Source of the DNA: Phycisphaerales bacterium
Lineage (GTDB): Bacteria; Planctomycetota; Phycisphaerae; Phycisphaerales; UBA1924
Length of the DNA stretch: 64,000 nt
Assembly: GCA_022843045.1 (NCBI GenBank)
Contig: JALHOJ010000003.1
Span: 1-64,000 of the forward strand
Direction: 5' to 3'
Below, piece by piece: positions 1-64,000 of the stretch. How positions within the stretch are numbered: the first letter of the stretch is position 1; every line of letters starts with the position of its first letter. The translations under genes were made by a program, and so were the position numbers. The notes beneath the pieces are model-generated. The model was not told the DNA's origin and did no database searches. It saw only the letters and a list, made by a program, of their open reading frames with translations.

Positions 1-1
1 G

Positions 2-382
2 ACCGCCGGCACCCCGGCGACCCCGGGCGCGGGTCAGCCCGTCGGCGGCGCGGCTCCAGGCGGCGCGGGTGCGCTGCTCTTCCCGCTGATGATGGTCGGC
101 CTGCTGGTGTTCATGATCTTCATCAGCATCATGACCGGCCGCAAGGAAAAGAAGCGCCGTGAATCCCTGATGTCCTCGCTGGGCAAGGGCGACAAGGTCT
201 CAACCTCCGCCGGGATCATCGGGACGATCACCGAAATGTCTGACTCCGAAGTGGTGATCCGCTCGGAAGACTCGCGCATTCGCCTCTCCAAGAGCGCGAT
301 CGCCGGGGTGCTGTCGTCGTCGGGCAACAAGTCCAGCGGCACCATCGAAGCCAAGGAAGCCGGCAAGCCCGTGGGCGTCTGA
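2..382 (+). CDS. yajC: Preprotein translocase subunit YajC (5' end outside window)
   Basis: Accessory subunit of the Sec export machinery, acting with SecD and SecF at the inner membrane. The frame is open to the left edge of the window, so the start codon is missing; the ORF track only begins at an internal ATG at 89. The visible part has a Gly/Ala/Pro-rich N-terminal stretch, one hydrophobic membrane segment (LLFPLMMVGLLVFMIFISI), a basic stop-transfer (GRKEKKRRES) and the typical YajC cytoplasmic part with a GDKVSTSAGIIGTI motif. It lies directly upstream of secDF in the same direction, the usual yajC-secD-secF order. The long N-terminal Pro/Ala/Gly extension is more than the minimal family needs. 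Confidence 0.93.
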   Translation, partial: TAGTPATPGAGQPVGGAAPGGAGALLFPLMMVGLLVFMIFISIMTGRKEKKRRESLMSSLGKGDKVSTSAGIIGTITEMSDSEVVIRSEDSRIRLSKSAIAGVLSSSGNKSSGTIEAKEAGKPVGV

Positions 383-460
383 CGACGTTCGGATTCGCCG
401 CGCTGCGCACGCAGAGGTGTCCGCGAATCAGCTTCGGAGCCTGAGTTGCGCGTGCTTTTC

Positions 461-493
461 TCCCCGCGCTCTCCGCGTCCTCCGCGGTGAACC
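461..493. repeat. Single arm of a purine/pyrimidine gene-border repeat
   Basis: CTCTCCGCGTCCTCCGCGGTG type sequence between yajC and secDF. It is a one-sided relative of the two-armed elements at 8627 and 14605, which carry CGCAGAGGAAGACAGAG-like arms. No clear partner arm is seen nearby. Confidence 0.45.
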
Positions 494-554
494 TTTCCCT
501 ACCATCCCCACTTGATTTCCGGCGGACTGCTTCCGCCCTGTCCGAGACCTTCAC

Positions 555-3500
555 ATGCGACCACTCCTGAAGACCCTGTTCCTCGTCCTCGCCGTCCTCG
601 TGGTCTTCACGTGGGCGATCATTCCGCCCGACAAGAAGCTCCGGCGCGGCAAGGACCTCGCCGGCGGCGTCAGCATGACGTACGCCGTGCAGATCGAAAG
701 CAACGAGGACGCCAAGGCGATCCTCGCCAAGACGATCGAGGTCTTGAAGGAACGCGTCGACCCCAACGGCGTGATGGAAATTTCGATGGTCGCGCAAGGC
801 CGCGACCGCATCGAGATTTCGATGCCCCTGCCCAGCGAACGCGTGAAGGCGCTGCGGAAGGAGTTCGAAGACGCCCTCGCCGAGATCGGCCGTAACCGCC
901 TGACCCAGTCTCGCCTGCAGCAGGTGATGCAGTTGCCCGCGAGCGAGCGCGACGCCCAGATCAAGCAACTCAGCAGCGGCAACGCCAGCGTCGAGAAACT
1001 GCTCGCCGAAGCCGCCGTTGCCTTCGACGCCGCCCAAGTCGCCAACAAGGCCTACGAAGCCGACAAGAACAGCCTGCCCCTCGCCAGCGCCGCTGCCGAG
1101 GCCGAGACCGCGTACGAAGCTTCCCGCAACCGCGTGCTCGCGACCGTGCTCGACGCCGGGGCGATCCGCAAGGTCGTCAACGCTTCGACCCGCATCCGCA
1201 TGATCGACGCTCGCGACGGCACCCGCGTGCCGCTCCCCTCGCCCCGCGAGATCGCAGAGCAGCAGCTCTACAGCGCGCACCCCGAGAGCAAGGACCAGAT
1301 CGACAAACTGCTCAAGCTCCACGCCCAGTACAGCGCGGAACGCACCACACTGGATGACCCGCAGGACCTGATCCGCATGCTCCGCGGCGCGGGCGTGCTC
1401 AGCTTCCGCATCATGGTGCAGCCGGGCCGGCATCCCGAAGAGGCTCGCCTGCGCAGCGAACTGGCGACCCTGGGCCCGCGCAACACCGCCGCGCCCGACG
1501 CCCGCTGGTACCGCATCAACCAACTCGAAAACTGGCTCAACACCAAGGAACAGGCCGACGCGCTCAAGGAAGACCCGCGTGCTGCCTCCATCATCTTCGG
1601 ACAGATGGGCTATGTGGTGGAGCCCTACGGCGGCGAGTATTACATGCTCGCCTACGACACCCGCAGCAGCCGCCTCACGCAGGAAGAAGGAACCTGGAGC
1701 GTCGCCAGCGCGACCCCCAGCACCGACCAACGCGGCCGCCCCGCCATCGCCTTCCGCATGGACGCCTCGGGCGCTCTGCTGCTTGGCCGCCTCACCGGCT
1801 CGCACGTCAGCGAGCCGATGGGCATCCTGCTGGACGACCAGGTCTATACCGCGCCCAACCTGCTCAGCGAAATCTCCAGTAACGGCCAGATCACGGGCGA
1901 GTTCCCCAAGGAAGAACTCGACTACATCATCCGCGTGCTGGGCGGCGGCAGCCTTCGCGCCAAACTCAGCACCGAACCCATCAGCATCAATGCCGTGGGC
2001 CCCGAACTGGGCGCGGACAACCTCCGCATGGGCGTCAAGAGCGGCGTGATCTCGCTGATCCTGACCGCCGCGTTCATGATCTTCTACTACTTCACCTTCG
2101 GCGCCGTCGCCCTGGTGGCCCTGGTCGCCAACGCATTGTGCATCCTGGGCGCGATGAGCTTCTCCAACGCCGCGTTTACGATGCCCGGCATCGCGGGCGT
2201 GATCCTGACCTTCGGCATGGCGGTGGACAGCAACGTGCTGGTATATGAGCGCATCCGTGAAGAAATCAATCGCGGGGCCGACCTCCGCACCGCGGTGCGG
2301 CTGGGCTTTGACAAGGCCTTCAGCGCGATCGTCGACGGCAACATCACCAACCTGATCGTCTGCGTGGTGTTGTACTACACCGGCACGCCCGAAATTCGCG
2401 GCTTTGCCATCACCATGGGCCTGGGCGTCGTGAGCACGCTGTTCGCAGCGTTGGTCATCAGCAAGCTGATCTTCAACATCATGCTCGCGGCGGGCTGGCG
2501 CAAGGCGAGCATGCTGCCCATGGCCGTGCCGCAGTTGCAGGGCTGGCTGACGCCCAAGATCGACTGGATCGGCCTGCGATACGTCTTCTTCGGGCTCTCG
2601 GCGATCTATGTCGCGCTGGGCATCGGCATGGTCGCGTACCAGGGCCAGAAGATGCTCGACAACGAGTTCCTGGGCGGCACGCAGGTGACGCTCCAGTTCA
2701 AGCCCGACGCCGCCAACCCCGCGGCCAACGTCAAGATGACTCGCGCGGAAGTGCAAGCGCGGCTCGAGGAGATCGCCAAGGACGTGGGCGAGGGCGACAC
2801 GCTCCGCTCGCTTCAGACCGCGGACGTTCTGCCCATCAACCCCGACCTCGAGGGCGACGGCACGACCAGCGATCGCTTCGTGATCAAGACCCTGGCCCAG
2901 AACACCAACAACGCCGTGCTCGACGCGGTGCGCGAGAAGTTCGCGGACAAGCTCGAGGCCAAGCAGCGGCTGGAGTTCGTCGGCCACGACACCGATTCGC
3001 GCGGCGCCCCCGCGTTCGCCATCGAGAAGCCCAACCTGGGCGCAAACGTCGATCGCCCCGCGCTGCGTCAGGACGTGGCCCAGTACCTGGGCGGCGTCGC
3101 GATCATGCTCGACAAGATCGATCCGCCCACGACGCTCACGAGCCTGCGCCAGCGCCTCGAAGGCACTCGCCAGAGCGAGCAGTTCTCAGACACCCTCGCC
3201 CGCCAGCGCGATGTGCTGGTCGTCGAGGGCGATGAGAACGCCGTGACCGCCGCCGTGATCGTCGTCGCCGACGAAACCGCGACCATCAGCGAGAACGAGG
3301 CCCGCTGGGAGACTGAAGTTCGCGATCGCGAATGGGCTCTGGCTCAGGAAGCCCTGACCAAGGACTCCACGCCCGCGAGCGTCGTGACCTTCAGCCCGGC
3401 CATCGCCGACACCTTCCGGGCCAACGCCCTGGCCGCCACCATCGGCACGTTCCTGCTGGTGGGCGTCTATATCTGGCTGCGGTTCAAGGGTGCGCGATAC

Positions 3501-3986
3501 TCGATCGCCGCGATCGTCGCGCTGATCCACGACGTGCTGACGGTGATCGGCCTGATTGCGCTCGCGGAGATCCTCTATGAGAGCAAGGCGACGCACGACT
3601 TCGCCGTCGCAATCAACCTGCTGCCCTTCAAGATCGATCTGAACCTGGTCGCCGCGCTGCTGACCATCGCGGGCTACTCGCTCAACGACACGGTGGTGAT
3701 CATGGACCGCATCCGCGAGAACAAGGGCAAGATGCCCTACGCCACGCGGGACATCATCAACCTCTCGATCAACCAGACGTTCAGCCGTACGTTGATCACG
3801 GGCGGCACGACCATGGCCTCGTGCTTGATCCTTTACATCATGGGCGGCGAAGGCATGCGAGCCTTTGCGTTCGCCCTCCTGACGGGCCTGATCGTCGGTA
3901 CGTACTCGTCGGTCGCCGTGGCGGCCCCGATCGTCTGGAGCCGCAAGGGCGAAAAGGGCAACGAGCAGGCGATCAAGCAGGCGTAG
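555..3986 (+). CDS. secDF: Protein translocase SecDF, fused SecD and SecF
   Basis: Inner-membrane subunit that uses the proton gradient to pull exported proteins out of the SecYEG channel. The 1143-residue product contains both halves in one chain. SecD part: first membrane segment at about residues 8-27, then a DLAGGVSM motif (the D1 DLxGG region), a long periplasmic domain, and a membrane cluster with the AVDSNVLVYERIREE motif near residue 556. SecF part: begins near residue 660 and ends in a second membrane cluster with GYSLNDTVVIMDRIRE near residue 1040, where the conserved Asp of the proton path is present. ATG at 555 puts the first membrane segment at the normal place; no strong Shine-Dalgarno is visible. 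It follows yajC by about 170 bases, probably one operon. The periplasmic region has a long extra helical part (residues about 100-260). Confidence 0.97.
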   Translation: MRPLLKTLFLVLAVLVVFTWAIIPPDKKLRRGKDLAGGVSMTYAVQIESNEDAKAILAKTIEVLKERVDPNGVMEISMVAQGRDRIEISMPLPSERVKALRKEFEDALAEIGRNRLTQSRLQQVMQLPASERDAQIKQLSSGNASVEKLLAEAAVAFDAAQVANKAYEADKNSLPLASAAAEAETAYEASRNRVLATVLDAGAIRKVVNASTRIRMIDARDGTRVPLPSPREIAEQQLYSAHPESKDQIDKLLKLHAQYSAERTTLDDPQDLIRMLRGAGVLSFRIMVQPGRHPEEARLRSELATLGPRNTAAPDARWYRINQLENWLNTKEQADALKEDPRAASIIFGQMGYVVEPYGGEYYMLAYDTRSSRLTQEEGTWSVASATPSTDQRGRPAIAFRMDASGALLLGRLTGSHVSEPMGILLDDQVYTAPNLLSEISSNGQITGEFPKEELDYIIRVLGGGSLRAKLSTEPISINAVGPELGADNLRMGVKSGVISLILTAAFMIFYYFTFGAVALVALVANALCILGAMSFSNAAFTMPGIAGVILTFGMAVDSNVLVYERIREEINRGADLRTAVRLGFDKAFSAIVDGNITNLIVCVVLYYTGTPEIRGFAITMGLGVVSTLFAALVISKLIFNIMLAAGWRKASMLPMAVPQLQGWLTPKIDWIGLRYVFFGLSAIYVALGIGMVAYQGQKMLDNEFLGGTQVTLQFKPDAANPAANVKMTRAEVQARLEEIAKDVGEGDTLRSLQTADVLPINPDLEGDGTTSDRFVIKTLAQNTNNAVLDAVREKFADKLEAKQRLEFVGHDTDSRGAPAFAIEKPNLGANVDRPALRQDVAQYLGGVAIMLDKIDPPTTLTSLRQRLEGTRQSEQFSDTLARQRDVLVVEGDENAVTAAVIVVADETATISENEARWETEVRDREWALAQEALTKDSTPASVVTFSPAIADTFRANALAATIGTFLLVGVYIWLRFKGARYSIAAIVALIHDVLTVIGLIALAEILYESKATHDFAVAINLLPFKIDLNLVAALLTIAGYSLNDTVVIMDRIRENKGKMPYATRDIINLSINQTFSRTLITGGTTMASCLILYIMGGEGMRAFAFALLTGLIVGTYSSVAVAAPIVWSRKGEKGNEQAIKQA

Positions 3987-4199
3987 AAGAAGTCACCACG
4001 AAAGAACGAAGGTCACGAAGAAGCAGTGGGATGATGGAGGCTGGGACCAGCGATAGGGAAGTGGGACGGAAACTCAACCACCCACTTGCTACTCCGCGTT
4101 TCTCGGCTTGCCTTCCGCCCCCGTCCCCTCCGCGATCTACTCTTCTGTCAGGACATCAGGCCCGTCGGAGCACGGGCCCTTGCACGCTCGGAGAGCATC

Positions 4200-4925
4200 A
4201 TGGAAGATCGAACGACGCGCGTGGTGATCGGCTTGTTGGCGATGGTGGGCCTGTGGGTGGGCGTGTATTGGTGGTGGCCGGTGGACCCGCCCGTCAGTTT
4301 CGCCGTCGTCGCTCAGACTCCTCTCCCAGAAGGAGGGGTCGGGGGTGGGCGCGAGACGCTGGCGAGTTCACAGCAATCCGCCGCGCCAGCAACGACATCA
4401 ATGACGCAAGACTCGCCCACCCCAAACCTCTCCCTCCGGGAAGGGCTTGAAGGCGAGCGGCGCGGGGGGGTGGTGCGGCCGCGGTTTGCGACGCATGTCG
4501 TCGGCAAGGACGAAACGCTCGAATCGATCTCGCTGATGTACTTTGGCACTCGGGCCAAGGCCGACGCGATCGCGCGGGCCAATCCGATGCTGAGCCCGCC
4601 CGACTTGAAGCCCGGGCGCGAGATTCTCGTGCCGCTGGACCCGGCGAATGTGCAGGGCAATCCAGTCGGCGAGTCGGTGATCGCATCGAGCCGGGCGCAG
4701 CCGCCCGCAGGGCTGACGCAGGAGTACATGGTGCAGGCGGGGGACTCGCTGGCCAAGATCGCGAAGCAGATATACGGCAGCGAGCAGTTTGCGGACATCA
4801 TCTTCGCGGCCAATCGCGACAAGTTGAGCGAGCCGAGCCGGATCAAGGTCGGGCAGCGGCTGCGCATTCCGCCCAAGCCCGCGGAGAAGCTGAACGCGGA
4901 TGGCAAGAGCGAGGGAGGTCGCTGA
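4200..4925 (+). CDS. Membrane-anchored protein with two LysM domains
   Basis: Likely binds peptidoglycan. The track ORF starts at 4086, but ATG 4200 (MEDRTTRVVIGLLAMVG) follows a GGAGAG ribosome site and starts just before a single N-terminal membrane anchor (residues about 8-25). Two LysM repeats follow: HVVGKDETLESISLMYFG near residue 100 and YMVQAGDSLAKIAKQIYG near 175. The linker between anchor and first LysM, about residues 40-85, is encoded by an inverted-repeat element (separate entry) and reads as low-complexity Pro/Gly/Ser sequence, so it is probably an in-frame insertion. The stop codon TGA at 4923 sits one base before the GTG of the next gene, suggesting coupled translation. No catalytic domain is seen. 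Confidence 0.85.
   Translation: MEDRTTRVVIGLLAMVGLWVGVYWWWPVDPPVSFAVVAQTPLPEGGVGGGRETLASSQQSAAPATTSMTQDSPTPNLSLREGLEGERRGGVVRPRFATHVVGKDETLESISLMYFGTRAKADAIARANPMLSPPDLKPGREILVPLDPANVQGNPVGESVIASSRAQPPAGLTQEYMVQAGDSLAKIAKQIYGSEQFADIIFAANRDKLSEPSRIKVGQRLRIPPKPAEKLNADGKSEGGR
4316..4450. repeat. Inverted-repeat (MITE-like) element inside the LysM gene
   Basis: Left arm at about 4316-4356 (CTCTCCCAGAAGGAGGGG, then GGGGGTGGGCG) and right arm at about 4409-4450 (CGCCCACCCC, then CTCTCCCTCCGGGAAGGG) are reverse complements with some mismatches. The roughly 50 bases between them are unrelated. The element is read through in frame as protein linker. No transposase is present, so if mobile it would have to be moved in trans. 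Confidence 0.7.
4914..4918 (+). promoter_or_regulatory. Ribosome binding site deciding the hldD-like start
   Basis: GGAGG within GAGGGAGG, 8 bases before GTG 4927. It lies downstream of the ATG at 4900 chosen by the ORF track, so it supports the GTG start. Confidence 0.75.
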
Positions 4926-4926
4926 A

Positions 4927-6018
4927 GTGGCCAAGCGCGGCGCGAAGTCGAACGGACGTCCATCGAGCGCTCGGCGGAAGGCCGCGACGCCTCGGCGGTA
5001 CATCGTGACCGGCGGCGCGGGGTTCATCGGCAGCAATCTTGCGGCGGAACTCATCCGGCGCGAGCCGGACTGTCACGTGACCATCGTCGACGACTTTTCG
5101 AGCGGGTCGTGGGCCAACATCACCGAAGCCTGCGAGCGGCGCGGTGTGGCGTTTACGGGCGAGGTGCTGCCCGTGTCCACGCGGGCTTGGGCGTTGCCTT
5201 GGGGCGTCGATGACTTTGTGGACCAGACCAAGCCGTTCGCGGTGTTTCATCTTGGCGCAACGACCGACACGACGGTGACGGATCAGGCCGCGATGATCGA
5301 GAACAACGCGGGGCCGAGTTGGGGGGCGATGCTGGGCGCGTGCGCGGAGGCGGGGATTCGCCTCGTGTATGCGAGCAGCGCGGCGACGTATGGCACGCCG
5401 CCGCAGACCGCGCGGCGGGAGGCGTTTGCGCTTGAAGCGGCGGGCAATCCCAACAACGTGTATGGCTTCAGCAAGTGGCTGATGGAGAACACGCACCGCG
5501 CGTTTGTCGCGGAAGAAGCCATGCGGGGCGAGCCCGCGCCGTGGATCGTGGGGCTGCGGTACTTCAACGTGTTTGGGCCTGGCGAATCGCGCAAGGGGAA
5601 GATGGCGAGCATGGCGTATCAGCTTGCGACGCAGGCGCTCGCGGGGAAGCGACCCCGGCTGTTCAAGCATGGGGAGCAGGCGCGGGATCAGGTGCATGTG
5701 GATGATGTGGTGGACTGCACGCTCGCCGGGGCGGGGCTGGGGCCAGCGGGCGACAAGATCAGGCCCGGCGTGTACAACCTGGGGAGCGGCAAGGCGACGA
5801 CGTTCAACGATGTGGCTCGCGCGGTGCGGGAGGGTCTGGGGCTGCGAAGCGGCGAGTTGGAGGTTGAGTACTTTGACATGCCGGAGAACGTGCGAGCGTT
5901 CTATCAGGACTTCACGCTTGCGGACATGAGCGAGACGAAGCGCGGGTTGGGGTGGGTGCCGATGCGCGAGCCGGTGGAGGCGGTGCGGGGGTATGCGGGG
6001 TGGATGAAGCAACGTTAG
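4927..6018 (+). CDS. hldD: NAD-dependent nucleotide-sugar epimerase, HldD (ADP-glyceromanno-heptose 6-epimerase) type
   Basis: Short-chain dehydrogenase fold enzyme that in this family epimerises ADP-D-glycero-D-manno-heptose for lipopolysaccharide inner core. Of 363 residues, TGGAGFIGSNL near residue 28 is the Rossmann dinucleotide loop, YASSAATYG supplies the Ser and YGFSK (Y179, K183) the catalytic pair. The segment YFNVFGPGESRKGKMASMAY closely follows the HldD substrate-binding signature (YFNVYGPGExHKGxMAS), which separates it from GalE-type enzymes. The GTG start at 4927 is chosen because of the GGAGG 8 bases upstream; the track start ATG 4900 would overlap the LysM gene. N-terminal about 20 residues are basic and unconserved. 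Close spacing to the LysM gene suggests co-transcription. Confidence 0.85.
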   Translation: MAKRGAKSNGRPSSARRKAATPRRYIVTGGAGFIGSNLAAELIRREPDCHVTIVDDFSSGSWANITEACERRGVAFTGEVLPVSTRAWALPWGVDDFVDQTKPFAVFHLGATTDTTVTDQAAMIENNAGPSWGAMLGACAEAGIRLVYASSAATYGTPPQTARREAFALEAAGNPNNVYGFSKWLMENTHRAFVAEEAMRGEPAPWIVGLRYFNVFGPGESRKGKMASMAYQLATQALAGKRPRLFKHGEQARDQVHVDDVVDCTLAGAGLGPAGDKIRPGVYNLGSGKATTFNDVARAVREGLGLRSGELEVEYFDMPENVRAFYQDFTLADMSETKRGLGWVPMREPVEAVRGYAGWMKQR

Positions 6019-6050
6019 AAGAGAGCGGCGGAGAGGCAGCCGCGCAGGAA

Positions 6051-6088
6051 GCATCGAAGTCGGCTTGGGCCGACTTCAATGGCACGGG
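6051..6088. repeat. Constant-end variable-stem palindrome, copy A
   Basis: GCATCGAAGT-CGGC-TTGG-GCCG-ACTTCAATGGCACGGG. The GAAGTCGGC / GCCGACTTC arms form a perfect 9-bp stem with a TTGG loop. The outer ends match copies B (9258-9310) and C (51556-51595) while the inner stem sequence differs. It lies 32 bases after hldD and may also act as its terminator, though no U-run follows. Confidence 0.75.
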
Positions 6089-6121
6089 ATGGTTTTCAGG
6101 GAACGCGCAGAAAGGCGGCGC

Positions 6122-6146
6122 GGGGCTGATTGCTCAGCCCCTTTCC
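6122..6146 (+). terminator. Possible terminator downstream of hldD
   Basis: GGGGCTGA-TTGC-TCAGCCCC is a perfect 8-bp hairpin followed by TTTCCT. The short U-tract makes it a moderate candidate for plus-strand termination. Confidence 0.5.
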
Positions 6147-6730
6147 TGGCTCCGGGCGATCCTGACGGGCGAGGTTGACTCGGCAGCGATTGGGTTCACG
6201 CCGGGTGGCGGCATCAGCGTTTGAAGCTGGCCTCTTGCTTTGGGCGCAAGGCGTGGCTTCTTGGATGATCCGCCGCGTGCTCAGGGTTGGGCGGCCTGCG
6301 GTGAAGCAGTTTCCGGGCGGGACCTTTCGTTCCCGCCTGGTTGTATCGCCAGTTCGCGCCTGAACGCGCCGTGCTCGACCGTATCGCGCAGGCTTGGGGC
6401 TGGTGCTCGTCCAAGTCCTGCGGGGCCGCCTGGGCGCTTGGTGGGTTGGGAAGGAGTGCTCGGGGCGAAGCGATCGCCTTTGAGTTCCGTTCCCTTGTCA
6501 CTTCACGCGGACAGGAAACCGCAGGATGTGGACGCGCGGGCCTTGGGCCTGAGCGACATCGGTAGTATGACGAGTTGTTTTGGAAGTGCAAGGGGGAAAG
6601 GGGGGGATGACCTCAAAGTTGCGCGCGCACGTGGTCGTTGGGAGAAGATTTCACCGCGCCGGGCGACGCAGGAGAGAGAGTTGAGAAGTGAGAATGGGGG
6701 GAAGGGGAATTGGGCGTGGGCATCGGGGGA

Positions 6731-6761
6731 AAGAAAACGCCCCGGCTTGGGGCCGGGGCGT
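6731..6761 (-). terminator. Rho-independent terminator of rpsA
   Basis: On the minus strand ACGCCCCGGC and GCCGGGGCGT form a perfect 10-bp stem, followed by TTTTCTTTCC. It lies about 45 bases past the rpsA stop codon. Confidence 0.85.
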
Positions 6762-6803
6762 GTGGGAAGTTGGAGTTGGTAGATCGGGCTTAGATCAACT
6801 TGG

Positions 6804-8609
6804 TTAGTTGAACTTGATCTTGTCGGTGCCCATGGCGCCGTGGCTGGCGTCCATGCCGCCCTTGGCGGGGCCGCCGCCCTTGCGCTTCTTGGGGGCGTCG
6901 GGGTCGGGAGCGCCGGCTGCATCGGGGCCGCTGCCGCCGCCGCCCTGGCCGGTGGTGTCACCCCACTGGGCGCGCTTGAGCGAGAGGCCGATCTTGCGGT
7001 CGGACTTGTCGACGCGAAGGATCTTGACGTCGATTTCGTCGCCAGGCTTCACCACGTCCTGCGGGTTCTCGACCTTGTGATCGGCGAGTTCGCTGATGTG
7101 GAGCAGACCTTCGAGTTCCTGTTCGAGTTCGACGAAGACGCCGAAGTTGGTGATCTTGGTCACGGTGCCGCGAACGACCATGCCGGGCTTGTAGTGCTCG
7201 GGGATGGCGCCGATCCACGGGTCTTCGGTGAGCTGCTTGATGCCCAGGCTGATGCGCTGCTTTTCGCGATCAACCTCGAGGACGACGCACTTGACCTTGT
7301 CGCCCTTCTTGACGACTTCGTTGGGGTGCGTGACCTTCTTGGTCCAGCTCATGTCGCTGACATGGAGAAGGCCGTCGATGCCCGGCTCGATCTCAACGAA
7401 CGCACCGTAGTTGGCGAGGTTGCGGACCGCGCCTTCGATGACGGTGCCGGTGGGGTACTTCTCGCCCACGAGCTCCCAGGGGTTGACCTCGATCTGCTTC
7501 ATGCCGAGGCTGATTTCCTGCTTGTCCTTGTTGATTTCGAGGACGACGACGTCGACTTCCTGGTTCTGCTGGACCATCTCGGACGGGTGGTTGACCCGGC
7601 GCGTCCAGGACATCTCGGAGATGTGGACCAGGCCTTCGACGCCGTCTTCGAGCTTGACGAAGGCGCCGTAGGACATGATGCTGGTGACCGCGCCGCGGAT
7701 GCGGCTGCCCACGGGGAACTTCTTCTCGATTTCTTCCCACGGGGAAGCTTCGCGCTGCTTCATGCCCAGAGCGATCTTTTCCTTGTCGCGGTCGACGTTC
7801 AGGACCTTCACTTCGACCTTCTGGCCGATCTTGAGCAGTTCGCTGGGGTGGTTGATGCGCGACCAGCTCATGTCGGTGATGTGGAGCAGGCCATCGATGC
7901 CGCCCAGATCCACGAACGCGCCGAAGTCGGCGATGTTCTTGACTTCGCCGTTGATGATGTCGCCTTCCTTGATGTTCTCCATGAGGCGCTTCTTGGCGCT
8001 CTCACGCTCGGTCTCGATGAGCTTGCGGCGGGAGACGACGATGTTGCGGCGTTCGAGGTCGATCTTGATGACTTCGGCGCGGATGCGCTTGCCCATGTAG
8101 CCCTGGACTTCGCCCGGGCGACGGACGTCGACTTGGCTCGCGGGCAGGAAGACGGGGACGCCGATGTCCATGAGCATGCCGCCCTTGATGGACTTGGTGA
8201 TCACGCCTTCGACGACGTCGCCTTCCTTGGTGTTGTCGACGATGCGCTGCCAGGCCATCATGCGGTCGGCGCGGCGCTTGGAGAGCTGGATGAGGCCTTC
8301 GTCGTTCTCGAGGCCTTCGAGGAGGACGTCGATTTCATCGCCGATGGCGACGGGGGTGCCTTCGAACTCTTCTTTGGGAATGAGGCCTTCGCTCTTGAGG
8401 CCGACTTCGATGACGACGTCGTCGCCAGCGAAGCCGATCACCTTGCCCTTGATGAGCTTGCCCGGAGTCAGGTCCACGGTCTGGACCTTCAGCAGCGAGT
8501 CCATGTACTTGGGCTGGCTGCTCTTGTCTGCGGGCATGATGCCGGCCATGAGCTTGTCGAGCTCGTTGTCGGCGAGACCAAGGGAGGCGATCAGGGATTC
8601 ATCGATCAT
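6804..8609 (-). CDS. rpsA: 30S ribosomal protein S1
   Basis: RNA-binding ribosomal protein that helps mRNA onto the 30S subunit. The 601-residue product has six S1 (OB-fold) repeats at about residues 48-113, 128-196, 213-283, 300-370, 385-457 and 473-545. Repeats 3-6 carry the canonical GAFV.....GLLHISEMSW pattern; repeats 1 and 2 are the divergent ribosome-binding type. This matches the full six-domain form. The tail after residue 550 is Gly/Ala/Lys-rich. ATG 8609 is preceded by AAAGG at 8-base spacing. It appears to be a single-gene transcription unit with its own terminator. A two-armed repeat lies directly in its 5' region. Confidence 0.97.
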   Translation of the reverse strand: MIDESLIASLGLADNELDKLMAGIMPADKSSQPKYMDSLLKVQTVDLTPGKLIKGKVIGFAGDDVVIEVGLKSEGLIPKEEFEGTPVAIGDEIDVLLEGLENDEGLIQLSKRRADRMMAWQRIVDNTKEGDVVEGVITKSIKGGMLMDIGVPVFLPASQVDVRRPGEVQGYMGKRIRAEVIKIDLERRNIVVSRRKLIETERESAKKRLMENIKEGDIINGEVKNIADFGAFVDLGGIDGLLHITDMSWSRINHPSELLKIGQKVEVKVLNVDRDKEKIALGMKQREASPWEEIEKKFPVGSRIRGAVTSIMSYGAFVKLEDGVEGLVHISEMSWTRRVNHPSEMVQQNQEVDVVVLEINKDKQEISLGMKQIEVNPWELVGEKYPTGTVIEGAVRNLANYGAFVEIEPGIDGLLHVSDMSWTKKVTHPNEVVKKGDKVKCVVLEVDREKQRISLGIKQLTEDPWIGAIPEHYKPGMVVRGTVTKITNFGVFVELEQELEGLLHISELADHKVENPQDVVKPGDEIDVKILRVDKSDRKIGLSLKRAQWGDTTGQGGGGSGPDAAGAPDPDAPKKRKGGGPAKGGMDASHGAMGTDKIKFN

Positions 8610-9012
8610 GGATGGGACCTTTCGGAAATCACCACAAAGGCACAGAGGGCACGAAGAAGAGAAAAGAGAAGGGAGAGAAGAGACAAGAAAGGGGTTGCTC
8701 CAAGGACTTGGTCGGGGGAGAGTGCCTTGGGGCTTGATGTGCCTTCTCTTTGTGTTCTTTGTGGCTTTGTGGTGATTCCCTGGCGTGCGGAGTGTCGCGG
8801 TGGGATGACCCGCGGCGTTTGCACGTCGTCAGTCTCGCGAGCCCTGCTGTCGTGCGGGGGCTGGGGTGCGTCGCCGAATGGCGAGGGCAACCCAAGGGTC
8901 GAGACCCGCCCCGTGGACCTGGGGCTGGTACTGGAACAGGATTCCGCCCCTGGAGGAAACCAGGTGAAAGCGGGCCGGCATCCCGCCGGGGGAGAAGTTT
9001 AGGCTCAGGAGG
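8610..9012. other. 403-base 5' region of rpsA without a gene
   Basis: Holds the two-armed repeat at 8627-8776 and then about 230 bases of GC-rich sequence with small hairpins (CCGGCGGGATGCCGG and CCTGG/CCAGG on the minus strand). This should contain the rpsA promoter and the end of the histidine-kinase transcript, but I cannot pick a convincing -35/-10 pair. Confidence 0.4.
8627..8776. repeat. Two-armed gene-border palindrome
   Basis: Left arm begins AATCACCACAAAGGCACAGA and the right arm, read on the opposite strand, begins AATCACCACAAAGCCACAAA. The first 13 bases are identical and the rest is about four-fifths similar. The arms are built of short CACRAAG-like units. Located immediately upstream of the rpsA start. 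Confidence 0.75.
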
Positions 9013-9936
9013 TCAGCTTGGCAGGGTGATGGTGAATTGGGCACCCTGGCCGACCTCGCTGCGCAGGTCGATCTTTCCTTGCATTGCTTCGATGATGCGG
9101 CGGGTGGTGGCGAGGCCAAGGCCGCTGCCGCCGGAGCGGGTGGTGAAGTAGGGTTGGAAGAGCTTTTTTTGGGTCTCGGGGGGGATGCCGGGGCCGGTGT
9201 CGGTGATGGAGAGGGAGAGGTGGTGCGGGTGTGCCGTCTGGGCGTCTGCGGTGGATCGCATCGATGTGGTCGCCCCAGTTTTCAATGGGGGCGACGACAT
9301 CGATGGCACGTCAGTGTGTGACACGAGTTGGGTTTTGATGATGAGTTCTTTGGGCTTGCCCTCGGGGTTGGCTTGCATGGCCTGGACGGCGTTGAGCATG
9401 AGGTTCAAGACGGCTTGCTTGAGGTGTGCGGCGTCGAGGGTGGCGGGGAGGGGTGCGGGGTGGAGGTCCAGGCGCATGCGGACGCCTTGGTGTTGGGCCT
9501 GGGGGGAGAAGAAGTCGGCGAGTTCTTCGATGATGCGGTTGAGGTCGGTGGGTTTAGGGTCCAGGCGCAGTTCGCCGGCGTAGGTGAGAAAGTCGGTGAG
9601 GATGCCGCGGAGGCGTTCGGTTTCGCGGCGGAGGCTGTCGAGGCGGCGGAGCAGTCGCTGGCGGGCGTCCTTGGGCGTGGGCTCGTGCTCGGGGAGGTCT
9701 TCGATGCCTTCGGCGAGGAGTTGGGCGTTGAGGCCGATGGTGCTGAGGGGGTTCTTGATCTCGTGGGCGAGGCCGCCGGTCATTTGGCCCAGTTCGGCGA
9801 GGCGTTCGGCGGCGCGGGCGCGGCGTTCGGCGGCGAGTTGCTTGGCGAGGACGCGGCGGACGAGGACGCGCGCGATGATGGCGGTGAGGGCGGCGCCGAG
9901 GATGAGGCCGAGGGTGAGGTGGACAAGGGGGGGCAC
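9013..9936 (-). CDS. Membrane-anchored sensor histidine kinase
   Basis: Two-component kinase of 307 residues. An N-terminal membrane segment (about residues 5-28) leads directly to a HisKA domain with H-box LAHEIKNPLS and then an HATPase_c domain with N-box NLMLNAVQAM, G1 DTGPGIPP, F-box LFQPYFTTRSGG and G2 GSGLGLA. There is no extracellular sensor domain, so it may sense through the membrane or a partner, as NtrB/AtoS-like kinases do. Between the N-box and G1 box lie about 40 extra residues, part of which is encoded by palindrome copy B. The start is GTG 9936 with no clear ribosome site, so the true start is uncertain. No response regulator gene is adjacent. Confidence 0.9.
   Translation of the reverse strand: MPPLVHLTLGLILGAALTAIIARVLVRRVLAKQLAAERRARAAERLAELGQMTGGLAHEIKNPLSTIGLNAQLLAEGIEDLPEHEPTPKDARQRLLRRLDSLRRETERLRGILTDFLTYAGELRLDPKPTDLNRIIEELADFFSPQAQHQGVRMRLDLHPAPLPATLDAAHLKQAVLNLMLNAVQAMQANPEGKPKELIIKTQLVSHTDVPSMSSPPLKTGATTSMRSTADAQTAHPHHLSLSITDTGPGIPPETQKKLFQPYFTTRSGGSGLGLATTRRIIEAMQGKIDLRSEVGQGAQFTITLPS
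9258..9310. repeat. Constant-end variable-stem palindrome, copy B, inside the histidine kinase
   Basis: GCATCGATGT-GGTCGCCCC, ten-base loop, GGGGGCGACG-ACATCGATGGCACG. Stem arms are complementary apart from one extra base. The outer ends are the same as in copies A and C. The gene stays open through it, adding about 17 residues in the ATP-binding domain. Confidence 0.8.
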
Positions 9937-9956
9937 GAGGTGGGAGGGTAGAGGAG

Positions 9957-9992
9957 AGCGATAAGGCGATATAGCGATACAGCGATAAATAG
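9957..9992. repeat. One-armed AGCGATA repeat
   Basis: AGCGATAAGGCGATATAGCG followed by ATACAGCGATAAATAG: tandem GCGATA units. A very similar run ending in the same AGCGATAAATAG occurs at 19320-19360. It lies between the divergent histidine kinase and the secreted protein gene. Confidence 0.6.
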
Positions 9993-10032
9993 CTGCGGGT
10001 GTGGGGCCTCGCGGTGGTCACTACAGTGCGTG

Positions 10033-12042
10033 ATGAAGACGGCATGGGTGGCGGCGGTGGTGGTTGGGGTGGGTGGCTTTGCAATTGGGCAGGTGAAGCC
10101 GGTGGAGGGGAAGCAGGGGGCGCCTGCAGCGGTGCCGCCTCCTGTGCGGGCACAGGGGACTTCGCCGGCGATGCCGCCTGCGCTGAAACTTGGGGATCGG
10201 GTGGCGCGGGCGCAGCAGGTGTTGCAGGTGGTGCCTGAATTGGTGGTGGTGGGGGATCGGGAGTCGTATCTGGCGGCGTTGTCGCAGTGGACGCCCACGC
10301 GGCGGTTTCCGGTGCTGATTGATGACGGGTCGGCGCGGGCGGCGGAGGTGATCGGGCGGTTTGCGCGGGGGTTTGAGCCGGCGCGGGTGGTGCGGTGGAA
10401 GAAGGAGGGGGCGGGGGCGGGTGGGTTTGATCTGGTGGAGACGCAGGCGCTGCGGGATGTAGTGGCGAAGGCGTGGGAGGTGCCTGCGAATCTGAATGAC
10501 AAGGGGTTGGTGGTTGCGCTGCGGGAGCGGAAGCTCGCGCTGCAGGGCGTGGTGGTTTTGGATCCGCGGGATGAGGCGTGGGTGGCGGGGGTTGCGCTGG
10601 CGGCGCATCGCGGGCAGGCGATCATCGCGCGGGATGTGATTCGCAATCCCAGCGGGTCGCTGACGGTGGCGCAGGCGGATGAACTGGCGACGTCGATCGA
10701 GCGCGAGTGTGATGCGATGGGGCTGACCTTTCGCGAACTCGGTGACGAGATCGATGCGATCACGCTCACGGCGAACGCGCCGGCGAAGATCGCGGCGGGC
10801 GGCGGGGAATCGCTCGCGCTCACGGATCGGCTCGGGCGGCCTGGGCTTGGGACGGAGCTTAATGAGCGGTGGGCGTGGAGCGGGCAGATTTTTGGCGATG
10901 CGGTGCAGGCGGCGTATGTCGCGATGAGTTCGATTTTTCTGGTGCCGCGGTCTGCGTGGATGTTTGATGGGTATCCCAATGACGGGCCTTGGAAGCAGTA
11001 TGACTTGACGGCGGCGGGGGATGAACTCAAGGGGCAGGCGTGGGATGTGGAGGTATTGGACACGCCCAGCAACGGAGCGAAGGACTGGCGGGTGCGGGCG
11101 TCGCGGGTGGTGGACGCGGGATTGCTGCTGGTGAACACGAAGGGGAACGCGGATTTCTTTGATCTGGAGCCCGGGCAGTGCAAGCCCGATGACGTGCCGA
11201 TTTTGGAGCGGCCGGGGATGCTGCACATCATTCACAGTTGGTCTGCGTTTGTGCCGGGGGATCGTGAGTTGCTCATGGGGCGGTGGATGGAGCGGGGGGT
11301 GTACTTCTATGTCGGGTCGGTGCATGAGCCGTACTTGCAGGCGTTTTTGCCTGGGCGGAATGTGGTGGCGCGGGCGCTGGCGGGGGGGCCACTTGGCGCG
11401 GCGGTGCGGCATGACAAGGCGCAGTTGTGGAAGGTGGCGGTATTTGGGGATCCGCTGATTGTGCTGAGCAGCGGGATGCGGCGGACGACGGAGAAGGTGT
11501 CCCTTGAGGGCGACGATGTGATGGACAAGCTGCGCGAGCGGCTGAAGGCGGATGAGTTTGACACGGTGTTCCGGGATCTGTTGCTGGCGGGGCGTGAGAA
11601 TGAACTCGCGAGACTCGGCGCGGCGGTGGTGCAGCAGAAGCCGACGGCGCTGAAGCAAGAGACGCTGGAGTTACTGATCCTGCCGCTGTTTCGGCAGGGG
11701 AAGATTGATGAGATGCTGGCGGCGTATCGGCTGCTGGATGGGACGCGGGCGGCGCGAGGGGATCTTCGTGATGCGCTGTGGCTGGCGACGTATCAGCGGC
11801 TGGCGAAGCCGACGACCGAGTTGGCGCAGTTGCTGCGGGCGAATGTGCGGACGGGGAACATTGGTCGCGATGCGCTGGCGGCGGCGTCGGTGATCGCACG
11901 GTCGGCGGAGAACCCGGCGGCGGGTCGGGAGGCGGCGCTGGCGTGGCTGGAACTGCTCAAGAACGGCATCACGGACAAGGCGGCGCGGGAGCGGCTGGAG
12001 GGGGCGATGAAGGTGGGGGTGGAGGCGTGGGGGAAGGAGTAG
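10033..12042 (+). CDS. Secreted protein of unknown function
   Basis: Not recognised with confidence. The 669-residue product starts with a signal peptide (MKTAWVAAVVVGVGGFAIG). I start at ATG 10033 rather than the GTG at 10030 given by the track. The middle, near residues 390-480, contains FYVGSVHEPYLQAFLPG and, further on, VAVFGDPL; this arrangement resembles the end of caspase-fold C25-type or TIGR03790-type domains, where a GD-P-L motif closes the fold. That resemblance is my inference, and I cannot see a clear His-Cys catalytic pair. The last 150 residues are helical and may form repeats. The neighbours (histidine kinase in the other direction, rpiB downstream) give no functional clue. 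Codon use is normal for the window. Confidence 0.8.
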   Translation: MKTAWVAAVVVGVGGFAIGQVKPVEGKQGAPAAVPPPVRAQGTSPAMPPALKLGDRVARAQQVLQVVPELVVVGDRESYLAALSQWTPTRRFPVLIDDGSARAAEVIGRFARGFEPARVVRWKKEGAGAGGFDLVETQALRDVVAKAWEVPANLNDKGLVVALRERKLALQGVVVLDPRDEAWVAGVALAAHRGQAIIARDVIRNPSGSLTVAQADELATSIERECDAMGLTFRELGDEIDAITLTANAPAKIAAGGGESLALTDRLGRPGLGTELNERWAWSGQIFGDAVQAAYVAMSSIFLVPRSAWMFDGYPNDGPWKQYDLTAAGDELKGQAWDVEVLDTPSNGAKDWRVRASRVVDAGLLLVNTKGNADFFDLEPGQCKPDDVPILERPGMLHIIHSWSAFVPGDRELLMGRWMERGVYFYVGSVHEPYLQAFLPGRNVVARALAGGPLGAAVRHDKAQLWKVAVFGDPLIVLSSGMRRTTEKVSLEGDDVMDKLRERLKADEFDTVFRDLLLAGRENELARLGAAVVQQKPTALKQETLELLILPLFRQGKIDEMLAAYRLLDGTRAARGDLRDALWLATYQRLAKPTTELAQLLRANVRTGNIGRDALAAASVIARSAENPAAGREAALAWLELLKNGITDKAARERLEGAMKVGVEAWGKE

Positions 12043-12046
12043 GCGG

Positions 12047-12213
12047 CGGGATTCGGGATTCGGCATTCGGGATTCGGGATTCGGGGGTCTGCGCCTTGGC
12101 GCGGGCTTGTGACATTCGGCGCGACCGGGCCTTGATTTCGCACCTCGGCGACCATCAAGCACCTCTCGCTGCGACGAATGCCGAATGCCTAATCCCGAAT
12201 GCCGCCCCCGAGA
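12047..12213. repeat. Two-armed ATTCGGG palindrome
   Basis: Left arm (12047-12087) is tandem ATTCGGG/ATTCGGC units; right arm (12172-12213) is their reverse complement (CGAATGCCGAATGCCTAATCCC). The core GGCATTCGGGATTCGGGA recurs alone at 30149-30166. Lies between the unknown secreted gene and rpiB. Confidence 0.75.
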
Positions 12214-12244
12214 CTTCCCGCCAGTCACCACACTAGACTTTCGC

Positions 12245-12709
12245 ATGAGAATCGCCCTTGCCGCCGACCATCGTGGATATGCCGGGATCAAGCAGCTTCA
12301 GGAGAAGTTGTCGCGGGAGGGGCATGAGGTGACGGTGTGTGGGGATATCTCGGGGCCGCCTGCGGACTATCCGGAGCGTGCGTATCTCGTGGGACAGGCG
12401 GTCGCGGGCGGCAAGGCCGACCTTGGTATTTTGCTGTGCGGCACGGGGATTGGGATGAGCATCGCGGCGAATAAGGTGCCGGGCGTGCGGGCGGCGGTGG
12501 TGCATGATGAACTGACGGCGCAGCTGTCGCGGAGCCACAATGCGGCGAACGTGGCGTGCATGTCGGCGGACCTCTTGGGTCAGCGGATCATCGAGAAGAT
12601 CGCGGACGTGTTCATCAAGACTGAGTTTGAGGGCGGGCGGCACACGCGGCGGATACACAAGATTGAAGCGATTGAGAAGGGGAAGGATCCGTTTGCGGTG
12701 GCGGAGTGA
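12245..12709 (+). CDS. rpiB: Ribose-5-phosphate isomerase B
   Basis: Interconverts ribose 5-phosphate and ribulose 5-phosphate in the pentose phosphate pathway. The 154-residue product is full length for RpiB/LacAB enzymes. AADHRGYAGIKQ near residue 6 and LLCGTGIGMSIAANK near residue 64 carry the catalytic Cys and phosphate-binding loop, and the VVHDELTAQLSRSHNAANV segment is the family hallmark. The track ORF begins upstream at 12185, inside the repeat; ATG 12245 (MRIALAADHRG) is the natural start. The C-terminal extension EIEKGKDPFAVAE is common in the family. Alone in its direction after the repeat. Confidence 0.95.
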   Translation: MRIALAADHRGYAGIKQLQEKLSREGHEVTVCGDISGPPADYPERAYLVGQAVAGGKADLGILLCGTGIGMSIAANKVPGVRAAVVHDELTAQLSRSHNAANVACMSADLLGQRIIEKIADVFIKTEFEGGRHTRRIHKIEAIEKGKDPFAVAE

Positions 12710-12710
12710 G

Positions 12711-12752
12711 GAAGAAGAGAAGAAGAGACGGAGAGACGAAGAGACGGAGTGG
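12711..12752. repeat. One-armed GAGACGAAGAGACGGAG repeat
   Basis: Contains GGAGAGACGAAGAGACGGAG at 12730-12749, identical over 20 bases to the left arm of the element inside the MBL gene (59003-59099). It follows the rpiB stop immediately. No partner arm here. Confidence 0.7.
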
Positions 12753-12798
12753 GGGGCGGGTGTTGCGGGGGCGGAGGGGGAAGGTGCGGGCGGTGTGT

Positions 12799-14580
12799 TC
12801 ACTCTTCGAGTGTGCATTGGCCGGTCCACCAGTTGGTGACTTTCACGCGGGTGGGGAGGCCGATGGCGTTGAATGCGGGGGTGGTGACGCGCTTCCACCA
12901 GGAGCCTTCGGCGAAGGTGGGGGCGGGGGTTGTGCGTGCGAAATCGCGCTGCGGGAGGGGTGTGGCGGTGGTGGGGACGAGTGGGTTTTCGGTGCGGACG
13001 GAAACGGCGGCGACGGGAAGAGCGACGGGCGCGACAGGAGTTGGAGCGAAGGCCGGCGGCGCGGATGGGAGTGATGGGATGGGGGCGGGCGGCAGGGACG
13101 CGGGTTGTGACACTGGTTGCGTCTGGGGCGGCGAGTTGAGCAGGATCTCCGGCTGAGTTTCGGGGGCTTCTTCGAGGCCCATGCCGGCCTTGCGGACGCT
13201 GGGGAGATCGGCCAGACGCATCGTCATCATCGTCGGGCAACTGGCGACGGCGCGGATGTCTTCGAGCATCGCGGCGGCGCTGTCGTAGCGCTGGCGGTAG
13301 TCGGCCATGGCTCGGCGGATGATCCAGGCGATGACGGGTGGGCAGCGTTTTTCGATTGGGGAGAGGACGCCTTGGGCGGGGAAGGAGTCTTCGACGATGC
13401 TGTAGAGGACTGCGCCGGCGGCGTAGAGGTCAAAGCGTGTGCCGTCGACTTCGGCGACCTTCACGCCTCGCAGGGCCTGGCGGACCATTTCGGGGTCGCG
13501 GTAATACTCGGTGCCGTGGGTGGTGAGGGTCATCGCGCTCTTGAGCGATGAGACGAGGCCCACATCGACGAGGCGGGCGCGGCCGGCGGCTTTCGCGGCG
13601 GGGTCGGCGTCGGTGGGCGTGGGCTCGATGATGATGTTGTCGGGCTTGACGTCCTTGTGCCAGAGGCCTTGTTCGTGGTACAACTGGAGCGTGCTGAGCA
13701 GGTCGCTCATGTACGAGAGGCAGGCGCGGAGGCTGGCATCGTCGAGGCCGTCTTTCTTGTTCTGCGCGTCGTCTTGGACGGGTTGGGCCTGCTGGTGCAG
13801 GCGTGTGGCGATGTGGCGGAGGTGTTCGCCTGGGACGTAGCGCATGATGTAGTAGAAGCGGTCGGCGCCGAAGCCGTGATCGAGGATGAGGCCCAGGCGT
13901 TTGCCGGCTTCGAGGCCGCGGCTTTCGCGGACGAGTTGGGGGAGCGTCGCGTCTTCGAAGGTGGTAAAGCTCTTGATGACGACGCGGTCTTGCTCGGTGA
14001 ACGCCGCGCCGGTTTGGCGGGCGAGTTGGTTGGCGGCGGCTTCGGCGAGGAGTTCGCGGAACTTCTTCTTGTCTGGGGCGGCGATGTAGAGTTTGGCGCC
14101 GCTGCCGCCTGAGGGGAGGGTGCCGAGGATCTGGTAGCCTGGGAAGAGCGAGTCTCGCGGGGAGAGGACGTCGCCCCAGGTGCCGCTCAAGACGCCTGGG
14201 AGGCGGGTTTCGAAGCCTTCGAGGCCACGCTCGAGGCCCAGGAGACGACCGGGGTTGCCGATCATGAATCGGTAGAAGCATACGACGACGCGGACGAGTT
14301 CTTCGCGGGCGGCGATGAGGAACTTCCTGGCGGCGGTGGTCTGAAAGAAGACGAGGCTGGCGAGGGCGAGGGCACCGAAGATTGGGGCCATCAGCATCGC
14401 GACGATGGCGCGGACGAAGTCGACGACTTCGGACTTGATGAAGGCCCACATGCGGCGGATGGCTTCGCCGATGCCTCGGCCGACGGGGACGGTGATCATG
14501 ACGACGAGCGTGATGACGATCACCGCGGCAACGAGGCCGGCGAGGGCGATGAGCGTGATTTGCCACCAGGTGAGGTTCAT
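12799..14580 (-). CDS. Membrane-anchored serine/threonine protein kinase with altered motifs
   Basis: 593 residues. Two N-terminal membrane segments (about 7-31 and 60-80) place the kinase domain (about 148-445) in the cytoplasm. Visible kinase elements: K203 in VVIKSF, catalytic loop LWHKDVKPDN (308-315, so HKD in place of HRD), LVDVGLV (339-341 DVG in place of DFG), RDPEM as the APE region, and D384 in the TRFDLYAAGAV helix. All residues that bind metal and ATP are present, so activity is plausible despite the changes. The glycine loop is weak (PSGGSGAK). The C-terminal 140 residues are Pro/Ala-rich and disordered-looking. It lies downstream of a sigma factor gene on the same strand, separated by a palindromic repeat, a common planctomycete pairing. 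Confidence 0.87.
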   Translation of the reverse strand: MNLTWWQITLIALAGLVAAVIVITLVVMITVPVGRGIGEAIRRMWAFIKSEVVDFVRAIVAMLMAPIFGALALASLVFFQTTAARKFLIAAREELVRVVVCFYRFMIGNPGRLLGLERGLEGFETRLPGVLSGTWGDVLSPRDSLFPGYQILGTLPSGGSGAKLYIAAPDKKKFRELLAEAAANQLARQTGAAFTEQDRVVIKSFTTFEDATLPQLVRESRGLEAGKRLGLILDHGFGADRFYYIMRYVPGEHLRHIATRLHQQAQPVQDDAQNKKDGLDDASLRACLSYMSDLLSTLQLYHEQGLWHKDVKPDNIIIEPTPTDADPAAKAAGRARLVDVGLVSSLKSAMTLTTHGTEYYRDPEMVRQALRGVKVAEVDGTRFDLYAAGAVLYSIVEDSFPAQGVLSPIEKRCPPVIAWIIRRAMADYRQRYDSAAAMLEDIRAVASCPTMMTMRLADLPSVRKAGMGLEEAPETQPEILLNSPPQTQPVSQPASLPPAPIPSLPSAPPAFAPTPVAPVALPVAAVSVRTENPLVPTTATPLPQRDFARTTPAPTFAEGSWWKRVTTPAFNAIGLPTRVKVTNWWTGQCTLEE

Positions 14581-14604
14581 GGGTGCATGGGGCGAGGCGT
14601 TCGG

Positions 14605-14764
14605 GCTTTGAACGCAGAGGAAGACAGAGAGAAGGAAAGAGGAAGACCGAGATGTTGGTGAATGGAAGGCGGGGTGGCCTGCGGGTTCGATCGGCGGGTG
14701 TTTCGATCAATCACTCGAGTTCTCTCTCTTCTTGTTGCCTCTGTTTTCCTCTGCGTTCAAGGGC
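14605..14764. repeat. Two-armed gene-border palindrome
   Basis: Left arm (about 14606-14646) TTGAACGCAGAGGAAGACAG and right arm (about 14721-14762), which on the other strand reads TTGAACGCAGAGGAAAACAG. It fills the gap between the sigma factor and the kinase. Related arms occur at 461 and 8627. Confidence 0.75.
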
Positions 14765-14784
14765 CAACGAGTCAGGTGCTCGCC

Positions 14785-15573
14785 TTAGTTCTCCGGCGAT
14801 CCGCGTCCCTTCCGCATGTCCGCCTGCCTCAGCCAGATTTCGCCGATGGCGGCGTCGAACATGGCGTCGGCTTGGGGGTCTTCGCCGCTCTTGTTGGGGT
14901 TGGGGGCCAGGCCGTTGCGGCCTGGTTCGTCTTCTTCGTCGCGGGTGAAGGAGTAGCGGGAGATCACTTCGGCGAGGCGGACGCGGAGCATGTCGCGGAC
15001 TTTGGCGACGCGGCGGGAGATCGTGGGCTCGCTGGTGCCGAGCTGCGCGGCGACGTCCTTGCCTGGTTGGCCTTCCAAGACGCGCATGCGGTAGATCGTG
15101 AAGTCGGTCAGGTCGGATTCCTTGCTCACCCAGCGGACGGCGGCTTCGACCTTGGCTCGGAAGACGGCCATTTCGTATTGGGCGTCGGGGGGCGGGTCGT
15201 CTCCCGCGACCATCCAGCCTTCTTCGAGGCCCAGGGGCTTGATGGGGGCGTTGGCGTTGCCGGGTTTGGAGCCGCCGCGCTTCTGTGCGCCGCGGCGGTC
15301 GAGTTCGTCGCCCAGGACGTGCTTGGCGATGGAGAGCAGCCACGTGGAGAAGCGCACGCCTCGTTTGGGGTCGAAGCGATCGATGGACTCGGAAAGGGCG
15401 GCGAGGGTTTCCTGGGAGAGATCGCGGACGGTTTCCTGGCCGACGCGCCCACGGCCCCACTTGGTGAGTTGGGCCTGCACGACGGGCCCGAAGGTCTCCC
15501 AGAGCTCATACCACGCGGCCTGGTCGTTGGCGCGGAGGCGGTTCAAGAAGGTGGTGGTGACGGGGCTGAGCAT
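14785..15573 (-). CDS. RNA polymerase sigma factor, sigma-70 family (ECF-like)
   Basis: 262 residues. Region 2 is seen in VRDLSQETLAALSESIDRFDPKRG with RFSTWLLSIAKHVLGDELDR, the helix that contacts core polymerase and the -10 element. Region 4 is seen in DFTIYRMRVLEGQPGKDVAAQLGTSEPTISRRVAKVRDMLR, a helix-turn-helix for the -35 element. A Pro/Gly-rich linker lies between. The C-terminal 45 residues (RDEEDEPGRNG onward) are an extra acidic tail. The start ATG 15573 has no obvious ribosome site. The kinase gene follows on the same strand; kinase-sigma pairs are frequent in planctomycetes, so phosphorylation of this factor or a partner is possible but only inferred. Confidence 0.88.
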   Translation of the reverse strand: MLSPVTTTFLNRLRANDQAAWYELWETFGPVVQAQLTKWGRGRVGQETVRDLSQETLAALSESIDRFDPKRGVRFSTWLLSIAKHVLGDELDRRGAQKRGGSKPGNANAPIKPLGLEEGWMVAGDDPPPDAQYEMAVFRAKVEAAVRWVSKESDLTDFTIYRMRVLEGQPGKDVAAQLGTSEPTISRRVAKVRDMLRVRLAEVISRYSFTRDEEDEPGRNGLAPNPNKSGEDPQADAMFDAAIGEIWLRQADMRKGRGSPEN

Positions 15574-15614
15574 GGGGGAGGGTATGAAGTCCCTGATGCT
15601 CGATTGGGTGGCAA

Positions 15615-16469
15615 TCAGCGGCGGCGGCGGACTGCGAAGAGTGAGAGGGCGAGGGTGGGGAGGAGGGTTGACGGGGTGGGGATGGGGATGTAGACGATGT
15701 CTTGGATGGTCCCAAAGTTGCCGTTGCCGAGGATTGGAACGGACCAGAGCGGGTCTTCGGCACCGAAAGCGTACTTGCGAAGGAAGCCTTGGTCGCTGGT
15801 GCCGCCTTGGAAGGTGACGAAGAGGTCGTTGTTGTTGGCGTCCATGTCGATGGACTGGATGGTGAAGCCAGGGACGGGGTTGAAGTTGCGCTGGCCTTCG
15901 AGGGTGCCGTCGGGTCGCCAGTACATGACTCGGTTGTTCTCGCCTGTGCCGCCATTGGACGTAACGAAGGCGTTGCCGATGGCGTCGTAGGCGATGCCTC
16001 CGACTTCGTTGAAGAAGTAGGTGCCTGGCGGTGGGGTGAGCATGATGAAGTCTGTGAAGGCAAGGGAGGAGTTGTAGACGAAAAGGTTCTCCCAGCTGAC
16101 TTGGACGAGTTCGCTGCCGCGCGTCGCGAGGCGGGTGGGAGTGAAGCCAGTGCTGAGCGGAGTTGGGGTGACGATGCCAGTCAGCGGGTCTACCCTACCA
16201 AAATAGGATGCTGTTGATGAAGTAATAAAAACATACAATTCGCTATTCACGTATGCTATTGATCTTGTGACTAAAGATTGCGAACCGTCAAAACTACGTA
16301 GTTGCAATGATCCGACGTATGATCCGTTGGATGATGAATACTGTCGAATAATTCCGTTCCCTTGTGCCCCAACCAATACAGTTCCGGGCAGCGGGGAGAG
16401 TGCTGCGTAAGTGGATTGTTGGCTCAAGATGATGCAACCGAGGATGGCGAGTGTGGTGTAGTGCTTCAT
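15615..16469 (-). CDS. Secreted protein with PEP-CTERM-like C-terminal sorting signal
   Basis: 284 residues. Signal peptide MKHYTTLAILGCIILSQQSTYA; the start ATG 16469 has GGAG 8-9 bases upstream, so the track start at 16496 is rejected. The middle is a beta-rich sequence with repeated short motifs (IAYVNSELYVF, GGIAYDAIGNAFVT, IDMDANNNDLFVTF) suggesting a beta-propeller. The end, PIPTPSTLLPTLALSLFAVRRRR, has the three parts of a PEP-CTERM type anchor: Pro motif, hydrophobic helix, Arg cluster. Such proteins are normally processed by an exosortase, none of which is in the window. The 5' part (about 16200-16470) is clearly AT-richer than the surroundings. Confidence 0.8.
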   Translation of the reverse strand: MKHYTTLAILGCIILSQQSTYAALSPLPGTVLVGAQGNGIIRQYSSSNGSYVGSLQLRSFDGSQSLVTRSIAYVNSELYVFITSSTASYFGRVDPLTGIVTPTPLSTGFTPTRLATRGSELVQVSWENLFVYNSSLAFTDFIMLTPPPGTYFFNEVGGIAYDAIGNAFVTSNGGTGENNRVMYWRPDGTLEGQRNFNPVPGFTIQSIDMDANNNDLFVTFQGGTSDQGFLRKYAFGAEDPLWSVPILGNGNFGTIQDIVYIPIPTPSTLLPTLALSLFAVRRRR

Positions 16470-16473
16470 CAAT

Positions 16474-18903
16474 TTACTCCGGAATTCCAAATCCAACTCG
16501 CATGTATGAGTTGACGAATCGAGCTTCTAAAGCCGAGTTCCACAGTCCACGCCGTTGACTCCGGCAGAGGTTCATGTAAGCATCCACGACATCATTTTGA
16601 ACTCCTGTTGCTGGTGGTGGGACATTAAGAACGTCTTGCATGTACGTCGCGAGTGTGGGCTCGCCGGCTTCCGGGACATTAATGAACGGAACAAATGATG
16701 TTGTAGTTTCTCTCGTGACCGTGCGCCATCCTGGTTGCACATACTGATTGGGGGGAGTTTGCGGATACTGGAAGTTGGCGAACGCCGCGGGCTCATCGAT
16801 ATCCTCGGGCTGTGGGTTCGGATCTCCTTTCTGCGTTCGGAATCCGAGGTGTGGCGGATTGAGCGACATTAGGGCGTAGTACTGATTTCCCTGCCACGTG
16901 GAAGGTCCGGTTGTTGGCCCGACTGGGTTGAATCGTGCTCGTCCAATGTTCTTCATAGCGTTCTGGAAGAACGAGTTGCCCGTAAAGATGAAGTTAGGAC
17001 CGAGTGGTGCTTTGGCGACCGGGCCGTAGTACGGGACTTGCGTGGGCGACTGCGGCTGCAGCGCCTTCTGGTTATCGATGTTGATGCAATAGCCGCCGGT
17101 CGTCCCCCCGCCGAACCAGTTGTAAAAGACATTCTGCTCGACGAGTGCAGAATATGTGGCGATATAGGCGGGATTAGGCTTGGGCTCTTGATCGTCGTTG
17201 ATGTATAAACCCGCAGTGCCACCGATTGCACCATCCACGTTGAGCGCGACGAGATTGCGATACACGTGTGCAGCTTTGACGAGTTCGTTGGCCGTTCCCG
17301 AGGGGCCGCCTGTGTTCTCGTAGTAGTCGAACGATGCCCCGTTGCCAGTCTCGCCATCGAAGCGTCTACATCTGGTTAGGGTAATCCCATACCCACGCGC
17401 GTCACCATCAAGATCGACGCTGTTCAACTGGCGACCATTCACGGTCTGGCCGTTGACGACGCGAGACACCGGGACATCGTTCCACTTGTCGACGTTGGCC
17501 CCGTTGATGACAACGTTGTACTTGCACTCGCCGCGCCAGTATTTTTCAGGAATCGGCGGCTCGCTGAGTTCGCTGAGGGCGGGATTGGGGTTCCATTTGC
17601 CCTGATTCTGAGCGTGGCCGAGGGAAATGCCCATGGGAGCGCTGAGGACCAGGTTGTTCACGATGCGTTGGTTTCTGCCACGGGACTGGATGCCTGCGTG
17701 GGGCGGTCTGGACATGATGTTGTTGCGCACCAGCATGTGTTGGCTGCTGGCGGGCATGTACATGCCTTGGGAAAAGACATTCTTGGGGGCGAGCGGATTC
17801 ACGACCGGGACGGGCGGGGTGCGCAGGTCGGTGCTCATTACCACAGGGTGGTTGTTGAGATGGTTCCAGCCGCACTTGTGCCAGAAGTTGTCTTCGATGA
17901 GGCCCCACTTCACCGAGCCGAAGTACGCTCCGCCGCTGGTGGAGCCTTCGGGGTCGCCCTCGCCCCAGTTGAGGTTGCGTTGCCAGAAGTCCATCAGGAC
18001 GCAGCGGCGGATGGTGAGGCCGCGGATTGTTCTGGTGAGATGATTGCTGTCGTTGCCATCGATTTCGAAGGCGGTGCCGACGTTGTGGATGTACAGGTCT
18101 TCGAACAGGAATCGTGCGCCAGTCGAGCCTTTCTTCATGAAGGCAGAAGCGGGCTTGACTGGCACCCAGCCTGCCCCGATGCCGCTGGGGATGCTTTGAG
18201 AAGTGATTTCGAGGCCGATCACCCAGATGTCCCCGCCCCACTCTGCTTGAAAGCTATTCGCCGAGCCGCCCCGCATATCCCAGCAAGGGGCAGTACCTTC
18301 GCCGAGGCTTTTGACAGGGATCTTGATAACAGGACGATTGGCATCACCGCCAGTCATATTGGCTCGGGGCCAAGCTTCAATGACCAGAGGAAGGCTTGCG
18401 CCTTTTCCGCCCCAACTTGGCCCAGTGGACGGCGGAGGGGTCAGCACCTCGCCGTCGAACACCGATCCGCGCCAAAGCCGGAGGCGAGCGCCCATCGGAT
18501 TCTGGTTGCAGCAGCGGGGATTGCCCGGAACGCCAGCCGGACGAATGGGATCGTTCAGACGCATCCAAGCGGTAGCGATGTGACGCAGCGGGGCGGCTTC
18601 AGACGTTTCCGGGTTGGGGCTGCCGTTGGGCAAGGTATCTGCTCCCCAGTCCGCCACGTAGACGATTTGTTTGGGGTCTAGGGTGCTGTCGTCGGGTGGA
18701 TCGGTCCAATCGTTGCTCAGATTGCTATCCGTGGCGCTGGACAACCACGGGCGGAAGTAGTCACCGACATCTTCGTAACACGTTGGGTCGTTGACCGGAT
18801 CACAGCCCGGCGGCACGAATTGGGCCGATGCTGTTGTTCCGAAAAAGCTGATAGCTACGAACGCTACCCCCCCCAGCACGCCGAGCAAACCACGCTGCAA
18901 CAT
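16474..18903 (-). CDS. Large secreted protein, probably a right-handed parallel beta-helix
   Basis: 809 residues from ATG 18903, preceded by GGGAG at 8-base spacing; the track start at 19005 lies upstream of the signal peptide (MLQRGLLGVLGGVAFVAISFFGTTASA). The centre has repeated short strands with NN and N-x-I turns (LLVRNNIMSR, QRIVNNLVLS, ALVEQNVFYN, FIFTGNSFFQ), the pattern of pectate-lyase-like beta-helix proteins. No polysaccharide-lyase catalytic triad is recognised, so the function stays open. It ends 5 bases before the PEP-CTERM-like gene starts, so the two are probably co-transcribed. Base composition is more AT-rich than flanking genes, suggesting later acquisition. Confidence 0.82.
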   Translation of the reverse strand: MLQRGLLGVLGGVAFVAISFFGTTASAQFVPPGCDPVNDPTCYEDVGDYFRPWLSSATDSNLSNDWTDPPDDSTLDPKQIVYVADWGADTLPNGSPNPETSEAAPLRHIATAWMRLNDPIRPAGVPGNPRCCNQNPMGARLRLWRGSVFDGEVLTPPPSTGPSWGGKGASLPLVIEAWPRANMTGGDANRPVIKIPVKSLGEGTAPCWDMRGGSANSFQAEWGGDIWVIGLEITSQSIPSGIGAGWVPVKPASAFMKKGSTGARFLFEDLYIHNVGTAFEIDGNDSNHLTRTIRGLTIRRCVLMDFWQRNLNWGEGDPEGSTSGGAYFGSVKWGLIEDNFWHKCGWNHLNNHPVVMSTDLRTPPVPVVNPLAPKNVFSQGMYMPASSQHMLVRNNIMSRPPHAGIQSRGRNQRIVNNLVLSAPMGISLGHAQNQGKWNPNPALSELSEPPIPEKYWRGECKYNVVINGANVDKWNDVPVSRVVNGQTVNGRQLNSVDLDGDARGYGITLTRCRRFDGETGNGASFDYYENTGGPSGTANELVKAAHVYRNLVALNVDGAIGGTAGLYINDDQEPKPNPAYIATYSALVEQNVFYNWFGGGTTGGYCINIDNQKALQPQSPTQVPYYGPVAKAPLGPNFIFTGNSFFQNAMKNIGRARFNPVGPTTGPSTWQGNQYYALMSLNPPHLGFRTQKGDPNPQPEDIDEPAAFANFQYPQTPPNQYVQPGWRTVTRETTTSFVPFINVPEAGEPTLATYMQDVLNVPPPATGVQNDVVDAYMNLCRSQRRGLWNSALEARFVNSYMRVGFGIPE

Positions 18904-19054
18904 GTCGATACTCCCGAGCAAGATGGTCACGCTTGGCATGGCAAGCCCACCGAGGCAAGCACGCAGCGCGACAAGGCAAGATACCACGGGTTGGCGGGTT
19001 GGCAAGGAAAAGTGGTCCGATCACTGCGATTTAGTGCGGTCCTACGCTGGCCCG

Positions 19055-19318
19055 ATGTCCAAGAAACCTGCTGACAAGTCCGCCGGGTCTGGTGTGGGGG
19101 GTGGGGGTGGTGCGCTCACGTTTGAGGAGGCGATGGTGCGGCTGGAGGGGATTGTGGAGCGGGTGGAGCGGGGGGAGATTGGGTTGGAGGATGCGCTGAA
19201 GGAATATGAGGAGGGGATGGCGCTGATCAAGCGGTGCAAGGAAGTGCTGGGGAAGGCGCAGCAGCGGGTGGAGGAGTTGGGGAGGGAGGCGTTGAGGGAG
19301 AGCGAGCGAGGGGGGTAG
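19055..19318 (+). CDS. xseB: Exodeoxyribonuclease VII small subunit
   Basis: 87 residues. Small subunit of the nuclease that degrades single-stranded DNA to oligonucleotides; it binds the large subunit XseA. LTFEEAMVRLEGIVERVERGEIGLEDALKEYEEG is the full family signature, ending in the helix EVLGKAQQRVEEL. The track ORF starts at 18791 inside the divergent gene's leader; ATG 19055 (MSKKPADKS) is the right start. Normal length. xseA is not in the window, so the two subunits are encoded apart here. Confidence 0.95.
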   Translation: MSKKPADKSAGSGVGGGGGALTFEEAMVRLEGIVERVERGEIGLEDALKEYEEGMALIKRCKEVLGKAQQRVEELGREALRESERGG

Positions 19319-19319
19319 A

Positions 19320-19444
19320 GGAAAAACGATACAGCGATGGAGCGATGAAGCGATAAATAGGACTCGTTGTTCGAGAGCCCATCGCGGGGTGGGTGTGGGG
19401 ACTGTGTCGTTTCTGTTGTTCGCTGGTTCGCTCGATCGCTCGAC
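19320..19444. repeat. Two-armed GCGATA palindrome
   Basis: Left arm GAAAAACGATACAGCGATGG to AGCGATAAATAG (19320-19359); right arm GTTCGCTGGTTCGCTCGATC to GCTCG (about 19403-19444) is a loose reverse complement. Shares ACAGCGAT and AGCGATAAATAG with the repeat at 9957. Separates xseB from the prepilin peptidase gene. Confidence 0.55.
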
Positions 19445-19452
19445 CTCCCCCC

Positions 19453-20922
19453 ATGGACTCACTGACCCTCCAACTCACCGCCTTTGACGCTGTCCGCATG
19501 CTCTGGGCGATGGCGTTCGGGGCGTGCGTGGGGTCGCTCATCAACGTGCTGGCGTATCGGATTCCGCGGGGGCTGGACTTTGTGACGCCGCAAAGTCGGT
19601 GTCCGTCGTGTTCGACGAAGCTGACGTGGCGGGAGAACATTCCGATTTTCGGGTGGCTGCTGCTGGGTGGGCGGTGTCGGTTTTGTCGGTCGCCCATCTC
19701 GGCGGAGTATCCGATTGTTGAGACCATCGTTGCGGTGCTGTGGGGCGCGGCGTACATGGCGTGCTATAGCGATCCGTCGACGCCTTTGCACGGGCTGTTT
19801 TCGTGGGCCGAGCCGGAGTGGGCCCGCAGCGGGTTTGTGCAGACGTGGCCGATTTTTCTGGTGATCGTGACGCTGCTTTCGTCGCTGGTGGCGATGACGC
19901 TGGTGGACGCGAGGACGTTCACGATCCCGCCGGTGCTGACGAATGTGCCGACGGTGGTGGCGCTGTTGGTGCATCCGATCTATGCCGTGATTGTGCAGAT
20001 GAAGGATGGGCGGCTGATCGCGACTGCGCCGGGGTATTCGTGGTCGATCTGGACGCCTGACAAGTTTGGGTGGTGGTGGGTCGGGGCGGGCGTCGGCGGG
20101 GCGGTGGGGTTTGTGGTCGCGAATCTGCTGCTGCGGTTTGGGGTCTTGAAGCGGAGCTTTGAGGATTACGCGGCGTGGGAAGCGAAGACGTTGGCGGAGA
20201 TTGAGGCGAAGCAGGGGGCGGCGGGCGCGGCGGGGGCGGGGGAAGCGGCAACGGCGCGAGTGGGCCCCGCGGCGGGTTTGAGCGATCAGGCCGACGCGCA
20301 GGGCGCGGACGCGGCATCAGTTGCAGCATCGGCGAGCGACGATCGTGTGAACGGAGAGCAGGCGGCTGCGCCGACGGAGCAGGAGATGTGGGTGCAGTAT
20401 CCGCATGCTCGGCGCGAGATGGCGCGGGAGTTGTTGTTCGTGGGGGTGATCGCGGCGTTTGCTGTCGGGGCGGCGTATTTGGCGTTGCGGCTTGCCGGGC
20501 CTTGGGCGATGAATGTCAACACGCTGCGGCTGGAGCCGACCAGCGACGTGGTGGTGCCGCTGTGGCTGCAGGTGACGTCGGGGGCGTTCCTGGGATACTT
20601 GATTGGCGGCGGGGTGGTGTGGGCGATACGGATTCTGGGCACGCTCGCGTTTGGCAAGGAAGCGCTGGGGCTTGGTGATGTTCACATGATGGCGGCGGTG
20701 GGGGCGTGCCTGGGGTGGATCGATCCGACGCTCGCGTTCTTTGGCGCGGCGTTCCTGGGCATGGCGGGATGGGCGATTCAGTACTTCAGCAGCGGCGAGA
20801 ACAAGCGGATGCTGCCGTATGGGCCGTTCCTGGCGATGGCGACGATCGTGGTGTGGTTTGGGAAGCCGGTGATTGAGCGTGCGGCGGGGTGGGCCTTAGG
20901 CGGGCCGGTGAACTGGCCTTGA
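19453..20922 (+). CDS. Prepilin peptidase / N-methyltransferase (PilD/GspO type) with insertion
   Basis: Membrane aspartic protease that cleaves and methylates type IV pilin-like and type II secretion pseudopilin precursors. 489 residues from ATG 19453 (MDSLTLQLT); the track start 19393 lies in the repeat. Features in order: a membrane segment, zinc-binding Cys pairs CPSC (50-53) and CRFC (75-78) with a PIFGWLLLGG core, first catalytic Asp in TLVDARTFTIP (D152), and the second in the GLGD motif (about D408). Family members normally have about 60-70 residues between the two Asp; here about 255, including an Ala-rich soluble stretch (about 255-320). The N-terminal methyltransferase domain looks complete. 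Confidence 0.93.
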   Translation: MDSLTLQLTAFDAVRMLWAMAFGACVGSLINVLAYRIPRGLDFVTPQSRCPSCSTKLTWRENIPIFGWLLLGGRCRFCRSPISAEYPIVETIVAVLWGAAYMACYSDPSTPLHGLFSWAEPEWARSGFVQTWPIFLVIVTLLSSLVAMTLVDARTFTIPPVLTNVPTVVALLVHPIYAVIVQMKDGRLIATAPGYSWSIWTPDKFGWWWVGAGVGGAVGFVVANLLLRFGVLKRSFEDYAAWEAKTLAEIEAKQGAAGAAGAGEAATARVGPAAGLSDQADAQGADAASVAASASDDRVNGEQAAAPTEQEMWVQYPHARREMARELLFVGVIAAFAVGAAYLALRLAGPWAMNVNTLRLEPTSDVVVPLWLQVTSGAFLGYLIGGGVVWAIRILGTLAFGKEALGLGDVHMMAAVGACLGWIDPTLAFFGAAFLGMAGWAIQYFSSGENKRMLPYGPFLAMATIVVWFGKPVIERAAGWALGGPVNWP

Positions 20923-20967
20923 TGAAAAAGAAGGCACGCGGCGGAAAGGCATCGGGGCATCGAGGCG

Positions 20968-21594
20968 TTATTCGACGGCGTCCATCGCTTCGGCGAGGGC
21001 TTGCGTGACGAGGGCGAGGCGGGCGGCCATCGCTTCATCGCGCGCGCCGGAGATGCCGCCTTCGAGGCGGCTGGGGCCGAGGAGGTCGTCGAAGCCGGTG
21101 GTGGCGCGGGAGAGGTACAGCGTTGCGCCGCGGAGGGAGCCGGAGAAGTTCTCGTCCTTGGGTTCGTCGCTGGTGAGGAAGAAGCCGCCGCCGGCGTAGA
21201 GGCCGGCTTGGCCGTTGCCGGTCAGGACGAAGACTCGGGCGATGGCGGTGGTGGCGTCGGGGTCGATGGGGGTCTTGCCGGCGCGGGGGCGGAGGAAACA
21301 GTGGACGTGCACGATGACGCCGGTCGCGGCGGAGAGATCGCCGCCGTCTTTGAGGAATTGCTCAGGGATGTCGGTCATGTAGATGTCGGCGACGCCGACC
21401 TTGCTTGGGGCGAAGACGCGGGTGGGGAGGGTTGCGGATTCGCCCGCGAAGGAGAGGGAGTTGCCGGAGACGGTGGAGCGGAGGTCGGGGGCTGCGCTGG
21501 AGCCGAACCAGTTGCCCGTGCTGGAGCAGCCGGCAAGGAGGGTGCAGGCGAGAGTGGCGAGGGTGATGTTGGCGGGGGCGGAGAGCACGCGCAT
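20968..21594 (-). CDS. Lipoprotein of unknown function
   Basis: 208 residues from ATG 21594; the track ORF extends to 21999 but that part is a shadow of the next gene. Signal sequence ends in the lipobox LLAGC, so the mature protein should be lipid-anchored at Cys 20 or so. The mature part has SKVGVADIYMTDIPEQFLKDGG and GNGQAGLYAGGGFFL segments, no recognised domain. Convergent with the prepilin peptidase gene, separated from it by 45 bases. Confidence 0.78.
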   Translation of the reverse strand: MRVLSAPANITLATLACTLLAGCSSTGNWFGSSAAPDLRSTVSGNSLSFAGESATLPTRVFAPSKVGVADIYMTDIPEQFLKDGGDLSAATGVIVHVHCFLRPRAGKTPIDPDATTAIARVFVLTGNGQAGLYAGGGFFLTSDEPKDENFSGSLRGATLYLSRATTGFDDLLGPSRLEGGISGARDEAMAARLALVTQALAEAMDAVE

Positions 21595-21636
21595 GGGCGA
21601 AGGTAGCAGGGCGCGGCGTGCGTTGGGGCCAAGATG

Positions 21637-21668
21637 AAAACGGGCCGAGCCTTGGGAGGCTCGGCCCG
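21637..21668 (-). terminator. Rho-independent terminator of the phosphoesterase gene
   Basis: CGGGCCGAGCC / GGCTCGGCCCG, a perfect 11-bp stem, followed on the minus strand by TTTTC. About 50 bases past the stop of the gene at 21716. Confidence 0.85.
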
Positions 21669-21715
21669 CTTCGGATGCGCGGGTGAGGGATGGTCCGTTC
21701 AACCGCGAGGATTCA

Positions 21716-23716
21716 TCAGTTGCCGGAGCACTGGCAGGGGCCCTCGGCGAAGACGCTGAGGAAGCTGTCGATGTCGCAGGGGTCGAAGGACGCGCCGTCG
21801 TTGTTGAAGTCGATGTCGTTGCAGATGGCGGCGCCGGGGATGCAGGGGCCTTCGGAGTAGACGGAGAGGAAGGCGTCGATGTCCTGGGGATCGAAGAGCG
21901 CGCCGTCGTTGTTGAAGTCGATGGTGTCGCAGGAGACGGGGCGGAGGTCGTTGGCGGGGCCGCGGAGGAGGACGCGGTTGTTGTAGGTGCGGAGTTCAAA
22001 GCCGGTGACGGTGAAGTTCGCGTCGCCCGCGTTGAGCGGGAAGTTGTGGAAGTTCTGGAAGGCGACTTCGAACTGGCCGTTGGCGAGCGGGCGCACGTTG
22101 ACTTCGAGGAAGCCGTAGTGCTTGCCGCCTCGGAGGAGCTGGTTGCCGTTCCAGAGCTCTGGCTCGCTTTGGTCGGCGGTCCAGCGGTTGAAGGGGTTCA
22201 TGGTGAAGCTCTGGCCTTCGGGGTTGAGGGGGTTGTTGCGCCAGTTGGTGATGCTGTTGTTGACGAAGCCGGGAGCGTCTTCGACGCCTCGCAGGCCGTC
22301 GCCCGCGAAGCCGACGTCCCAGAGGTGGACGCCGTAGCCGTCGTTGTCGAGATCGAAGAAGCTCATCTCGGCGACTTCGCTATGGCCGCAGAAGATGCCG
22401 GCGACGCGGAACTGCTCGGCGAGGGGCGCGTAGATGCGCATGGCTTCGCCGCTCTGGGGGCTGGTCACGCTGCTGCCGTGGACGCCTCGGGAGAAGGGGG
22501 TGTGGTGCCACTGCAGGAAGATGATCTGGCCGCGGGCGCGGGCGTCGGCGAGGGCGGCGACGGCCCAGTCGTACTGCGTGGTGCCGACGTTGAAGTCGGG
22601 GATGTCGGCGGGGGCGTAGGGGGTGCTGAACCAGGCGCGGTTGGTGTCGCGGTTGGCGGGGAAGTTGATGTTCAGGCCCTGGCCCGGAGGCGGGGCGACG
22701 CGGCTGTTGGCTTCTTCGGTGGCCTTGACGGAGCAGAGGGTGATGACGGTGACGGGGCCGTAGTCGGTGGTGTAGTAGAGGTCCTGGAACGGGGCATTGC
22801 CCGCGCTGGGCCAATCGAAGTACGCGCTCCACTGCTGGCGGGCGTAGGAGATGAGCTGGTTGGTGTTGGGGCCGCCGTTGCCGCCTTCGCCCGCGCCGAC
22901 GCCGTTGAAGATGCAGTTGTTGCCGATGGCGGCGATCAAGGGGCGAGCGCTGAGCAGGTCGTCGTACTGCCCGGCGTTGTGGCGCCAGAACTCGTCCCAG
23001 CGGCGCTGCTGTTCGGCGCCGGTGCCTTCGATCAGGTCGCCCGGCATGATGATCATGTCGGGATCGCGGAGTTCCATCTGCTTGATGTTCTCCTGGTAGC
23101 CGAGGGTTTCGGTGACCAAGTACGCGTCACGGCCGCGGCCGGTGCCGGCGGGGCGGCCGGTGCTGCCCGGGAGATTGGGCGTGCTGCGGGCCCACTCGCG
23201 GAAGCGGGTGCGGCCTGAGACGAGGGTTTCGGAGTCGCTGACGACGTGGAAGCGCATGCTGCGCTGGGTGGTGGCGAGCGGGGCGGTGCGGAAGGTGTTG
23301 GAGTAGGTCGATGCGCCCTGCGAGACGGTGTAGGTGTACTCGGTGTCGGGCGCGAGGCCGGTGACGGTCAGGGCGTGCTTGAAGTTGCGGGCGGGCTGGC
23401 CGGCTTCGAAGATCGCGGTGGTGGCGAAGGGGAACGCTCCGCCCGCGGTGAGCTCGGCGGGGATCTGGTAATCGAGGACGGGGATGAGCGTGGGCGAGGA
23501 GGTGAGGACGAGGGGGCTGGCGAGGTTGCCGCCGGTGATCGTCAGCGTGCCGGGCGCGTCGACTGGCGTGAACCAGTTGAACTGCAGGCCCTGCGTGGTG
23601 AGGCTCTGTTGGTATGGCAGCACGCGGAAGTCGCCGACGCTGGCGAGGGTGGTGGCGGCGAAACCGCACGCTGCGATCAGCGATGCGGCGAACAGACGGA
23701 CGGCGCGATGGGCCAT
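21716..23716 (-). CDS. Secreted metallophosphoesterase-like protein with C-terminal dockerin-like repeats
   Basis: 666 residues from ATG 23716 with signal peptide (MAHRAVRLFAASLIAACGFA). Residues about 100-150 (DTEYTYTVSQGASTYSNTFRTAP) resemble the fibronectin-like N-terminal domain of purple acid phosphatases. The catalytic part shows MIIMPGDLIEG, AIGNNC (GNH-like motif with Asn-Cys), QWHHTPFSR and FCGHSEV, the order of metal ligands in calcineurin-like phosphoesterases. The C-terminus has two cysteine-flanked repeats, DFNNDGALFDPQDIDAFLSV and DFNNDGASFDPCDIDSFLSV, each resembling a dockerin/EF-hand calcium loop and ended by EGPC. The same tail is on the proteins at 36217 and 37660. The upstream ORF continuation to 24298 is a shadow. 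Confidence 0.88.
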   Translation of the reverse strand: MAHRAVRLFAASLIAACGFAATTLASVGDFRVLPYQQSLTTQGLQFNWFTPVDAPGTLTITGGNLASPLVLTSSPTLIPVLDYQIPAELTAGGAFPFATTAIFEAGQPARNFKHALTVTGLAPDTEYTYTVSQGASTYSNTFRTAPLATTQRSMRFHVVSDSETLVSGRTRFREWARSTPNLPGSTGRPAGTGRGRDAYLVTETLGYQENIKQMELRDPDMIIMPGDLIEGTGAEQQRRWDEFWRHNAGQYDDLLSARPLIAAIGNNCIFNGVGAGEGGNGGPNTNQLISYARQQWSAYFDWPSAGNAPFQDLYYTTDYGPVTVITLCSVKATEEANSRVAPPPGQGLNINFPANRDTNRAWFSTPYAPADIPDFNVGTTQYDWAVAALADARARGQIIFLQWHHTPFSRGVHGSSVTSPQSGEAMRIYAPLAEQFRVAGIFCGHSEVAEMSFFDLDNDGYGVHLWDVGFAGDGLRGVEDAPGFVNNSITNWRNNPLNPEGQSFTMNPFNRWTADQSEPELWNGNQLLRGGKHYGFLEVNVRPLANGQFEVAFQNFHNFPLNAGDANFTVTGFELRTYNNRVLLRGPANDLRPVSCDTIDFNNDGALFDPQDIDAFLSVYSEGPCIPGAAICNDIDFNNDGASFDPCDIDSFLSVFAEGPCQCSGN

Positions 23717-23814
23717 GGACACGCTCCTGTGTGACAATCCCGGGGCCCTGGCCACGCGCGACACGATTCGCGCGAGACGGTGGGCCTGATGGGTGCAACA
23801 GAAGCGCGCAGCAC

Positions 23815-23833
23815 TTCGCAACAGCGTTGCGAA
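23815..23833. promoter_or_regulatory. Palindrome upstream of the phosphoesterase gene
   Basis: TTCGCAAC-AGC-GTTGCGAA is a perfect inverted repeat, nested in an imperfect larger one (GCGCGCAGCACTT ... AAGTGCGCGC). It is about 100 bases before the phosphoesterase start and 55 bases after the amidohydrolase stop. It could be an operator or a terminator; there is no U-run, which favours the former. Confidence 0.4.
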
Positions 23834-23888
23834 TGCAACAAGTGCGCGCCAAGTTTTGGTTTGGTGCCAAACTGGTGTGGAATGACGA

Positions 23889-26800
23889 TCACCACGCGTG
23901 CCAGCCGCAGCCGCAGACGCCAGGCATGTAGCGAGGGTCGCGTCCACTGCGGAGCATCTCCATGTGGAGCTGATGCAGTTGCTCGCGTTCCTCGTCGGAG
24001 AGCGAATCTTCGCCCGGGCGGCGGCCGCGGCGCGGCGGGGCAGCGCCGTCGGAGCCGGCTTCTGGCTTGGGGTCGTCGGGCGTGGCGTCGGACTTCTTCT
24101 TCTCGGCGAGCAGCTTGTTGATGAGGCGGTCGCGTTCCTTGGCGATCCAGTCGCGATGTGCCGCGTCCTGTTCGACGCTGTAGAGCTCTCGGCCGTCGAC
24201 CCAGGTGCGATCGACGCGGGCGTAGGTGGACATGGGGTGGTCGGTCCAGAGCGCGAGGTCGGCCACAGAGCCGACCTTGATCTTGCCGACCTTGTCATCG
24301 ATGCGCAGCTGCTTGGCGGGGTTGAGCGTGACGAACTTCCAGGCTTCGCTTTCGCTGAAGCCGCCGACTTCGCGGCCGTACTTGACGGCCTTCGCTGCTT
24401 CGACGTTCAGGAAGCGTGCCAGGCTGTTGCTGTCGCTGTTGAAGCTGGTGGTGGCGCCGACCTTTTGCATGAGCGGCAGGCCGGCGGGGATGGCGTCCTG
24501 AACTTCGACCTTGAAGGCCCACCAGTCGGCGAAGCCCGAACCGCCGCCTGAGTAGTCGCGGACATAGTCGGCGACTTTGTAGCCTTCCAAGATGTGCTGG
24601 TAGGTGCCGACCTTGAAGCCAAAGTCGCGGGCGATCTGGCTGAGCATCACGATCTCGTCCTGGCGGTAGCTGTGGCAGTGGATGAGGCGCGTCCCGGCGA
24701 GGATTTCGGCGAGGGGTTCGAGTTCGAGGTCGATGCGAGGGGGATTCACGCTCGCCTTCGCGGCGGCGTATTCCTTCGCGGCGATGAAGCGATCGCGGAT
24801 GAGCATTTCGACGCCCATGCGGCTGCGCGGGTATCGCGTGGTTTGGGCGTCCCAGTTCACCTGCTTGGGATTTTCGCCCAAGGCGAACTTGATGCCTGGG
24901 ATTGCGTTTTCGAAGTGCATGTCTTCGGGGCGATATGCGCCCCAGCGGAGCTTGGTGGTCTGGCTTTGGCCGCCGATGGCGTTGGCGCTGCCGTGGAGTT
25001 GGAGGACGCTGGTGACGCCGCCGGCGAGTTGGCGGTACCAGTTGACGTCGTCGGGATTGGTGACGTCCTCGATTCGGACTTCTGAGGTGACGGCCTGGCC
25101 GCCTTCGTTGACGCCTCGGCTGATGCCGGTGTGGCTGTGGGCGTCGATGATGCCGGTGGTCAAGTGCTTGCCGGTGGCATTGATGCTGATGTCGGAGGCT
25201 TGCATTTCGATGCCCTGGGTCATGGGCACGATTTGGGTGATGACACCGTTTTCGATGAGGACGGAGTGTTCGCGGAGGATGCCTCGGTTGCCTTCGGCAT
25301 CGGCGGGGGCTTCGTCGTCGTTGGTCCAGATGACGGCGTTTGAGATCAGGACGCGGTTCTTCGTGGGCTGGTCGAAGAAGCCGTAGGGTCCGAAGGGGAC
25401 GGGGAGCTTGTCGGGGAGGCCAGCGAGGAGTTGGTCAAATTCGGCGGCTTCGTCCTTGTCATCCTTCACTTCAAGGCGGGCGGCGTATTCGTGCTTGGTG
25501 CCGTCGGGCATGGTGCTGACGCCACGGAGTTCGGAGCCGACGCGGGTGATGGTGTCGGAGGACTTGCCTTCCATGCCCAGGGGCTTGAGGTCGTGGGAGA
25601 AGGTGATCTTGCTGCCATCGAACTTGAGGTCGTCGGCGTCGATTCGGATGTCTTTCTTGCCGGGCTCGCTGAAGATGACGGTGAGTTTCTTTTCGCCCAA
25701 CTCCAGGCGGACCTTGTCGTCGTCCTTGGAGTCTGGCTCGACCTTGCCGTCCATGCGGACGACGATCCAGGTGCCCTTCCACCACTTCTCGCTGTCTTCG
25801 AGCTTGCGGGAGAGGAAGGGGAAGGAGCCGTTGGGGCTTTCGACGCTGCCCCGCAGAGTGACGGGCTTGGCGGTCCAGTCGGCTGTGAGGCGGACGGTGA
25901 CGTCGGGGTGCTTGCCGTCCCCCGCCATGTCGGCGCTGAGGAGCTTGTACGAGAGCGTGGTGCCGTCCCAGGCGACTTCGCGGGCGGCGATCTTCTCTTC
26001 GACGCCTTCGTTGGTGAAGTTGACGATTTCGACTTTGGGAGCGCGGTCCTTGGAAAGGTCGTCGGCGTCGGTGATGCGGATGAGGCCCGTGCTGTGCTCG
26101 CCCATCGGGTCGTTGTCGAAGATCATGGGCCAGTCGCCCGCGAGGCTTTGGGGTTCGCGGGTGAGGCCGTACTGGACGACGCGGCCGCCCGGCAGCACGA
26201 CGCGGCCGTTGCCCTTGTTGGCGGTCGGCGCGGCTTCGCCTTCGGAGTCTTCGACATCGAAGGTGATGGCGACGGAGGCGATGCCGTCGTCGCCGAATTC
26301 GTCGTGGTCGAAGATGAAGGAGATGAAGCCGTCCTGCTGCGTCACCTTGCGGGCTTTGGCCTTGACGGTGGTGGGCTTGGGCGGTTCCTTGGCTTCTTCG
26401 GCGGGCTTGTCTGCGGGGGCGGGAGGGACAGGGGTGACCTTGCGGACTTCGACGGAGCCGTCCTTGGCGATCACGAGAGTGCGAACCGCGCCGTCAGGCG
26501 TGATCATGTCGGTGCGCCAGGTGCCGGCGAGCTCGATCTTGGGCTTGTCGCCTTCGTGGAGGATGCCGTCGACGATGGTGGCGCGGAGTTTGGTCTTCTT
26601 GTCGAAGATGGGGCCGGTAGCGAGGAGGAGGTTGGCACGCTTGCCGGGCTCGATGGTGCCGAGTTGGTCGGCGACGCCCAGCATCTCGGCGGGCTTGGTG
26701 GTGAGGGCGGCAAGGGCCTGTGTCTCGGTGAGGCCGAAGGCAATGGCCTTGCGGAGGTTGGCGGTGAATTCGTTTCGGCTCTTGAGCTTGCTGGTGGTGA

Positions 26801-27917
26801 GGGCGAAGTCGATGCCTGCGCTCGCGAGGCGGCGCGGGTTGGATGGGGCCTGCTCCCAGGTCATCATTTCGCGGAGGTCGGTGGCGTCGGCCTTGCCCGG
26901 GCTGGCAACGTCGGGGGCCTTGGGGAAGTTGAGCGGCAGGATGTAGTCGTGGTCGTCCTGCTTGATGGCTTCGAGGCGCGCGAACTCGGTGCCGCAGCCT
27001 AAGACGAGCATGCCTTTTGCCTCGCCACCGGCCTTGATGAACTCTTCGTAGATCTTGTCGGCGCGGAGGGCTTCGAGTTCGTCGGCGGAGTCAAAGACGA
27101 GCCACTGGTTGCTGAGGTTGGTCGAGAACAAGTGCGAGAGGCAGTGGGGGACTTCCAGATTGGGCTGGGGGTTCTTTTCGAGCCAGAGGGTGTCGCTGAA
27201 GACTTGGCGCACGAGCGCGATGGCGCCCATCTGGCTGTCGGGGTAGCCGCGGCCGCCGGTTTCGATGGAGAAGGTCTGGTACGCGTCATCGCGATAGACG
27301 GGCGGCTTGTCCGCGCTTGCAAGGCCTGCGGAGCGAGCGAGGCTGACGACCGCGCTGCGGCCTCGGAAGTTGCCGCCCTTGGGCGTGATGGCGGCGGCAG
27401 CAAAGCCCAGGTCGCGGAGGCTCTTGGCGGTGGCGTCGTCGATGCCGGGGCCGTCGAGGGCGCGGCGCTGGGGCGTAACAGCTTCGTTCCAGTGGGACTC
27501 GACGGCGGCGCGGCCGTCGCCCCGGGCTGCTGGGGCGGGTGCGTCGACTTCGACGTAGGCGTCGATGAAGGCGGGGTAGACGTGCAGGCCTTTGGCCTTG
27601 ATGATGGCGGGGCCCATGGGGGCGCGGGCGACGACGTCGTCGTCGGTGTTTTCCTTGCCGTCGGCACCGAGGGAGCCGGGGAGGATGGCTTGGATCAGGC
27701 CGTCTTTGTACACGACGACGGCGCGATGGGCGACTTCGCCGGCCTTGGGGTGGACGGTGACGTCGCTGAGGGCGACCCAGGTGGGATCGGCTCGGCGCGG
27801 GCCGTTGGCTGGCGGGGCGAAGGGCGAGGAGGAAGTGGGCTGCGCGCCCGAGAGGGTGGCGAGGAAGAGGGCGAGGCCAGCGCTGCTGATGCGCACGCGA
27901 GGGAAGGTCGGAGACAT
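23889..27917 (-). CDS. Secreted double amidohydrolase-family protein
   Basis: 1342 residues with signal peptide (SAGLALFLATLSGA). Two amidohydrolase units are joined by a beta-rich middle (about 470-870). In the N-terminal unit the metal-binding HxH is replaced (VYPAFIDAYVEVDAP), so it probably cannot bind metals there, although the end of the fold is intact (ALTTKPAEMLGVADQLGTIEPGKRANLL). The C-terminal unit is complete: TTGIIDAHSHTGIS with HSH, then HCHSYRQDE, GTYQHILEGYK and the SDSNSLARFLNVEAAKAVKYG region with the catalytic Asp, ending in VGSVADLALWTDHP. Such enzymes hydrolyse cyclic amides or peptides (imidazolonepropionase and dipeptidase relatives); substrate unknown. The last residues are Cys/Trp-rich (GVCGCGWHAW). 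Confidence 0.9.
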   Translation of the reverse strand: MSPTFPRVRISSAGLALFLATLSGAQPTSSSPFAPPANGPRRADPTWVALSDVTVHPKAGEVAHRAVVVYKDGLIQAILPGSLGADGKENTDDDVVARAPMGPAIIKAKGLHVYPAFIDAYVEVDAPAPAARGDGRAAVESHWNEAVTPQRRALDGPGIDDATAKSLRDLGFAAAAITPKGGNFRGRSAVVSLARSAGLASADKPPVYRDDAYQTFSIETGGRGYPDSQMGAIALVRQVFSDTLWLEKNPQPNLEVPHCLSHLFSTNLSNQWLVFDSADELEALRADKIYEEFIKAGGEAKGMLVLGCGTEFARLEAIKQDDHDYILPLNFPKAPDVASPGKADATDLREMMTWEQAPSNPRRLASAGIDFALTTSKLKSRNEFTANLRKAIAFGLTETQALAALTTKPAEMLGVADQLGTIEPGKRANLLLATGPIFDKKTKLRATIVDGILHEGDKPKIELAGTWRTDMITPDGAVRTLVIAKDGSVEVRKVTPVPPAPADKPAEEAKEPPKPTTVKAKARKVTQQDGFISFIFDHDEFGDDGIASVAITFDVEDSEGEAAPTANKGNGRVVLPGGRVVQYGLTREPQSLAGDWPMIFDNDPMGEHSTGLIRITDADDLSKDRAPKVEIVNFTNEGVEEKIAAREVAWDGTTLSYKLLSADMAGDGKHPDVTVRLTADWTAKPVTLRGSVESPNGSFPFLSRKLEDSEKWWKGTWIVVRMDGKVEPDSKDDDKVRLELGEKKLTVIFSEPGKKDIRIDADDLKFDGSKITFSHDLKPLGMEGKSSDTITRVGSELRGVSTMPDGTKHEYAARLEVKDDKDEAAEFDQLLAGLPDKLPVPFGPYGFFDQPTKNRVLISNAVIWTNDDEAPADAEGNRGILREHSVLIENGVITQIVPMTQGIEMQASDISINATGKHLTTGIIDAHSHTGISRGVNEGGQAVTSEVRIEDVTNPDDVNWYRQLAGGVTSVLQLHGSANAIGGQSQTTKLRWGAYRPEDMHFENAIPGIKFALGENPKQVNWDAQTTRYPRSRMGVEMLIRDRFIAAKEYAAAKASVNPPRIDLELEPLAEILAGTRLIHCHSYRQDEIVMLSQIARDFGFKVGTYQHILEGYKVADYVRDYSGGGSGFADWWAFKVEVQDAIPAGLPLMQKVGATTSFNSDSNSLARFLNVEAAKAVKYGREVGGFSESEAWKFVTLNPAKQLRIDDKVGKIKVGSVADLALWTDHPMSTYARVDRTWVDGRELYSVEQDAAHRDWIAKERDRLINKLLAEKKKSDATPDDPKPEAGSDGAAPPRRGRRPGEDSLSDEEREQLHQLHMEMLRSGRDPRYMPGVCGCGWHAW

Positions 27918-27993
27918 CGGGACAGGTTAGACCGGTTTCGGCAGCAGTGCGGCGTGGGACACGCCATCCGCACACGGCGGGGTATTCGAATTC

Positions 27994-28100
27994 AGAGCCG
28001 AGACACAGAGAAATGGAAATGGCTGAGAACGAAAACAGGAAGCGGTCTGCGCGACCCGCGCATCCCTTCTCGTTCTCCTCATCACTTTGTCTCGGTGCTC
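27994..28100. repeat. Two-armed gene-border palindrome
   Basis: Left arm GAGCCGAGACACAGAGAAAT through GAGAACGAAAAC; right arm, read in reverse, GAGCACCGAGACAAAGTGAT through GAGAACGAGAAG. Sits between the amidohydrolase start and the CPBP gene end. Confidence 0.65.
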
Positions 28101-28136
28101 AAGTCGGACGGCCCGACGCGATCGCTCTCGCGACGC

Positions 28137-29252
28137 TCAGGAGTTCGTCGCCACCAACGTCGCCAGAGCCACGTTCATCGCGTTGAAGATCACGTGCATC
28201 GTGATCGGCACGCCGATTTCCTTGGTGCGCTCGAAGGCGATGCCCATGCACAGGCCCAGGATGCCCACCGTCGCGGCGGAGTACCAGGGAATCACGCCCG
28301 TCAGGCTCTCGCCCTTGTTGAGGGCGACCAGAATCGCCGGCAGCATGTGGGCCCCGGCGAACAGGATGCTGGTGATGATGATGCTGGTCCAGGGGCGGCC
28401 GGTGAGCTTGAGGATGCTGCTCTGGATGAAGCCTCGGTAGATGACTTCTTCGACGACGGGGGCGGCGATGATGGCCATGACGGCCATGCTCCAGGCCCAG
28501 GCGTCGTTGCGGTTATCGAGGAGCATCTGCAGCGTCGGGTGCGCGATCCGCTGGACCTGCTCGCCCGAGATGTTCTGGTGGAGCAGCACGAAGCCGAAGG
28601 AACTGGCGATCACGATGGGCCAGGCCATCACGCCCGCGGCGGTGCCCCAGGCGAGCGAACGGGCGGTGAATGCGAGGCCCGAGCCCTTGCTGCTGCCCGC
28701 AATCAGACGGGCGAGCACGACGGCGGTGATGATGGCGGTGAGGTATTGCAGGCCAGCGAGCACGGCGACGTTCTGGGGTGTGCCAACGTCGCCCCGGTAC
28801 TTGCCCGGCACGAACTGGGCGAAGGCCCCACCGACGATCTGGGCACCGGCAACAAGCAAAGCGCAGCTGAACCAAAGAGCCGCGCTGTGGGGCTCGACGC
28901 TGCGCTTGCCGGCGCGTTCGAGTGAGCCGGGGCGGATGACGTCCGCGAGGAGGAGGGCGATGATGACCACGCCCGCCGCGACGGTGTGGCCCCAGAGCCA
29001 GGGATCGCTCTTGAAGAGTTTGGTGAAACTGTCGGCGGCTTGGGTCGCGGTGGCCCCGACGGCTTCGGCGGTCTTCTGGACGCCTTCCTGCACACCTTCC
29101 ACGCCGACTTGGCTGGCAAGGGCGGGGGAGGCGAGGGCGAGGCAACCGAAGGCGGCGAAAAGGCCGATACTCGGGGAGAAGCCAAGAATGGCACCCTTGC
29201 GCCTCGTGCCCTCGGGGTGCGAAGCGTTGGATGAGGAGAGCGTCGAGTTCAT
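28137..29252 (-). CDS. CPBP family intramembrane metalloprotease
   Basis: 371 residues. ATG 29252 chosen (MNSTLSSSN), preceded by AAAGG at 8 bases on the minus strand; the longer track ORF to 29513 is a shadow of trpC. After a signal-like first membrane segment and an Ala-rich loop come about seven membrane helices. The CPBP (Abi/Rce1) motifs are all present: EEVIYRG near residue 267, GAHM, and ITMHVIFNAMN near the C-terminus, which supply the Glu, His and Asn/His metal ligands. Members cleave membrane-bound substrates such as prenylated or bacteriocin-like peptides; substrate not known here. The start codon overlaps the trpC start codon on the other strand. Confidence 0.92.
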   Translation of the reverse strand: MNSTLSSSNASHPEGTRRKGAILGFSPSIGLFAAFGCLALASPALASQVGVEGVQEGVQKTAEAVGATATQAADSFTKLFKSDPWLWGHTVAAGVVIIALLLADVIRPGSLERAGKRSVEPHSAALWFSCALLVAGAQIVGGAFAQFVPGKYRGDVGTPQNVAVLAGLQYLTAIITAVVLARLIAGSSKGSGLAFTARSLAWGTAAGVMAWPIVIASSFGFVLLHQNISGEQVQRIAHPTLQMLLDNRNDAWAWSMAVMAIIAAPVVEEVIYRGFIQSSILKLTGRPWTSIIITSILFAGAHMLPAILVALNKGESLTGVIPWYSAATVGILGLCMGIAFERTKEIGVPITMHVIFNAMNVALATLVATNS

Positions 29253-30129
29253 GCAGCAGCCTTTGCCGGCGTCCTTGGAAGAGATCATCGCGCACAAACG
29301 CGAGGAAGTCGCGCGGCGCAAATCGGAAGTGCCATTTTCAGAGTTGGAGGCGATGGTGGCGCAAGCCGAGCCACCACGTAATCTGTTCGCGGCGGTGACT
29401 CGCACGGACATGGGCCACCCCACCCGCGTGATTGCGGAGGTGAAGCGCAAGAGCCCCAGTGCGGGCTGGATCAGGCAGGAGTGGGCACGGGATGACTTTT
29501 CGCCAGAGTCCATAGCTGAGCAATACGAGGCCGCGGGTGCCAGCGCGATCAGCTGTCTGACCGACGAACGATTCTTCGCGGGGCACTTGTCCTACATCCA
29601 AAGAATCAAGGATCGGGTCGCCATCCCGGTTCTCCGCAAAGACTTCCTGATCGACCCTTGGCAGCTGTGGGAGGCCCGGGCGGCGGGGGCGGATGCGGTG
29701 CTCCTGATTGCCGAGTGCCTGAACGACGCGCAAATCGTGGACATGCTGATTCTGGCCCAGCAACTCCAGTTGACGACCCTGCTGGAGGTCCATTCGATGG
29801 AAAATCTGCTGCGGGCGAGGCCTCATGTGGGATTTCCGCACGCTTCCTATTCATTGCTGGGAATCAACAATCGGGACCTCTCCAGCATGACGGTGGACCT
29901 GAACCACACGTTGCGGTTGCTGGATCTGGTCGACGATCGTTCGGTACTCGTTAGTGAGTCGGGGATCAAGACGCCTGCGGATCTGGTTCGGCTGCGCAAT
30001 CACCAAGTGCGCATTGTGCTGGTCGGCGAACACTTGATGCGGGCCGAGAGGCCGGGCGATGCGCTGCGCGCGTTGTTGACGAGGCCGGGGGGCGGGCCGG
30101 AGGCGGGGATGCTGGAGGCGAAGGAGTAG
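29251..30129 (+). CDS. trpC: Indole-3-glycerol phosphate synthase
   Basis: Fourth step of tryptophan synthesis from chorismate: closes the indole ring from carboxyphenylamino-deoxyribulose phosphate. 292 residues; family motifs in order: LEEIIAHKREEVARRK at the N-terminus, VIAEVKRKSPSAG (catalytic Lys, near 65), PVLRKDFLIDPWQ (near 130), TLLEVHSMENL, LGINNRDL (near 208), LVSESGIKTPADL and VGEHLM. Start ATG 29251 has GAGGAG 12 bases upstream and coincides with the divergent CPBP start. It is single here with no other trp gene beside it. Length is slightly above the usual 260-270. Confidence 0.97.
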   Translation: MQQPLPASLEEIIAHKREEVARRKSEVPFSELEAMVAQAEPPRNLFAAVTRTDMGHPTRVIAEVKRKSPSAGWIRQEWARDDFSPESIAEQYEAAGASAISCLTDERFFAGHLSYIQRIKDRVAIPVLRKDFLIDPWQLWEARAAGADAVLLIAECLNDAQIVDMLILAQQLQLTTLLEVHSMENLLRARPHVGFPHASYSLLGINNRDLSSMTVDLNHTLRLLDLVDDRSVLVSESGIKTPADLVRLRNHQVRIVLVGEHLMRAERPGDALRALLTRPGGGPEAGMLEAKE

Positions 30130-30148
30130 GGGAGGATGCCGGAACGTT

Positions 30149-30166
30149 GGCATTCGGGATTCGGGA
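30149..30166. repeat. One-armed ATTCGGG repeat
   Basis: GGCATTCGGGATTCGGGA, the same 18-base core as in the two-armed element at 12047. Follows the trpC stop. Confidence 0.6.
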
Positions 30167-30254
30167 ATCGTGGGAACGGGTGCTGCACGTTGCAACCGAG
30201 GATTGCGTTAGACTGTCAGATGACAATGTTGGGCCAGCCTGGCGCTGGCCACTT

Positions 30255-30263
30255 AGGAGGAGT
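30255..30263 (+). promoter_or_regulatory. Strong ribosome binding site deciding a TTG start
   Basis: AGGAGGAG lies 7 bases before TTG 30270 and 16 bases before the first ATG (30279), so initiation at TTG is favoured. Confidence 0.75.
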
Positions 30264-30269
30264 TTTCGC

Positions 30270-31661
30270 TTGAACACGATGTCTCGTTCGTTGCTGGTTG
30301 GGTTGATGTTGGCGGCTTCGGCGGGCACTGTGGTGCCGTCCATCGCTCTGGCGCAGGATTCCAACGCGCCCGCGGCCGCGCCTGCGGATGGCAAGGCGAT
30401 CTTCCAGCGCGCCCTCGACGCGATCAACCGGGCGCATGCGATTACCGCGGATGCAACGTTGACGCCCGAGGGCTCGATGCTGAGCCGGGCGTATTCGGCG
30501 AGTACAGCGAGCATCAAGGCCCGCCGCGCTTCGGAGACCAGCAGCACCTGGATGGTGCGCGTGACGGGAAGTTCGGGCGAGCAGCGTGTCGACGTCGCGT
30601 GGACTGAGCAAAGCCTCGAAGGTGTTGACCACACGAAGAAAACAGTGGTGGAGCGTCCCGGGCAGGGCACGCCCGTGCCCGGATTGCGGCTGGCGCAGGT
30701 GCTGCGATTGCGCGAAGTGTTGTCGCCCCAGCCTTACAAGGACGCGCTCGCGGCGAGCGAGTTCACCATGGAAGGCGAGAAGACCGTCAACGGCGAACTG
30801 TGCGATGTCGTGCTCGTGGGCGCGAGCGGCACCTCGAAGAAAACCCGCTGGGCGATTGCGCGGAGCGATTCGTTCCCGCGTCAGATGCAACAGGTCTTTG
30901 AAAGCGCGAGCATGCAGGGGACGCTGACGATCGATCTCAAGTCGGTGCGGGTTGACAACAACGTGACGCCCGACCTGCCCGCGGAAGAACTGCGGGTCGA
31001 CGTGCCCGAGGGATACACCGAGGATCGTCAGGTGAACACGCCCAGCGTGCGGCCCGTGCCTGGGAAGCAGCCTGTCGAGGCGACGCCCAAGGCCGAACCC
31101 GCCGCGACTCCATCGCCTGCTCCCGAGCAGCCCGCGCCTGCTCCGGCCCCGACTCCCGAGCCGCCCAAGGGCCCGCAAGCCGCGGCGGATTTTGAGCTTT
31201 CTACACCCACTGGCGAAAAGGTGAAGCTCGCGGACCTCAAGGGCAAAGTTGTGGTGATGCAGTTCTGGGGAAGCTGGTGCCTGCCTTGCCGAGAGTGGCA
31301 TGGGACGTTGTCGAGCAGCGTGAAGACCGCGGCGGGGGAAAAGGCTTCGGAGGTTTCGACGCTGGCGCTGGCGGTTCGGGAGCGGGACAATCAGAACGCA
31401 GTGAGCGAACTGGCGGCTCGCAGTGCTTCGAGCGACTACAAGCTGCTGCTCAGCGCGGATTCGGTCGCGAAGCAGTATGGGGTTGCGGTGTTCCCGACGA
31501 CGGTGGTCGTCGACAAGGACGGCATAATCGCGGCGACGGTGACGGAACTGGGCAGCGACGGAGCGGCGAAGGTTGAGGCCGCCGTACGGAACGCGTTGGG
31601 ACTAGCCGCGCCGGCGAGCGAGGAAAGCACCGAGGCGGCGAAGGAAGTCGCAACGAAGTGA
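30270..31661 (+). CDS. Secreted TlpA/thioredoxin-like protein with N-terminal LolA-like domain
   Basis: 463 residues from TTG 30270 (LNTMSRSLLVGLMLAASAG), supported by an AGGAGGAG site; the track ORF start at 30147 is too far upstream. After the signal peptide come about 230 residues with beta-strand pattern (TSSTWMVRVTGSSGEQRVDVAWTEQSLEGVDH) like LolA/DUF2092 carrier proteins. A Pro/Ala-rich linker (about 255-305) leads to a thioredoxin fold with FWGSWCLPCREW, the redox-active CxxC of TlpA/ResA proteins, and the cis-Pro in VFPTTVVVDKDG. It should act as a disulfide reductant outside the cytoplasm. The trmB gene follows 22 bases later. Confidence 0.9.
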   Translation: MNTMSRSLLVGLMLAASAGTVVPSIALAQDSNAPAAAPADGKAIFQRALDAINRAHAITADATLTPEGSMLSRAYSASTASIKARRASETSSTWMVRVTGSSGEQRVDVAWTEQSLEGVDHTKKTVVERPGQGTPVPGLRLAQVLRLREVLSPQPYKDALAASEFTMEGEKTVNGELCDVVLVGASGTSKKTRWAIARSDSFPRQMQQVFESASMQGTLTIDLKSVRVDNNVTPDLPAEELRVDVPEGYTEDRQVNTPSVRPVPGKQPVEATPKAEPAATPSPAPEQPAPAPAPTPEPPKGPQAAADFELSTPTGEKVKLADLKGKVVVMQFWGSWCLPCREWHGTLSSSVKTAAGEKASEVSTLALAVRERDNQNAVSELAARSASSDYKLLLSADSVAKQYGVAVFPTTVVVDKDGIIAATVTELGSDGAAKVEAAVRNALGLAAPASEESTEAAKEVATK

Positions 31662-31683
31662 GTGGGTCGTAAGTCGCGCCGCC

Positions 31684-32499
31684 ATGCCCCAAGACATCTC
31701 CCACGGAAAACCCATCGACGATGCCCCGGGCGTGATCGGCGTGATCACGCCCGCGACGCTGCGCCATCATCCAGAGGCGGGCGCGATCGAGTATCCGCCC
31801 CTGCCCGATGACATCGCGAGCAACCCGCGGAGCGGCTTCGTGCGCCCGGCGGGTTGGTTTCGCGATGGCGAAGCGCGACTTGAACTCGAGATCGGCTGCG
31901 GCAAAGGCACGTTCATTCTCGAACAGTCCGGCGCGAGCCCCGCGACCAACTACTTGGGCATCGAGTGGCAGTATGAGTTCTACGCGTACACCGCCGATCG
32001 CCTGCGCCGCGCCCGCCGGGGCAACGTGCGGATGCTGCACGCGGACGCGAGTGAGTTCCTTCGCTGGCGATGCCCCGACGCGACGTTTGACGTGATCCAT
32101 CTGTACTTCAGCGATCCCTGGCCCAAGGCCAAGCACCACAAGAACCGCGTGGTGCAGCATCGGTTTCTGCGTGAGGTCTGGCGGGTGCTGCGGACGGGCG
32201 GGGAGCTGCGCGTGGTGACGGATCATGATGAATTGTGGCGCTGGGACGCGGATCACTTTGCGTTCTGGATTCGCGCAGGTGACGTGGTGATCGATTCGAC
32301 CGACGAGTACGACACCAGCGTGCACAAGAGCGCTCCGGCAGCGATGGAAGGCCTGCCGCGCCCGGCGTTTGAACTCGCGGCATTCACGCCACCCGAGTGG
32401 GTCGGCGAGGGGTGCGTCGTGGGGACCAACTACGAGAAGAAGAAGTGCGTGGCGGCGAGCAAGGAGCCGCACGCGTGTGTGTTGAAGAAGCTTCCATAG
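31684..32499 (+). CDS. trmB: tRNA (guanine-N7-)-methyltransferase
   Basis: Methylates G46 in the tRNA variable loop using S-adenosylmethionine. 271 residues; LELEIGCGKGTFI near residue 66 is the cofactor loop, NYLGIEWQYEF supplies the acidic ribose ligand, and YFSDPWPKAKHHKNRVVQ near residue 143 is the unmistakable TrmB signature. The extra N-terminus (about 55 residues) and the C-terminal tail (YEKKKCVAASKEPHACVL) make it a bit longer than Escherichia coli TrmB. Follows the thioredoxin-like gene closely. Confidence 0.96.
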   Translation: MPQDISHGKPIDDAPGVIGVITPATLRHHPEAGAIEYPPLPDDIASNPRSGFVRPAGWFRDGEARLELEIGCGKGTFILEQSGASPATNYLGIEWQYEFYAYTADRLRRARRGNVRMLHADASEFLRWRCPDATFDVIHLYFSDPWPKAKHHKNRVVQHRFLREVWRVLRTGGELRVVTDHDELWRWDADHFAFWIRAGDVVIDSTDEYDTSVHKSAPAAMEGLPRPAFELAAFTPPEWVGEGCVVGTNYEKKKCVAASKEPHACVLKKLP

Positions 32500-32515
32500 A
32501 TCATGAAGCGCAGTC

Positions 32516-32552
32516 AAAACCGGGGCTTCGTCGCTCCGCGACTCAGCCCCGG
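32516..32552 (-). terminator. Terminator between convergent trmB and rhodanese genes
   Basis: CCGGGGCT / AGCCCCGG outer stem with an inner GTCGC/GCGAC stem. On the minus strand TTTTG follows; it may also work for trmB on the plus strand. Confidence 0.75.
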
Positions 32553-32587
32553 CGTTCGATTGCGCAGCTTGTTGACTTCGAAACGGC

Positions 32588-33433
32588 TTACGCGCCCTTC
32601 TCAATCGGTGCGCCGATGAGATTGCCGTACTCCGTCCAGCTTCCGTCGTAGTTCTTCACGTCCTTCACGCCAAGCAGTTCGCGCAGCACAAACCACGTGT
32701 GGCTGCTGCGTTCGCCGATGCGGCAGTAGGCGATGGCGGGCTTGGCGAAGTCGACGCCGGCCTTGCCGTACAAGTCGCGGAGTTCGTCGGCGGCTTTGAA
32801 GGTGCCGTCTTGGTTCACGGTTTGGGCCCAGGGGATGTTGCGTGCGCCGGGGACGTGCCCGGCGCGTTGCGCGGTTTCGGTCATGCCGGGCGGGGCGATG
32901 ATCTTGCCGGTGAACTCGTCGACGCTGCGGACGTCAACCAGGTTCGTGCGCTTGGTGGCGACGGCTTCGAGCACTTCAGGGATCTTCGCGCGCAGGCCCG
33001 CGTTGAAGCCGTTGACCTTGTAGTGGCTGGGCGCGAAGTTGGGCTTGTCGGTGGCCAGGGGCTTGTCATCTTCCGCGAGCCACTTGGCCCGCCCGCCGTT
33101 CATCAGACGGACGTCTTGGTGCCCGTAAATCTTGAAGAGCCAGTAGCCATATGCGGCGAACCAGTTGTTGTTGTCGCCATAGAGAATGACGGTGTCGCTG
33201 GGCTTGATGCCCGCATCGCTAAGCAGGCGTTCGAAGCCCGCCGCGCTCACGATGTCGCGGTTGGTCTGGTCCTGGAGCTGCGTGACCCAGTTGAGCGACG
33301 CGGCTCCGGGGATGTGCCCCGCGTCGTAGACCTTGGGATCAACGTTGACTTCGACGATGCGGACATTGGGGGTCTTGAGGTTCTCCTTGACCCAATTGGT
33401 GGAGACCAGGACGTCGGGATTGGCGTAGGACAT
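32588..33433 (-). CDS. Thiosulfate / 3-mercaptopyruvate sulfurtransferase (double rhodanese)
   Basis: Transfers sulfane sulfur from thiosulfate or mercaptopyruvate to cyanide or thiols. 281 residues from ATG 33433 (MSYANPDVLVSTNW), with AAAGG 6 bases upstream; the track ORF to 33670 is a shadow. Two rhodanese domains: the inactive N-terminal one with YDAGHIPGAASLNW (near 37) and the active C-terminal one with LVDVRSVDEFTG and the Cys loop YCRIGERSSHTW (Cys near 234). CRIGERS is the type of loop found in thiosulfate-preferring enzymes (CRxGxR). Next to a PLP cysteine synthase-type gene, so a sulfur metabolism neighbourhood. Confidence 0.95.
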   Translation of the reverse strand: MSYANPDVLVSTNWVKENLKTPNVRIVEVNVDPKVYDAGHIPGAASLNWVTQLQDQTNRDIVSAAGFERLLSDAGIKPSDTVILYGDNNNWFAAYGYWLFKIYGHQDVRLMNGGRAKWLAEDDKPLATDKPNFAPSHYKVNGFNAGLRAKIPEVLEAVATKRTNLVDVRSVDEFTGKIIAPPGMTETAQRAGHVPGARNIPWAQTVNQDGTFKAADELRDLYGKAGVDFAKPAIAYCRIGERSSHTWFVLRELLGVKDVKNYDGSWTEYGNLIGAPIEKGA

Positions 33434-33477
33434 GGGGGGCCTTTGTGTATGGTGACGGGTGGTGGATCGACGCTTCC

Positions 33478-34554
33478 TTACGGGCGCGTTTCGTGATCGC
33501 CCGCGAGCGCGGGCAGATGCTTGACCATCGAACTGATGTACTTGAACACGTTGTCGCAAAAGATCATCACGCCCAGCCCCTGAGCGGGTTTGTCGCGCTC
33601 GAGGATCATGCGTGCGCCTTCGAAGATCAGGCCGCTCGAAGGGCCGGCGAAGAGACCTTCGCGTTGACACAGCCCAACTGCGGACGTGTAGGCCTTTTCA
33701 AACGGCACTTCGAGCACCTCGTCGATCAGCGAGGGATTGAAGAGCTTGGTGACGTGGAGTTCGTCCTTGTTGCGGATGCCCGGGACGTCGTGACCTTGGC
33801 TGGGCTGCAACGCGATGATCTTGATGGCGGGGTTCTTGGCTTTGAGAAACGTTGCCACGCCCGTGACCGTGCCGCACGTGCCCAAACTCGTGAAGAAGTG
33901 CGTGATGCGGCCGCCGGTTTGTCGCCAGATCTCCGGCCCTGTGGTTTCGATGTGGGCCTGGACGTTGAGCGGATTCTCGTACTGGTTGGGCATGACGTAG
34001 CGATCGCTCTGGGCCTTGGCATAGGTGCGTGCGAGGCCGATACTGCCTTCGCCCATGCCTGGGGATGGGCACATCGCGTCGGTCAAGACGTCGACTTCCG
34101 CGCCGGCGAGACGCAGCATGACCTTCTTTTCTTCAGGCACCTTCTCGGGCACGATTGCGCGCATGTGGTACCCCTTGGCACTGGCCATCGCGGCGAGCGA
34201 GATGCCGGTGTTGCCGCTGGTGGGTTCGACGATGCCTCGCCCATGTTTGGTGATCTTCCCGTCGCGATCGCGCTCGTCGCGTGTGAGTTGGCCGCGTTGT
34301 TCGAGATCACGCAGCAAGTAGCTCGCAGCCCGGTCCTTGACGCTGCCGAAGGGATTCATCCATTCGAGCTTGGCGAAAAGCTCGAAGGTGCTTTCTCCGC
34401 GATCGAGCTGGTCCCGCAGCGGGTGCAGCGAGTTGATGCGGACGAGGGGCGAAGGGTTGGCTTCGCTGGGGAGCAGGTCGAAGACCGAGTCGTACACGCG
34501 CGCGGCGTGGTCAGGACTTCGGGAAGCAGAGTTGGATTGGGCTGTTTTGGTCAC
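33478..34554 (-). CDS. PLP-dependent cysteine synthase family protein
   Basis: Fold-type II PLP enzyme, likely O-acetylserine sulfhydrylase or cystathionine beta-synthase-like. NPFGSVKDR carries the Schiff-base Lys (residue 73 from GTG 34554), EPTSGNTGISLA is the substrate loop and TSLGTCGTVTGVA the phosphate-binding loop. The last part (FAGPSSGLIFEGA) completes the fold. The start is uncertain: GTG 34626 in the track lies in a hairpin (CACGCTGC/GCAGCGTG), GTG 34554 has no ribosome site either. I use 34554, giving 358 residues. A small insertion with MCPSPGMGEGSIG sits in the middle. 45 bases separate it from the rhodanese gene, so probably one transcript. Confidence 0.9.
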   Translation of the reverse strand: MTKTAQSNSASRSPDHAARVYDSVFDLLPSEANPSPLVRINSLHPLRDQLDRGESTFELFAKLEWMNPFGSVKDRAASYLLRDLEQRGQLTRDERDRDGKITKHGRGIVEPTSGNTGISLAAMASAKGYHMRAIVPEKVPEEKKVMLRLAGAEVDVLTDAMCPSPGMGEGSIGLARTYAKAQSDRYVMPNQYENPLNVQAHIETTGPEIWRQTGGRITHFFTSLGTCGTVTGVATFLKAKNPAIKIIALQPSQGHDVPGIRNKDELHVTKLFNPSLIDEVLEVPFEKAYTSAVGLCQREGLFAGPSSGLIFEGARMILERDKPAQGLGVMIFCDNVFKYISSMVKHLPALAGDHETRP

Positions 34555-34796
34555 GCGTTGCTCGCTGGGGGGAAGGGGGCCGCGACGTCGCGGTGGGTGC
34601 TTGATCCGAACCGTGGGACCCGTCACGCTGCGTGGGCAGCGTGGGGGCTCGGCCTTAGATGACGATCAGGTTGAAAGGGGACCCCGAAAAACCGCTTGCT
34701 TCTTCGCGCGATCAGGCGCGACAACAGCAACAATCGAGCGTACAACAACACACGCGTGCGACGCCTGTCGCGGCATGGCTGGTCTCGTGGTTCAGG

Positions 34797-36080
34797 ATGA
34801 ACAAGTCGCTCACCATTTCGCGTGTCATTCCTGCTCCGCTGGGCGTCGTCGAGGCGTATCTCGCGAGTCCGGGCGGCCTGCTGCGGCTCATGCAGTCGCA
34901 AAACATACGCCGGTTGCCGCCGCGAGGCTCGACCCTGGCCCAGCAATTCCAACTGGATCAGGTCACATTTGATCAGATGCCGCATGATGCGATGGGGTTA
35001 CCCGATCCACTTCCCGGACCCGGCACGAAGGCGACGCTGGCGCGGGTGACGCTGTCTGAGGGGTTGGCGAGCCCGCGCGAGGTCGCGCTGGCGAGGCGGC
35101 GGCTGACGCGCCTCGCACATGACTGCCAACGCTTGCACGAGTTCGCTTTGCCTCCCAAGAAGATAGTGATCACCGGCGCGGCGGGCCTCATCGGCTCGGC
35201 GCTGCTGCCCATGTTGGTGGCGGCAGGGCATCAGGTGACGCGGCTGGTGCGCGGCGGTGGGGGAAGGGCGTCTGAATTGCCTGTGCAGCAAGCGATGTGG
35301 CAACCGCAGGGGCAGGGAGCGGGCGCTCTCGATCCGTCTGTGCTCGATGGCGCGGATGTGGTGATTCATCTCGCGGGCGAGCCCGTGGGTGGCGCCCGCT
35401 GGACCAAAGCGCGGCTCGCGGCGATCCGCGACAGTCGCGTTGAAAGCACGAAGCTGCTGGCCCGGGCAATGACGCAAGTCAAGACGCCGCCCAAGTTGCT
35501 GCTGTGCGCGTCGGGGATCCATGCGTACGGGGATCGCGGGGATGAGGAATTGACCGAGCGGTCGGACATCGGCAGTGGCTATCTCGCGGAGGTGGTGCGG
35601 GATTGGGAGGCCGCTGCGCAGCCCGTGCGGGATGCGGGCGTGCGCGTGGCCAACATCCGGTGGGGATTGGTGCTGTCTCGCCAAGGCGGCGCGCTGCGGG
35701 AGATGCTGCCGCTGTTTCGAGTTGGACTGGGCGCGATCCCCGCGCCGGGGTCGCAGTGGTGGCCTTGGGTGTCGCTGGATGACGCAATCGCGCAGGCGCT
35801 GTGCGTGTTGGCGCGGGAAGAACTCTCCGGGCCAATCAACGGCGTCGCGCCGCAGTCGGCGACGGCGGCAGAGTTCTGCCGGGCGCTGGCGCGAACAGTG
35901 GATCGGCCACTGCTCGCGCGGGTGCCGCGCTGGATGCTCGCGGCGGTCTTTGGCGGGCAGGAAGAAGCGATCTGCACGAGTACGCGAGCAGTGCCCGAGG
36001 CCCTGCGCGGCGCGGGCTTTTCGTGGGAGCATCAGACGCTCGGGGAGGCGTTGGGGTGGGCGTTGGGCGAAGCCAGTTGA
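34797..36080 (+). CDS. TIGR01777 family oxidoreductase (NAD-dependent epimerase fold) with N-terminal SRPBCC-like domain
   Basis: 427 residues from ATG 34797 (MNKSLTISRVIPAPLGVV); the longer track ORF from 34659 looks uncoding at its start. Residues 1-115 resemble the lipid-binding SRPBCC fold that is often fused to this family. The second part has ITGAAGLIGSALLPMLV, the dinucleotide loop, followed by HLAGEPVGGARWTKARLAAIRDSRV, the best family mark, and CASGIHAYGDRGDE with Ser and Tyr. Physiological substrate unknown; eukaryotic relative SDR39U1. A perfect hairpin overlaps its stop codon. Confidence 0.88.
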   Translation: MNKSLTISRVIPAPLGVVEAYLASPGGLLRLMQSQNIRRLPPRGSTLAQQFQLDQVTFDQMPHDAMGLPDPLPGPGTKATLARVTLSEGLASPREVALARRRLTRLAHDCQRLHEFALPPKKIVITGAAGLIGSALLPMLVAAGHQVTRLVRGGGGRASELPVQQAMWQPQGQGAGALDPSVLDGADVVIHLAGEPVGGARWTKARLAAIRDSRVESTKLLARAMTQVKTPPKLLLCASGIHAYGDRGDEELTERSDIGSGYLAEVVRDWEAAAQPVRDAGVRVANIRWGLVLSRQGGALREMLPLFRVGLGAIPAPGSQWWPWVSLDDAIAQALCVLAREELSGPINGVAPQSATAAEFCRALARTVDRPLLARVPRWMLAAVFGGQEEAICTSTRAVPEALRGAGFSWEHQTLGEALGWALGEAS

Positions 36081-36103
36081 TCAAGTCGATTGACTTGATC
36101 AAC
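36076..36103 (+). terminator. Perfect hairpin overlapping the stop codon
   Basis: GTTGATCAAGTC-GATT-GACTTGATCAAC, a 12-bp stem; the stop TGA lies inside the left arm (36078-36080). No U-run follows, so its role as terminator is uncertain; it could protect the mRNA 3' end. Confidence 0.5.
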
Positions 36104-36216
36104 GGGTTCCATGCGCGAGCGTGGGTCAACGCCAGCGGCATGACTCGCGCTCGTGGCGTTTGACTTCGCTTGCGCCAAGGGCCTGTTGGCCATAGGTGGT
36201 TCGCTTCACTGTGGCG

Positions 36217-37368
36217 TTACACGCCGCAGAGCGTGCAAGGTCCCTCGCTGAACACCAACAGGAAGCTGTCGATGTCGCAGGGGTCAAACAGGCTGCCATC
36301 GTTGTTGAAGTCGATGGAGTCGCAGGTGCTGGTTTCGGGAACGCACGGGCCTTCGCTAAAGACGCTCAGGAACGCGTCGATGTCGACCGGGTCAAACAGT
36401 GAACCGTCGTTGTTGATGTCGATGTCGTTGCAGGCGATGGGGGGTGTCAGGATGAGTTTGCTGATGAACCGACCGCCCGCTGTGGTGAGAAGTGACTGCG
36501 GGGTGCCGACTTGCGGGTCAAACCGGCGCAGACCGCCGACGCCCGAAACGCCATCGGTGTAGAGCACGTCAAAGCCGCCATCGGGACGAGGCGGCAGCGG
36601 CCAGATTCCTCGACCACCGGTTGTCAGATTCGGATAGAACGCGATCAGCGCGCCGCTCGCATCAAATCGATACGGCCCGGCGGGCACAAACGCCGTGGAG
36701 AAGGTGTTGACCCAGAACTCTGTCGCACCGCCCGGACCGGTGTTGGCGACCTTGACCTGCTGGGGCGTGCGGAACCAGTTCGAGGTGCCGTTCACGAGGA
36801 CCTGAGCGTTGGAGCCGTCTACGTCGCAGACGATGAGGTCATCGCTTTCGATGTCGGTGATGAGCAGCCGCCCGTTGTATGCCTCGACGTCGACTGGATC
36901 GACAATCAGGCCCGAGAGCGGATTGGTGATGACGATGTGGCCCACGCGGGTGCCGTTGGTTTCGAAGATCACGATCGAATCGCCCGGCGCTCCGTTACCG
37001 GTGCCTGCGTTGGCGACGTACACGCGGTTTCCAACCAGCGCGAGGCCTCGAAGCAGGTCGAGCTGACCAGAGATCGACCCCAGAAAAGTCGGCGAAGGCT
37101 CGGCGGTGAATCGGAAGATGGAGTCGGCGAGGCCGTCGGTCAGCCAGACTTCGTTGCCGACCTGCAAGGCTTCGAACGGAGTCTGGAGGTCGTAGATCGT
37201 GGGGGAGTTGGCGTCGTCAATAAACGGAACGCCTGAAATCTCGCCCGTCGCGGGATCGAGCAGGGCGACCTCGTCGAGAATGGAATCGACGTACATCAGG
37301 TACTCAGTCTGCGCGGAGGCGAGGCTGGCGGAGCCGGCGAGGGTCAGGAGGGCGAGAGTGCGGTTCAT
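36217..37368 (-). CDS. Secreted beta-propeller-like protein with dockerin-like C-terminus (paralogue 1)
   Basis: 383 residues. Signal peptide MNRTLALLTLAGSASLASA. The body (20-300) has repeated propeller-blade patterns such as LLRGLALVGNRVYVAN, VEAYNGRLLITDIESDDLIV and GGFDVLYTDGVSGVGGLRRFDP, similar to NHL or SMP-30-like repeats. The C-terminus has two cysteine-flanked repeats, DINNDGSLFDPVDIDAFLSV and DFNNDGSLFDPCDIDSFLLV, ending EGPC, with the same form as the tails of the 21716 and 37660 proteins. The downstream paralogue is about 60 percent similar by eye. The AT-rich block before the start is shared with it. Function unknown; likely surface or complex-bound. Confidence 0.85.
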   Translation of the reverse strand: MNRTLALLTLAGSASLASAQTEYLMYVDSILDEVALLDPATGEISGVPFIDDANSPTIYDLQTPFEALQVGNEVWLTDGLADSIFRFTAEPSPTFLGSISGQLDLLRGLALVGNRVYVANAGTGNGAPGDSIVIFETNGTRVGHIVITNPLSGLIVDPVDVEAYNGRLLITDIESDDLIVCDVDGSNAQVLVNGTSNWFRTPQQVKVANTGPGGATEFWVNTFSTAFVPAGPYRFDASGALIAFYPNLTTGGRGIWPLPPRPDGGFDVLYTDGVSGVGGLRRFDPQVGTPQSLLTTAGGRFISKLILTPPIACNDIDINNDGSLFDPVDIDAFLSVFSEGPCVPETSTCDSIDFNNDGSLFDPCDIDSFLLVFSEGPCTLCGV

Positions 37369-37406
37369 GAAGTGCGGTCCTTATCTGCGGAGTGTGAAGC
37401 TAGAGA

Positions 37407-37450
37407 TACGCACTGTACCAGAATCGTTGCCTGGAGCTTCGCAAAAACGC
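37407..37450 (-). promoter_or_regulatory. Conserved upstream block of dockerin paralogue 1
   Basis: TACGCACTGTACCAGAATCGTTGC, 11 variable bases, GCAAAAACGCGGC (plus strand). It matches the block at 38843 before the second paralogue. The reverse contains a -10-like TACAGT. Likely promoter plus operator. Confidence 0.45.
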
Positions 37451-37587
37451 GGCAAGCGAGCCACAATCCGGGCCATCAGCGCCGTTGGAGACCGGGCGGC
37501 GACTGCATCTGAGGGGCTTCGAGCGTTGGCCAAGGTGCTGGATCCAGCTTATGAGACCGATCAATCAGCTTTGCACGCCAGGAAAGG

Positions 37588-37622
37588 CAAACGCCAGTTG
37601 CGTGACTCACGCAGCTGGCGTT
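37588..37622 (-). terminator. Terminator of dockerin paralogue 2
   Basis: AACGCCAG-T-TGCGT ... ACGCA-G-CTGGCGTT stem with one mismatch; on the minus strand it is followed by TTTGCCTTTCC. Lies about 40 bases past the stop at 37660. Confidence 0.7.
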
Positions 37623-37659
37623 CGGACTTGCACGCGAAGGGGATGCGGGGACGAGCGAT

Positions 37660-38799
37660 TCAGACGCCGCACAGGGTGCACGGCCCTTCGCTGAACACCA
37701 ACAGGAAGCTGTCAATGTCGCAGGGGTCAAACAGGCTGCCGTCGTTGTTGAAGTCGATTGAGTCGCAGGTGGCGGTTTCCGGCACGCATGGACCCTCACT
37801 GAACACGCTCAGGAATGCGTCAATGTCGGTGGGATCGAAGCTGCTTCCGTCATTGTTGACGTCGATGTCGTTGCAGACGGGGTTGGAAGCGAGCGTCACG
37901 CTTCCCACATACTGCCCGCCCGAACTGGACACGATCGTTGAGGGCGTGCCGACGGCGGGATCAAACTTTCGCAAGCCGCCGATGCCTGACACGCCGTCGG
38001 TGAAGAGCACGTTGAACGCGCCTGCACTGTCACGCGGGAGCGGCCAGACGCCTCGGCCACCGGTGGTCACGGGGTAATAGGCTACTTGCACGCCTGCTGG
38101 GGTGAACCGATACACGCCCGCGGGCGAACTGAAGGCGTTGACCCAGATCTCCTGCGTGCCGCCCGGCCCGGTTGTGTCGACGCGGACCTGCTGCGGGAAC
38201 TCCATGAAGTTGAGATTGCCGTTGACCAGAACTTGAGCGTTCGAGCCGTCGACGTCGCAGACGACGAGGTCTTCGCCTTCGATGTCGGTGATGAGCAGGC
38301 GGCCGTTGAAGTCCTCAACGTCAAACGGATCGACCGGGAGTCCGGTGCTGGAATTGTTCACGACAAAGCTGCTGACGAACGTGCCGTTGGTTTCGTAGAC
38401 CACGATGGCATCGCCTGGTGCGCCGTTGGCGGTGCCAGCGTTGGAGACGTACACGCGATTGCCGACCAGTGCCAAGCCGCGGATGTTGTCCAGTCCGCCC
38501 GTGATCGCACCAATGAAGTCGGCGGGTTGGGTCGCGGTGAAGCGGTAGATGGCGTCGGAGAGCTGATCCGTCACCCAGACTTCGTTGCCGACCTGGATGG
38601 CTTCCTTGGGAGTCTGGAAGTTCCAGGTGAGCGGATCGTTGGCGTCGGTGATGAAGGCAAGTCCAGTGATGTCGCCCGTGGCCGCTTCGATCAGTATAAC
38701 TTCGTCGAAGTTGGAGTCGACGTACATCAGATAGGGCTGCGCGCAGGCGAGTGTGGAGGCTCCGGCGACGGCGAGGAGGGCGGCGATGGAACGGTTCAT
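37660..38799 (-). CDS. Secreted beta-propeller-like protein with dockerin-like C-terminus (paralogue 2)
   Basis: 379 residues from ATG 38799 (MNRSIAALLAVAGASTLACA), with AAAGGAAG about 6 bases upstream; the track start 38823 is too early. The order and sequence of blades match the neighbour at 36217 (for example LRGLALVGNRVYVSNAGT, NGRLLITDIEGEDLVVCDVDG, NVLFTDGVSGIGGLRKFDP), so the two arose by tandem duplication. The tail DVNNDGSSFDPTDIDAFLSV and DFNNDGSLFDPCDIDSFLLV, then EGPCTLCGV is nearly identical to that of the other copy, more so than the propeller part. Separate transcription is likely, since both have their own conserved upstream block and a terminator lies between. Confidence 0.85.
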   Translation of the reverse strand: MNRSIAALLAVAGASTLACAQPYLMYVDSNFDEVILIEAATGDITGLAFITDANDPLTWNFQTPKEAIQVGNEVWVTDQLSDAIYRFTATQPADFIGAITGGLDNIRGLALVGNRVYVSNAGTANGAPGDAIVVYETNGTFVSSFVVNNSSTGLPVDPFDVEDFNGRLLITDIEGEDLVVCDVDGSNAQVLVNGNLNFMEFPQQVRVDTTGPGGTQEIWVNAFSSPAGVYRFTPAGVQVAYYPVTTGGRGVWPLPRDSAGAFNVLFTDGVSGIGGLRKFDPAVGTPSTIVSSSGGQYVGSVTLASNPVCNDIDVNNDGSSFDPTDIDAFLSVFSEGPCVPETATCDSIDFNNDGSLFDPCDIDSFLLVFSEGPCTLCGV

Positions 38800-38842
38800 G
38801 GTGTCTTCCTTTGCGTAAGTCAACGGACTCAGTATCTTGGTC

Positions 38843-38888
38843 TACGCACTATACAGGAATCGTTGCGGACATACCAGCAAAAACCCGC
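38843..38888 (-). promoter_or_regulatory. Conserved upstream block of dockerin paralogue 2
   Basis: TACGCACTATACAGGAATCGTTGC, 12 variable bases, GCAAAAACCCGC (plus strand), pair of the block at 37407. The minus strand reads GCAACGATTCCTGTATAGT with TATAGT as possible -10. Confidence 0.45.
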
Positions 38889-38988
38889 TCGCGGACGGAT
38901 GTTCCGTCACGAATGGGTACGTTTCCGTTGAGCTTCTGGTGTAGTGCCGATAAGTACCGCCGATTGCCGCGGCACCGTTGCGAGCGTG

Positions 38989-40506
38989 TCAGGCGTTGAT
39001 CCGCTTCGCCACCGCCACCCCCGCCTGCAGCGCGCCCTCCATGTAGCCCACGAACTTGTAGCAGCAGGCTTCGGTCGCGAAGTGCAGACGGCCGCCGTTG
39101 TGCGACTTGTTGAGCAGCGGGCCGGCCGTTGTCACCTGACCGGGTGCCGGGAAGGAGTAGCCGGCACCCACAAAGGGCATCCCGGGCCAGTCCATGAATC
39201 GCGTGTCGACGAGGTTGGCTCCGTAGCCCGCGTACACCTTCTCGAGTTGCTCGGCGTGCGCCTTCTTGCGATCTTCGCTGCTGCGGGCGCGGGCTCGCTC
39301 GGCGGTCTTGCCGCCAGCGAAGGCCGTCAGGCACGCGGGGTGCTCGGGCGGGTTTGGGTTGTCGCCTTCGGCGGCATCTTGCGCGTCGGTGCCGTCCCAG
39401 GTCCAGGAGTAATCGCCCCCTTCCGCGAGCGACACGGGATCGAGATTGCCATCCTGCCAGAAGCGACGCTTCACGTGGCTGAAGAACTTGGTGTTGATGC
39501 CCATCTGCACCTTGGTCGCGTCCAGCCCAGCGGGCAGGCCCTGCTTGAACTCGATCCGCTGCCAGACGCTGGGCGCGGTCGCGACCACAACCTCGTCGCA
39601 CTCAAGCGTGCGCGAGTCGGCGCAGGTCACGATCACCTTGTCGCTCTTGATGTCGATCGTCCGCACCGACAGACGCGTCACGATCCGGTCCCCCAGTTCC
39701 TTCGCCAAGCGCAGTGCGAGCGATTGGTTGCCTCCCTTGCAGCGATACACCTCGCTGTCGCTCCAGTACTTCTCAAGGCCCCCGCCCTTCACGCACGCGA
39801 GCATGCCCAGATAGCTCGCCTTGTCATCGTCCACGCCGTTGTCGCCCGCGATCTGCGCGTCGATGGCTTGCTTGACGATCTCGCGGGCCTCGATCCCCTT
39901 GAGCCACTCCGCGATCGAGCGCTTGTCGAGTGCTGCCGCGTTGGGGCTGTTCCAGGGTGCATCCGCGTCGATCGCTTCCGCATCGGCGTTCATCAGGCTG
40001 AACGCGGCGTCCATCTCTTCATAGATCGTGCCGGATTCCTCGCCCGAAATGATCTTGCCGCCCAGCACGATGGGGTAGTCCATCTCGCTCTCGTGGACGT
40101 CAAGGAACGTCAGGCCGAACTTCTCCGCATACGCGACCCACAGCGGATGGTTGCTGCCGATGAGTTCCCCGCCCCCTTCGATGTTGCGCCCGGGCACGAA
40201 CTCGTTCTTGTTCTCCGCGTTGAACGACAGCACCCGCCCGCCCACGCGGTTGGTGGCTTCGATCACCGTCACATCGTGCCCCGCCGTCTTGAGCTCATAC
40301 GCGCACGCCAGCCCGGCGAACCCGCCGCCGATCACCACGATCCGCTTCGCCGCGCTCGCGGGCCGAGCCTTGGCCCACGCCGCGGGCAGGTTGCTGAGGA
40401 GCAGCCCCGCGCCAACCGCCAGCGACTGCTGCATGAACCGCCGCCGCTCGGCGGGCGAAACCGGGTTGTGACGATGGGACAAACGAGCGAAGAGCGAAAT
40501 CGACAT
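38989..40506 (-). CDS. Tat-exported FAD-dependent amine oxidase
   Basis: Flavin monoamine-oxidase family. 505 residues from ATG 40506, which has AGGAGG 8 bases upstream (track start 40569 rejected). The N-terminus has a twin-arginine-type signal (RRRFMQQSLAVGAGLLLSNLPAAWA, residues 21-45), so export in folded form with FAD is likely. IVVIGGGFAGLACAYELKTAG (56-76) is the FAD dinucleotide loop, followed by VIEATNRVGGRVLS, the GG-motif. The C-terminal GGRLHFATEACCYKFVGYMEGALQAGVAVAKRI has the second FAD contact and a Cys pair rather than the usual W/G. Substrate unknown. The closest named relatives oxidise amines or amino acids, or desaturate carotenoids. Confidence 0.9.
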   Translation of the reverse strand: MSISLFARLSHRHNPVSPAERRRFMQQSLAVGAGLLLSNLPAAWAKARPASAAKRIVVIGGGFAGLACAYELKTAGHDVTVIEATNRVGGRVLSFNAENKNEFVPGRNIEGGGELIGSNHPLWVAYAEKFGLTFLDVHESEMDYPIVLGGKIISGEESGTIYEEMDAAFSLMNADAEAIDADAPWNSPNAAALDKRSIAEWLKGIEAREIVKQAIDAQIAGDNGVDDDKASYLGMLACVKGGGLEKYWSDSEVYRCKGGNQSLALRLAKELGDRIVTRLSVRTIDIKSDKVIVTCADSRTLECDEVVVATAPSVWQRIEFKQGLPAGLDATKVQMGINTKFFSHVKRRFWQDGNLDPVSLAEGGDYSWTWDGTDAQDAAEGDNPNPPEHPACLTAFAGGKTAERARARSSEDRKKAHAEQLEKVYAGYGANLVDTRFMDWPGMPFVGAGYSFPAPGQVTTAGPLLNKSHNGGRLHFATEACCYKFVGYMEGALQAGVAVAKRINA

Positions 40507-40701
40507 AGCGGATCCTCCTTGGGGAGAGTACCCGCACGGTTGCAACGCGGCGATAAGGGGCCGCCGCACGCTGGGTATAGTCCGACCGTTGACCTCGCCA
40601 CCCTTCGAGCGGTGGACCTGTCTGCCGACCCGCTGCGCTGGTTCGCGTCCCGATGCCTTGGCGACCGATCAGACGCACACGACCCGTAGCCGCGTCGCCT
40701 C

Positions 40702-43700
40702 CTAGGCCGCCAGCTTCGCTTGGACGCTGTTGCGCTTGCTGGCCAGCCACTTGGCACAGATGCCCAGAAGCTTGGCCTTGTCGATGGGCTTGCTGGCGTA
40801 GTCATCGCAGCCGGCGCTCAGGCACCGGGCTCGATCTTCCGACATGGCGTGCGCGGTGAGGGCGATGATGGGCATGTGATTGCCTTCCGCCCGCAGCGTC
40901 GCCGCGAGCGAGTAGCCATCCATCTCCGGCATCTGCATGTCGGTCACGAGCAGGTCAAAGGGTGTCCCGCTGGCGGCGGCGGCGCGGATCATCTCGAGCG
41001 CGATCTTCCCGTGCTCCGCAACCTCCACCACCGCCCCGGCTTTGCGGAGATGGAAGCTGATCAGCCGCTGATTGTCGGGGCCATCTTCGGCAAGCAGGAT
41101 GCGGCCACTCAGCACGACCGGCCGGCCCGTCGCCGCGGACTCCGATGGCGACTGCGGCCCGTGCAGGCGCTCAACCCAGGCCGCCGCCGGCGCGACTTGC
41201 AGTGGGAGCACGAGGCGAAAGCACGAACCGCGGCCCGGCTCGCTGCTGAGCAGCTTGACGTCGCCCCCCATCAAGTTGGCCAAGCGCCGGCAGATGACCA
41301 GCCCCAGCCCCGTGCCGCCGTGCTTGCGGGTGGTGCTGGTGTCGGCCTGAGAGAAGTTGGCGAACAGCCGTTGCACCTGCTCCTGGGTCATCCCGATGCC
41401 GGTGTCGATGACGTCGATGCAGAGCTTGGGCTCGTCTTCCTGCTCGTCGGCCTCGACTTCCACGGTGATGGCCCCCTGCTCGGTGAACTTGGTGGCGTTG
41501 CCGAGCAGGTTCAGCAGGATCTGCCGCAGCCGCGTAGGGTCGGAGAGGATGCGATCGGGCGTGGGGGTTCGCAGGCGCGCTGCGAACGTGATGCCCTTGC
41601 CCTGCGTGCGGGGCAGCATCAGGCTCTCGACTTCGCGGAGGATCTCCACCAGCGGGGTCTCAATGTTCTCCAGCGCCATCCTGCCCGCCTCGATCTTCGA
41701 CAGGTCCAGGATGTCGTTGATTACGGTCATCAGGTGCTGTCCGGCAGACCGGATGGTTTCGATCGTCGTCAGCCGGGAGGCCGGCGCGGCCGCCAGGTCA
41801 CCGTCTTCGCGAAGCACGTCGGCGAATCCCAGGATCGCCGTCAGCGGCGTCCTGATCTCGTGGCTCATGTTGGCCAGGAACTCGCTCTTGGCCAGGCTTG
41901 CGGCTTCGGCGGCGAGCTTGGCGGCCTTGAGGTCCTCCTGCTGACTGCGCAGCTGGGTGATGTCGCGGGTGACGGCCAGGATTGCCGTGAGCGTCCCGGC
42001 GGCGTCCCGCATCGGCACCATGCTGGTGTCCATCCAGCGGCGGGTGCCCTTTCGGCCCATGATCTCGAACGTGGCCGTCGCGGGCTCGCCCCCAAGCGCG
42101 TTGCCGAAGGCCTGGCAGAACGCGTCCCGATGTTCGGACAGCACGAACTGCTCCAACCCATGCTCGCGAACCTGCCCGACGTTTTCGCACTCCAGCATCG
42201 CCAGCCCCGCGGCGTTCATGTCCTGCAGGCTTCCGTCCAGCCCCAGCACTTTGACGCACTCGGGCTCGGCTTCGAAGATCGCGCGCAGCCGCTGCTCGCT
42301 TTCGAGGATCCGGCGGTGCGTCAGCACCCGTTCGGTGATGTCGCTCTCGATGGCCATGAAGCCCGTGATCGTGCCTGCCTCGTCGCGCAGCGGCGCGAGT
42401 TCGATGTCGAGCACGTACTCCCGCCCGTCCTTGGCGTAGTTAATGATCTCCACGCGGGCCGGGGAACCGCTCCGCTGCGCCTCTCCCAGCGTGCGTGACG
42501 CGGCCGGATCGGTGCGCGGCCCGCCCAGCACGTGGCCGGGCTTGCGATCGCGAACTTCCTCCAGCGTGTAGCCGCTTATGCGCGTGAACGCCTGATTGAC
42601 CCACTCCACCCGCCCCTGCGCATCGGTGATGATGATCGCGTTGGACGTGCGCTTGGCGATCTCCGCGAGGCGATCCGCCGATGCCTTGGCGAGCTTGAGG
42701 TCTTCGGTCATGCGGACGGCCGCCGCCTCCGCGCGGACCCGGCCGGTCATCATCGCGTACACCGCCCACGCCGCCAGCATGCTCAGGAAGCACCCGCCCA
42801 CGCCGATGATCGGAAGCACGCTGCCATTGAACATCGCTTCAAACGCGGGCGTGGTCTTGGTGACGATGGTCCACGTCCGGCCATCCACGCCCACGCAACT
42901 GGTGTTGGTGAGCACTGCCTCCGCCGATCCGCCCGCCTGCTTCAAAGCATCCGTGTGGGGCTGCTTGGTGGCATAGTGGTACAGCAGCCGCGCGGGGTCC
43001 GCGGATGGGCCGTCATAGATTTCCACCTCGACCAGATCATCCCGCGTCATCACCATGCCCTGCAGCGCCTGCTCCATGAGCAGCGGCGCGTAGACGACGC
43101 CTTGCAACGCCGCAAGGCGTTCTTCGGGCGTGCCGGTGGGCAGGCTCTCGTCGTACACCGGCAGGTAGTACAGGAACCCAACCCCCTCGCCTTCGTCCTG
43201 CACCAGCGTCACCGCCTGCGTGATCGTGGGCTTGCCCGTCGATATTGCCCGCTCGATGGCCGCGCGGCGATGCTGCTCGGATCCGACATCCAGCCCCCAG
43301 GCCGAGGCGTTGCGTTCCTTGGGAAAGCAGTGCGTGATCACGTACAAGTCAGGCTGGCTTGCCATCGCCGAACCCGGTTCGGCGAGGCTCCAGACTTCAA
43401 AGTCCGGGGCCGCATCGGCCCGCTGGGCCGAAGTAAACGCGGGAAGGTCTTCGCGTCGCACCCGCTCGATCACGCCCATCCCCAGCACGCCCGGGAAGTC
43501 CTTGAGCAGATCGCGGGCTAGCACATACCGCTCGCAGGCCGCGCGATCCAGCCGCCCGGCCGCCGCCCACGCGCCCCGCAGGCCTGCCAGCCCGTGCCGG
43601 ATCTGGTTCACCCGATCCTGGGCCTCGTGCACCAGACGCTCGGAGCGGCGCTCGAATCGCCCTTCGAACTCCTTCCAGAGTTCCGCCTTGGTCGAGGAGA

Positions 43701-44003
43701 CGACCATGAGCGTGACGGCCAGCCCGGCGATGAGCACGCCGGTCGACGCGATTCCCGCGGAGCGCGCCAGCACCTCTGCGCCTGCATCGCCTCTTCGACC
43801 GCGGCCGAACGGGCCACGCGGATCCGCCACACCATGATCGGCGCGGCAATCAGCCCCAGCAGCGCGGCATGCAGCACCGCGCGTGCCGCCCCATCCACCC
43901 CCGGCGCGATCATCGGCAGCGCGAGCATGACGGTCACCTGCACCAGGATCAGCGCGGCGACCAGTTCCACGATCAGGCGTTGCAGGTTGATGGGCTTGTT
44001 CAT
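40702..44003 (-). pseudogene. Hybrid sensor histidine kinase with CHASE and PAS domains, split by a one-base frameshift
   Basis: About 1100 residues if the reading frames are joined. The N-terminal frame (start ATG 44003, MNKPINLQRLIVELVAALIL) encodes two membrane helices; near 43776-43784, in GCGCAGAGG, the coding potential moves by one base into the long ORF that continues with VLARSAGIASTGVLIAGLAVTLMVVSS. Then come a CHASE domain (about 80-310), a membrane helix, two PAS domains, HisKA with MSHEIRTPLTAI, HATPase_c with NLLGNATKF, DTGIGM and GTGLGL, and a C-terminal receiver domain with LVTDMQMPEMDGY. The long ORF upstream of the shift (to 44325) has shadow composition. Either a true inactivating mutation, a sequencing error or programmed shifting; without the shift the kinase would lack its first membrane anchor. 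Confidence 0.82.
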
Positions 44004-44183
44004 GATGGACACGCCGCGCCCGGGAATTCACGGGCCAGCCGAGACACATCGGCCACTTTTCACGACCGCTTGCGTGGTCGTGGCGTCGCACCCTGCCCCC
44101 CACGCTGCGATGGCGGCCCAAGCGGGATGGCTCCGCGCTTGACTCGCTTGGCTCCCCATGAACGGCTACCCCAACCACGGGGT

Positions 44184-44453
44184 CTACTCGACGCCTTCGC
44201 CGGGCTCGAAGCCTGGCCTGATCTCGACGGCCACGCCGCATATGTCCTCGCGGAGTGCGTCGTCGTTGCCGTTGATCGCGATGGGCGGCTTCGGTGCGGT
44301 CTGGACCTGGGTCGTGAACTCGCATGGGACCTCAAAAGGCAGCGTTGCCTGCTTCAATGCCTGCCGAGCCAGCGCGAGATCGACCGTCACCGGCCGGTGG
44401 AACGCGTTGCCCTTGGCGGAGAACAATTCGTCGATGTGCTGGTACATCAGCAT
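44184..44453 (-). CDS. Hypothetical protein
   Basis: Not recognised. 89 residues from ATG 44453 (MLMYQHIDELFSAKG); a TTG at 44528 in the same frame could extend it. The product is acidic and balanced in composition (ALARQALKQATLPFEV, INGNDDALREDICGVAVEIRP), unlike the Ser-rich translation of the opposite strand, so I assign coding to the minus strand here. Third codon positions of both strands coincide, so codon bias alone does not decide. No membrane or signal segment. Confidence 0.45.
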   Translation of the reverse strand: MLMYQHIDELFSAKGNAFHRPVTVDLALARQALKQATLPFEVPCEFTTQVQTAPKPPIAINGNDDALREDICGVAVEIRPGFEPGEGVE

Positions 44454-44673
44454 CGCCGTGCCCGACAACGCCGTCGCCGAGGTTTGTGCCGCGCACGGTG
44501 GGGCGGGGATCTCGATTGCTCCGACGCGCAACCCATCCGCGCTCGCGGTCGCGGGCGCCGGCTGGACGCCGTTGCTCGTAACGGGAGGAGGCTGCTCGTG
44601 CGCGTGGTATCGGCGGCCCAACGCCGCGGGTGCCGACGAAGCGATCGCGCGAGCGCAGCGTAAGTACGAGAAG

Positions 44674-44955
44674 ATGCACTGGAGCTCGACGAAGATCGCG
44701 CGGGCCCTGGCCTCGATGCGCCCCAAGCCGCGTCCGGACGATGGCCTCCACCCCGTCATCATCGACATGCTGACCGCACTGCTCTCGCGGCACGGCACGG
44801 TCCGTGTCTGGGTCCACGACTTCTCGGGAGGCATCGAAACCGAAACATACCAGATCGCGTCCCGCGCGATGTGGCCAGATTCGCAGCTCGCGTCCCGTGC
44901 CGCCACGCTCGAGCCGGACGTGCTGTCCGAGTTCATCGCATCGCGAACCAACTGA
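44674..44955 (+). CDS. Hypothetical protein
   Basis: Not recognised. 93 residues from ATG 44674 (MHWSSTKIARALASMRPKP); the frame is open upstream to 44158 but that part reads like a shadow of the minus-strand ORF. DDGLHPVIIDMLTALLSRHG and VRVWVHDFSGGIETETYQIA look like real coding with normal composition. It is divergent from the ORF at 44184. No known domain. Confidence 0.4.
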   Translation: MHWSSTKIARALASMRPKPRPDDGLHPVIIDMLTALLSRHGTVRVWVHDFSGGIETETYQIASRAMWPDSQLASRAATLEPDVLSEFIASRTN

Positions 44956-45023
44956 TGCCAGGCCGGTGCCACCGCCGGTCCGGTGCACTGCGGTATCGCC
45001 CATCCATCAGAGTATCGCGGGCC

Positions 45024-45098
45024 TCACGCCGCTACCGTCGCGCTGCTGGTCTCGCTCCACGCCCCAATCGCCCCGCGCTGGGTGACCCAGCGGGCCAT
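45024..45098. repeat. 75-bp direct repeat, left copy
   Basis: Differs from 46851-46925 at three positions by my alignment. Encodes the C-terminal module of the fragment. Confidence 0.8.
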
Positions 45099-45180
45099 GG
45101 AGACGGCGGTCTTGCCCAAAGCCGCCTTTGCGTACACGGCGCGGATACTTGGGCTGGTCATCATGGTCAGGAAGGAAAAG

Positions 45181-45277
45181 CCAGGCACTTGCGACTGGGC
45201 ACTGGGCACCAGGGAAGAACAAACGCCCGAGACGTTGCCATCACCAGTGCCCAGTGCCTGATACCCAGTCCCTGCCT
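45181..45277. repeat. Two-armed inverted repeat within the family fragment
   Basis: Left arm CCAGGCACTTGCGACTGGGC ACTGGGCACC; right arm ACCAGTGCCCAGTGCCTGAT ACCCAGTCCCTGCC is its approximate reverse complement. Built from ACTGGGCAC units. Confidence 0.7.
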
Positions 45278-45410
45278 CCACCAACTTCACCCACACCTGG
45301 ATCCCGAGCACGCCCGCGGGCCGGGCGCGGCGGTGCGGCTTCGAGCACACCACGCGACACTCATGAGGTTTCAGCCTGGGGGGCATCAGCCGCCGCAACC
45401 GAGACAGTTG

Positions 45411-46367
45411 CTACAGCACCGCGTTGAAGAAGTACCCCAAGGCCACGATCGCGAGCGATACGCTCCCGAAGTAGATCGCGATGAGCCTTGGCTTGAGCAC
45501 CCGTCGAAGCAGAAGGCCCTCAGGAATCGAAAGTCCCACCACCGCCATCATGAACGCCAGCGCCGTGCCCAGCGCGATGCCCTTGGCGACCAGTTGCTCG
45601 ATCACCGGAATCACGCCCGTCGCGTTGGCGTACATTGGCACGCCAAGCAGGACGGCGAGCGGGACGGCAAAGGGGTTGTCTTTGCTAATGAAGCGCTCGA
45701 AGTAGTTCGCCGGCACAAAGCCGTGCATCCCCGCCCCGATGGTGATGCCGATGAGGACGTACGGCAGCACCTTTCGAGTCGTAGCCCACGCCTCGCGGAC
45801 GATGCCGGGTAGCCGCTGGCGCAACGAGCGATTGGCATTGTCCTGGGCCGCGTTCCCGGCCTGCACTTCCCACACCCATGGCTCGACGTGCTTCTCCAGC
45901 TTCATTCGGCCCAGAATCGTCCCGACCACCGTGCCCACCGCGATGCCCGCGCCACAGTAGATCAGCGTGGTCTTCCAGCCGAACACCCCGATGAAGACGG
46001 CCACGGCGGCTTCGTTCACGAGCGGCGAGGTGATGAGAAAGCTGAACGTCACGCCCAACGGGATGCCCCCGCGGACGAAGCCGATGAACAGCGGGATGGA
46101 CGAGCACGAACAGAAGGGCGTGACCGCCCCGAAGATCGCGGCGAGCAGATGATCGGTTCCGTACCACTTCCGCGAAGCCAGCCACGCGCGGACCTTCTCG
46201 ACGGGCATGTACGAGTTCACAATGCCCATCAGAAACGTCATCGCGAGCAGGAGCAGCGTGATCTTGATCGTGTCATACACGAAGAAGTGCACGCTCTGGC
46301 CCCAGTGCGATGCCGCGTCCATGCCGATGACGCTGAAGACCAGCCAGGATGCGAAGTCTTGAATCAC
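45411..46367 (-). CDS. ArsP/UPF0718-type membrane permease
   Basis: 318 residues with about eight membrane helices in two blocks. The motif AVTPFCSCSSIPLFIGF (near residues 81-97) is the cysteine signature of the DUF318/ArsP permease family, some members of which export organoarsenicals; the second block repeats a GVPMYANATGVIPVIEQL motif. A cytoplasmic loop (about 160-200) lies between. The start is GTG 46367, overlapping the stop of the thioredoxin gene in GTGA, so translation is coupled. With the redox thioredoxin this is a known two-gene pairing. No ArsR-type regulator is seen beside it. Metal or metalloid export is the likely but unproven role. Confidence 0.87.
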   Translation of the reverse strand: MIQDFASWLVFSVIGMDAASHWGQSVHFFVYDTIKITLLLLAMTFLMGIVNSYMPVEKVRAWLASRKWYGTDHLLAAIFGAVTPFCSCSSIPLFIGFVRGGIPLGVTFSFLITSPLVNEAAVAVFIGVFGWKTTLIYCGAGIAVGTVVGTILGRMKLEKHVEPWVWEVQAGNAAQDNANRSLRQRLPGIVREAWATTRKVLPYVLIGITIGAGMHGFVPANYFERFISKDNPFAVPLAVLLGVPMYANATGVIPVIEQLVAKGIALGTALAFMMAVVGLSIPEGLLLRRVLKPRLIAIYFGSVSLAIVALGYFFNAVL

Positions 46368-46597
46368 TTCTTCAGCAGCTCCGCAACCTCCGCCGCGGTG
46401 GGCACGCGACCGCTGATGACCACCTTCCCGTCAATCGCCAGCCCCGGTGTTTTCATCACGCCCATCCGGGCGATCTCGGCATAGTCCGTGACCTTCACGA
46501 TCTCGGCGGTGATGCCCAGCGAAGCCACCGCCTCGCGGGCCGCAGCCTCGGTGGACTTGCAGTTGTGGCAACCGGGACCGAGCACTTGGATTGTCAT
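46364..46597 (-). CDS. Small redox-active thioredoxin-like protein
   Basis: 77 residues. MTIQVLGPGCHNCKSTEAAARE has the CHNC redox motif near residues 10-13, and the rest (GVMKTPGLAIDGKVVISGRVP with a cis-Pro TPG) fits the TM0996/MTH895 glutaredoxin-like family that accompanies ArsP-type permeases. Start ATG 46597 has GGAGTGC about 6 bases upstream; the track ORF to 46894 is not coding. Ends in a 4-base overlap with the permease gene. Confidence 0.9.
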   Translation of the reverse strand: MTIQVLGPGCHNCKSTEAAAREAVASLGITAEIVKVTDYAEIARMGVMKTPGLAIDGKVVISGRVPTAAEVAELLKK

Positions 46598-46850
46598 GGA
46601 TGCACTCCGTTCTCTCATGTCAAAGACAGCACGCCCACCGCTCGATTCTATACGAGTGGCAAATCGGCGCGATCGCTTCCGCGCTGGAGCGTGCATGCAT
46701 GAGCGTGCCTCGCAGTCCGAGACTCTGCGCGGGCGTCTGAACCGAGCACGCGAGGTACGTGACGCGCGAGCGGTTGTGTCACCGACTCGCCCGCGCACGT
46801 GGTGAGCCAGCATGAACCTCCTGGGGGCATGCGGACGGCGTGTCGATGTG

Positions 46851-46925
46851 TCACGCCGCCACCGTCGCGCTGCTGGTCTCGCTCCACGCCCCAATCGCCC
46901 CGCGCCGCGTGACCCAGCGGGCCAT
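46851..46925. repeat. 75-bp direct repeat, right copy
   Basis: Right copy of the repeat at 45024-45098, same orientation. The two copies bracket the permease-thioredoxin pair. Confidence 0.8.
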
Positions 46926-47534
46926 GTAGTGGGCCTGCATGCCGCCCTGCGAAGCCTCGAACGAGAGCGTCATCGATCCATCGCTCACGCTCTGCACGTA
47001 GCGATACGCCCGCTCGTCGGCGGGCGCTGGCGTCGCGGGCGGCGTGAGCGCGACGAAGACCTCGGCCCGCTCGACCCCGCGCGGCCGGGCCCGCCGCGCA
47101 GGCGAGCCATCATCCACCAGCCGCAGCGTGTGCGTCAGCCGCTGCCCGCTGTCAGCAATCACGACCGGCCGACTCGCCGGCGCAGGCAGCGCACCGCGCT
47201 GCGTCACGCGCGGGGAAATCCCCATCGCCGCGCGATCGGCGTTGGTGGTCGCCGGATAGCTCTGCACAAACGCCGTGATCGGCCGCACCACCCGCTCCAC
47301 CCGCGCCCGAGCCGCGTCCTTGGACTGCGTCGCCGCCTGCGCTGCGGCCTGAGCCGCCACCGCCTGCGCAAACGCCGAGTCCCACACCCCGGCCGCCAAC
47401 TGCAGCTCCAGCAGCATCCCTTCATCCAGCCCGTGCGTCACAAAGAACGCCGACACCGTGGGCACATACTGCCGCAGCCACGCCGAGAAGTCGCCATCGG
47501 GCCGGGGGATGTAGTTGTTGCTGGAGGAGGACAT
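46851..47534 (-). CDS. Protein family of unknown function with C-terminal GPWSE-like (fibronectin-like) module, full-length copy
   Basis: 227 residues. N-terminal half is helical and Ala-rich (IPRPDGDFSAWLRQYVPTVSAFF, then AAAQAATQSKDAARARVERVVRPITAFVQ), followed by a MGISPR turn and beta segments TLRLVDDGSPARRARPRGVERAEVFVAL, YMARWVTRRGAIGAWSETSSATVA at the end. Such proteins are common as hypothetical genes in planctomycetes and related phyla, and the last part looks like a fibronectin type III strand pair. No signal peptide. Two further partial copies are at 45024 (minus) and 48052 (plus). Role unknown. Confidence 0.75.
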   Translation of the reverse strand: MSSSSNNYIPRPDGDFSAWLRQYVPTVSAFFVTHGLDEGMLLELQLAAGVWDSAFAQAVAAQAAAQAATQSKDAARARVERVVRPITAFVQSYPATTNADRAAMGISPRVTQRGALPAPASRPVVIADSGQRLTHTLRLVDDGSPARRARPRGVERAEVFVALTPPATPAPADERAYRYVQSVSDGSMTLSFEASQGGMQAHYMARWVTRRGAIGAWSETSSATVAA

Positions 47535-48051
47535 GGGGGAAAGCGAAAAGCGGAAAGCGAAAAGCGAAAATCAAAGACAGGACAAGGCGGGTCGCGGAGG
47601 GGGCGGAGAGGGGCGGAGCAACGCGGAGGAGGGAATTGGGTTGGTGTGGGCAAGCGTGCTTGCTGCGCATCCCAGTCTGCTTCTCAGCGTTCCTTCGCTT
47701 GCCTTCGCAACCTCCGCGATCTTCCTACCGAGCAAAGCGATCCGTCTTGGTGCCGCGCCCATGCTCGCCACGGCCCGCGACACCACGCGCCGCATCCAGC
47801 CATCGGCCCACGAGCCCCGCCACTTCACCCGGCGACATGATTTTGCAACTTGGCGTCCCCGCCCCTCAATCCGTCCACGCCGCCCCTGAACCCGTCAAGG
47901 CCGCCCACAGGCCCGCCCGCGCCGCCGATCGATCCGGCGATGCCGCCCACCGATCCGGCGAACCCGCCCCCGCCCACGGCGGCAAGCAAATCCCACGCTC
48001 GCCCATGCGCACCCCGCGCCGACCGACCCCGCCGCGCTCACGTTCCTGACC
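47535..48051. other. Gene-poor 517 bases with GCGAAAA-type repeats and Pro-rich frame
   Basis: Begins with tandem GGAAAGCGAAAAGCG units (47527-47570), then GGCGGAGAGGGGCGGAG units. The second half (47850-48050) is a Pro/Ala-rich triplet-like run (CCGATCCGGCGA repeats) that might be decayed coding sequence upstream of the fragment at 48052. No intact gene seen. Confidence 0.4.
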
Positions 48052-48228
48052 ATGACCACCAAGCCGAGTGTCAGCTTTGAGATGAAGGCGGGCGAGGGCG
48101 GAAAACTAGCCGTCTATGTGACCCGCTGGGTTAAGGCCCGGGGCGAAAAAGGGCCGTGGAACGAGTTCACTACTGCGACGGTGGCGTCCCGGACGCTGCC
48201 CCCGCGTCGAGACGCGGTGCGAACATGA
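48052..48228 (+). pseudogene. C-terminal fragment of the GPWSE-type family
   Basis: 58 residues from an internal ATG. KAGEGGKLAVYVTRWVKARG and EKGPWNEFTTATVA are the terminal module of the family at 46851, here on the other strand. In-frame codons upstream (HPAPTDPAALTFLT) continue the family-like pattern for about 20 residues before it becomes unrecognisable. Convergent with the TrlF-like gene. The low GC-bias end (CTAGCC, TATGTG codons) suggests older acquired DNA. Confidence 0.5.
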
Positions 48229-48254
48229 AGTGTTGCGGCCGTGGAAACGTACAG

Positions 48255-51236
48255 CTACCGCTCGGTGCGCACTCGAAGCCGCCTTGCACGTTCGCGGAAT
48301 GCCGATTCCCCGCCTTCTAAGATATCGCACACGAGCTTGCGGATCGGGGCCTCTTCGAGACCGCCTGACGTATATGTGATTTGAGGTAGCTGTCCAGGGA
48401 GGCGTGCTCCCGCAGACGCAACGATGACTTGGTCCGCATCGGTGTTGATGACTAGGTTCGCGTTGTGCGTGACCAGGATGACCTGACGTTTGGCCTTTGC
48501 AGCACGGAAGAGCGGGACTAACTCGTCGTAAATGGACTTCGGGTCCAAGTTCTCTTCCGGCTGGTCAACGATCAGCGGACGGTCGTCCGCATCATCGAGT
48601 GCGAGATAGAGAAGCAGCAGCACGATCCCGCGCGTTCCGGGGGACAGCTTTCGGATATCTACACCGTCGTAGTCGATGCTGTACTGCAGCGTAATGTGGT
48701 CGGTGCTGTACAGCCATTTGGCGAATCGCTTGAGCCAGTCCCGGTAGTTCGCCAGTTCAGACGGCGGAATCGTGCTTGGGCCCAGTAGTTCTTCGCGATT
48801 CTGCTGGAAGAACGTGGCCATTGCCGCGCCAACCGCTGCGGGATCACCCGCCTCCCACACCGCTTTTAGAGAGGTATCGGCCAACTGCCTGAGCCGGCCG
48901 CGCCCCTTGAAAGTGCCCTGCACCCGGAGGTCGCGTAGGCTCTCGCCGCGCTCCGCCCACGCACCGAGATCGATGTGCCGCTTGACCGTAAAGGACAGCT
49001 TCGCGATGGCACCGACACCCTTTCCGATGCGGGCATGCAACGGCGCATAGAGGTCGGTCAGCACCTGCTGCTCCGAGACGATTGATTCGAAAACCCGCAC
49101 ATACGTGGATTCGCGTTCTTGTTGCGCCGTTGCGATCCGCTGGTTGGCGCCTTCACAGTCTGTGAGCTTCTCTTTTAGTCTCGCAAGTGCAACGGTCTCT
49201 TCATCGATCCGCTTCGAAATCGCCGCAAACTTGCTCGCCGTGTCCTTGTCCACATTGACTATGCCCTGCACTCTCGCAATCTCAGCCTCAAGGATCGCCA
49301 ATGGCTGTTCGTCAAGCTTGGCATCATTGGTGATGAATGGTGAGTTCTGATCGGCGTTCGGTGCCGGTGGCGTACCCTTCCAGTCCTTCGTGTCCTTCTC
49401 GTTCTGCGCTTGATTTGCCGTGATTGCGGCGTCTACGTCTCCCTTGAACTCGAGCAGGAATCGTTCCCAGTCCGTGTCCTTCAGCCCGCTAGGCTGGAAC
49501 TTGGTCTTGGACTGTCGAAGCGTTTCCGGTCCCCTTCGCGTGCGGTGGTCTTGGACATCCTGTTTCAACGCCAGCAGGGATTGTTTTTGGTTGGCGAAGT
49601 ATCGCAGGTACCCGCGTACCGTCTCCGCCGCCTGAGTCAGGGCCTCGAGCCGCTTCACGCGCTCCTCACTGCCCTTGGATACCAACTTTGCGCGATCGAT
49701 CTTGTATCTCGCTATAAGGTTTGTCTTTTCGGTGATGGCAGCGCGGAGCGAGGGAACGAGCGTTTCCTTCTCTCTGTCCGCGCCAATCCGCTCAGACTGC
49801 TCGGCCAAGGCAGCGTCTTCAGCCTGCCGGGTTTGCCGAAGCACGGCCACGCGCAGATCGAGCAACTCATCGAAGTTCGACGTGCCGTCACGGTCGGTGA
49901 GCGGGTGTGCCTCATAGATTACCCGCTGAATCTCGTTGATGAGCCCATCGGTCACGCGATCTGCTGCGCAAAGTTCTTCGACGAACTGCTGGGAGAGATA
50001 CCTCGCACGCGGATAGCTATCCGCACTTCCGGCTCGTCCCTCCTGGGGCTTGCGGTCCACTGACTCCCCCGACAGCCAGACCACCTTTGCGGTTACTCCC
50101 GTGAGCAGGTCCGCCGCCCTGCGAAGAAAGGAATTCTCGTTCTGGTGCTCCGAAAGCGAGTCACAGCCCAGCGAGATCATCTCTGCAAGTGCAGACTTTC
50201 CGGAACCTCTCGCACCAATGATGGCAACAAGTCCCGGATTTAACGCGACCCTCGGCGTGCGTGCCCAGGCCGCACCCGCAATCTCAATCGAAGAAAGGGC
50301 CTGTGAAGAAATCGTTCCGCTCGGTGGTTGTGGGCCGACGAACGCTCGACCCCGCGGGTCGATCAAGGCCTGCCGTAGGGTGTCGAACGCGACCAGACCC
50401 TTCACCCACGTATAGCGATCTTCGGCGGGCGCGCCGACCTTTGAGAGATCGTGCGCATCGCAGCCGTGAATGCAGGGCTTCGGTCCCCCATACTTTTCTT
50501 CCAGTTCTTGGACCGTCGCCGCACCGTCTCCCAGCCAGAATGCCCGCTGGGCTGGGCTGCCCGCAAAGATGACGTGCGCAAACTTCTCGATCTCTGTGCG
50601 CAGTGTCGCGTCGGCACCATCACGAACGCCGGAGCTACCGTCCGTTTCAGCAGCCGCAACCCCAATCAGTATGTTCTCGCTGGCCCACGCGCTCTTCGTG
50701 AACGCGTCTCGCAGGTTGGACAACTCGACCTTGAACTGTTCCACGCCCTTCCTCATCGCGGCAATGCCGCTCAGTGAGCGGTCCGTATGTGTGCCGAGCT
50801 TCGTGAGGTCGGAATCGGTACAGGTGAACGTGTCGCCGCCGACTTCGAACTTTAGCCTGCTCATAAACCTCTTAGCTTCTTCGAGGTGAGTCGATGCGTC
50901 AGGGCAAATGAGCAGGTGAATATTGACGTACCTCCCCTTTACGGTCCCCACCGCCAACCGCATCTCAACGTTTGCGAAGATGAGCCGAACTTGCGGCAGC
51001 CGGCCTTTGGCCTTCTCTGCCACAACTCGTTCGTATGTTGCCAGCGAGCAATAGTCCGTTATGCCTAAGGCAGCAATCACGGGGCTAGCCTGTTCGATCT
51101 TCGTGAGATACCGCTCCCACGCGTCAGGTCCCGTGAAATGATCGCTCAGGTGCGTTCCCGGTGCATGGATATGCGGGTCCCAGCGATGCCAATGGGATCC
51201 GGAGTTCGGTTGTGGTGGGGTTGATGTCCCGCTCAT
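48255..51236 (-). CDS. TrlF-like PHP-domain / SMC-type AAA ATPase (candidate defence protein)
   Basis: 993 residues from ATG 51236 (MSGTSTPPQPNS). Residues 16-270 form a PHP phosphoesterase domain: WDPHIHAPGTH (HxH metal ligands), GITDYCS, and CIHGCDAHDL (255-264) near its end. The ATPase follows: Walker A GARGSGKSAL at 341-348, then a coiled-coil-rich middle (about 440-760), ABC signature LSPGTRG at 864, Walker B PLIVDQPEENLD about 888 and a VTHNANL switch His near 922. PHP plus Rad50/SMC-like ATPase in one chain is the TrlF arrangement found in defence islands; the PHP part is the likely nuclease or phosphatase effector. Base composition is lower in GC than flanking genes. Borders hold family fragments and palindromes, consistent with an accessory insertion. 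Confidence 0.88.
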   Translation of the reverse strand: MSGTSTPPQPNSGSHWHRWDPHIHAPGTHLSDHFTGPDAWERYLTKIEQASPVIAALGITDYCSLATYERVVAEKAKGRLPQVRLIFANVEMRLAVGTVKGRYVNIHLLICPDASTHLEEAKRFMSRLKFEVGGDTFTCTDSDLTKLGTHTDRSLSGIAAMRKGVEQFKVELSNLRDAFTKSAWASENILIGVAAAETDGSSGVRDGADATLRTEIEKFAHVIFAGSPAQRAFWLGDGAATVQELEEKYGGPKPCIHGCDAHDLSKVGAPAEDRYTWVKGLVAFDTLRQALIDPRGRAFVGPQPPSGTISSQALSSIEIAGAAWARTPRVALNPGLVAIIGARGSGKSALAEMISLGCDSLSEHQNENSFLRRAADLLTGVTAKVVWLSGESVDRKPQEGRAGSADSYPRARYLSQQFVEELCAADRVTDGLINEIQRVIYEAHPLTDRDGTSNFDELLDLRVAVLRQTRQAEDAALAEQSERIGADREKETLVPSLRAAITEKTNLIARYKIDRAKLVSKGSEERVKRLEALTQAAETVRGYLRYFANQKQSLLALKQDVQDHRTRRGPETLRQSKTKFQPSGLKDTDWERFLLEFKGDVDAAITANQAQNEKDTKDWKGTPPAPNADQNSPFITNDAKLDEQPLAILEAEIARVQGIVNVDKDTASKFAAISKRIDEETVALARLKEKLTDCEGANQRIATAQQERESTYVRVFESIVSEQQVLTDLYAPLHARIGKGVGAIAKLSFTVKRHIDLGAWAERGESLRDLRVQGTFKGRGRLRQLADTSLKAVWEAGDPAAVGAAMATFFQQNREELLGPSTIPPSELANYRDWLKRFAKWLYSTDHITLQYSIDYDGVDIRKLSPGTRGIVLLLLYLALDDADDRPLIVDQPEENLDPKSIYDELVPLFRAAKAKRQVILVTHNANLVINTDADQVIVASAGARLPGQLPQITYTSGGLEEAPIRKLVCDILEGGESAFRERARRLRVRTER

Positions 51237-51273
51237 TCGCGGGTCAATAGTACCAACTCTGGAGGGTCGTTCC

Positions 51274-51306
51274 GATGCCGGGGCTGCCGCCCCCGGCACC
51301 CCCGCT
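51274..51306. repeat. GATGCCGGGG palindrome, copy 1
   Basis: GATGCCGGGGCTGCCGCCCC CGGCACCCCCGCT: hairpin GCCGGGG/CCCCGGC. Near-identical to 51421-51456. Confidence 0.7.
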
Positions 51307-51420
51307 TAAGGCACTCGGAGCGCACGACCAGCGCGGCGGGCGGTTCCCTTCCGGGCCGGGAGAGGTGCGGAGAGGGCGGCACGCCCTCTCTGCATCAGCC
51401 GTCATGACTCGTCGCGCGCC

Positions 51421-51456
51421 GATGCCGGGGGCTGCCGCCCCCCGGCACCCCCCGCT
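51421..51456. repeat. GATGCCGGGG palindrome, copy 2
   Basis: GATGCCGGGGGCTGCCGCCC CCCGGCACCCCCCGCT: same element with longer G and C runs; the lengths of both runs changed together, which keeps the stem. Confidence 0.7.
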
Positions 51457-51555
51457 GGGATGCGTGAAGGAGCGCGAAGCGTGTGGGGCTGCCGCCCTCG
51501 CGGGCCTGCGCCCCCCGCTTCAAAGAACTAACGGGCGTGGCCCGCGCGTCAAACC

Positions 51556-51595
51556 GCATCGATGTTGCTCAAGGCAGCAACATCGATGGCACGGG
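51556..51595. repeat. Constant-end variable-stem palindrome, copy C
   Basis: GCATCGATGT-TGCT-CAAGGC-AGCA-ACATCGATGGCACGGG. Arms CATCGATGTTGCT and AGCAACATCGATG form a perfect 13-bp stem. Compare copies A (6051) and B (9258). Confidence 0.8.
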
Positions 51596-51653
51596 CGGCG
51601 GCATCGAGGGCATGGGGGGAGTGGGGGGTGTCGGGGCTTGGGGGGGCGTTGGG

Positions 51654-53351
51654 TTACTCGTACTTGCCCTTCACCGTGTACGCGAAGTCCATCAGTGTGG
51701 CCACGTCCTTGGCGTTCTTCTTTTCGAGGTCGCTCAACTGCTTGATGAGCGGCGTTGGGTTGTCCACGGCCATGCCGCCCAGCAGGCGGAACTTGTGGTT
51801 CAGGATGTCCTTGAGGTCGGCCCGGTAGGTGGCGGGGGCGCGGTCGTTGCGGGCGTGGCCGCCGGGGTACATGACCAGGCCGCTGTCGAAGGCCTCATCT
51901 TGTTCGTCGGTGATGATGATGCTGGTGGGGATGCCATCGGGGTACTTGGCGTCGTAGTCGCTGCCGCCGTGTTCGAAGCTCATCTTCTGCATCAGGGCGC
52001 GGGTGACGGGGTGGTACAGGGCATCGTGCGTGAAGTCGTTGGGGCTGAGCATCAGGTCCTTCCACGTCATGGGCTTCTTGTGGCCCGCGGCTCGCAGTTC
52101 CAGGGCGGTGCGGAGCATGGTGCAGACCAGGTACAGCATGCTGTGGTCGGCGGATTGGCGGGTCTTGGGGTCGCGCTTGGCGGGGTCGCCGATGATGCCG
52201 AAGGCCGGCTCGTACGCGCGGACCCGCATGGCCTTGATGCAGTCGCCGGTCTGATCGTCGAGCAGGTGCGGCTGGGCGTTGATCAGGTTGATCAGGCCCT
52301 GCAGCGCGCCCGCGCTCTGGTGTTCGTAGAGGCCGAGCTTGAAGTGCATGCCCATCACGGCGAAGTCGCTGCCCGAGCGAGCCAGATACAGATCGAAGGG
52401 GCTGGCGTAGTCCTTGCCCTTGATGGCATCGGGAATGCCCGTGCCCGCGCTTTCGGTCTTGGTGAAGAGCTGGCCCGGTCCCTGGAACAAGCGGAAGATC
52501 GCTTCGGGGTTGCGGAAGATGTCGCGGGGGCCCAGGAAGCCCATCATGCTGCGCCGCACGGCCATGATCGCGGCTTCGGTGCTGATCGCCGCGCTCGCGC
52601 CCTTGCTGTCGGAGAGCTGCTTGCCCGCGCGGATGGCGCGGAAGGGGATGTAGTGGGCGATCACCATGCCGATGGCAGACTCGATCTGCTCGGCGGTCGC
52701 GCCCATCATCGCGCCGAAGGTCGCCGCGCTGCCGATCGCGCCGTGGACGACGTGGTCGATCTTGTACGACTTCAAGCTGAACGCCTCGGCGAGGCGGCCG
52801 CGGATCTCGTCCAGCAGGATCATGCCGCGGAGGGCGTATGCGCCGTCCTTGCCGCGCAATTGGGCCGCCGCGAGGGCCACGGCGTAGAAGTCGTTGTGCC
52901 CGAACTCGCCCGCGGTCTGCTTGCGATCGGGGTTGTAGCCGAAGTTGGTCCCGTTGCTGTCCCACTCACGCACGGCGGCGCAGTTGGCGACGATGGCCTT
53001 CTCGACCTGAACATCGATGGTGCTGCCGAAGCAGGGCACGCCGCTGCGGATGGTCGTCCCCGGCTTGGCCCAAGGCACGCCTTGCATGCTGCCCATGCCG
53101 CTCACGGGCGTGCGATAGAACATCGCTTCATCGCGCAGGAGCGTGGGGGCGTTGGTCCCCAGCGCGAGGGCGGAGACGCCGCAGATGCAGGCATCGGTGA
53201 AGAACCAGTTGGTGCGTTCGAGCACGGACTTGTCGGGCTCGCCGCGCTTGCCGGGCGTGTCGGACATGAAGTCGATGGCGTACTGGGCGAGGCCCAGGGC
53301 TTGGTTGGTGTCGCGGGGGAGGGTGACGAACTGGTTGGTGGCGGGGGGCAT
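51654..53351 (-). CDS. MmgE/PrpD family protein (2-methylcitrate dehydratase-like)
   Basis: 565 residues from ATG 53351 (MPPATNQFVTLPRD), with GGAG 6 bases upstream; the track start 53474 is too early. Visible family marks: REWDSNGTNFGYN (near residue 130; the REWDSNG segment is well kept in PrpD), EFGHNDFYAVALAAAQ, YKIDHVVHGAIGSAATFGAMMGATAEQI, and KYPDGIPTSI near the C-terminus. PrpD dehydrates 2-methylcitrate in the propionate cycle; other MmgE/PrpD members act on other hydroxy acids, and no prpB/prpC is next to it, so the substrate is open. Somewhat longer than PrpD (about 480). Confidence 0.9.
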   Translation of the reverse strand: MPPATNQFVTLPRDTNQALGLAQYAIDFMSDTPGKRGEPDKSVLERTNWFFTDACICGVSALALGTNAPTLLRDEAMFYRTPVSGMGSMQGVPWAKPGTTIRSGVPCFGSTIDVQVEKAIVANCAAVREWDSNGTNFGYNPDRKQTAGEFGHNDFYAVALAAAQLRGKDGAYALRGMILLDEIRGRLAEAFSLKSYKIDHVVHGAIGSAATFGAMMGATAEQIESAIGMVIAHYIPFRAIRAGKQLSDSKGASAAISTEAAIMAVRRSMMGFLGPRDIFRNPEAIFRLFQGPGQLFTKTESAGTGIPDAIKGKDYASPFDLYLARSGSDFAVMGMHFKLGLYEHQSAGALQGLINLINAQPHLLDDQTGDCIKAMRVRAYEPAFGIIGDPAKRDPKTRQSADHSMLYLVCTMLRTALELRAAGHKKPMTWKDLMLSPNDFTHDALYHPVTRALMQKMSFEHGGSDYDAKYPDGIPTSIIITDEQDEAFDSGLVMYPGGHARNDRAPATYRADLKDILNHKFRLLGGMAVDNPTPLIKQLSDLEKKNAKDVATLMDFAYTVKGKYE

Positions 53352-53531
53352 GGGGGCTCCGAAGTCTGCGGTTGAACTCGCGGCGTTGATGCGCATCGCG
53401 AGGGGGGCCGAGTGTACGAATTGAGAGGCGATGCGGCCCGAGGCCGGGCGGCGGGGCCGCGAGCCCGTGCGCAAGTGGTTGGAATGCCAACGCCTGCGCG
53501 AATGGCCCGGGACCGAAATTCCCGCGCTATT

Positions 53532-53921
53532 TCAGGCCTTGAGGCGTCCCCAGACGCTGACGGCCACGCCCGCGAAGACCAGCACGAAGGCCAGGGCATC
53601 GGTGGCGCGGAGCTTTTCCTTGAGCACGACGTAGCTGATGACGGTGAAGACCACCAGCGTGATGGCTTCCTGGATCACCTTGAGCTGCGGCGCGGCGAAG
53701 GGGCCGCCGAAGTTGGTGTGGCCCAGACGATTCGCGGGCACCTGCAGCATGTACTCGGGCAGCGCGAGCAGCCACGAGACCAGGATGGGCATGGCAAGCG
53801 CGGCGAAGGTCAGGCCCAGCTTGTGGTCCTTGAACCACTTGAGGTGGCCATACCACGCGAGGTTCATGAAGACGTTGGAGAGGATGAGCAGGCCGACGCA
53901 GGCGAGGGCGCGGGAGTTCAT
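53532..53921 (-). CDS. Small DMT/DUF486 membrane protein
   Basis: 129 residues with four membrane helices. FMNLAWYGHLKWF, LVSWLLALPEYMLQVPANRLGH and AITLVVFTVISYVVLKEKLRATDALAFVLV are the DUF486 pattern, a drug/metabolite-transporter relative of unknown substrate. Normal length. Lies just downstream (22 bases) of the kinase gene on the same strand, so maybe the last gene of that operon. Confidence 0.9.
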   Translation of the reverse strand: MNSRALACVGLLILSNVFMNLAWYGHLKWFKDHKLGLTFAALAMPILVSWLLALPEYMLQVPANRLGHTNFGGPFAAPQLKVIQEAITLVVFTVISYVVLKEKLRATDALAFVLVFAGVAVSVWGRLKA

Positions 53922-53942
53922 GGCGGAGGAACGCTAGGCGAT

Positions 53943-56666
53943 TTAGCGCACGCGCATGGCGTTCCAGCGAGCGCGGGCCTGCGTCGCAAGGCGCGAGGCG
54001 GGCCATGTCGGGCCCATGTCCCGCGCGAAGCACTCGGCTTCCTGCACGTCGAACTCGATGGCTTGTGCCGCTTCGGGCGAAAGAGTGCCCGCGGCTTGGG
54101 CAACATCCATCCGGCACTGGGCCAGCTCGCTGCGGCGGATCAGCTCGACCCACGCGACATTGCGTTCGATGTTCACGCGAAGCGACGCGTGGTAGCGGTC
54201 TTCGATGATCCGCTGCGCCCGCGCGGGCTCGCCCAGCAGCCGCCCCGCCCACGCGTAGAGCAGTTCGTGATAGACCGCCCAGCCGTCAAATCTGGCCATG
54301 AGCTCGGGCGTGCCCTCGTACGCGGCCCTCGCGAGCGCGGCGGCCTCGGGCAGGCTCTTCCCCTGCGCCAGCAGCACCCGCGCGACCCGCCCCTGGGCCT
54401 TGGTGGTGTACTGCGAGGTCGGTCCCAGCATGGAACTTGCGCCAAAGAGCTGCTGGCGTGCGGCCCACTCCGCGGTTTCATAGTCCCCCAGCTGCATCGC
54501 GACAAAGTACATGCCTCCCCACCATTCGTACGTCGAGGGATCCAGCCCGCCCCATTGCCGCGTGGATCGCTCTGCGCCCTCGCCAAGCGTCTGCAGCGCG
54601 CCGAAGAAGTCGCCCGCGGCCCGCTGCTGGCTCTGCATCTCGAAGAGCACGCCGTTGAGGGGATCGTCGCGGGTGTCGGTGATGGACTCCGCGGCGGCGA
54701 GCAGCGCGGGGAAGCGCTCGAGCGCGGCACGTGGCCCTCGCTCCCCACCCAGGATGCGTGCGTCCATCAGGTCGTGCAGCAGGAAGGTGACAGGCTTGAT
54801 GTTGGAGCGATCCTTGATCGCGTCCCGGCGGGCGGCGAGCAATTCGCGGGCTTGAGCGGTGTTGTTCTGAAACAACGCGGCTGTGCAGAGGGACTCGAGG
54901 AACGACTCAGCCATTGGATCCGAGGCGGGGTCGTCCAGTTGATTGAGGTACTCCATCGCCTGTCTGCCCTTGGGCAAGAGGCGATAGTTGGAGGAGTTGA
55001 ACTCTTCACTCATCGCGAGCAAAAGGGCCTGCAGCGAGCGAGGATCCTTCAATCCGAACGCACGTTCCGTCGCCGCTTGGGCCCGTACCGCCATCGCGCC
55101 GGAACGCTGATCCGCGACGTCCGATGCGGAGCGAGCAATCAGCAGCGCGACTTCGGCCTGCAGTTGGGGATCGTTGGGGAAGGAGCTCTCAATCTGACCG
55201 CTCGCGGTGTGAAGAAGATCGCCCACGCTGGGCGCGCTGCCGGGGCGGGCGGAGGTGGGCCAGTGTGTTGACGTGTCGAGTTCTTCGAGGGGCGTGCGGC
55301 CCAGGCCCGGGAACGGATCCGCGCTGCGGACCATCTGGGTGAGGAAGTCCGAAACATGGCGGGCCCGAGTGGCTTCTTCGAGCGCCCGCCGTTCGCTGGC
55401 GCGGGACTTGGTGAGCCCGACTGCCAGACCACCAGCGCCGACGGCGAGCGCGACGGCGACGGTGAGGGCGACGCCCACGAGCAGCTTGTTGCGCTTGGCA
55501 AACAGCGTGGCCTGTCGCGCCAGCGAGGCTCTGCGAGCGAGAACAGGCTCGTACGCGAGGATGTGGCGGAGGTCCGCCGCGAACTGCTCGACGGATTGGT
55601 AGCGATCGGCGGTTTCGTGGGCGATGGCTTTGGCGACGACGGTTTCGACGTCGCCCTTGCAGTCGGCACGGATGGTGCCCAGGAGCTTGGGCGGCTTGCC
55701 GCGGATGATGGATCGCGCGGTGGCGGGCGTCATGTGGGCCTGGCCAAAGGCGGGTGCTCGCGCGAGCAGTTCGTAGAGCGTGATGCCCAGCGCGTACACG
55801 TCCGCGCGGATGTCGACCGCGTGCATGCCCATTTCGAACGCTTCGGGCGGGAGGTACGCGGGCGTGCCGACCAAATCGCCCGCCTGCGTGTTGGTGCGGG
55901 CGTGGGAAGCCTGCTGGTTGGCGTCGGCGAGACGCGCCACGCCAAAGTCGATGACCTTGGGCACGCCCTGCTTGTCGATGAGGATGTTCGCGGGCTTGAT
56001 GTCGCGGTGCAGCACGCCCTTCTGGTGGCCATGGTGCACAGCGTCGCAAATGGTGGCAAACAGCGCCAGCAGCGTGCGAAGATCAAGGTTGGTCGCCCGA
56101 ACGTACGCGTCCAGCGTCCGCGCTCCGTCGACCAACTCCATCGCGAAAAACGGCAGCGACAGCGGCTGCCCGGGCGCCTGCTGCACGCCCGCTTCATACA
56201 CCCGCGCGACGTTGGGATGATCCAAGCGTGCGAGCGTGGAGGCTTCGGCTTCAAACCGCCGGCGGGCCGCCGCGCTGGACAGGCCCACGCTCAGCAGCTT
56301 GATCGCGACCGGACGCTGCAGCGCAGTGTCAAAGGCTTCAAACACCGCGCCCATGCCGCCCGTGCCGATGTTGGCCCCGATGCGATAGCGGCCGACCATT
56401 GCGCCCTCCGCAACGGGCACCGCGGCGAGGGCCTCAGAGAGCGTCAGTGCGGGAACGCCCGCGTCATTCAGGGCGTCGCCCGCCGTTTCGTACGAACGAA
56501 GCAGCGCGACCACTTCCCCGCGCAGCGATTCATCGCCCTGGCAGGAACTCTCGACAAACGAGGCCCGCTGGGCGCTGGGCAGTTCGAGCGCATCGCCGAC
56601 GATCGCCTTGGTGCGCCGCCAGAGGCCACTGGGCGAGGAGGCGGGGATGTCTTGGGCGGTGGGCAT
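53943..56666 (-). CDS. Membrane serine/threonine protein kinase with C-terminal helical repeats
   Basis: 907 residues from ATG 56666 (MPTAQDIPASS); upstream track part is the palindrome. Kinase domain about 93-370: glycine loop IGTGGMG (100-106), Lys123 in VAIKLL, VLHRDIKPANILID (HRD 220-222), VIDFGVARL (DFG 240-242) and GTPAYLPPEAFEMG. A membrane helix (about 395-418, LLVGVALTVAVALAVGAGGLAVGL) separates it from about 490 residues of Ala-rich helices resembling TPR repeats, likely outside the cytoplasm. N-terminal 90 residues (LWRRTKAIVGDALELPSAQR, LRGEVVALLRSYE) are the short helical region typical of planctomycete Pkn proteins. Gene order sigma factor then kinase on the same strand suggests one regulatory unit. 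Confidence 0.93.
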   Translation of the reverse strand: MPTAQDIPASSPSGLWRRTKAIVGDALELPSAQRASFVESSCQGDESLRGEVVALLRSYETAGDALNDAGVPALTLSEALAAVPVAEGAMVGRYRIGANIGTGGMGAVFEAFDTALQRPVAIKLLSVGLSSAAARRRFEAEASTLARLDHPNVARVYEAGVQQAPGQPLSLPFFAMELVDGARTLDAYVRATNLDLRTLLALFATICDAVHHGHQKGVLHRDIKPANILIDKQGVPKVIDFGVARLADANQQASHARTNTQAGDLVGTPAYLPPEAFEMGMHAVDIRADVYALGITLYELLARAPAFGQAHMTPATARSIIRGKPPKLLGTIRADCKGDVETVVAKAIAHETADRYQSVEQFAADLRHILAYEPVLARRASLARQATLFAKRNKLLVGVALTVAVALAVGAGGLAVGLTKSRASERRALEEATRARHVSDFLTQMVRSADPFPGLGRTPLEELDTSTHWPTSARPGSAPSVGDLLHTASGQIESSFPNDPQLQAEVALLIARSASDVADQRSGAMAVRAQAATERAFGLKDPRSLQALLLAMSEEFNSSNYRLLPKGRQAMEYLNQLDDPASDPMAESFLESLCTAALFQNNTAQARELLAARRDAIKDRSNIKPVTFLLHDLMDARILGGERGPRAALERFPALLAAAESITDTRDDPLNGVLFEMQSQQRAAGDFFGALQTLGEGAERSTRQWGGLDPSTYEWWGGMYFVAMQLGDYETAEWAARQQLFGASSMLGPTSQYTTKAQGRVARVLLAQGKSLPEAAALARAAYEGTPELMARFDGWAVYHELLYAWAGRLLGEPARAQRIIEDRYHASLRVNIERNVAWVELIRRSELAQCRMDVAQAAGTLSPEAAQAIEFDVQEAECFARDMGPTWPASRLATQARARWNAMRVR

Positions 56667-56677
56667 GGGGTCGGCAG

Positions 56678-56773
56678 TTCGTGATGAGTGCGGAGTGATG
56701 AGTGCAAAGTGATGCGGTGGCACCCGCCTTGCCATGTTCATCATCCATCACTCATCATTCATCACTCTTGCAA
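56678..56773. repeat. Two-armed GATGAGTG palindrome
   Basis: Left arm TTCGTGATGAGTGCGGAGTG ATGAGTGCAAAGTGATG (56679-56716), right arm CATCATCCATCACTCATCAT TCATCACTC (56738-56768). Fills the space between the sigma factor and the kinase. Confidence 0.7.
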
Positions 56774-56819
56774 ACGGGTTCTCTCTCAATCCCGCAAAAC
56801 TTCAACGGATCTCGATTCT

Positions 56820-57491
56820 CTACTCTCGCTCCACGTGCTCGCGCATATGTCGCAGCAGCCACGCCCGCGCGACCATCCAATCGCGGTTGATCGTGCGGGC
56901 ACTCTTGGAAAGGGCCAGCGCGGTTTCGTCGAGCGTCAGCCCCGCGAAGTACCGCAGGTGCACCACCTGCGCGAGTTCGCTGTCCTGGGTTTCCAAGGCC
57001 TTCATCGCGTCCTCCAGTGCCAGCCAGTCGATCGCGTCCGTAGCAACCTCCGGTCCCGAGTCGTTCGGAGGGCGGGCGCTGTCGGCGGGCTGGTCCCACT
57101 GTTCTAGCGAGAACTTGCGAACATTCCCGCCACGTTTTGATCCGCGCTTGGCCCGGGCCCGGTCGACGAGGATGCGGCGCATGGCCAGCGCGGCGGCGGC
57201 GAAGAAGTGTTTGCGGTCGTTCCAGGGCTGTTCGCTGCGGACCAGCCGCAGATACGCCTCGTGGACGAGCGCGGTGGGCTGTATGGTCTGTCCCGCGGGC
57301 TCAGACGCCAGCTTGGCCCGGGCCAGTTCGCGAAGATGCTCGTACACAAGCGGCAAAAGTTGCTCGGTCGCGGCAGGGTCGCCCTTTCCCGCGGCCTCCA
57401 ACAAGCTCTGAAGACCGGCTACGTCGCCAAAGGTTGACGGCGATTGCCCAAGGCTGGTGGGCGGCGGGTTGGAAGGGGGATCGGAACGCAC
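56820..57491 (-). CDS. ECF RNA polymerase sigma factor, TIGR02999-like
   Basis: 223 residues from GTG 57491; no good ribosome site, and the ORF is open further to 57659, but that part carries the atpG terminator. Sigma region 2: LLPLVYEHLRELARAKLASEPAGQTIQPTALVHEAYLRLV, RKHFFAAAALAMRRILVDRARAKRG, the hallmark of the planctomycete-type ECF group (TIGR02999). Region 4: ALETQDSELAQVVHLRYFAGLTLDETALALSKSARTINRDWMVARAWL. The kinase gene follows downstream, a pairing well known in this phylum; kinase phosphorylation controlling this sigma factor is the likely logic but is inferred. Confidence 0.92.
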   Translation of the reverse strand: MRSDPPSNPPPTSLGQSPSTFGDVAGLQSLLEAAGKGDPAATEQLLPLVYEHLRELARAKLASEPAGQTIQPTALVHEAYLRLVRSEQPWNDRKHFFAAAALAMRRILVDRARAKRGSKRGGNVRKFSLEQWDQPADSARPPNDSGPEVATDAIDWLALEDAMKALETQDSELAQVVHLRYFAGLTLDETALALSKSARTINRDWMVARAWLLRHMREHVERE

Positions 57492-57581
57492 GTTCAGGTG
57501 ATTATCCGGCTGGACGGTCAGCTGGGGTGAAGCAGACTCGTGAAATCGTACAACAGAACTGGCGTTTCGCAGCGCGAATGC

Positions 57582-57615
57582 AAAGAAAACGGGTCCCGCA
57601 CGATGCGGGACCCGT
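57582..57615 (-). terminator. Rho-independent terminator of atpG
   Basis: ACGGGTCCCGCA-CGA-TGCGGGACCCGT, a perfect 12-bp stem; followed on the minus strand by TTTTCTTTG. Confidence 0.88.
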
Positions 57616-57680
57616 TGAATATCGGTCGAAGAGACGGATTCAAGGGCCTTGGAAGCCAAGACCGGGGAAAGGGCCCAAGA

Positions 57681-58586
57681 CTACTCGAGGGCTGCGGCGC
57701 CCGAGATGATTTCGGTGAGTTCGGTCGTAATCTGCGCCTGGCGGGCGCGGTTGAACTTGCGGGTGTAGAGCTTGCCCATCTTCCCGGCGGCGTCCGTTGC
57801 GGACTTCATAGCCACCATGCGGGCGACGTTTTCGCTCACCACCGCGTCGTTGAACGCCTGGAACATCAGGGCCTTGATCGCTGCGGGCAGCAGGCTGTCA
57901 AGCAGTTCCGGGGCCGAAGGCTCGAACGCGTAGACCTGCTTCATGCCGGTCTGCGCACTCGCGGCGGCGCCAGCCTTCGCGACCGAGTCGGTCTGGAAGG
58001 GCAGCAACTGCACAATCACAGGAGCCTGCTTGCTTGCCGTGATGAACTTCATGTACACGATCCGAACCGTGCTGACTTCACCCGCGATGAAGCGGCGGGC
58101 GTAGTCCTCAGCGAGGGCCTGCACGTCTTCGTACTTGGGCTTGTCGCCAAACTGGGTGTGCTGCTGGGCGATGGGCACGCCCGCGTACTTGAAGAAGCCG
58201 GTGCCCTTCTTGCCCACGAGTTCGACCAGGCCGCCCTTCGCGGCGGGGTTGGCCTTCAGGAAGTTCATCGCCGTGCGCAGGATGCTGGCGTTGTACGGGC
58301 CGCAGAGGCCTCGATCGCTCGTGATGACCAGAGTGAGTTCCTTGGCGTCCGCCGCAGGCTTGCGACTGCCCAGGAGCGGGTGGGTCGCGTCGCCGCCGCC
58401 CTGGGCGAGGGCCGCGGCGAGCTGGCCGACGAGCTCGAACAGGGCGTCGGTATACGGGCGACCGGCGACGGAGCGTTGCTGGCTGGCGGCGAACTTGGCG
58501 GTGGCGATCATCTGCATCGTCTTGGTGATGCGCTTGATGTTGCCGACAGCCTTTATGCGCTTCTTGATCTCGCGGGTCTTTGCCAT
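57681..58586 (-). CDS. atpG: ATP synthase F1 subunit gamma
   Basis: Central rotor shaft of F1Fo ATP synthase. 301 residues: N-terminal helix MAKTREIKKRIKAVGNIKRITKTMQMIATAKF and C-terminal helix LMFQAFNDAVVSENVARMVAMKSATDAAGKM pack in the F1 core; the SDRGLCGPYNASILR motif is the family mark. Length is normal. The C-terminal ARQAQITTELTEIISGAAALE is complete. No atpA, atpD, atpC or atpH is next to it; the upstream gene is an MBL hydrolase and the downstream gene a sigma factor, so it is separated from the usual atp operon. Confidence 0.96.
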   Translation of the reverse strand: MAKTREIKKRIKAVGNIKRITKTMQMIATAKFAASQQRSVAGRPYTDALFELVGQLAAALAQGGGDATHPLLGSRKPAADAKELTLVITSDRGLCGPYNASILRTAMNFLKANPAAKGGLVELVGKKGTGFFKYAGVPIAQQHTQFGDKPKYEDVQALAEDYARRFIAGEVSTVRIVYMKFITASKQAPVIVQLLPFQTDSVAKAGAAASAQTGMKQVYAFEPSAPELLDSLLPAAIKALMFQAFNDAVVSENVARMVAMKSATDAAGKMGKLYTRKFNRARQAQITTELTEIISGAAALE

Positions 58587-58737
58587 AGGGTGCCAAGGGT
58601 AGGTGGGGGAACGTACGGGTTCCAGCCGATGCGGAAAGCGATACAGCGGGAAAGCGAACGGCGGAAAAGCTGCAAGAGTCGTGGCAGTAGGGAGATACGT
58701 GTTGGTGGCCGGTTGCGACCAAGGCCTGCGAGCGAGA

Positions 58738-59625
58738 TTACTCGATCACCAGGCCGTCATACGCAAGGAACATGTTCTCGGGCAGGCGAGCCTGGGTTTC
58801 GGCATGCGGGAGTTCGTGGGCCATGTGGACGAAGTACGTGCGTGCCGCGCCGACTTCGCTGGCGATGTGCACGGCCTCGTCAAGCGTCAGGTGCGTGGGG
58901 TGTTTGCGTTCGCGGAGGCAGTCGAGGATGAGGGTCTGGGTCCCGGCAAGCCGAGCCCAACTGTCCGTGGGCACAGCGGAGATGTCCGTGCAATAGGAAA
59001 GTGGAAGGAGAGACGAAGAGACGGAGAGGCGGAGAAACGAAGTTGAAGAGCTCGCCGCACTCTCGTCTCTTCGTCTCTCTGTCTCTTCGTCTCTCTCAAT
59101 TCTCCACCCCAGCACCGGCAGCCTCCCATGCAGCAACGGAATGGGCGTCGCGTGCAAACCGAAGAGATCAAGCGGCCTCCCTGCACGAATGTCGCGGTCG
59201 CTCACGCAATGCGGAATCAGCGTCGCGACAAAGCTGTCGTTCACGTTCTTGTCACGCTCGAAGATGTGCTTGTACACCCGCTGCAGCGAGTCCATCGTGT
59301 GGTCGTCGGCGTAGATGTCGATCGGAGCCTTCATCACCGCGTTAAACCGCCGGACTTCATCGAGCCCGAAGATGTGGTCGACGTGGTTGTGTGTGAACAG
59401 AATCGCATCACAGCGCTGCAAGTTGCTCCGCAGCGCCTGCAAGCGAAGATCGGGCCCCGCGTCCAGCAGAATCACGCGCTCCTGACCCTTGGCATCGTTG
59501 AATCGCAACACCCCGGCGGTCCGCAGCCGCTTGTCGCGAGGATCGTCGCTCGTGCAGACGGCACAAGAGCACCCGATCATCGGAATGCCCGCCGAGGTGC
59601 CAGTGCCCAGAAACTCAAATCGCAT
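58738..59625 (-). CDS. MBL-fold metal-dependent hydrolase with in-frame repeat insertion
   Basis: 295 residues. The fold starts MRFEFLGTGTSAGIPMIGCSCAVC with a CxCxxC-like site (19-24); THNHVDHIFG at 78-87 is the zinc-binding HxHxDH motif. LLHGRLPVLGW, LDCLRERKHPTHLTLDEAVHIASE and TYFVHMAHELPHAET complete the beta-lactamase fold of the PhnP / cyclic phosphodiesterase type. Between GWRIE and SYCTDIS about 33 residues of Glu/Arg/Ser-rich sequence (RDEETERRRDE ... LRLSVSSSL) are coded by a two-armed repeat, so the wild form was probably about 260 residues. The likely substrate is a small phosphodiester; not proven. Confidence 0.88.
   Translation of the reverse strand: MRFEFLGTGTSAGIPMIGCSCAVCTSDDPRDKRLRTAGVLRFNDAKGQERVILLDAGPDLRLQALRSNLQRCDAILFTHNHVDHIFGLDEVRRFNAVMKAPIDIYADDHTMDSLQRVYKHIFERDKNVNDSFVATLIPHCVSDRDIRAGRPLDLFGLHATPIPLLHGRLPVLGWRIERDEETERRRDESAASSSTSFLRLSVSSSLLPLSYCTDISAVPTDSWARLAGTQTLILDCLRERKHPTHLTLDEAVHIASEVGAARTYFVHMAHELPHAETQARLPENMFLAYDGLVIE
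59003..59099. repeat. Two-armed GAGACGAAGAGACGG palindrome inside the MBL gene
   Basis: Left arm GGAGAGACGAAGAGACGGAG (about 59004-59042), right arm CTCTCGTCTCTTCGTCTCTC (about 59060-59098). The left core is identical to that at 12730-12749. Read in frame. Confidence 0.8.
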
Positions 59626-59719
59626 CGGGCGATGCTACGGAGCATCGTCGCGGGAGCGTGGCGCAGGTCGCTGCGTAATGAGCCTCGCGAGGACTCACGC
59701 ACGCGGCAACAATCTCCCC

Positions 59720-60454
59720 ATGTGCGGCCGCTTCACCCGCAAGTACACCTGGAGACAAGTCCATGAGTTCCTGAACCTGGTCTTCCCCGCCGGGCAGTTG
59801 CCCGAGCAAGGGGAACTCACTCCGTCATTCAACGTCGCGCCCGCGCAGAAAGTCCTGGTCTTGCAGGCGACCGCGCGTGAGGGAAGCGGCGCGACGAGCA
59901 CGCAACCGACCCATCTGGAGTTCGCGTGGCTTCGCTGGGGCTTCGTCCCCGCATGGTCCAAGGACCCGCGCAAGTACTGGATCAACGCCCGCAGCGAAAC
60001 CGCCGGCGAACTCCCTGCGTTCCGCGACGCGTTCGCCAAACGCCGCTGCGTCATCCCAGCCAGCGGTTTCTACGAGTGGCGCGTCCTGCCCGGCGCAAAG
60101 CAGCCCGAGTACATTACCGTCGCCGGCGCGGAGATCATGTGCTTTGCCGGCATCTGGGAGGTGCATCGCGCCAAGGACGAAACCGGCGCGCTGCGTGATG
60201 TTGCGACCTGCGCGATCATGACCACGCGCCCTAACGAGTTCATGGGCCGCGTCCACGATCGCATGCCCGTCATCCTCGCGCCGCAGGATGCAAGACACTG
60301 GATCGAAGGCCGCGATCTCGCCAGACTCGCCGAGCCCTCTCCGCTGCAACTCCAGTCCCACGCCGTCAGCCCGCGCGTCAACGCTGTGAAGGCCGATCAT
60401 GCGAGCCTGATGGAGCCTTGGACTCCCGACGTGCCGCCGAGTCTGTTTGGATGA
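59720..60454 (+). CDS. SOS response-associated peptidase (YedK/HMCES family)
   Basis: 244 residues from ATG 59720 (MCGRFTRKYTW). Cys2, exposed after Met removal, forms a stable crosslink with abasic sites in single-stranded DNA. The SRAP marks are present: PSFNVAPAQKVLVL, LRWGFVPAWSKDP, NARSETAGELPAFRDAFAKRRCVIPASGFYEW and DRMPVILAPQD with the catalytic His replaced within HDRMPVIL. Protects replication forks from abasic-site damage. The track ORF starts at 59489 but the extra part is a shadow of the MBL gene. No LexA box was searched for. Confidence 0.95.
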   Translation: MCGRFTRKYTWRQVHEFLNLVFPAGQLPEQGELTPSFNVAPAQKVLVLQATAREGSGATSTQPTHLEFAWLRWGFVPAWSKDPRKYWINARSETAGELPAFRDAFAKRRCVIPASGFYEWRVLPGAKQPEYITVAGAEIMCFAGIWEVHRAKDETGALRDVATCAIMTTRPNEFMGRVHDRMPVILAPQDARHWIEGRDLARLAEPSPLQLQSHAVSPRVNAVKADHASLMEPWTPDVPPSLFG

Positions 60455-60473
60455 ACGAATACCAAGAAAGCGA

Positions 60474-61625
60474 TTACACCGCCACCAGCGGCGTGCGGTC
60501 GGTCTTCGACACGGCGACCGGAACGTCAACGAGTTTCTCCAATCGCTCGCGCAGGCGGGGGAGGTACCCGCGTTCGGTGCTGGTGTGCCCGCCCAGGATG
60601 ACGCTCATGCCGCTGTTGAGGGCTCCGAGGACGTCGTGGTGCTTCATTTCGCCGGTGACGAAGACGTCGCAGCCGTCTTCGCGGGAGAGGCGTGAGAGTT
60701 CGCCTCCTGCGCCGGGGACGACGCCCACGTGCATCACCGGCTTGTCTTCGCCCGTGGGGCCGCTCGCGAGCGCGTAGCGGACCTGGTCGCGACCGACCCA
60801 GGCCTTGAGCCGCAGCGCGAGTTCGGCGACGGTGGTGGGCTTGTCGAGGGTTAGTCGGCGGCCGGCGCCGACGGTGCGTTGGGGTTGGGCGATCAGTTCG
60901 TAGACGTCGATCGCGGGGGCTTCGTAGGGATGGAACTTGCGGAGGGTCTCAAGGGCGAGGGCAAGGCTGGACTTGCTCGCGACCATTTCGAGGCGGACCT
61001 CGCGCACGCTTTCGAGCACGTTGCGGTTGCCCACGGCGGGGTTGGTCGAATCATCGCCCAGGAACGTGCCGGTGCCTTCGGTGGCGAAGGAACAGACTTG
61101 GTACGCGCCGATGCGGCCGGCTCCGGCGGTGGCGAGGGCGTTGCGGACTTGTTCGACATCCTTGGCGGGCAGGAACGTCACGATCTTGACTTGCTGCGAA
61201 CCTGCGACGCGAGCGTGCGCGGCGAGGGCCCGGCAATCGCCCGCGATCTTGCCAGGTGTCTTGGAGCCGGAGAGGCCTTCGCAGAGCCAATCGGCGACGC
61301 CCGCAGGAATCGCGTCCAGCGCGGTGTGGGGCGAGTAGATCGCGATGTTGTGCTGGAGGGCGCGGAGGATGACGCGCTGGCGGGGCGTGGCGTCGGTGAT
61401 CTTGCTCAGGGGCTCAAAGATGGGCGGGTGATACGCGACGATCGCGCCGCAGTTCATCTCGACGGCTTCGTGCAGGACGGCTTCGTTGAGGTCGATGGTG
61501 AGGACGACGGGGCCGCGGAGGCTGGCCGAGCGGTCGCCCACGAGCAGGCCGACCTTGTCCCAACTCTCGGCGTATTCGAGCGGGGCGATCTGCTGCATGG
61601 CGGCGACGAGGTCACGGATGAGCAT
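60474..61625 (-). CDS. Nif3-like dinuclear metal center protein
   Basis: 383 residues from ATG 61625 (MLIRDLVAAMQQIAP). Conserved Nif3/YbgI family of hexameric rings with two metal ions per subunit, enzymatic role not settled (GTP cyclohydrolase-I type 2 naming is common but doubtful). SWDKVGLLVGD near residue 22, IVAYHPPIF, SPHTALDAIPAGVADWL and GHTSTERGYLPRLRERLE carry the metal-binding His and Glu. The central insert (about 130-250, NIF3-PII-like KIVTFLPAKDVEQVRNALATAGAGRIGAY) is typical of the longer bacterial members. Confidence 0.93.
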   Translation of the reverse strand: MLIRDLVAAMQQIAPLEYAESWDKVGLLVGDRSASLRGPVVLTIDLNEAVLHEAVEMNCGAIVAYHPPIFEPLSKITDATPRQRVILRALQHNIAIYSPHTALDAIPAGVADWLCEGLSGSKTPGKIAGDCRALAAHARVAGSQQVKIVTFLPAKDVEQVRNALATAGAGRIGAYQVCSFATEGTGTFLGDDSTNPAVGNRNVLESVREVRLEMVASKSSLALALETLRKFHPYEAPAIDVYELIAQPQRTVGAGRRLTLDKPTTVAELALRLKAWVGRDQVRYALASGPTGEDKPVMHVGVVPGAGGELSRLSREDGCDVFVTGEMKHHDVLGALNSGMSVILGGHTSTERGYLPRLRERLEKLVDVPVAVSKTDRTPLVAV

Positions 61626-61733
61626 GGGGGAGTTTAGAAGTGCGAAAGTGCGGCGGTGCGGCGGTGCGAAAGTCGGGAGTGTTGAGGTGACCGGTGCGAG
61701 AAGAGAATCGCTCGAGGGGTCGTAGGATGTCGC

Positions 61734-62771
61734 ATGATCACACGCCAGGCGTTTGCCAAGGTCAATTTGATGTTGTCGGTGGGGGAGGCGTTGCCTGCGG
61801 AGCACGCGAAGGGCGGGTATCACCCGATTGCAAGTTGGTTGAGCGCGATCGGGGTGCATGATGACCTGACGATCGCGCCGCTGGAGGCGGGGCAGGCGTC
61901 GAAGTACGACATTCGGTGGGCGGAAGATGCGCCGCGGGCGGGGCTTGTGGACTGGCCGCTGGACAAGGATCTGGCGGTGCGGGCGCATCGGGCCATGGAG
62001 GCGCGGGTGGGGCGGGCGTTGCCTGTGGCGATGAAGCTGGTAAAGCGGATTCCGGTGGGCGCGGGCCTGGGAGGGGGCAGTTCGGACGCCGCGGCGTGCT
62101 TGATGGCGATGCGTGAGGCGTTTGAACTTGCGATGCCCGATGAGGTGCTGCGCGAGATCGCGATGACGCTGGGGAGCGATGTGGCGTTCTTTGTGGATGA
62201 GGAAGGGCGCGAAGAGGATGACGAGGAAGTGAGCGGCGGCAGGCCGCCTCGCCCGGCCCTGGTTTCGGGGTTGGGTGAGGTGATCGAGCGGGTCGAGCCC
62301 ATCGAGAAGCCGATCTTGCTGGTGGTGCCGGGATTTGGGTGCTCTACGCCCGCGGTGTACAAAGCGTTTGACGATGCGCTCGCAGCGGAACTGAAGGAGT
62401 ATCGAATGGATCGGGCGGTTGCCGGTGCGACGGGACGCGAGCGATCGACTGGCCCGCGCGAAGAGATGGTGCGGGGGCGGGTTGCGAAGATGATCGAGCG
62501 TGGGAGTGTTGCGCCGGACCTGCTGTTCAACGACCTCTCGAAGGCGGCGTTCGCGGTGGAGCCGCGGCTTGGGCAGTTGGTAACGGCCCTTTCCAACGCT
62601 ACGCGAAGTCCAGCGCATGTGACGGGCAGCGGCAGTTGCGTCTTCCTCGCGCCGCCCGCGGCGAAGATGGAGTGGTACTTGCCCCGCGTGCAGAAGGCCT
62701 GTGCCGCGTTGGGAGCGACGGGGGCGTTTGGCGGGGAGCCGGTGGTGGTGGTGACGGGGTTGGTTGGGTAG
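61734..62771 (+). CDS. ispE: 4-diphosphocytidyl-2-C-methyl-D-erythritol kinase
   Basis: GHMP kinase of the non-mevalonate (MEP) isoprenoid pathway. 345 residues: ITRQAFAKVNLML at the N-terminus, KRIPVGAGLGGGSSDAAA near residue 105 (ATP loop) and AHVTGSGSCVFL near the C-terminus are the three GHMP motifs. An extra acidic loop (EEGREEDDEEVSGGRPP, about 160-180) and a second insert around residue 235 (GRERSTGPREEM) are unusual. Start ATG 61734 follows TAGGAT. A one-armed repeat of TGCGAAAGTGCGGCGG lies just upstream. Confidence 0.93.
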   Translation: MITRQAFAKVNLMLSVGEALPAEHAKGGYHPIASWLSAIGVHDDLTIAPLEAGQASKYDIRWAEDAPRAGLVDWPLDKDLAVRAHRAMEARVGRALPVAMKLVKRIPVGAGLGGGSSDAAACLMAMREAFELAMPDEVLREIAMTLGSDVAFFVDEEGREEDDEEVSGGRPPRPALVSGLGEVIERVEPIEKPILLVVPGFGCSTPAVYKAFDDALAAELKEYRMDRAVAGATGRERSTGPREEMVRGRVAKMIERGSVAPDLLFNDLSKAAFAVEPRLGQLVTALSNATRSPAHVTGSGSCVFLAPPAAKMEWYLPRVQKACAALGATGAFGGEPVVVVTGLVG

Positions 62772-62777
62772 GGGGAG

Positions 62778-62880
62778 GGAAGTGCCAGAGTGCGACAGAC
62801 GGTGAGACGGTGAAGTGGCATGCAGCAATCCAGCTGCTTTCCGCTTCACCGTCTCACCGTTTCACACCTCACCGTCCCGC
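62778..62880. repeat. Two-armed GACGGTGA palindrome
   Basis: Left arm ACAGACGGTGAGACGGTGAA (62782-62819) and right arm TTCACCGTCTCACCGTTTCA (62844-62880). Between ispE and the ROK gene. Confidence 0.7.
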
Positions 62881-62951
62881 GTTCCAAACCCCGACTAGCA
62901 TCCGGCCGCGCATTGGCCACTTGGACATTTGGCCCTTTGGAAATTTCTGAC

Positions 62952-63935
62952 ATGCCCCCCACCAAACCATTCATCGGGATCGATCTTGGCGGCACGAACA
63001 TGCAATTGGGCGTGGTCTCGCCTGATGGCAAGCTGCTGGCGCAGACCAAGCGCAAGACCAAGTCTGAAGACGGGGCCGAGGGCGTGCTCAACCGGATCGC
63101 CGAGGGCGTGCTGGAGTGTTGCTCGCTTGCGAACCTGGCCCCGAGCGCATTGGGCGGTCTTGGGATCGGCGCGCCGGGCGTGATTGAGCCGACCAAGGGC
63201 GTGGTGGTGGAGGCGGTCAATCTGCGTTGGAATGACGTGCCGCTTGCGGACTTGCTTGCGAAGCGATTGAAGCTCAAGACCATTGTGGATAATGACGTCA
63301 ACGTCGCGGTGTACGGCGAGAACAAGCTCGGGGCGGGCAAGAACAGCCGGAACATGATGGGCCTGTGGATCGGCACGGGGATCGGCGGCGGGCTGATTTT
63401 GAATGGCGAACTGCACTATGGGCACTACTTCTCGGCGGGCGAGATCGGGCACATCATCCTGTTCCCGTTCCATCCGCTGGGCTCACGCACGCTGGAGAAC
63501 AACGCCAGCCGCACGAACGTCTCCAATCGCATCATCAAGCTGATCAACAGCAACTACAAGTCCAAGCTCACGAGCGAACTGGGCGACGATCCCGACAAGT
63601 GGACCAAGGAAGTCAAGAGCAAGCTGATCGCGCAGCACTACCGGGGCGGCGAGCGAGAGGACGCGCTCGTGGTCGAGGTCGTCGATGACGCGGCGGAGAT
63701 GGTGGCGATCGCCGTGGCCAACGCTGTCACGGTGCTGAGCCTGGAACGCGTTGTGCTGGGCGGCGGACTCACCGAGGCGTGCGGCAAGGCGTTTGTTGAA
63801 CGCGTGCAGCGGCATGCGAAGGAACTGATCTTCCCGCGGGCTGCGCAGCAGTGCGAAATCGTCGCGAGCAAGCTCGAAGACGCCGCGGGCATCCTGGGTG
63901 CGGCGATGCTTGCGATGGAAAAGCTGGCAAAGTGA
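62952..63935 (+). CDS. ROK family sugar kinase (glucokinase-like)
   Basis: 327 residues from ATG 62952 (MPPTKPFIGIDLGGTN). Phosphate-1 loop GIDLGGTNMQLG, the ROK middle motif GIGAPGVIEPTKG, catalytic Asp in TIVDNDVNVAVYGE, and MGLWIGTGIGGGLILNGELHYG follow in order. In usual ROK proteins GEIGH is followed by a zinc site with CxCGxxGC; here the stretch after GEIGH reads LGSRTLENNASRTNVS with no cysteine, so the zinc site is lost. Likely phosphorylates glucose or another hexose. A region of about 40 residues (KSKLTSELGDDPDKW) is inserted after that. The gene is complete in the window. Confidence 0.92.
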   Translation: MPPTKPFIGIDLGGTNMQLGVVSPDGKLLAQTKRKTKSEDGAEGVLNRIAEGVLECCSLANLAPSALGGLGIGAPGVIEPTKGVVVEAVNLRWNDVPLADLLAKRLKLKTIVDNDVNVAVYGENKLGAGKNSRNMMGLWIGTGIGGGLILNGELHYGHYFSAGEIGHIILFPFHPLGSRTLENNASRTNVSNRIIKLINSNYKSKLTSELGDDPDKWTKEVKSKLIAQHYRGGEREDALVVEVVDDAAEMVAIAVANAVTVLSLERVVLGGGLTEACGKAFVERVQRHAKELIFPRAAQQCEIVASKLEDAAGILGAAMLAMEKLAK

Positions 63936-64000
63936 TCGGTTCCAAACGCGGGGCCTGAGGCCCGGCGAAGGCCCGGGTCGAGCGTCGACAGTCGCGACGC

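Follow-up and report, generated by a model that had tools for sequence, protein, structure and literature searches.

A divergent, lineage-specific dockerin-like tail on about 150 proteins of a Phycisphaerales genome, with dialects that shift apart from their passengers

About 150 otherwise different exported proteins of a Phycisphaerales bacterium end in nearly the same acidic, two-unit tail, which is best read as a divergent, lineage-specific GC-type dockerin. It came to light on three proteins of the 64,000-nucleotide stretch of DNA analysed here (the window). We consider it probable that the tail is a calcium-loop tag which docks or anchors its passengers through a shared receptor other than a recognisable cohesin, and which is spoken in lineage dialects; the anchoring and the receptor are the parts that we infer.

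In textbooks, dockerins belong to complexes built on cohesins. In this genome, and in most dockerin-rich relatives that were sampled, dockerin-like tails number from tens to about 150 without any recognisable cohesin, and the genome-specific dialects shift independently of the passengers, so that the missing receptor could be sought directly, and testably, by a comparison of dialects, which also bears on how a cell keeps about 150 separate genes matched to one partner. Dockerin-like modules are already known in Phycisphaerae (NF041540; the planctosome proposal, PMC6461901), and cellulosomes provide known cases of species-specific recognition between cohesin and dockerin (Pages 1997, as PMC2930009 cites it). 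We found no description of this unannotated dialect, its scale or the passenger-independent replacement of tails in a limited open-access literature, and no open-access papers on the GC-type dockerin or on dockerins together with PEP-CTERM.

Tail-bearing proteins of the window

All three proteins lie on the minus strand and end in two tail units (Table 1), as a previous sequence-only reading of the window had described, save that the spacing it gave as C-x-I-D is in fact C-x-x-I-D. It had called the proteins unrelated; this stands for the phosphoesterase, whose tail is the sole part shared with P0002, but P0002 and P0003 are tandem paralogs, 67% identical along their whole length, which leaves two unrelated kinds of protein. 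The core DNA pattern GAYNNNAAYAAYGAYGG, a degenerate form for D-x-N-N-D-G, occurs six times in the window against 0 expected, each time inside one of the three tails.

Table 1. Coordinates of the tail-bearing proteins and their tails in the window
Feature	Position	Strand	Remarks
Secreted calcineurin-like phosphoesterase (P0001; passenger and tail)	21716..23716	-	Start at 23716 likely
71-aa dockerin-like tail of the phosphoesterase	21719..21931	-	Unit 1, 21824-21931; unit 2, 21719-21823; long subtype (DPC and terminal extra Cys)
P0002, secreted all-beta protein (propeller-like, unproven) and tail	36217..37368	-	
71-aa dockerin-like tail of P0002	36220..36432	-	Unit 1, 36325-36432; unit 2, 36220-36324; long subtype
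P0003, tandem paralog of P0002, and tail	37660..38799	-	67% identical to P0002
71-aa dockerin-like tail of P0003	37663..37875	-	Unit 1, 37768-37875; unit 2, 37663-37767; long subtype

The phosphoesterase matches Pfam Metallophos (21.9 bits) and the purple acid phosphatase N-domain. Its open-reading frame from 24298 runs into and overlaps the upstream amidohydrolase gene; the true start is likely the ATG at 23716 (MAHRAVRLFAASLIAACGFAATTLA), which appears by eye to open a signal peptide, and orthologs with 73-83% identity share this start position. That upstream gene (23889-27917, minus strand) is a single 1342-residue frame with two amidohydrolase halves, directly adjoining the phosphoesterase, and a hybrid histidine kinase with CHASE, PAS, HisKA, HATPase and receiver domains lies at 40702-44325 on the same strand. 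P0002 and P0003 gave no Pfam match and a full-length AlphaFold model of P0002, built from two sequences only, was too poor for use (pLDDT 42); the beta-propeller fold earlier suggested for the pair is not established.

Anatomy and predicted fold of the tail

The tail is 71 residues long and consists of two 36-residue units of the form C-x2-I-D-x-N-N-D-G...FDPxDID...EGPC, with the consensus CDxIDFNNDGSxFDPxDIDAFLSVFSEGPCIPxxAT CNDIDFNNDGSLFDPCDIDSFLLVFSEGPCTxCGx. D5, N7, D9, D14, D17, E27, G28 and the cysteines C1/C30 are invariant in unit 1. The positions of calcium-ligand type (D5, N7, D9, D17) are invariant or nearly so, and calcium binding is predicted on that basis. Every copy has an acidic residue at position 13 of the loop (D17), whilst position 12 is not acidic as a rule; the loop D5-x-N7-x-D9...D17 has 13 residues, against 12 in the canonical form, and some dockerins of Ruminococcus flavefaciens likewise have loops of 13 (PMC2930009). 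Net charge is about -14, with 0.3 Lys or Arg residues per copy. The extra cysteine of the second unit (DPC), held at first to be constant, is present in all window tails and in 93 of the 128 complete tails of the genome. These 93 carry both C16 (DPC) and C33 (the terminal T-x-C-G), 35 carry neither and none carries one alone, an all-or-none pattern as expected of a disulfide, so that a C16-C33 bond would be the simplest reading.

AlphaFold, run on 45 tails from two genomes, predicts two loop-helix units with helices at 15-25 and 51-61 (pLDDT 94.2, pTM 0.81). All eight Foldseek matches in the PDB were dockerins, the best with a TM score of 0.72 (6kgf); the E-values all exceed 1 because the module is tiny, and what carries the case is that every match is a dockerin. 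A PDB sequence search with the tail returned no match. By this prediction the tail would be a dockerin in the structural sense, two loop-helix F-hand units. The sequence-only reading, which had proposed a dockerin-type calcium module, agrees with the predicted fold, with the invariant or near-invariant D-x-N-x-D loop and with the sole sensible full-length, though weak, match to a curated family, the GC-type dockerin.

A divergent member of the GC-type dockerins

NF041540, the NCBIfam model of the GC-type dockerin, scored at best 16.4 bits against the tails (cut-off 29), with weak matches, near full-length, in 8 of 124, and it had 0 matches at E <= 0.001 in the own genome. Across the order it is found in 101 of 151 genomes, commonly with at least 37 matches per genome; the congener G083, whose tail dialect is intermediate, has four, and the phosphoesterase of other genera carries recognised members. 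The tail shows the traits of the family (C-terminal position, two calcium-loop units, many copies per genome): both are about 67 residues or little more in length, built of two D-x-N-x-D-G units, present in tens to about 100 copies per genome and found in the same order, but the tail here has the one-residue-longer loop, more cysteines and EGPC ends. A divergent, lineage-specific GC-type dockerin is the best reading. The tail profile, searched across 95 genera, matched this genus only; with the G083 tails added, and run on 397 genomes of the class, it also matched four other genera, weakly.

Other families fit less. With the cellulosomal type I dockerin (PF00404; PDB 6kgf, 4dh2) the tail shares the predicted fold and the tandem calcium loops, but it gives no PF00404 match (124 tails, E <= 1), has almost no basic residues and lacks the 12-residue loop, its passengers are not mainly cellulases and no cohesin was found. 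The type IX secretion sorting-domain model is absent among the NCBIfam and Pfam matches of the 124 tails. The tail contains no PEP motif, transmembrane helix or basic end, which places it outside PEP-CTERM. In Pfam no relevant model matched the 124 tails; weak matches to GEVED, an EDC4-like propeller and EF-hand_7 covered few residues and were at chance level.

Copy number, position and export

A profile of the three window tails matched at least 149 places in the genome (G000; 4.08 Mb, 91% complete), where GAYNNNAAYAAYGAYGG occurs 202 times and its reversed control 0 times. If genes average about one per kilobase, the tail-bearing set is an estimated 4% or so of them. This scale, like the replacement of tails between related genomes described below, is invisible from the window alone.

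Tail sequences were taken from the genome stretches around the profile matches. The tail forms the extreme C-terminus in 128 of 128 complete, distinct two-unit copies; L044 is an exception, a protein with one tail unit only. A diverged copy in L311:3337-5020 (plus strand, contig 49) stands at the N-terminus, directly after the signal peptide, showing that the module is not bound to the C-terminus. Signal peptides were called by our own crude rule, with other long frames of the same stretches as controls: a signal-like start was present in 118 of 126 complete tail frames versus 89 of 177 control frames, and fell inside the first 60 codons in 90 tail frames versus 43 controls. The passengers form 61 sequence clusters and their recognisable domains are of extracellular type: Reprolysin, subtilase, M1 and M10 peptidases, GH16, esterases, MauG-type peroxidase, Ig, PKD and CBM96. 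Tails on cytoplasmic proteins or lacking signal peptides, which had been named as the finding that would speak against a secreted module, are not what this distribution shows.

The search for a cohesin

No cohesin partner had been seen in the window, and this extends to the whole assembly, in which neither the Pfam cohesin nor a lineage-tuned cohesin profile gave a match of weight. The one weak match, an AsmA-like protein by its look, was at chance level. None was found in the congener or in most dockerin-rich genomes of the family, and amongst the 151 genomes of the order cohesin occurs in 10, the GC-type dockerin in 101. L201 and L207, from other families of the order, combine cohesin, HYR-like segments and a dockerin in one protein; their layout resembles the adaptor proposed for the planctosome.

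These counts bear on the possibility that the tails serve a classical cohesin scaffold of planctosome or cellulosome type, one too diverged for detection or encoded in the missing ~9% of the assembly, which we rate as rather unlikely. The predicted dockerin fold and the cohesin-dockerin proteins of L201 and L207 speak for it, as does the planctosome, a cohesin/dockerin peptidase complex proposed for freshwater Phycisphaerae (PMC6461901), that is, for the same class and with dockerin-like modules on secreted peptidases among others. The planctosome model, however, requires cohesin proteins, and both searches fail in this genome, its congener and the majority of the family's dockerin-rich genomes, an absence which missing assembly cannot account for in all of them.

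One phosphoesterase, many C-terminal modules

Orthologs of the window phosphoesterase were found in named Phycisphaerae assemblies. Their passengers are 56-83% identical over ~550 residues, up to a common LRPV boundary, and diverge sharply from the tail start (21931) onward; across 15 related genomes the enzyme ends in different terminal modules. After the boundary L223 and L224 carry an FPDD dialect, L225, L226, L229, L230, L232 and L234-L237 carry dockerin-like tails of several kinds, and L227, L228 and L233 have instead an unrelated C-terminal domain of ~130 residues; a PEP-CTERM segment closes a more distant relative (L238, 45% identical), and relatives from Vibrio have no tail at the end. 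L225 (genome G036, another genus) is 79% identical to the window enzyme, versus 73% for that of the congener, yet has a wholly different tail. GC-type dockerin counts in the genomes of nine dockerin-tailed orthologs are 81, 71, 59, 45, 94, 110, 48, 72 and 54, against 0, 0, 0 and 1 in those of the three orthologs with the other domain and the one with PEP-CTERM; the terminal module predicts the genome-wide count with a one-sided p of 0.0014, a value that overstates independence, as the genomes are related. The C-terminal slot is a place for whichever shared C-terminal system the genome uses, and the presence of PEP-CTERM in the same slot points to localisation.

Rather than staying on the protein as a docking module, the tail might act as a signal for sorting or secretion at the C-terminus, recognised and possibly cut off by dedicated machinery in the style of PEP-CTERM/exosortase or type IX systems. 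Like PEP-CTERM it marks diverse exported proteins throughout the genome, nearly always at their very C-terminal end and with the uniformity typical of such signals, and in L238 PEP-CTERM takes its place. We nonetheless think this unlikely: the tail is predicted to be a stably folded, acidic dockerin module rather than a short motif with a transmembrane helix and a basic end, and the N-terminal copy in L311 would be unusable for a C-terminal sorting machine. A search for cohesin-like or sorting enzymes, as the sequence-only reading advised, was empty for the former and for the latter found two exosortases (L313, G000 contig 25, 14000-22000; L314, contig 8) with at least eight PEP-CTERM matches; as these form a separate, coexisting set, they probably do not use the tail as a signal.

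A further alternative is a stabilising or self-associating calcium module, spread by domain shuffling and with no common receptor. Secreted proteins commonly end in tandem calcium-loop repeats, and no receptor was found, but such a module need be neither uniform within a genome, nor replaced as a set between close relatives, nor matched to the genome-wide system in every ortholog, and we hold it to be improbable.

Tails evolve apart from their passengers

Tail proteins of this genome and of the congener G083 were paired by reciprocal best match of the passengers. In the 27 ortholog pairs passenger identity ranges from 29 to 87%, whilst tail identity stays between 34 and 49% (median 42), compared with a median of 41% for random between-genome tail pairs and with 77% and 74% for tails within each genome, across the 61 passenger clusters; the Spearman rho between passenger and tail identity is 0.31 (p 0.11). 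The tail tree groups by genome: 65 sampled tails of G000 form an exclusive group, with weak support (0.45), and 44 tails of G083 fall together with that of L223 (support 0.94).

At the conserved sites of the tail, synonymous codon choice lies close to the background (homozygosity 0.63 versus 0.55 expected), with the exception of some Ser codons (AGC at S26 and S62) that are more uniform than background. Such usage fits protein-level selection better than recent gene conversion or DNA copying, and the amino-acid sequence of the tail would accordingly seem to be held by selection. That uniformity stems from recent conversion or copying of tail DNA, free of functional constraint, is highly improbable, since most synonymous sites are near background whilst the amino acids are fixed, although the AGC codons at S26 and S62 do show common descent.

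Shared anchoring, as first proposed from the window, is still the best reading of these patterns, and one that we infer. The passenger would be exported by Sec, after which the tail would fold around calcium and bind a cognate receptor, or a small number of them, at the cell surface or within an extracellular assembly, bringing very different enzymes and binding proteins to one location. The receptor would not be a recognisable cohesin. The dialect would be kept uniform from passenger to passenger by the need to fit one common receptor, and where the receptor changes, or a passenger moves to another genome, the tail would be replaced or re-adapted whilst the passenger stays. A bolder form of the anchoring reading, which we offer tentatively, is that the roughly 150 exported proteins have in common a dockerin-like address tag, specific to the lineage and recognised by a non-cohesin receptor, that the whole set of tags may be rewritten together when the receptor changes, and that passengers on the move may swap their old tag for the local one.

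A separate observation concerns the ~130-residue domain of L227, L228 and L233 (FGxGCxG...GFPGCxLxVDP...), which occurs in genomes without GC-type dockerins and is possibly another shared tag.

Follow-up and report, generated by a model that had tools for sequence, protein, structure and literature searches.

Introduction

PHP domains act as phosphoesterases or nucleases that depend on metal, and the heads of SMC and Rad50 proteins bind DNA and undergo ATP-driven switching. Ppl (NF042955; PADLOC PDLC02208) carries a PHP domain and an SMC-type ATPase in one chain. It has been reviewed as an NTP-inhibited 3'-5' exonuclease of single-stranded DNA, triggered by phage-caused nucleotide depletion together with free 3' ends (PMC12904381). 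Wadjet, Lamassu and PARIS are multi-gene systems with separate effectors.

TrlF proteins take their name from trlR-trlF-trlG, the temperature restriction locus of Photorhabdus, whose three genes form an operon restricting growth at 36 °C (PMC7554251). The mutations selected there lay in trlG and none in trlF (PMC7554251); trlF had no demonstrated role in the temperature restriction operon, and the name misleads. A gene pair similar to the trl genes sits within restriction loci (PMC12255303) and, going by the gene descriptions and the 79-residue length of both regulators, appears to correspond to trlG-trlF. Our literature search found no phage assay or other functional test of any TrlF member.

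Here we describe a further member of this already known family, encoded in a 64,000-nucleotide stretch of a Phycisphaerales contig (the window). The original prediction, made from the DNA letters, was of a TrlF-like PHP-SMC ATPase as a candidate single-gene defence.

Results

The window gene is intact and real. The frame (48255..51299, minus strand) is open from a GTG at 51299, an alternative start; the ATG at 51236 fits the homologue starts in a nine-member alignment with plasmid homologues, in which similarity runs unbroken to the C-terminus, and gives the product that was first called (Table 1).

Table 1. Features of the TrlF locus, in window coordinates
Feature	Position	Strand	Basis or remark
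TrlF-family PHP-SMC ATPase gene	48255..51236	-	993 aa from ATG at 51236
PHP domain, N-terminal, residues 1-296	50349..51236	-	Foldseek and residue conservation
N-terminal ATPase lobe around Walker A GARGSGK, residues ~324-374, K347	50115..50265	-	Rad50/SMC profile match; K347 invariant
Coiled-coil arms, residues ~455-739	49020..49874	-	long helices in model
C-terminal ATPase lobe, residues ~848-993	48258..48695	-	AAA_21 and AriA/Rad50 profile matches; invariant residues
Full-length 227-aa paralogue	46851..47534	-	10 matches in own genome (five on contig C53), also in genus-mates
Truncated 227-aa paralogue, 3' side of gene	47947..48186	+	40% identity over query residues 144-226
Truncated 227-aa paralogue	45027-45179	-	family of predicted proteins without assigned function
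Three GGGGCTGCCGCCCC-type palindromes, between gene and PrpD-like gene	51280..51498	.	motif count

The lower GC content noted in the original prediction is borne out but modest: the gene has 0.594, compared with 0.647 over the window and 0.67 in the left flank. Its GC3 is 0.69, the third lowest among 59 genes (mean 0.80, sd 0.06). Codon usage was rejected as a sign of foreign origin, the gene lying outside the 15 most deviant of the 59, so GC and GC3 are the sole compositional support for import. A second low-GC stretch (15615-19005, minus strand; 0.52 at 16-17 kb), with two ORFs of GC3 0.68-0.69, was possibly acquired.

The protein matches the NCBIfam TrlF model NF045780 with 680 bits (cut-off 350) over model positions 2-943 of 944. 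The layout of the family, with a PHP domain and a split SMC-like ATPase joined in one chain, is seen in the structural model, the Foldseek matches and the motifs. The full-length profile match and the domain-level structural matches bear out both the TrlF name and the PHP/SMC-type reading. TrlF-named plasmid proteins are 50-57% identical to the window protein over 97-99% of its length. Membership of Ppl was rejected by score, with 125.6 bits against the NF042955 cut-off of 1000. The Ppl and Spaf_1101 models match mainly the ATPase end, far under their cut-offs, and the likeness to Ppl (~106-126 bits) lies in the C-terminal ATPase, best over roughly the last 150 residues (835-987), with the PHP part unmatched by sequence. 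PADLOC, proposed with the original prediction as a check on defence, matched only the ATPase end, to Ppl.

The elements first read from the letters, a PHP domain, Walker A, coiled coil, LSPGT signature, Walker B and H-switch, are all present in one chain, and the conservation of the motifs across 59 close members shows that they did not match by chance. The PHP residues are H22-x-H24, D61, E91, H107 and D260-x-H262; the C-terminal lobe has the LSPGT signature, a VDQPEENLD Walker B and a THN H-switch (H924). Twelve residues (D61, E91, H107, D260, R343, K347, S865, G867, D891, Q892, E894 and H924) are invariant in 61 aligned members, while H22, H24, Y62, D199 and H262 show no variation among the 59 close members, the sole departures being in the very distant L002 and L003. 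The pattern of PHP metal ligands, taken from the alignment rather than from superposed coordinates, is conserved at HxH, E91, H107 and DxH, with TDH changed to TDY. The PHP domains of RNase AM and DNA polymerase III alpha have the same fold and the same HxH...E...H...DxH pattern; the window protein differs in having Tyr62, as all 59 close members do, in place of the histidine of the usual TDH motif, and in its fusion to an SMC-like ATPase. The tyrosine may mean that metal or substrate use differs from that of RNase AM.

An AlphaFold model from 61 homologues (mean pLDDT 88, pTM 0.74) has long helices within residues 455-739. Structure comparison, another check proposed at the outset, gives a PHP fold and an SMC-type head: Foldseek matched the ATPase head to SMC, MukB, the JetABC proteins of Wadjet, Rad50, RecN and Lamassu, and the N-terminus to the PHP domains of RNase AM (9etk and 7ug9; for 7ug9, TMt 0.57, rmsd 5.6) and Pol III alpha (2hpi, rmsd 5.8). 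Whole-chain TM-scores are low (~0.2), so these are domain-level matches, and among the 50 listed none is a solved chain with the whole PHP-SMC fusion. Pfam detects the ATPase lobes and gives no PHP hit in the N-terminal domain. The head fold and motifs are common to JetABC, LmuB of Lamassu and AriA of PARIS, the last also with a DQPE-type Walker B, but the window protein differs from these in having its effector domain fused.

Type I restriction loci within the taxonomic order of the window likewise encode TrlF-like proteins, at least one of which is without a PHP domain. ATPases of ~650 residues that have no PHP domain are encoded at L004:1495-3465 (minus) and L006:1444-3366 (plus), and at L005, L007 and L008. 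They score 305-320 bits, just under the TrlF cut-off, and the L004 gene overlaps a type I methyltransferase-like gene; these ATPases may be a separate restriction-associated family. Two distant members over the cut-off, L002 (genome G047) and L003 (G009), have TDH in place of TDY, and in the alignment they keep neither HxH nor DxH. At least one of the two lies among type I restriction genes. The PHP domain of these two may lack catalytic activity or may have been misaligned.

The gene is a single copy in its own genome and is absent from all three genus-mates. Two of these give weak matches to the PHP part of frames of ~1400-1600 codons, presumably DNA polymerase III alpha. Only two of 60 relatives, G009 and G047, exceed the NF045780 cut-off, and their proteins, merely 19-21% identical to the window protein, therefore belong to a different clade. 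The nearest protein comes from a Phycisphaerae MAG (L070, 59% identity), followed by proteins on plasmids of Bradyrhizobium (57%) and Methylosinus (56%). A quick tree groups the window gene with L070, L089 and the Bradyrhizobium plasmid copy with a support of 91, under the tool's 95 mark. Given its sporadic presence, its nearest kin on alphaproteobacterial plasmids and a GC3 about 2 sd under the neighbours' mean, the gene is accessory and very probably laterally acquired. It is not a gene that all close relatives carry at the same site with ordinary GC. A phage origin was rejected, as the protein is not matched over most of its length by any phage record. Binning contamination is unlikely: the contig also carries the PrpD-like neighbour, which shares 76-79% identity with its counterparts in the genus-mates, and the 227-residue paralogue recurs in the genus. 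The family as a whole is large and common on conjugative plasmids: one scan across species genomes confirmed at least 569 relatives, and 1071 plasmid records hold at least a partial match, 202 of them over 80% of the length.

The PrpD-like gene adjoins on the 5' side and has a counterpart in each of the three genus-mates. Beyond the 3' end come first a truncated and then a full-length copy of the 227-residue paralogue, followed by a permease. The gene fragments and palindromes that the original prediction placed around the gene are both real: two copies of the 227-residue protein are truncated, and GGGGCTGCCGCCCC at one mismatch or fewer occurs three times within 51280-51498, against 0.14 expected in the window. 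The exact motif occurs only twice in the whole 4.08 Mb genome, both times there. Palindromes of this type form small clusters in genome G013, and a few copies occur in other genomes of the lineage. An alphaproteobacterial origin for them was rejected, the exact motif being absent from the other loci compared and the stretch having no plasmid match; with copies in lineage genomes, this leaves no evidence that they arrived with the gene. A comparison with empty sites found that the genes adjoining PrpD are not common to the loci of the genus-mates: the surroundings of PrpD vary in gene order even inside the genus, which leaves no insertion junction to define. In a genome of the same family, a PrpD homologue adjoins a gene for Cas12g, the type V-G effector (G009:C3, L061:12291-14735, plus strand; PADLOC 1019 bits).

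PADLOC found no other convincing defence gene among 65 proteins on ~104 kb of the 105.6-kb contig; the 25 families listed comprise only promiscuous kinase models and the gene's own weak matches. The gene thus lies outside any recognisable defence island in its own genome. Standing apart from other defence genes, with truncated paralogue fragments and low-copy palindromes on its flanks, this single copy might be an import that is decaying or inert and now serves no function in its host. We consider this quite unlikely, since 993 codons are open and every invariant residue is kept despite ~41% protein divergence from the nearest kin.

Homologues elsewhere have different company. Twelve annotated plasmid loci were read for neighbours within a few kb. 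A Bradyrhizobium plasmid has a CBASS cyclase with SAVED and AbiV, and in Agrobacterium Kin002 AbiEi and AbiEii run directly into the TrlF gene. VapC pairs stand beside it in Paracoccus, Sphingomonas and S. fredii, RelE/ParE in A. rubi, a restriction endonuclease and a caspase-family protein in S. meliloti, and XcyI restriction-modification in A. pusense; other plasmid neighbours are relaxase, T4SS, and integrase or recombinase genes. Among 124 immediate neighbours of genomic homologues, PADLOC found AbiEi, DrmD (DISARM), HamB (Hachiman), type IIG and type III restriction enzymes, QatA, RT-Toprim and LmuB, and Pfam adds T4SS coupling proteins, IS21, PIN and RES. In a control of 72 planctomycete genes, the hits were mainly to kinase models, plus a single Cas12g. 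Defence genes are recurrent neighbours of TrlF homologues, a qualitative association read by family rather than from counts per protein, against a control set that is not plasmid-matched.

Many homologues also adjoin plasmid partition, relaxase, T4SS or SOS/UmuD genes, and the head and coiled-coil folds match Rad50, RecN and SMC. The protein could on these grounds be an ATPase-nuclease of plasmid maintenance or DNA repair, a functional analogue of SbcCD or RecN carried as accessory cargo and not a defence. Such a role is unlikely for a gene that is sporadic in its lineage and a chromosomal orphan here, and whose homologues recurrently neighbour abortive-infection, CBASS, restriction and toxin-antitoxin genes.

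The single-gene description in the original prediction holds, for the gene is an orphan here and in its near homologues. The Photorhabdus laumondii namesake lies within the trlR-trlF-trlG operon, whereas no trlR- or trlG-like partner was found beside the window copy or is annotated beside the 12 plasmid homologues, and the NF045780 model does not require such partners. The operon that restricts Photorhabdus growth could suggest a stress- or temperature-dependent growth-restriction factor, but with these partners missing, the selected mutations in trlG and the similar gene pair inside restriction loci, that role is very improbable.

Discussion

The window gene most likely encodes a laterally acquired, stand-alone TrlF PHP-SMC protein that defends against invading DNA, phage or plasmid, and we hold this reading with reasonable confidence. 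It draws on the intact domains, the conserved putative PHP metal site and ATPase motifs, the sporadic presence, and near kin on conjugative plasmids with defence and toxin-antitoxin genes. The defence role first proposed gains from the defence neighbours of homologues elsewhere and loses from the ~104 kb of its own contig without another convincing defence gene, and stays a predicted role. It also counts against defence that any plasmid cargo gene would have such plasmid neighbours.

By analogy with Ppl, which has the same PHP and SMC layout, the protein is probably a nuclease that ATP gates and that attacks invading DNA, with activity, trigger and target all predicted; that the resemblance to Ppl is mainly in the C-terminal ATPase counts against the overall reading. 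The two ATPase lobes would assemble on ATP, probably in a dimer, and the coiled-coil head would engage abnormal DNA such as ends or replication intermediates. A change in nucleotide state would then free the PHP domain to degrade nucleic acid.

More tentatively, and with rather less than even confidence, we suggest that orphan TrlF proteins make up an immune system of one gene, separate from Ppl, that is widespread and mobilised by plasmids. Its SMC-type head would sense foreign or broken DNA and gate a built-in PHP nuclease whose TDH histidine has become tyrosine; the Photorhabdus locus would be its partner-bearing version. The planctomycete copy shows cross-phylum reach rather than new chemistry. 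If TrlF is a one-protein immune system, it would stand beside Wadjet, Lamassu and similar SMC-type defences as a counterpart with a fused effector.
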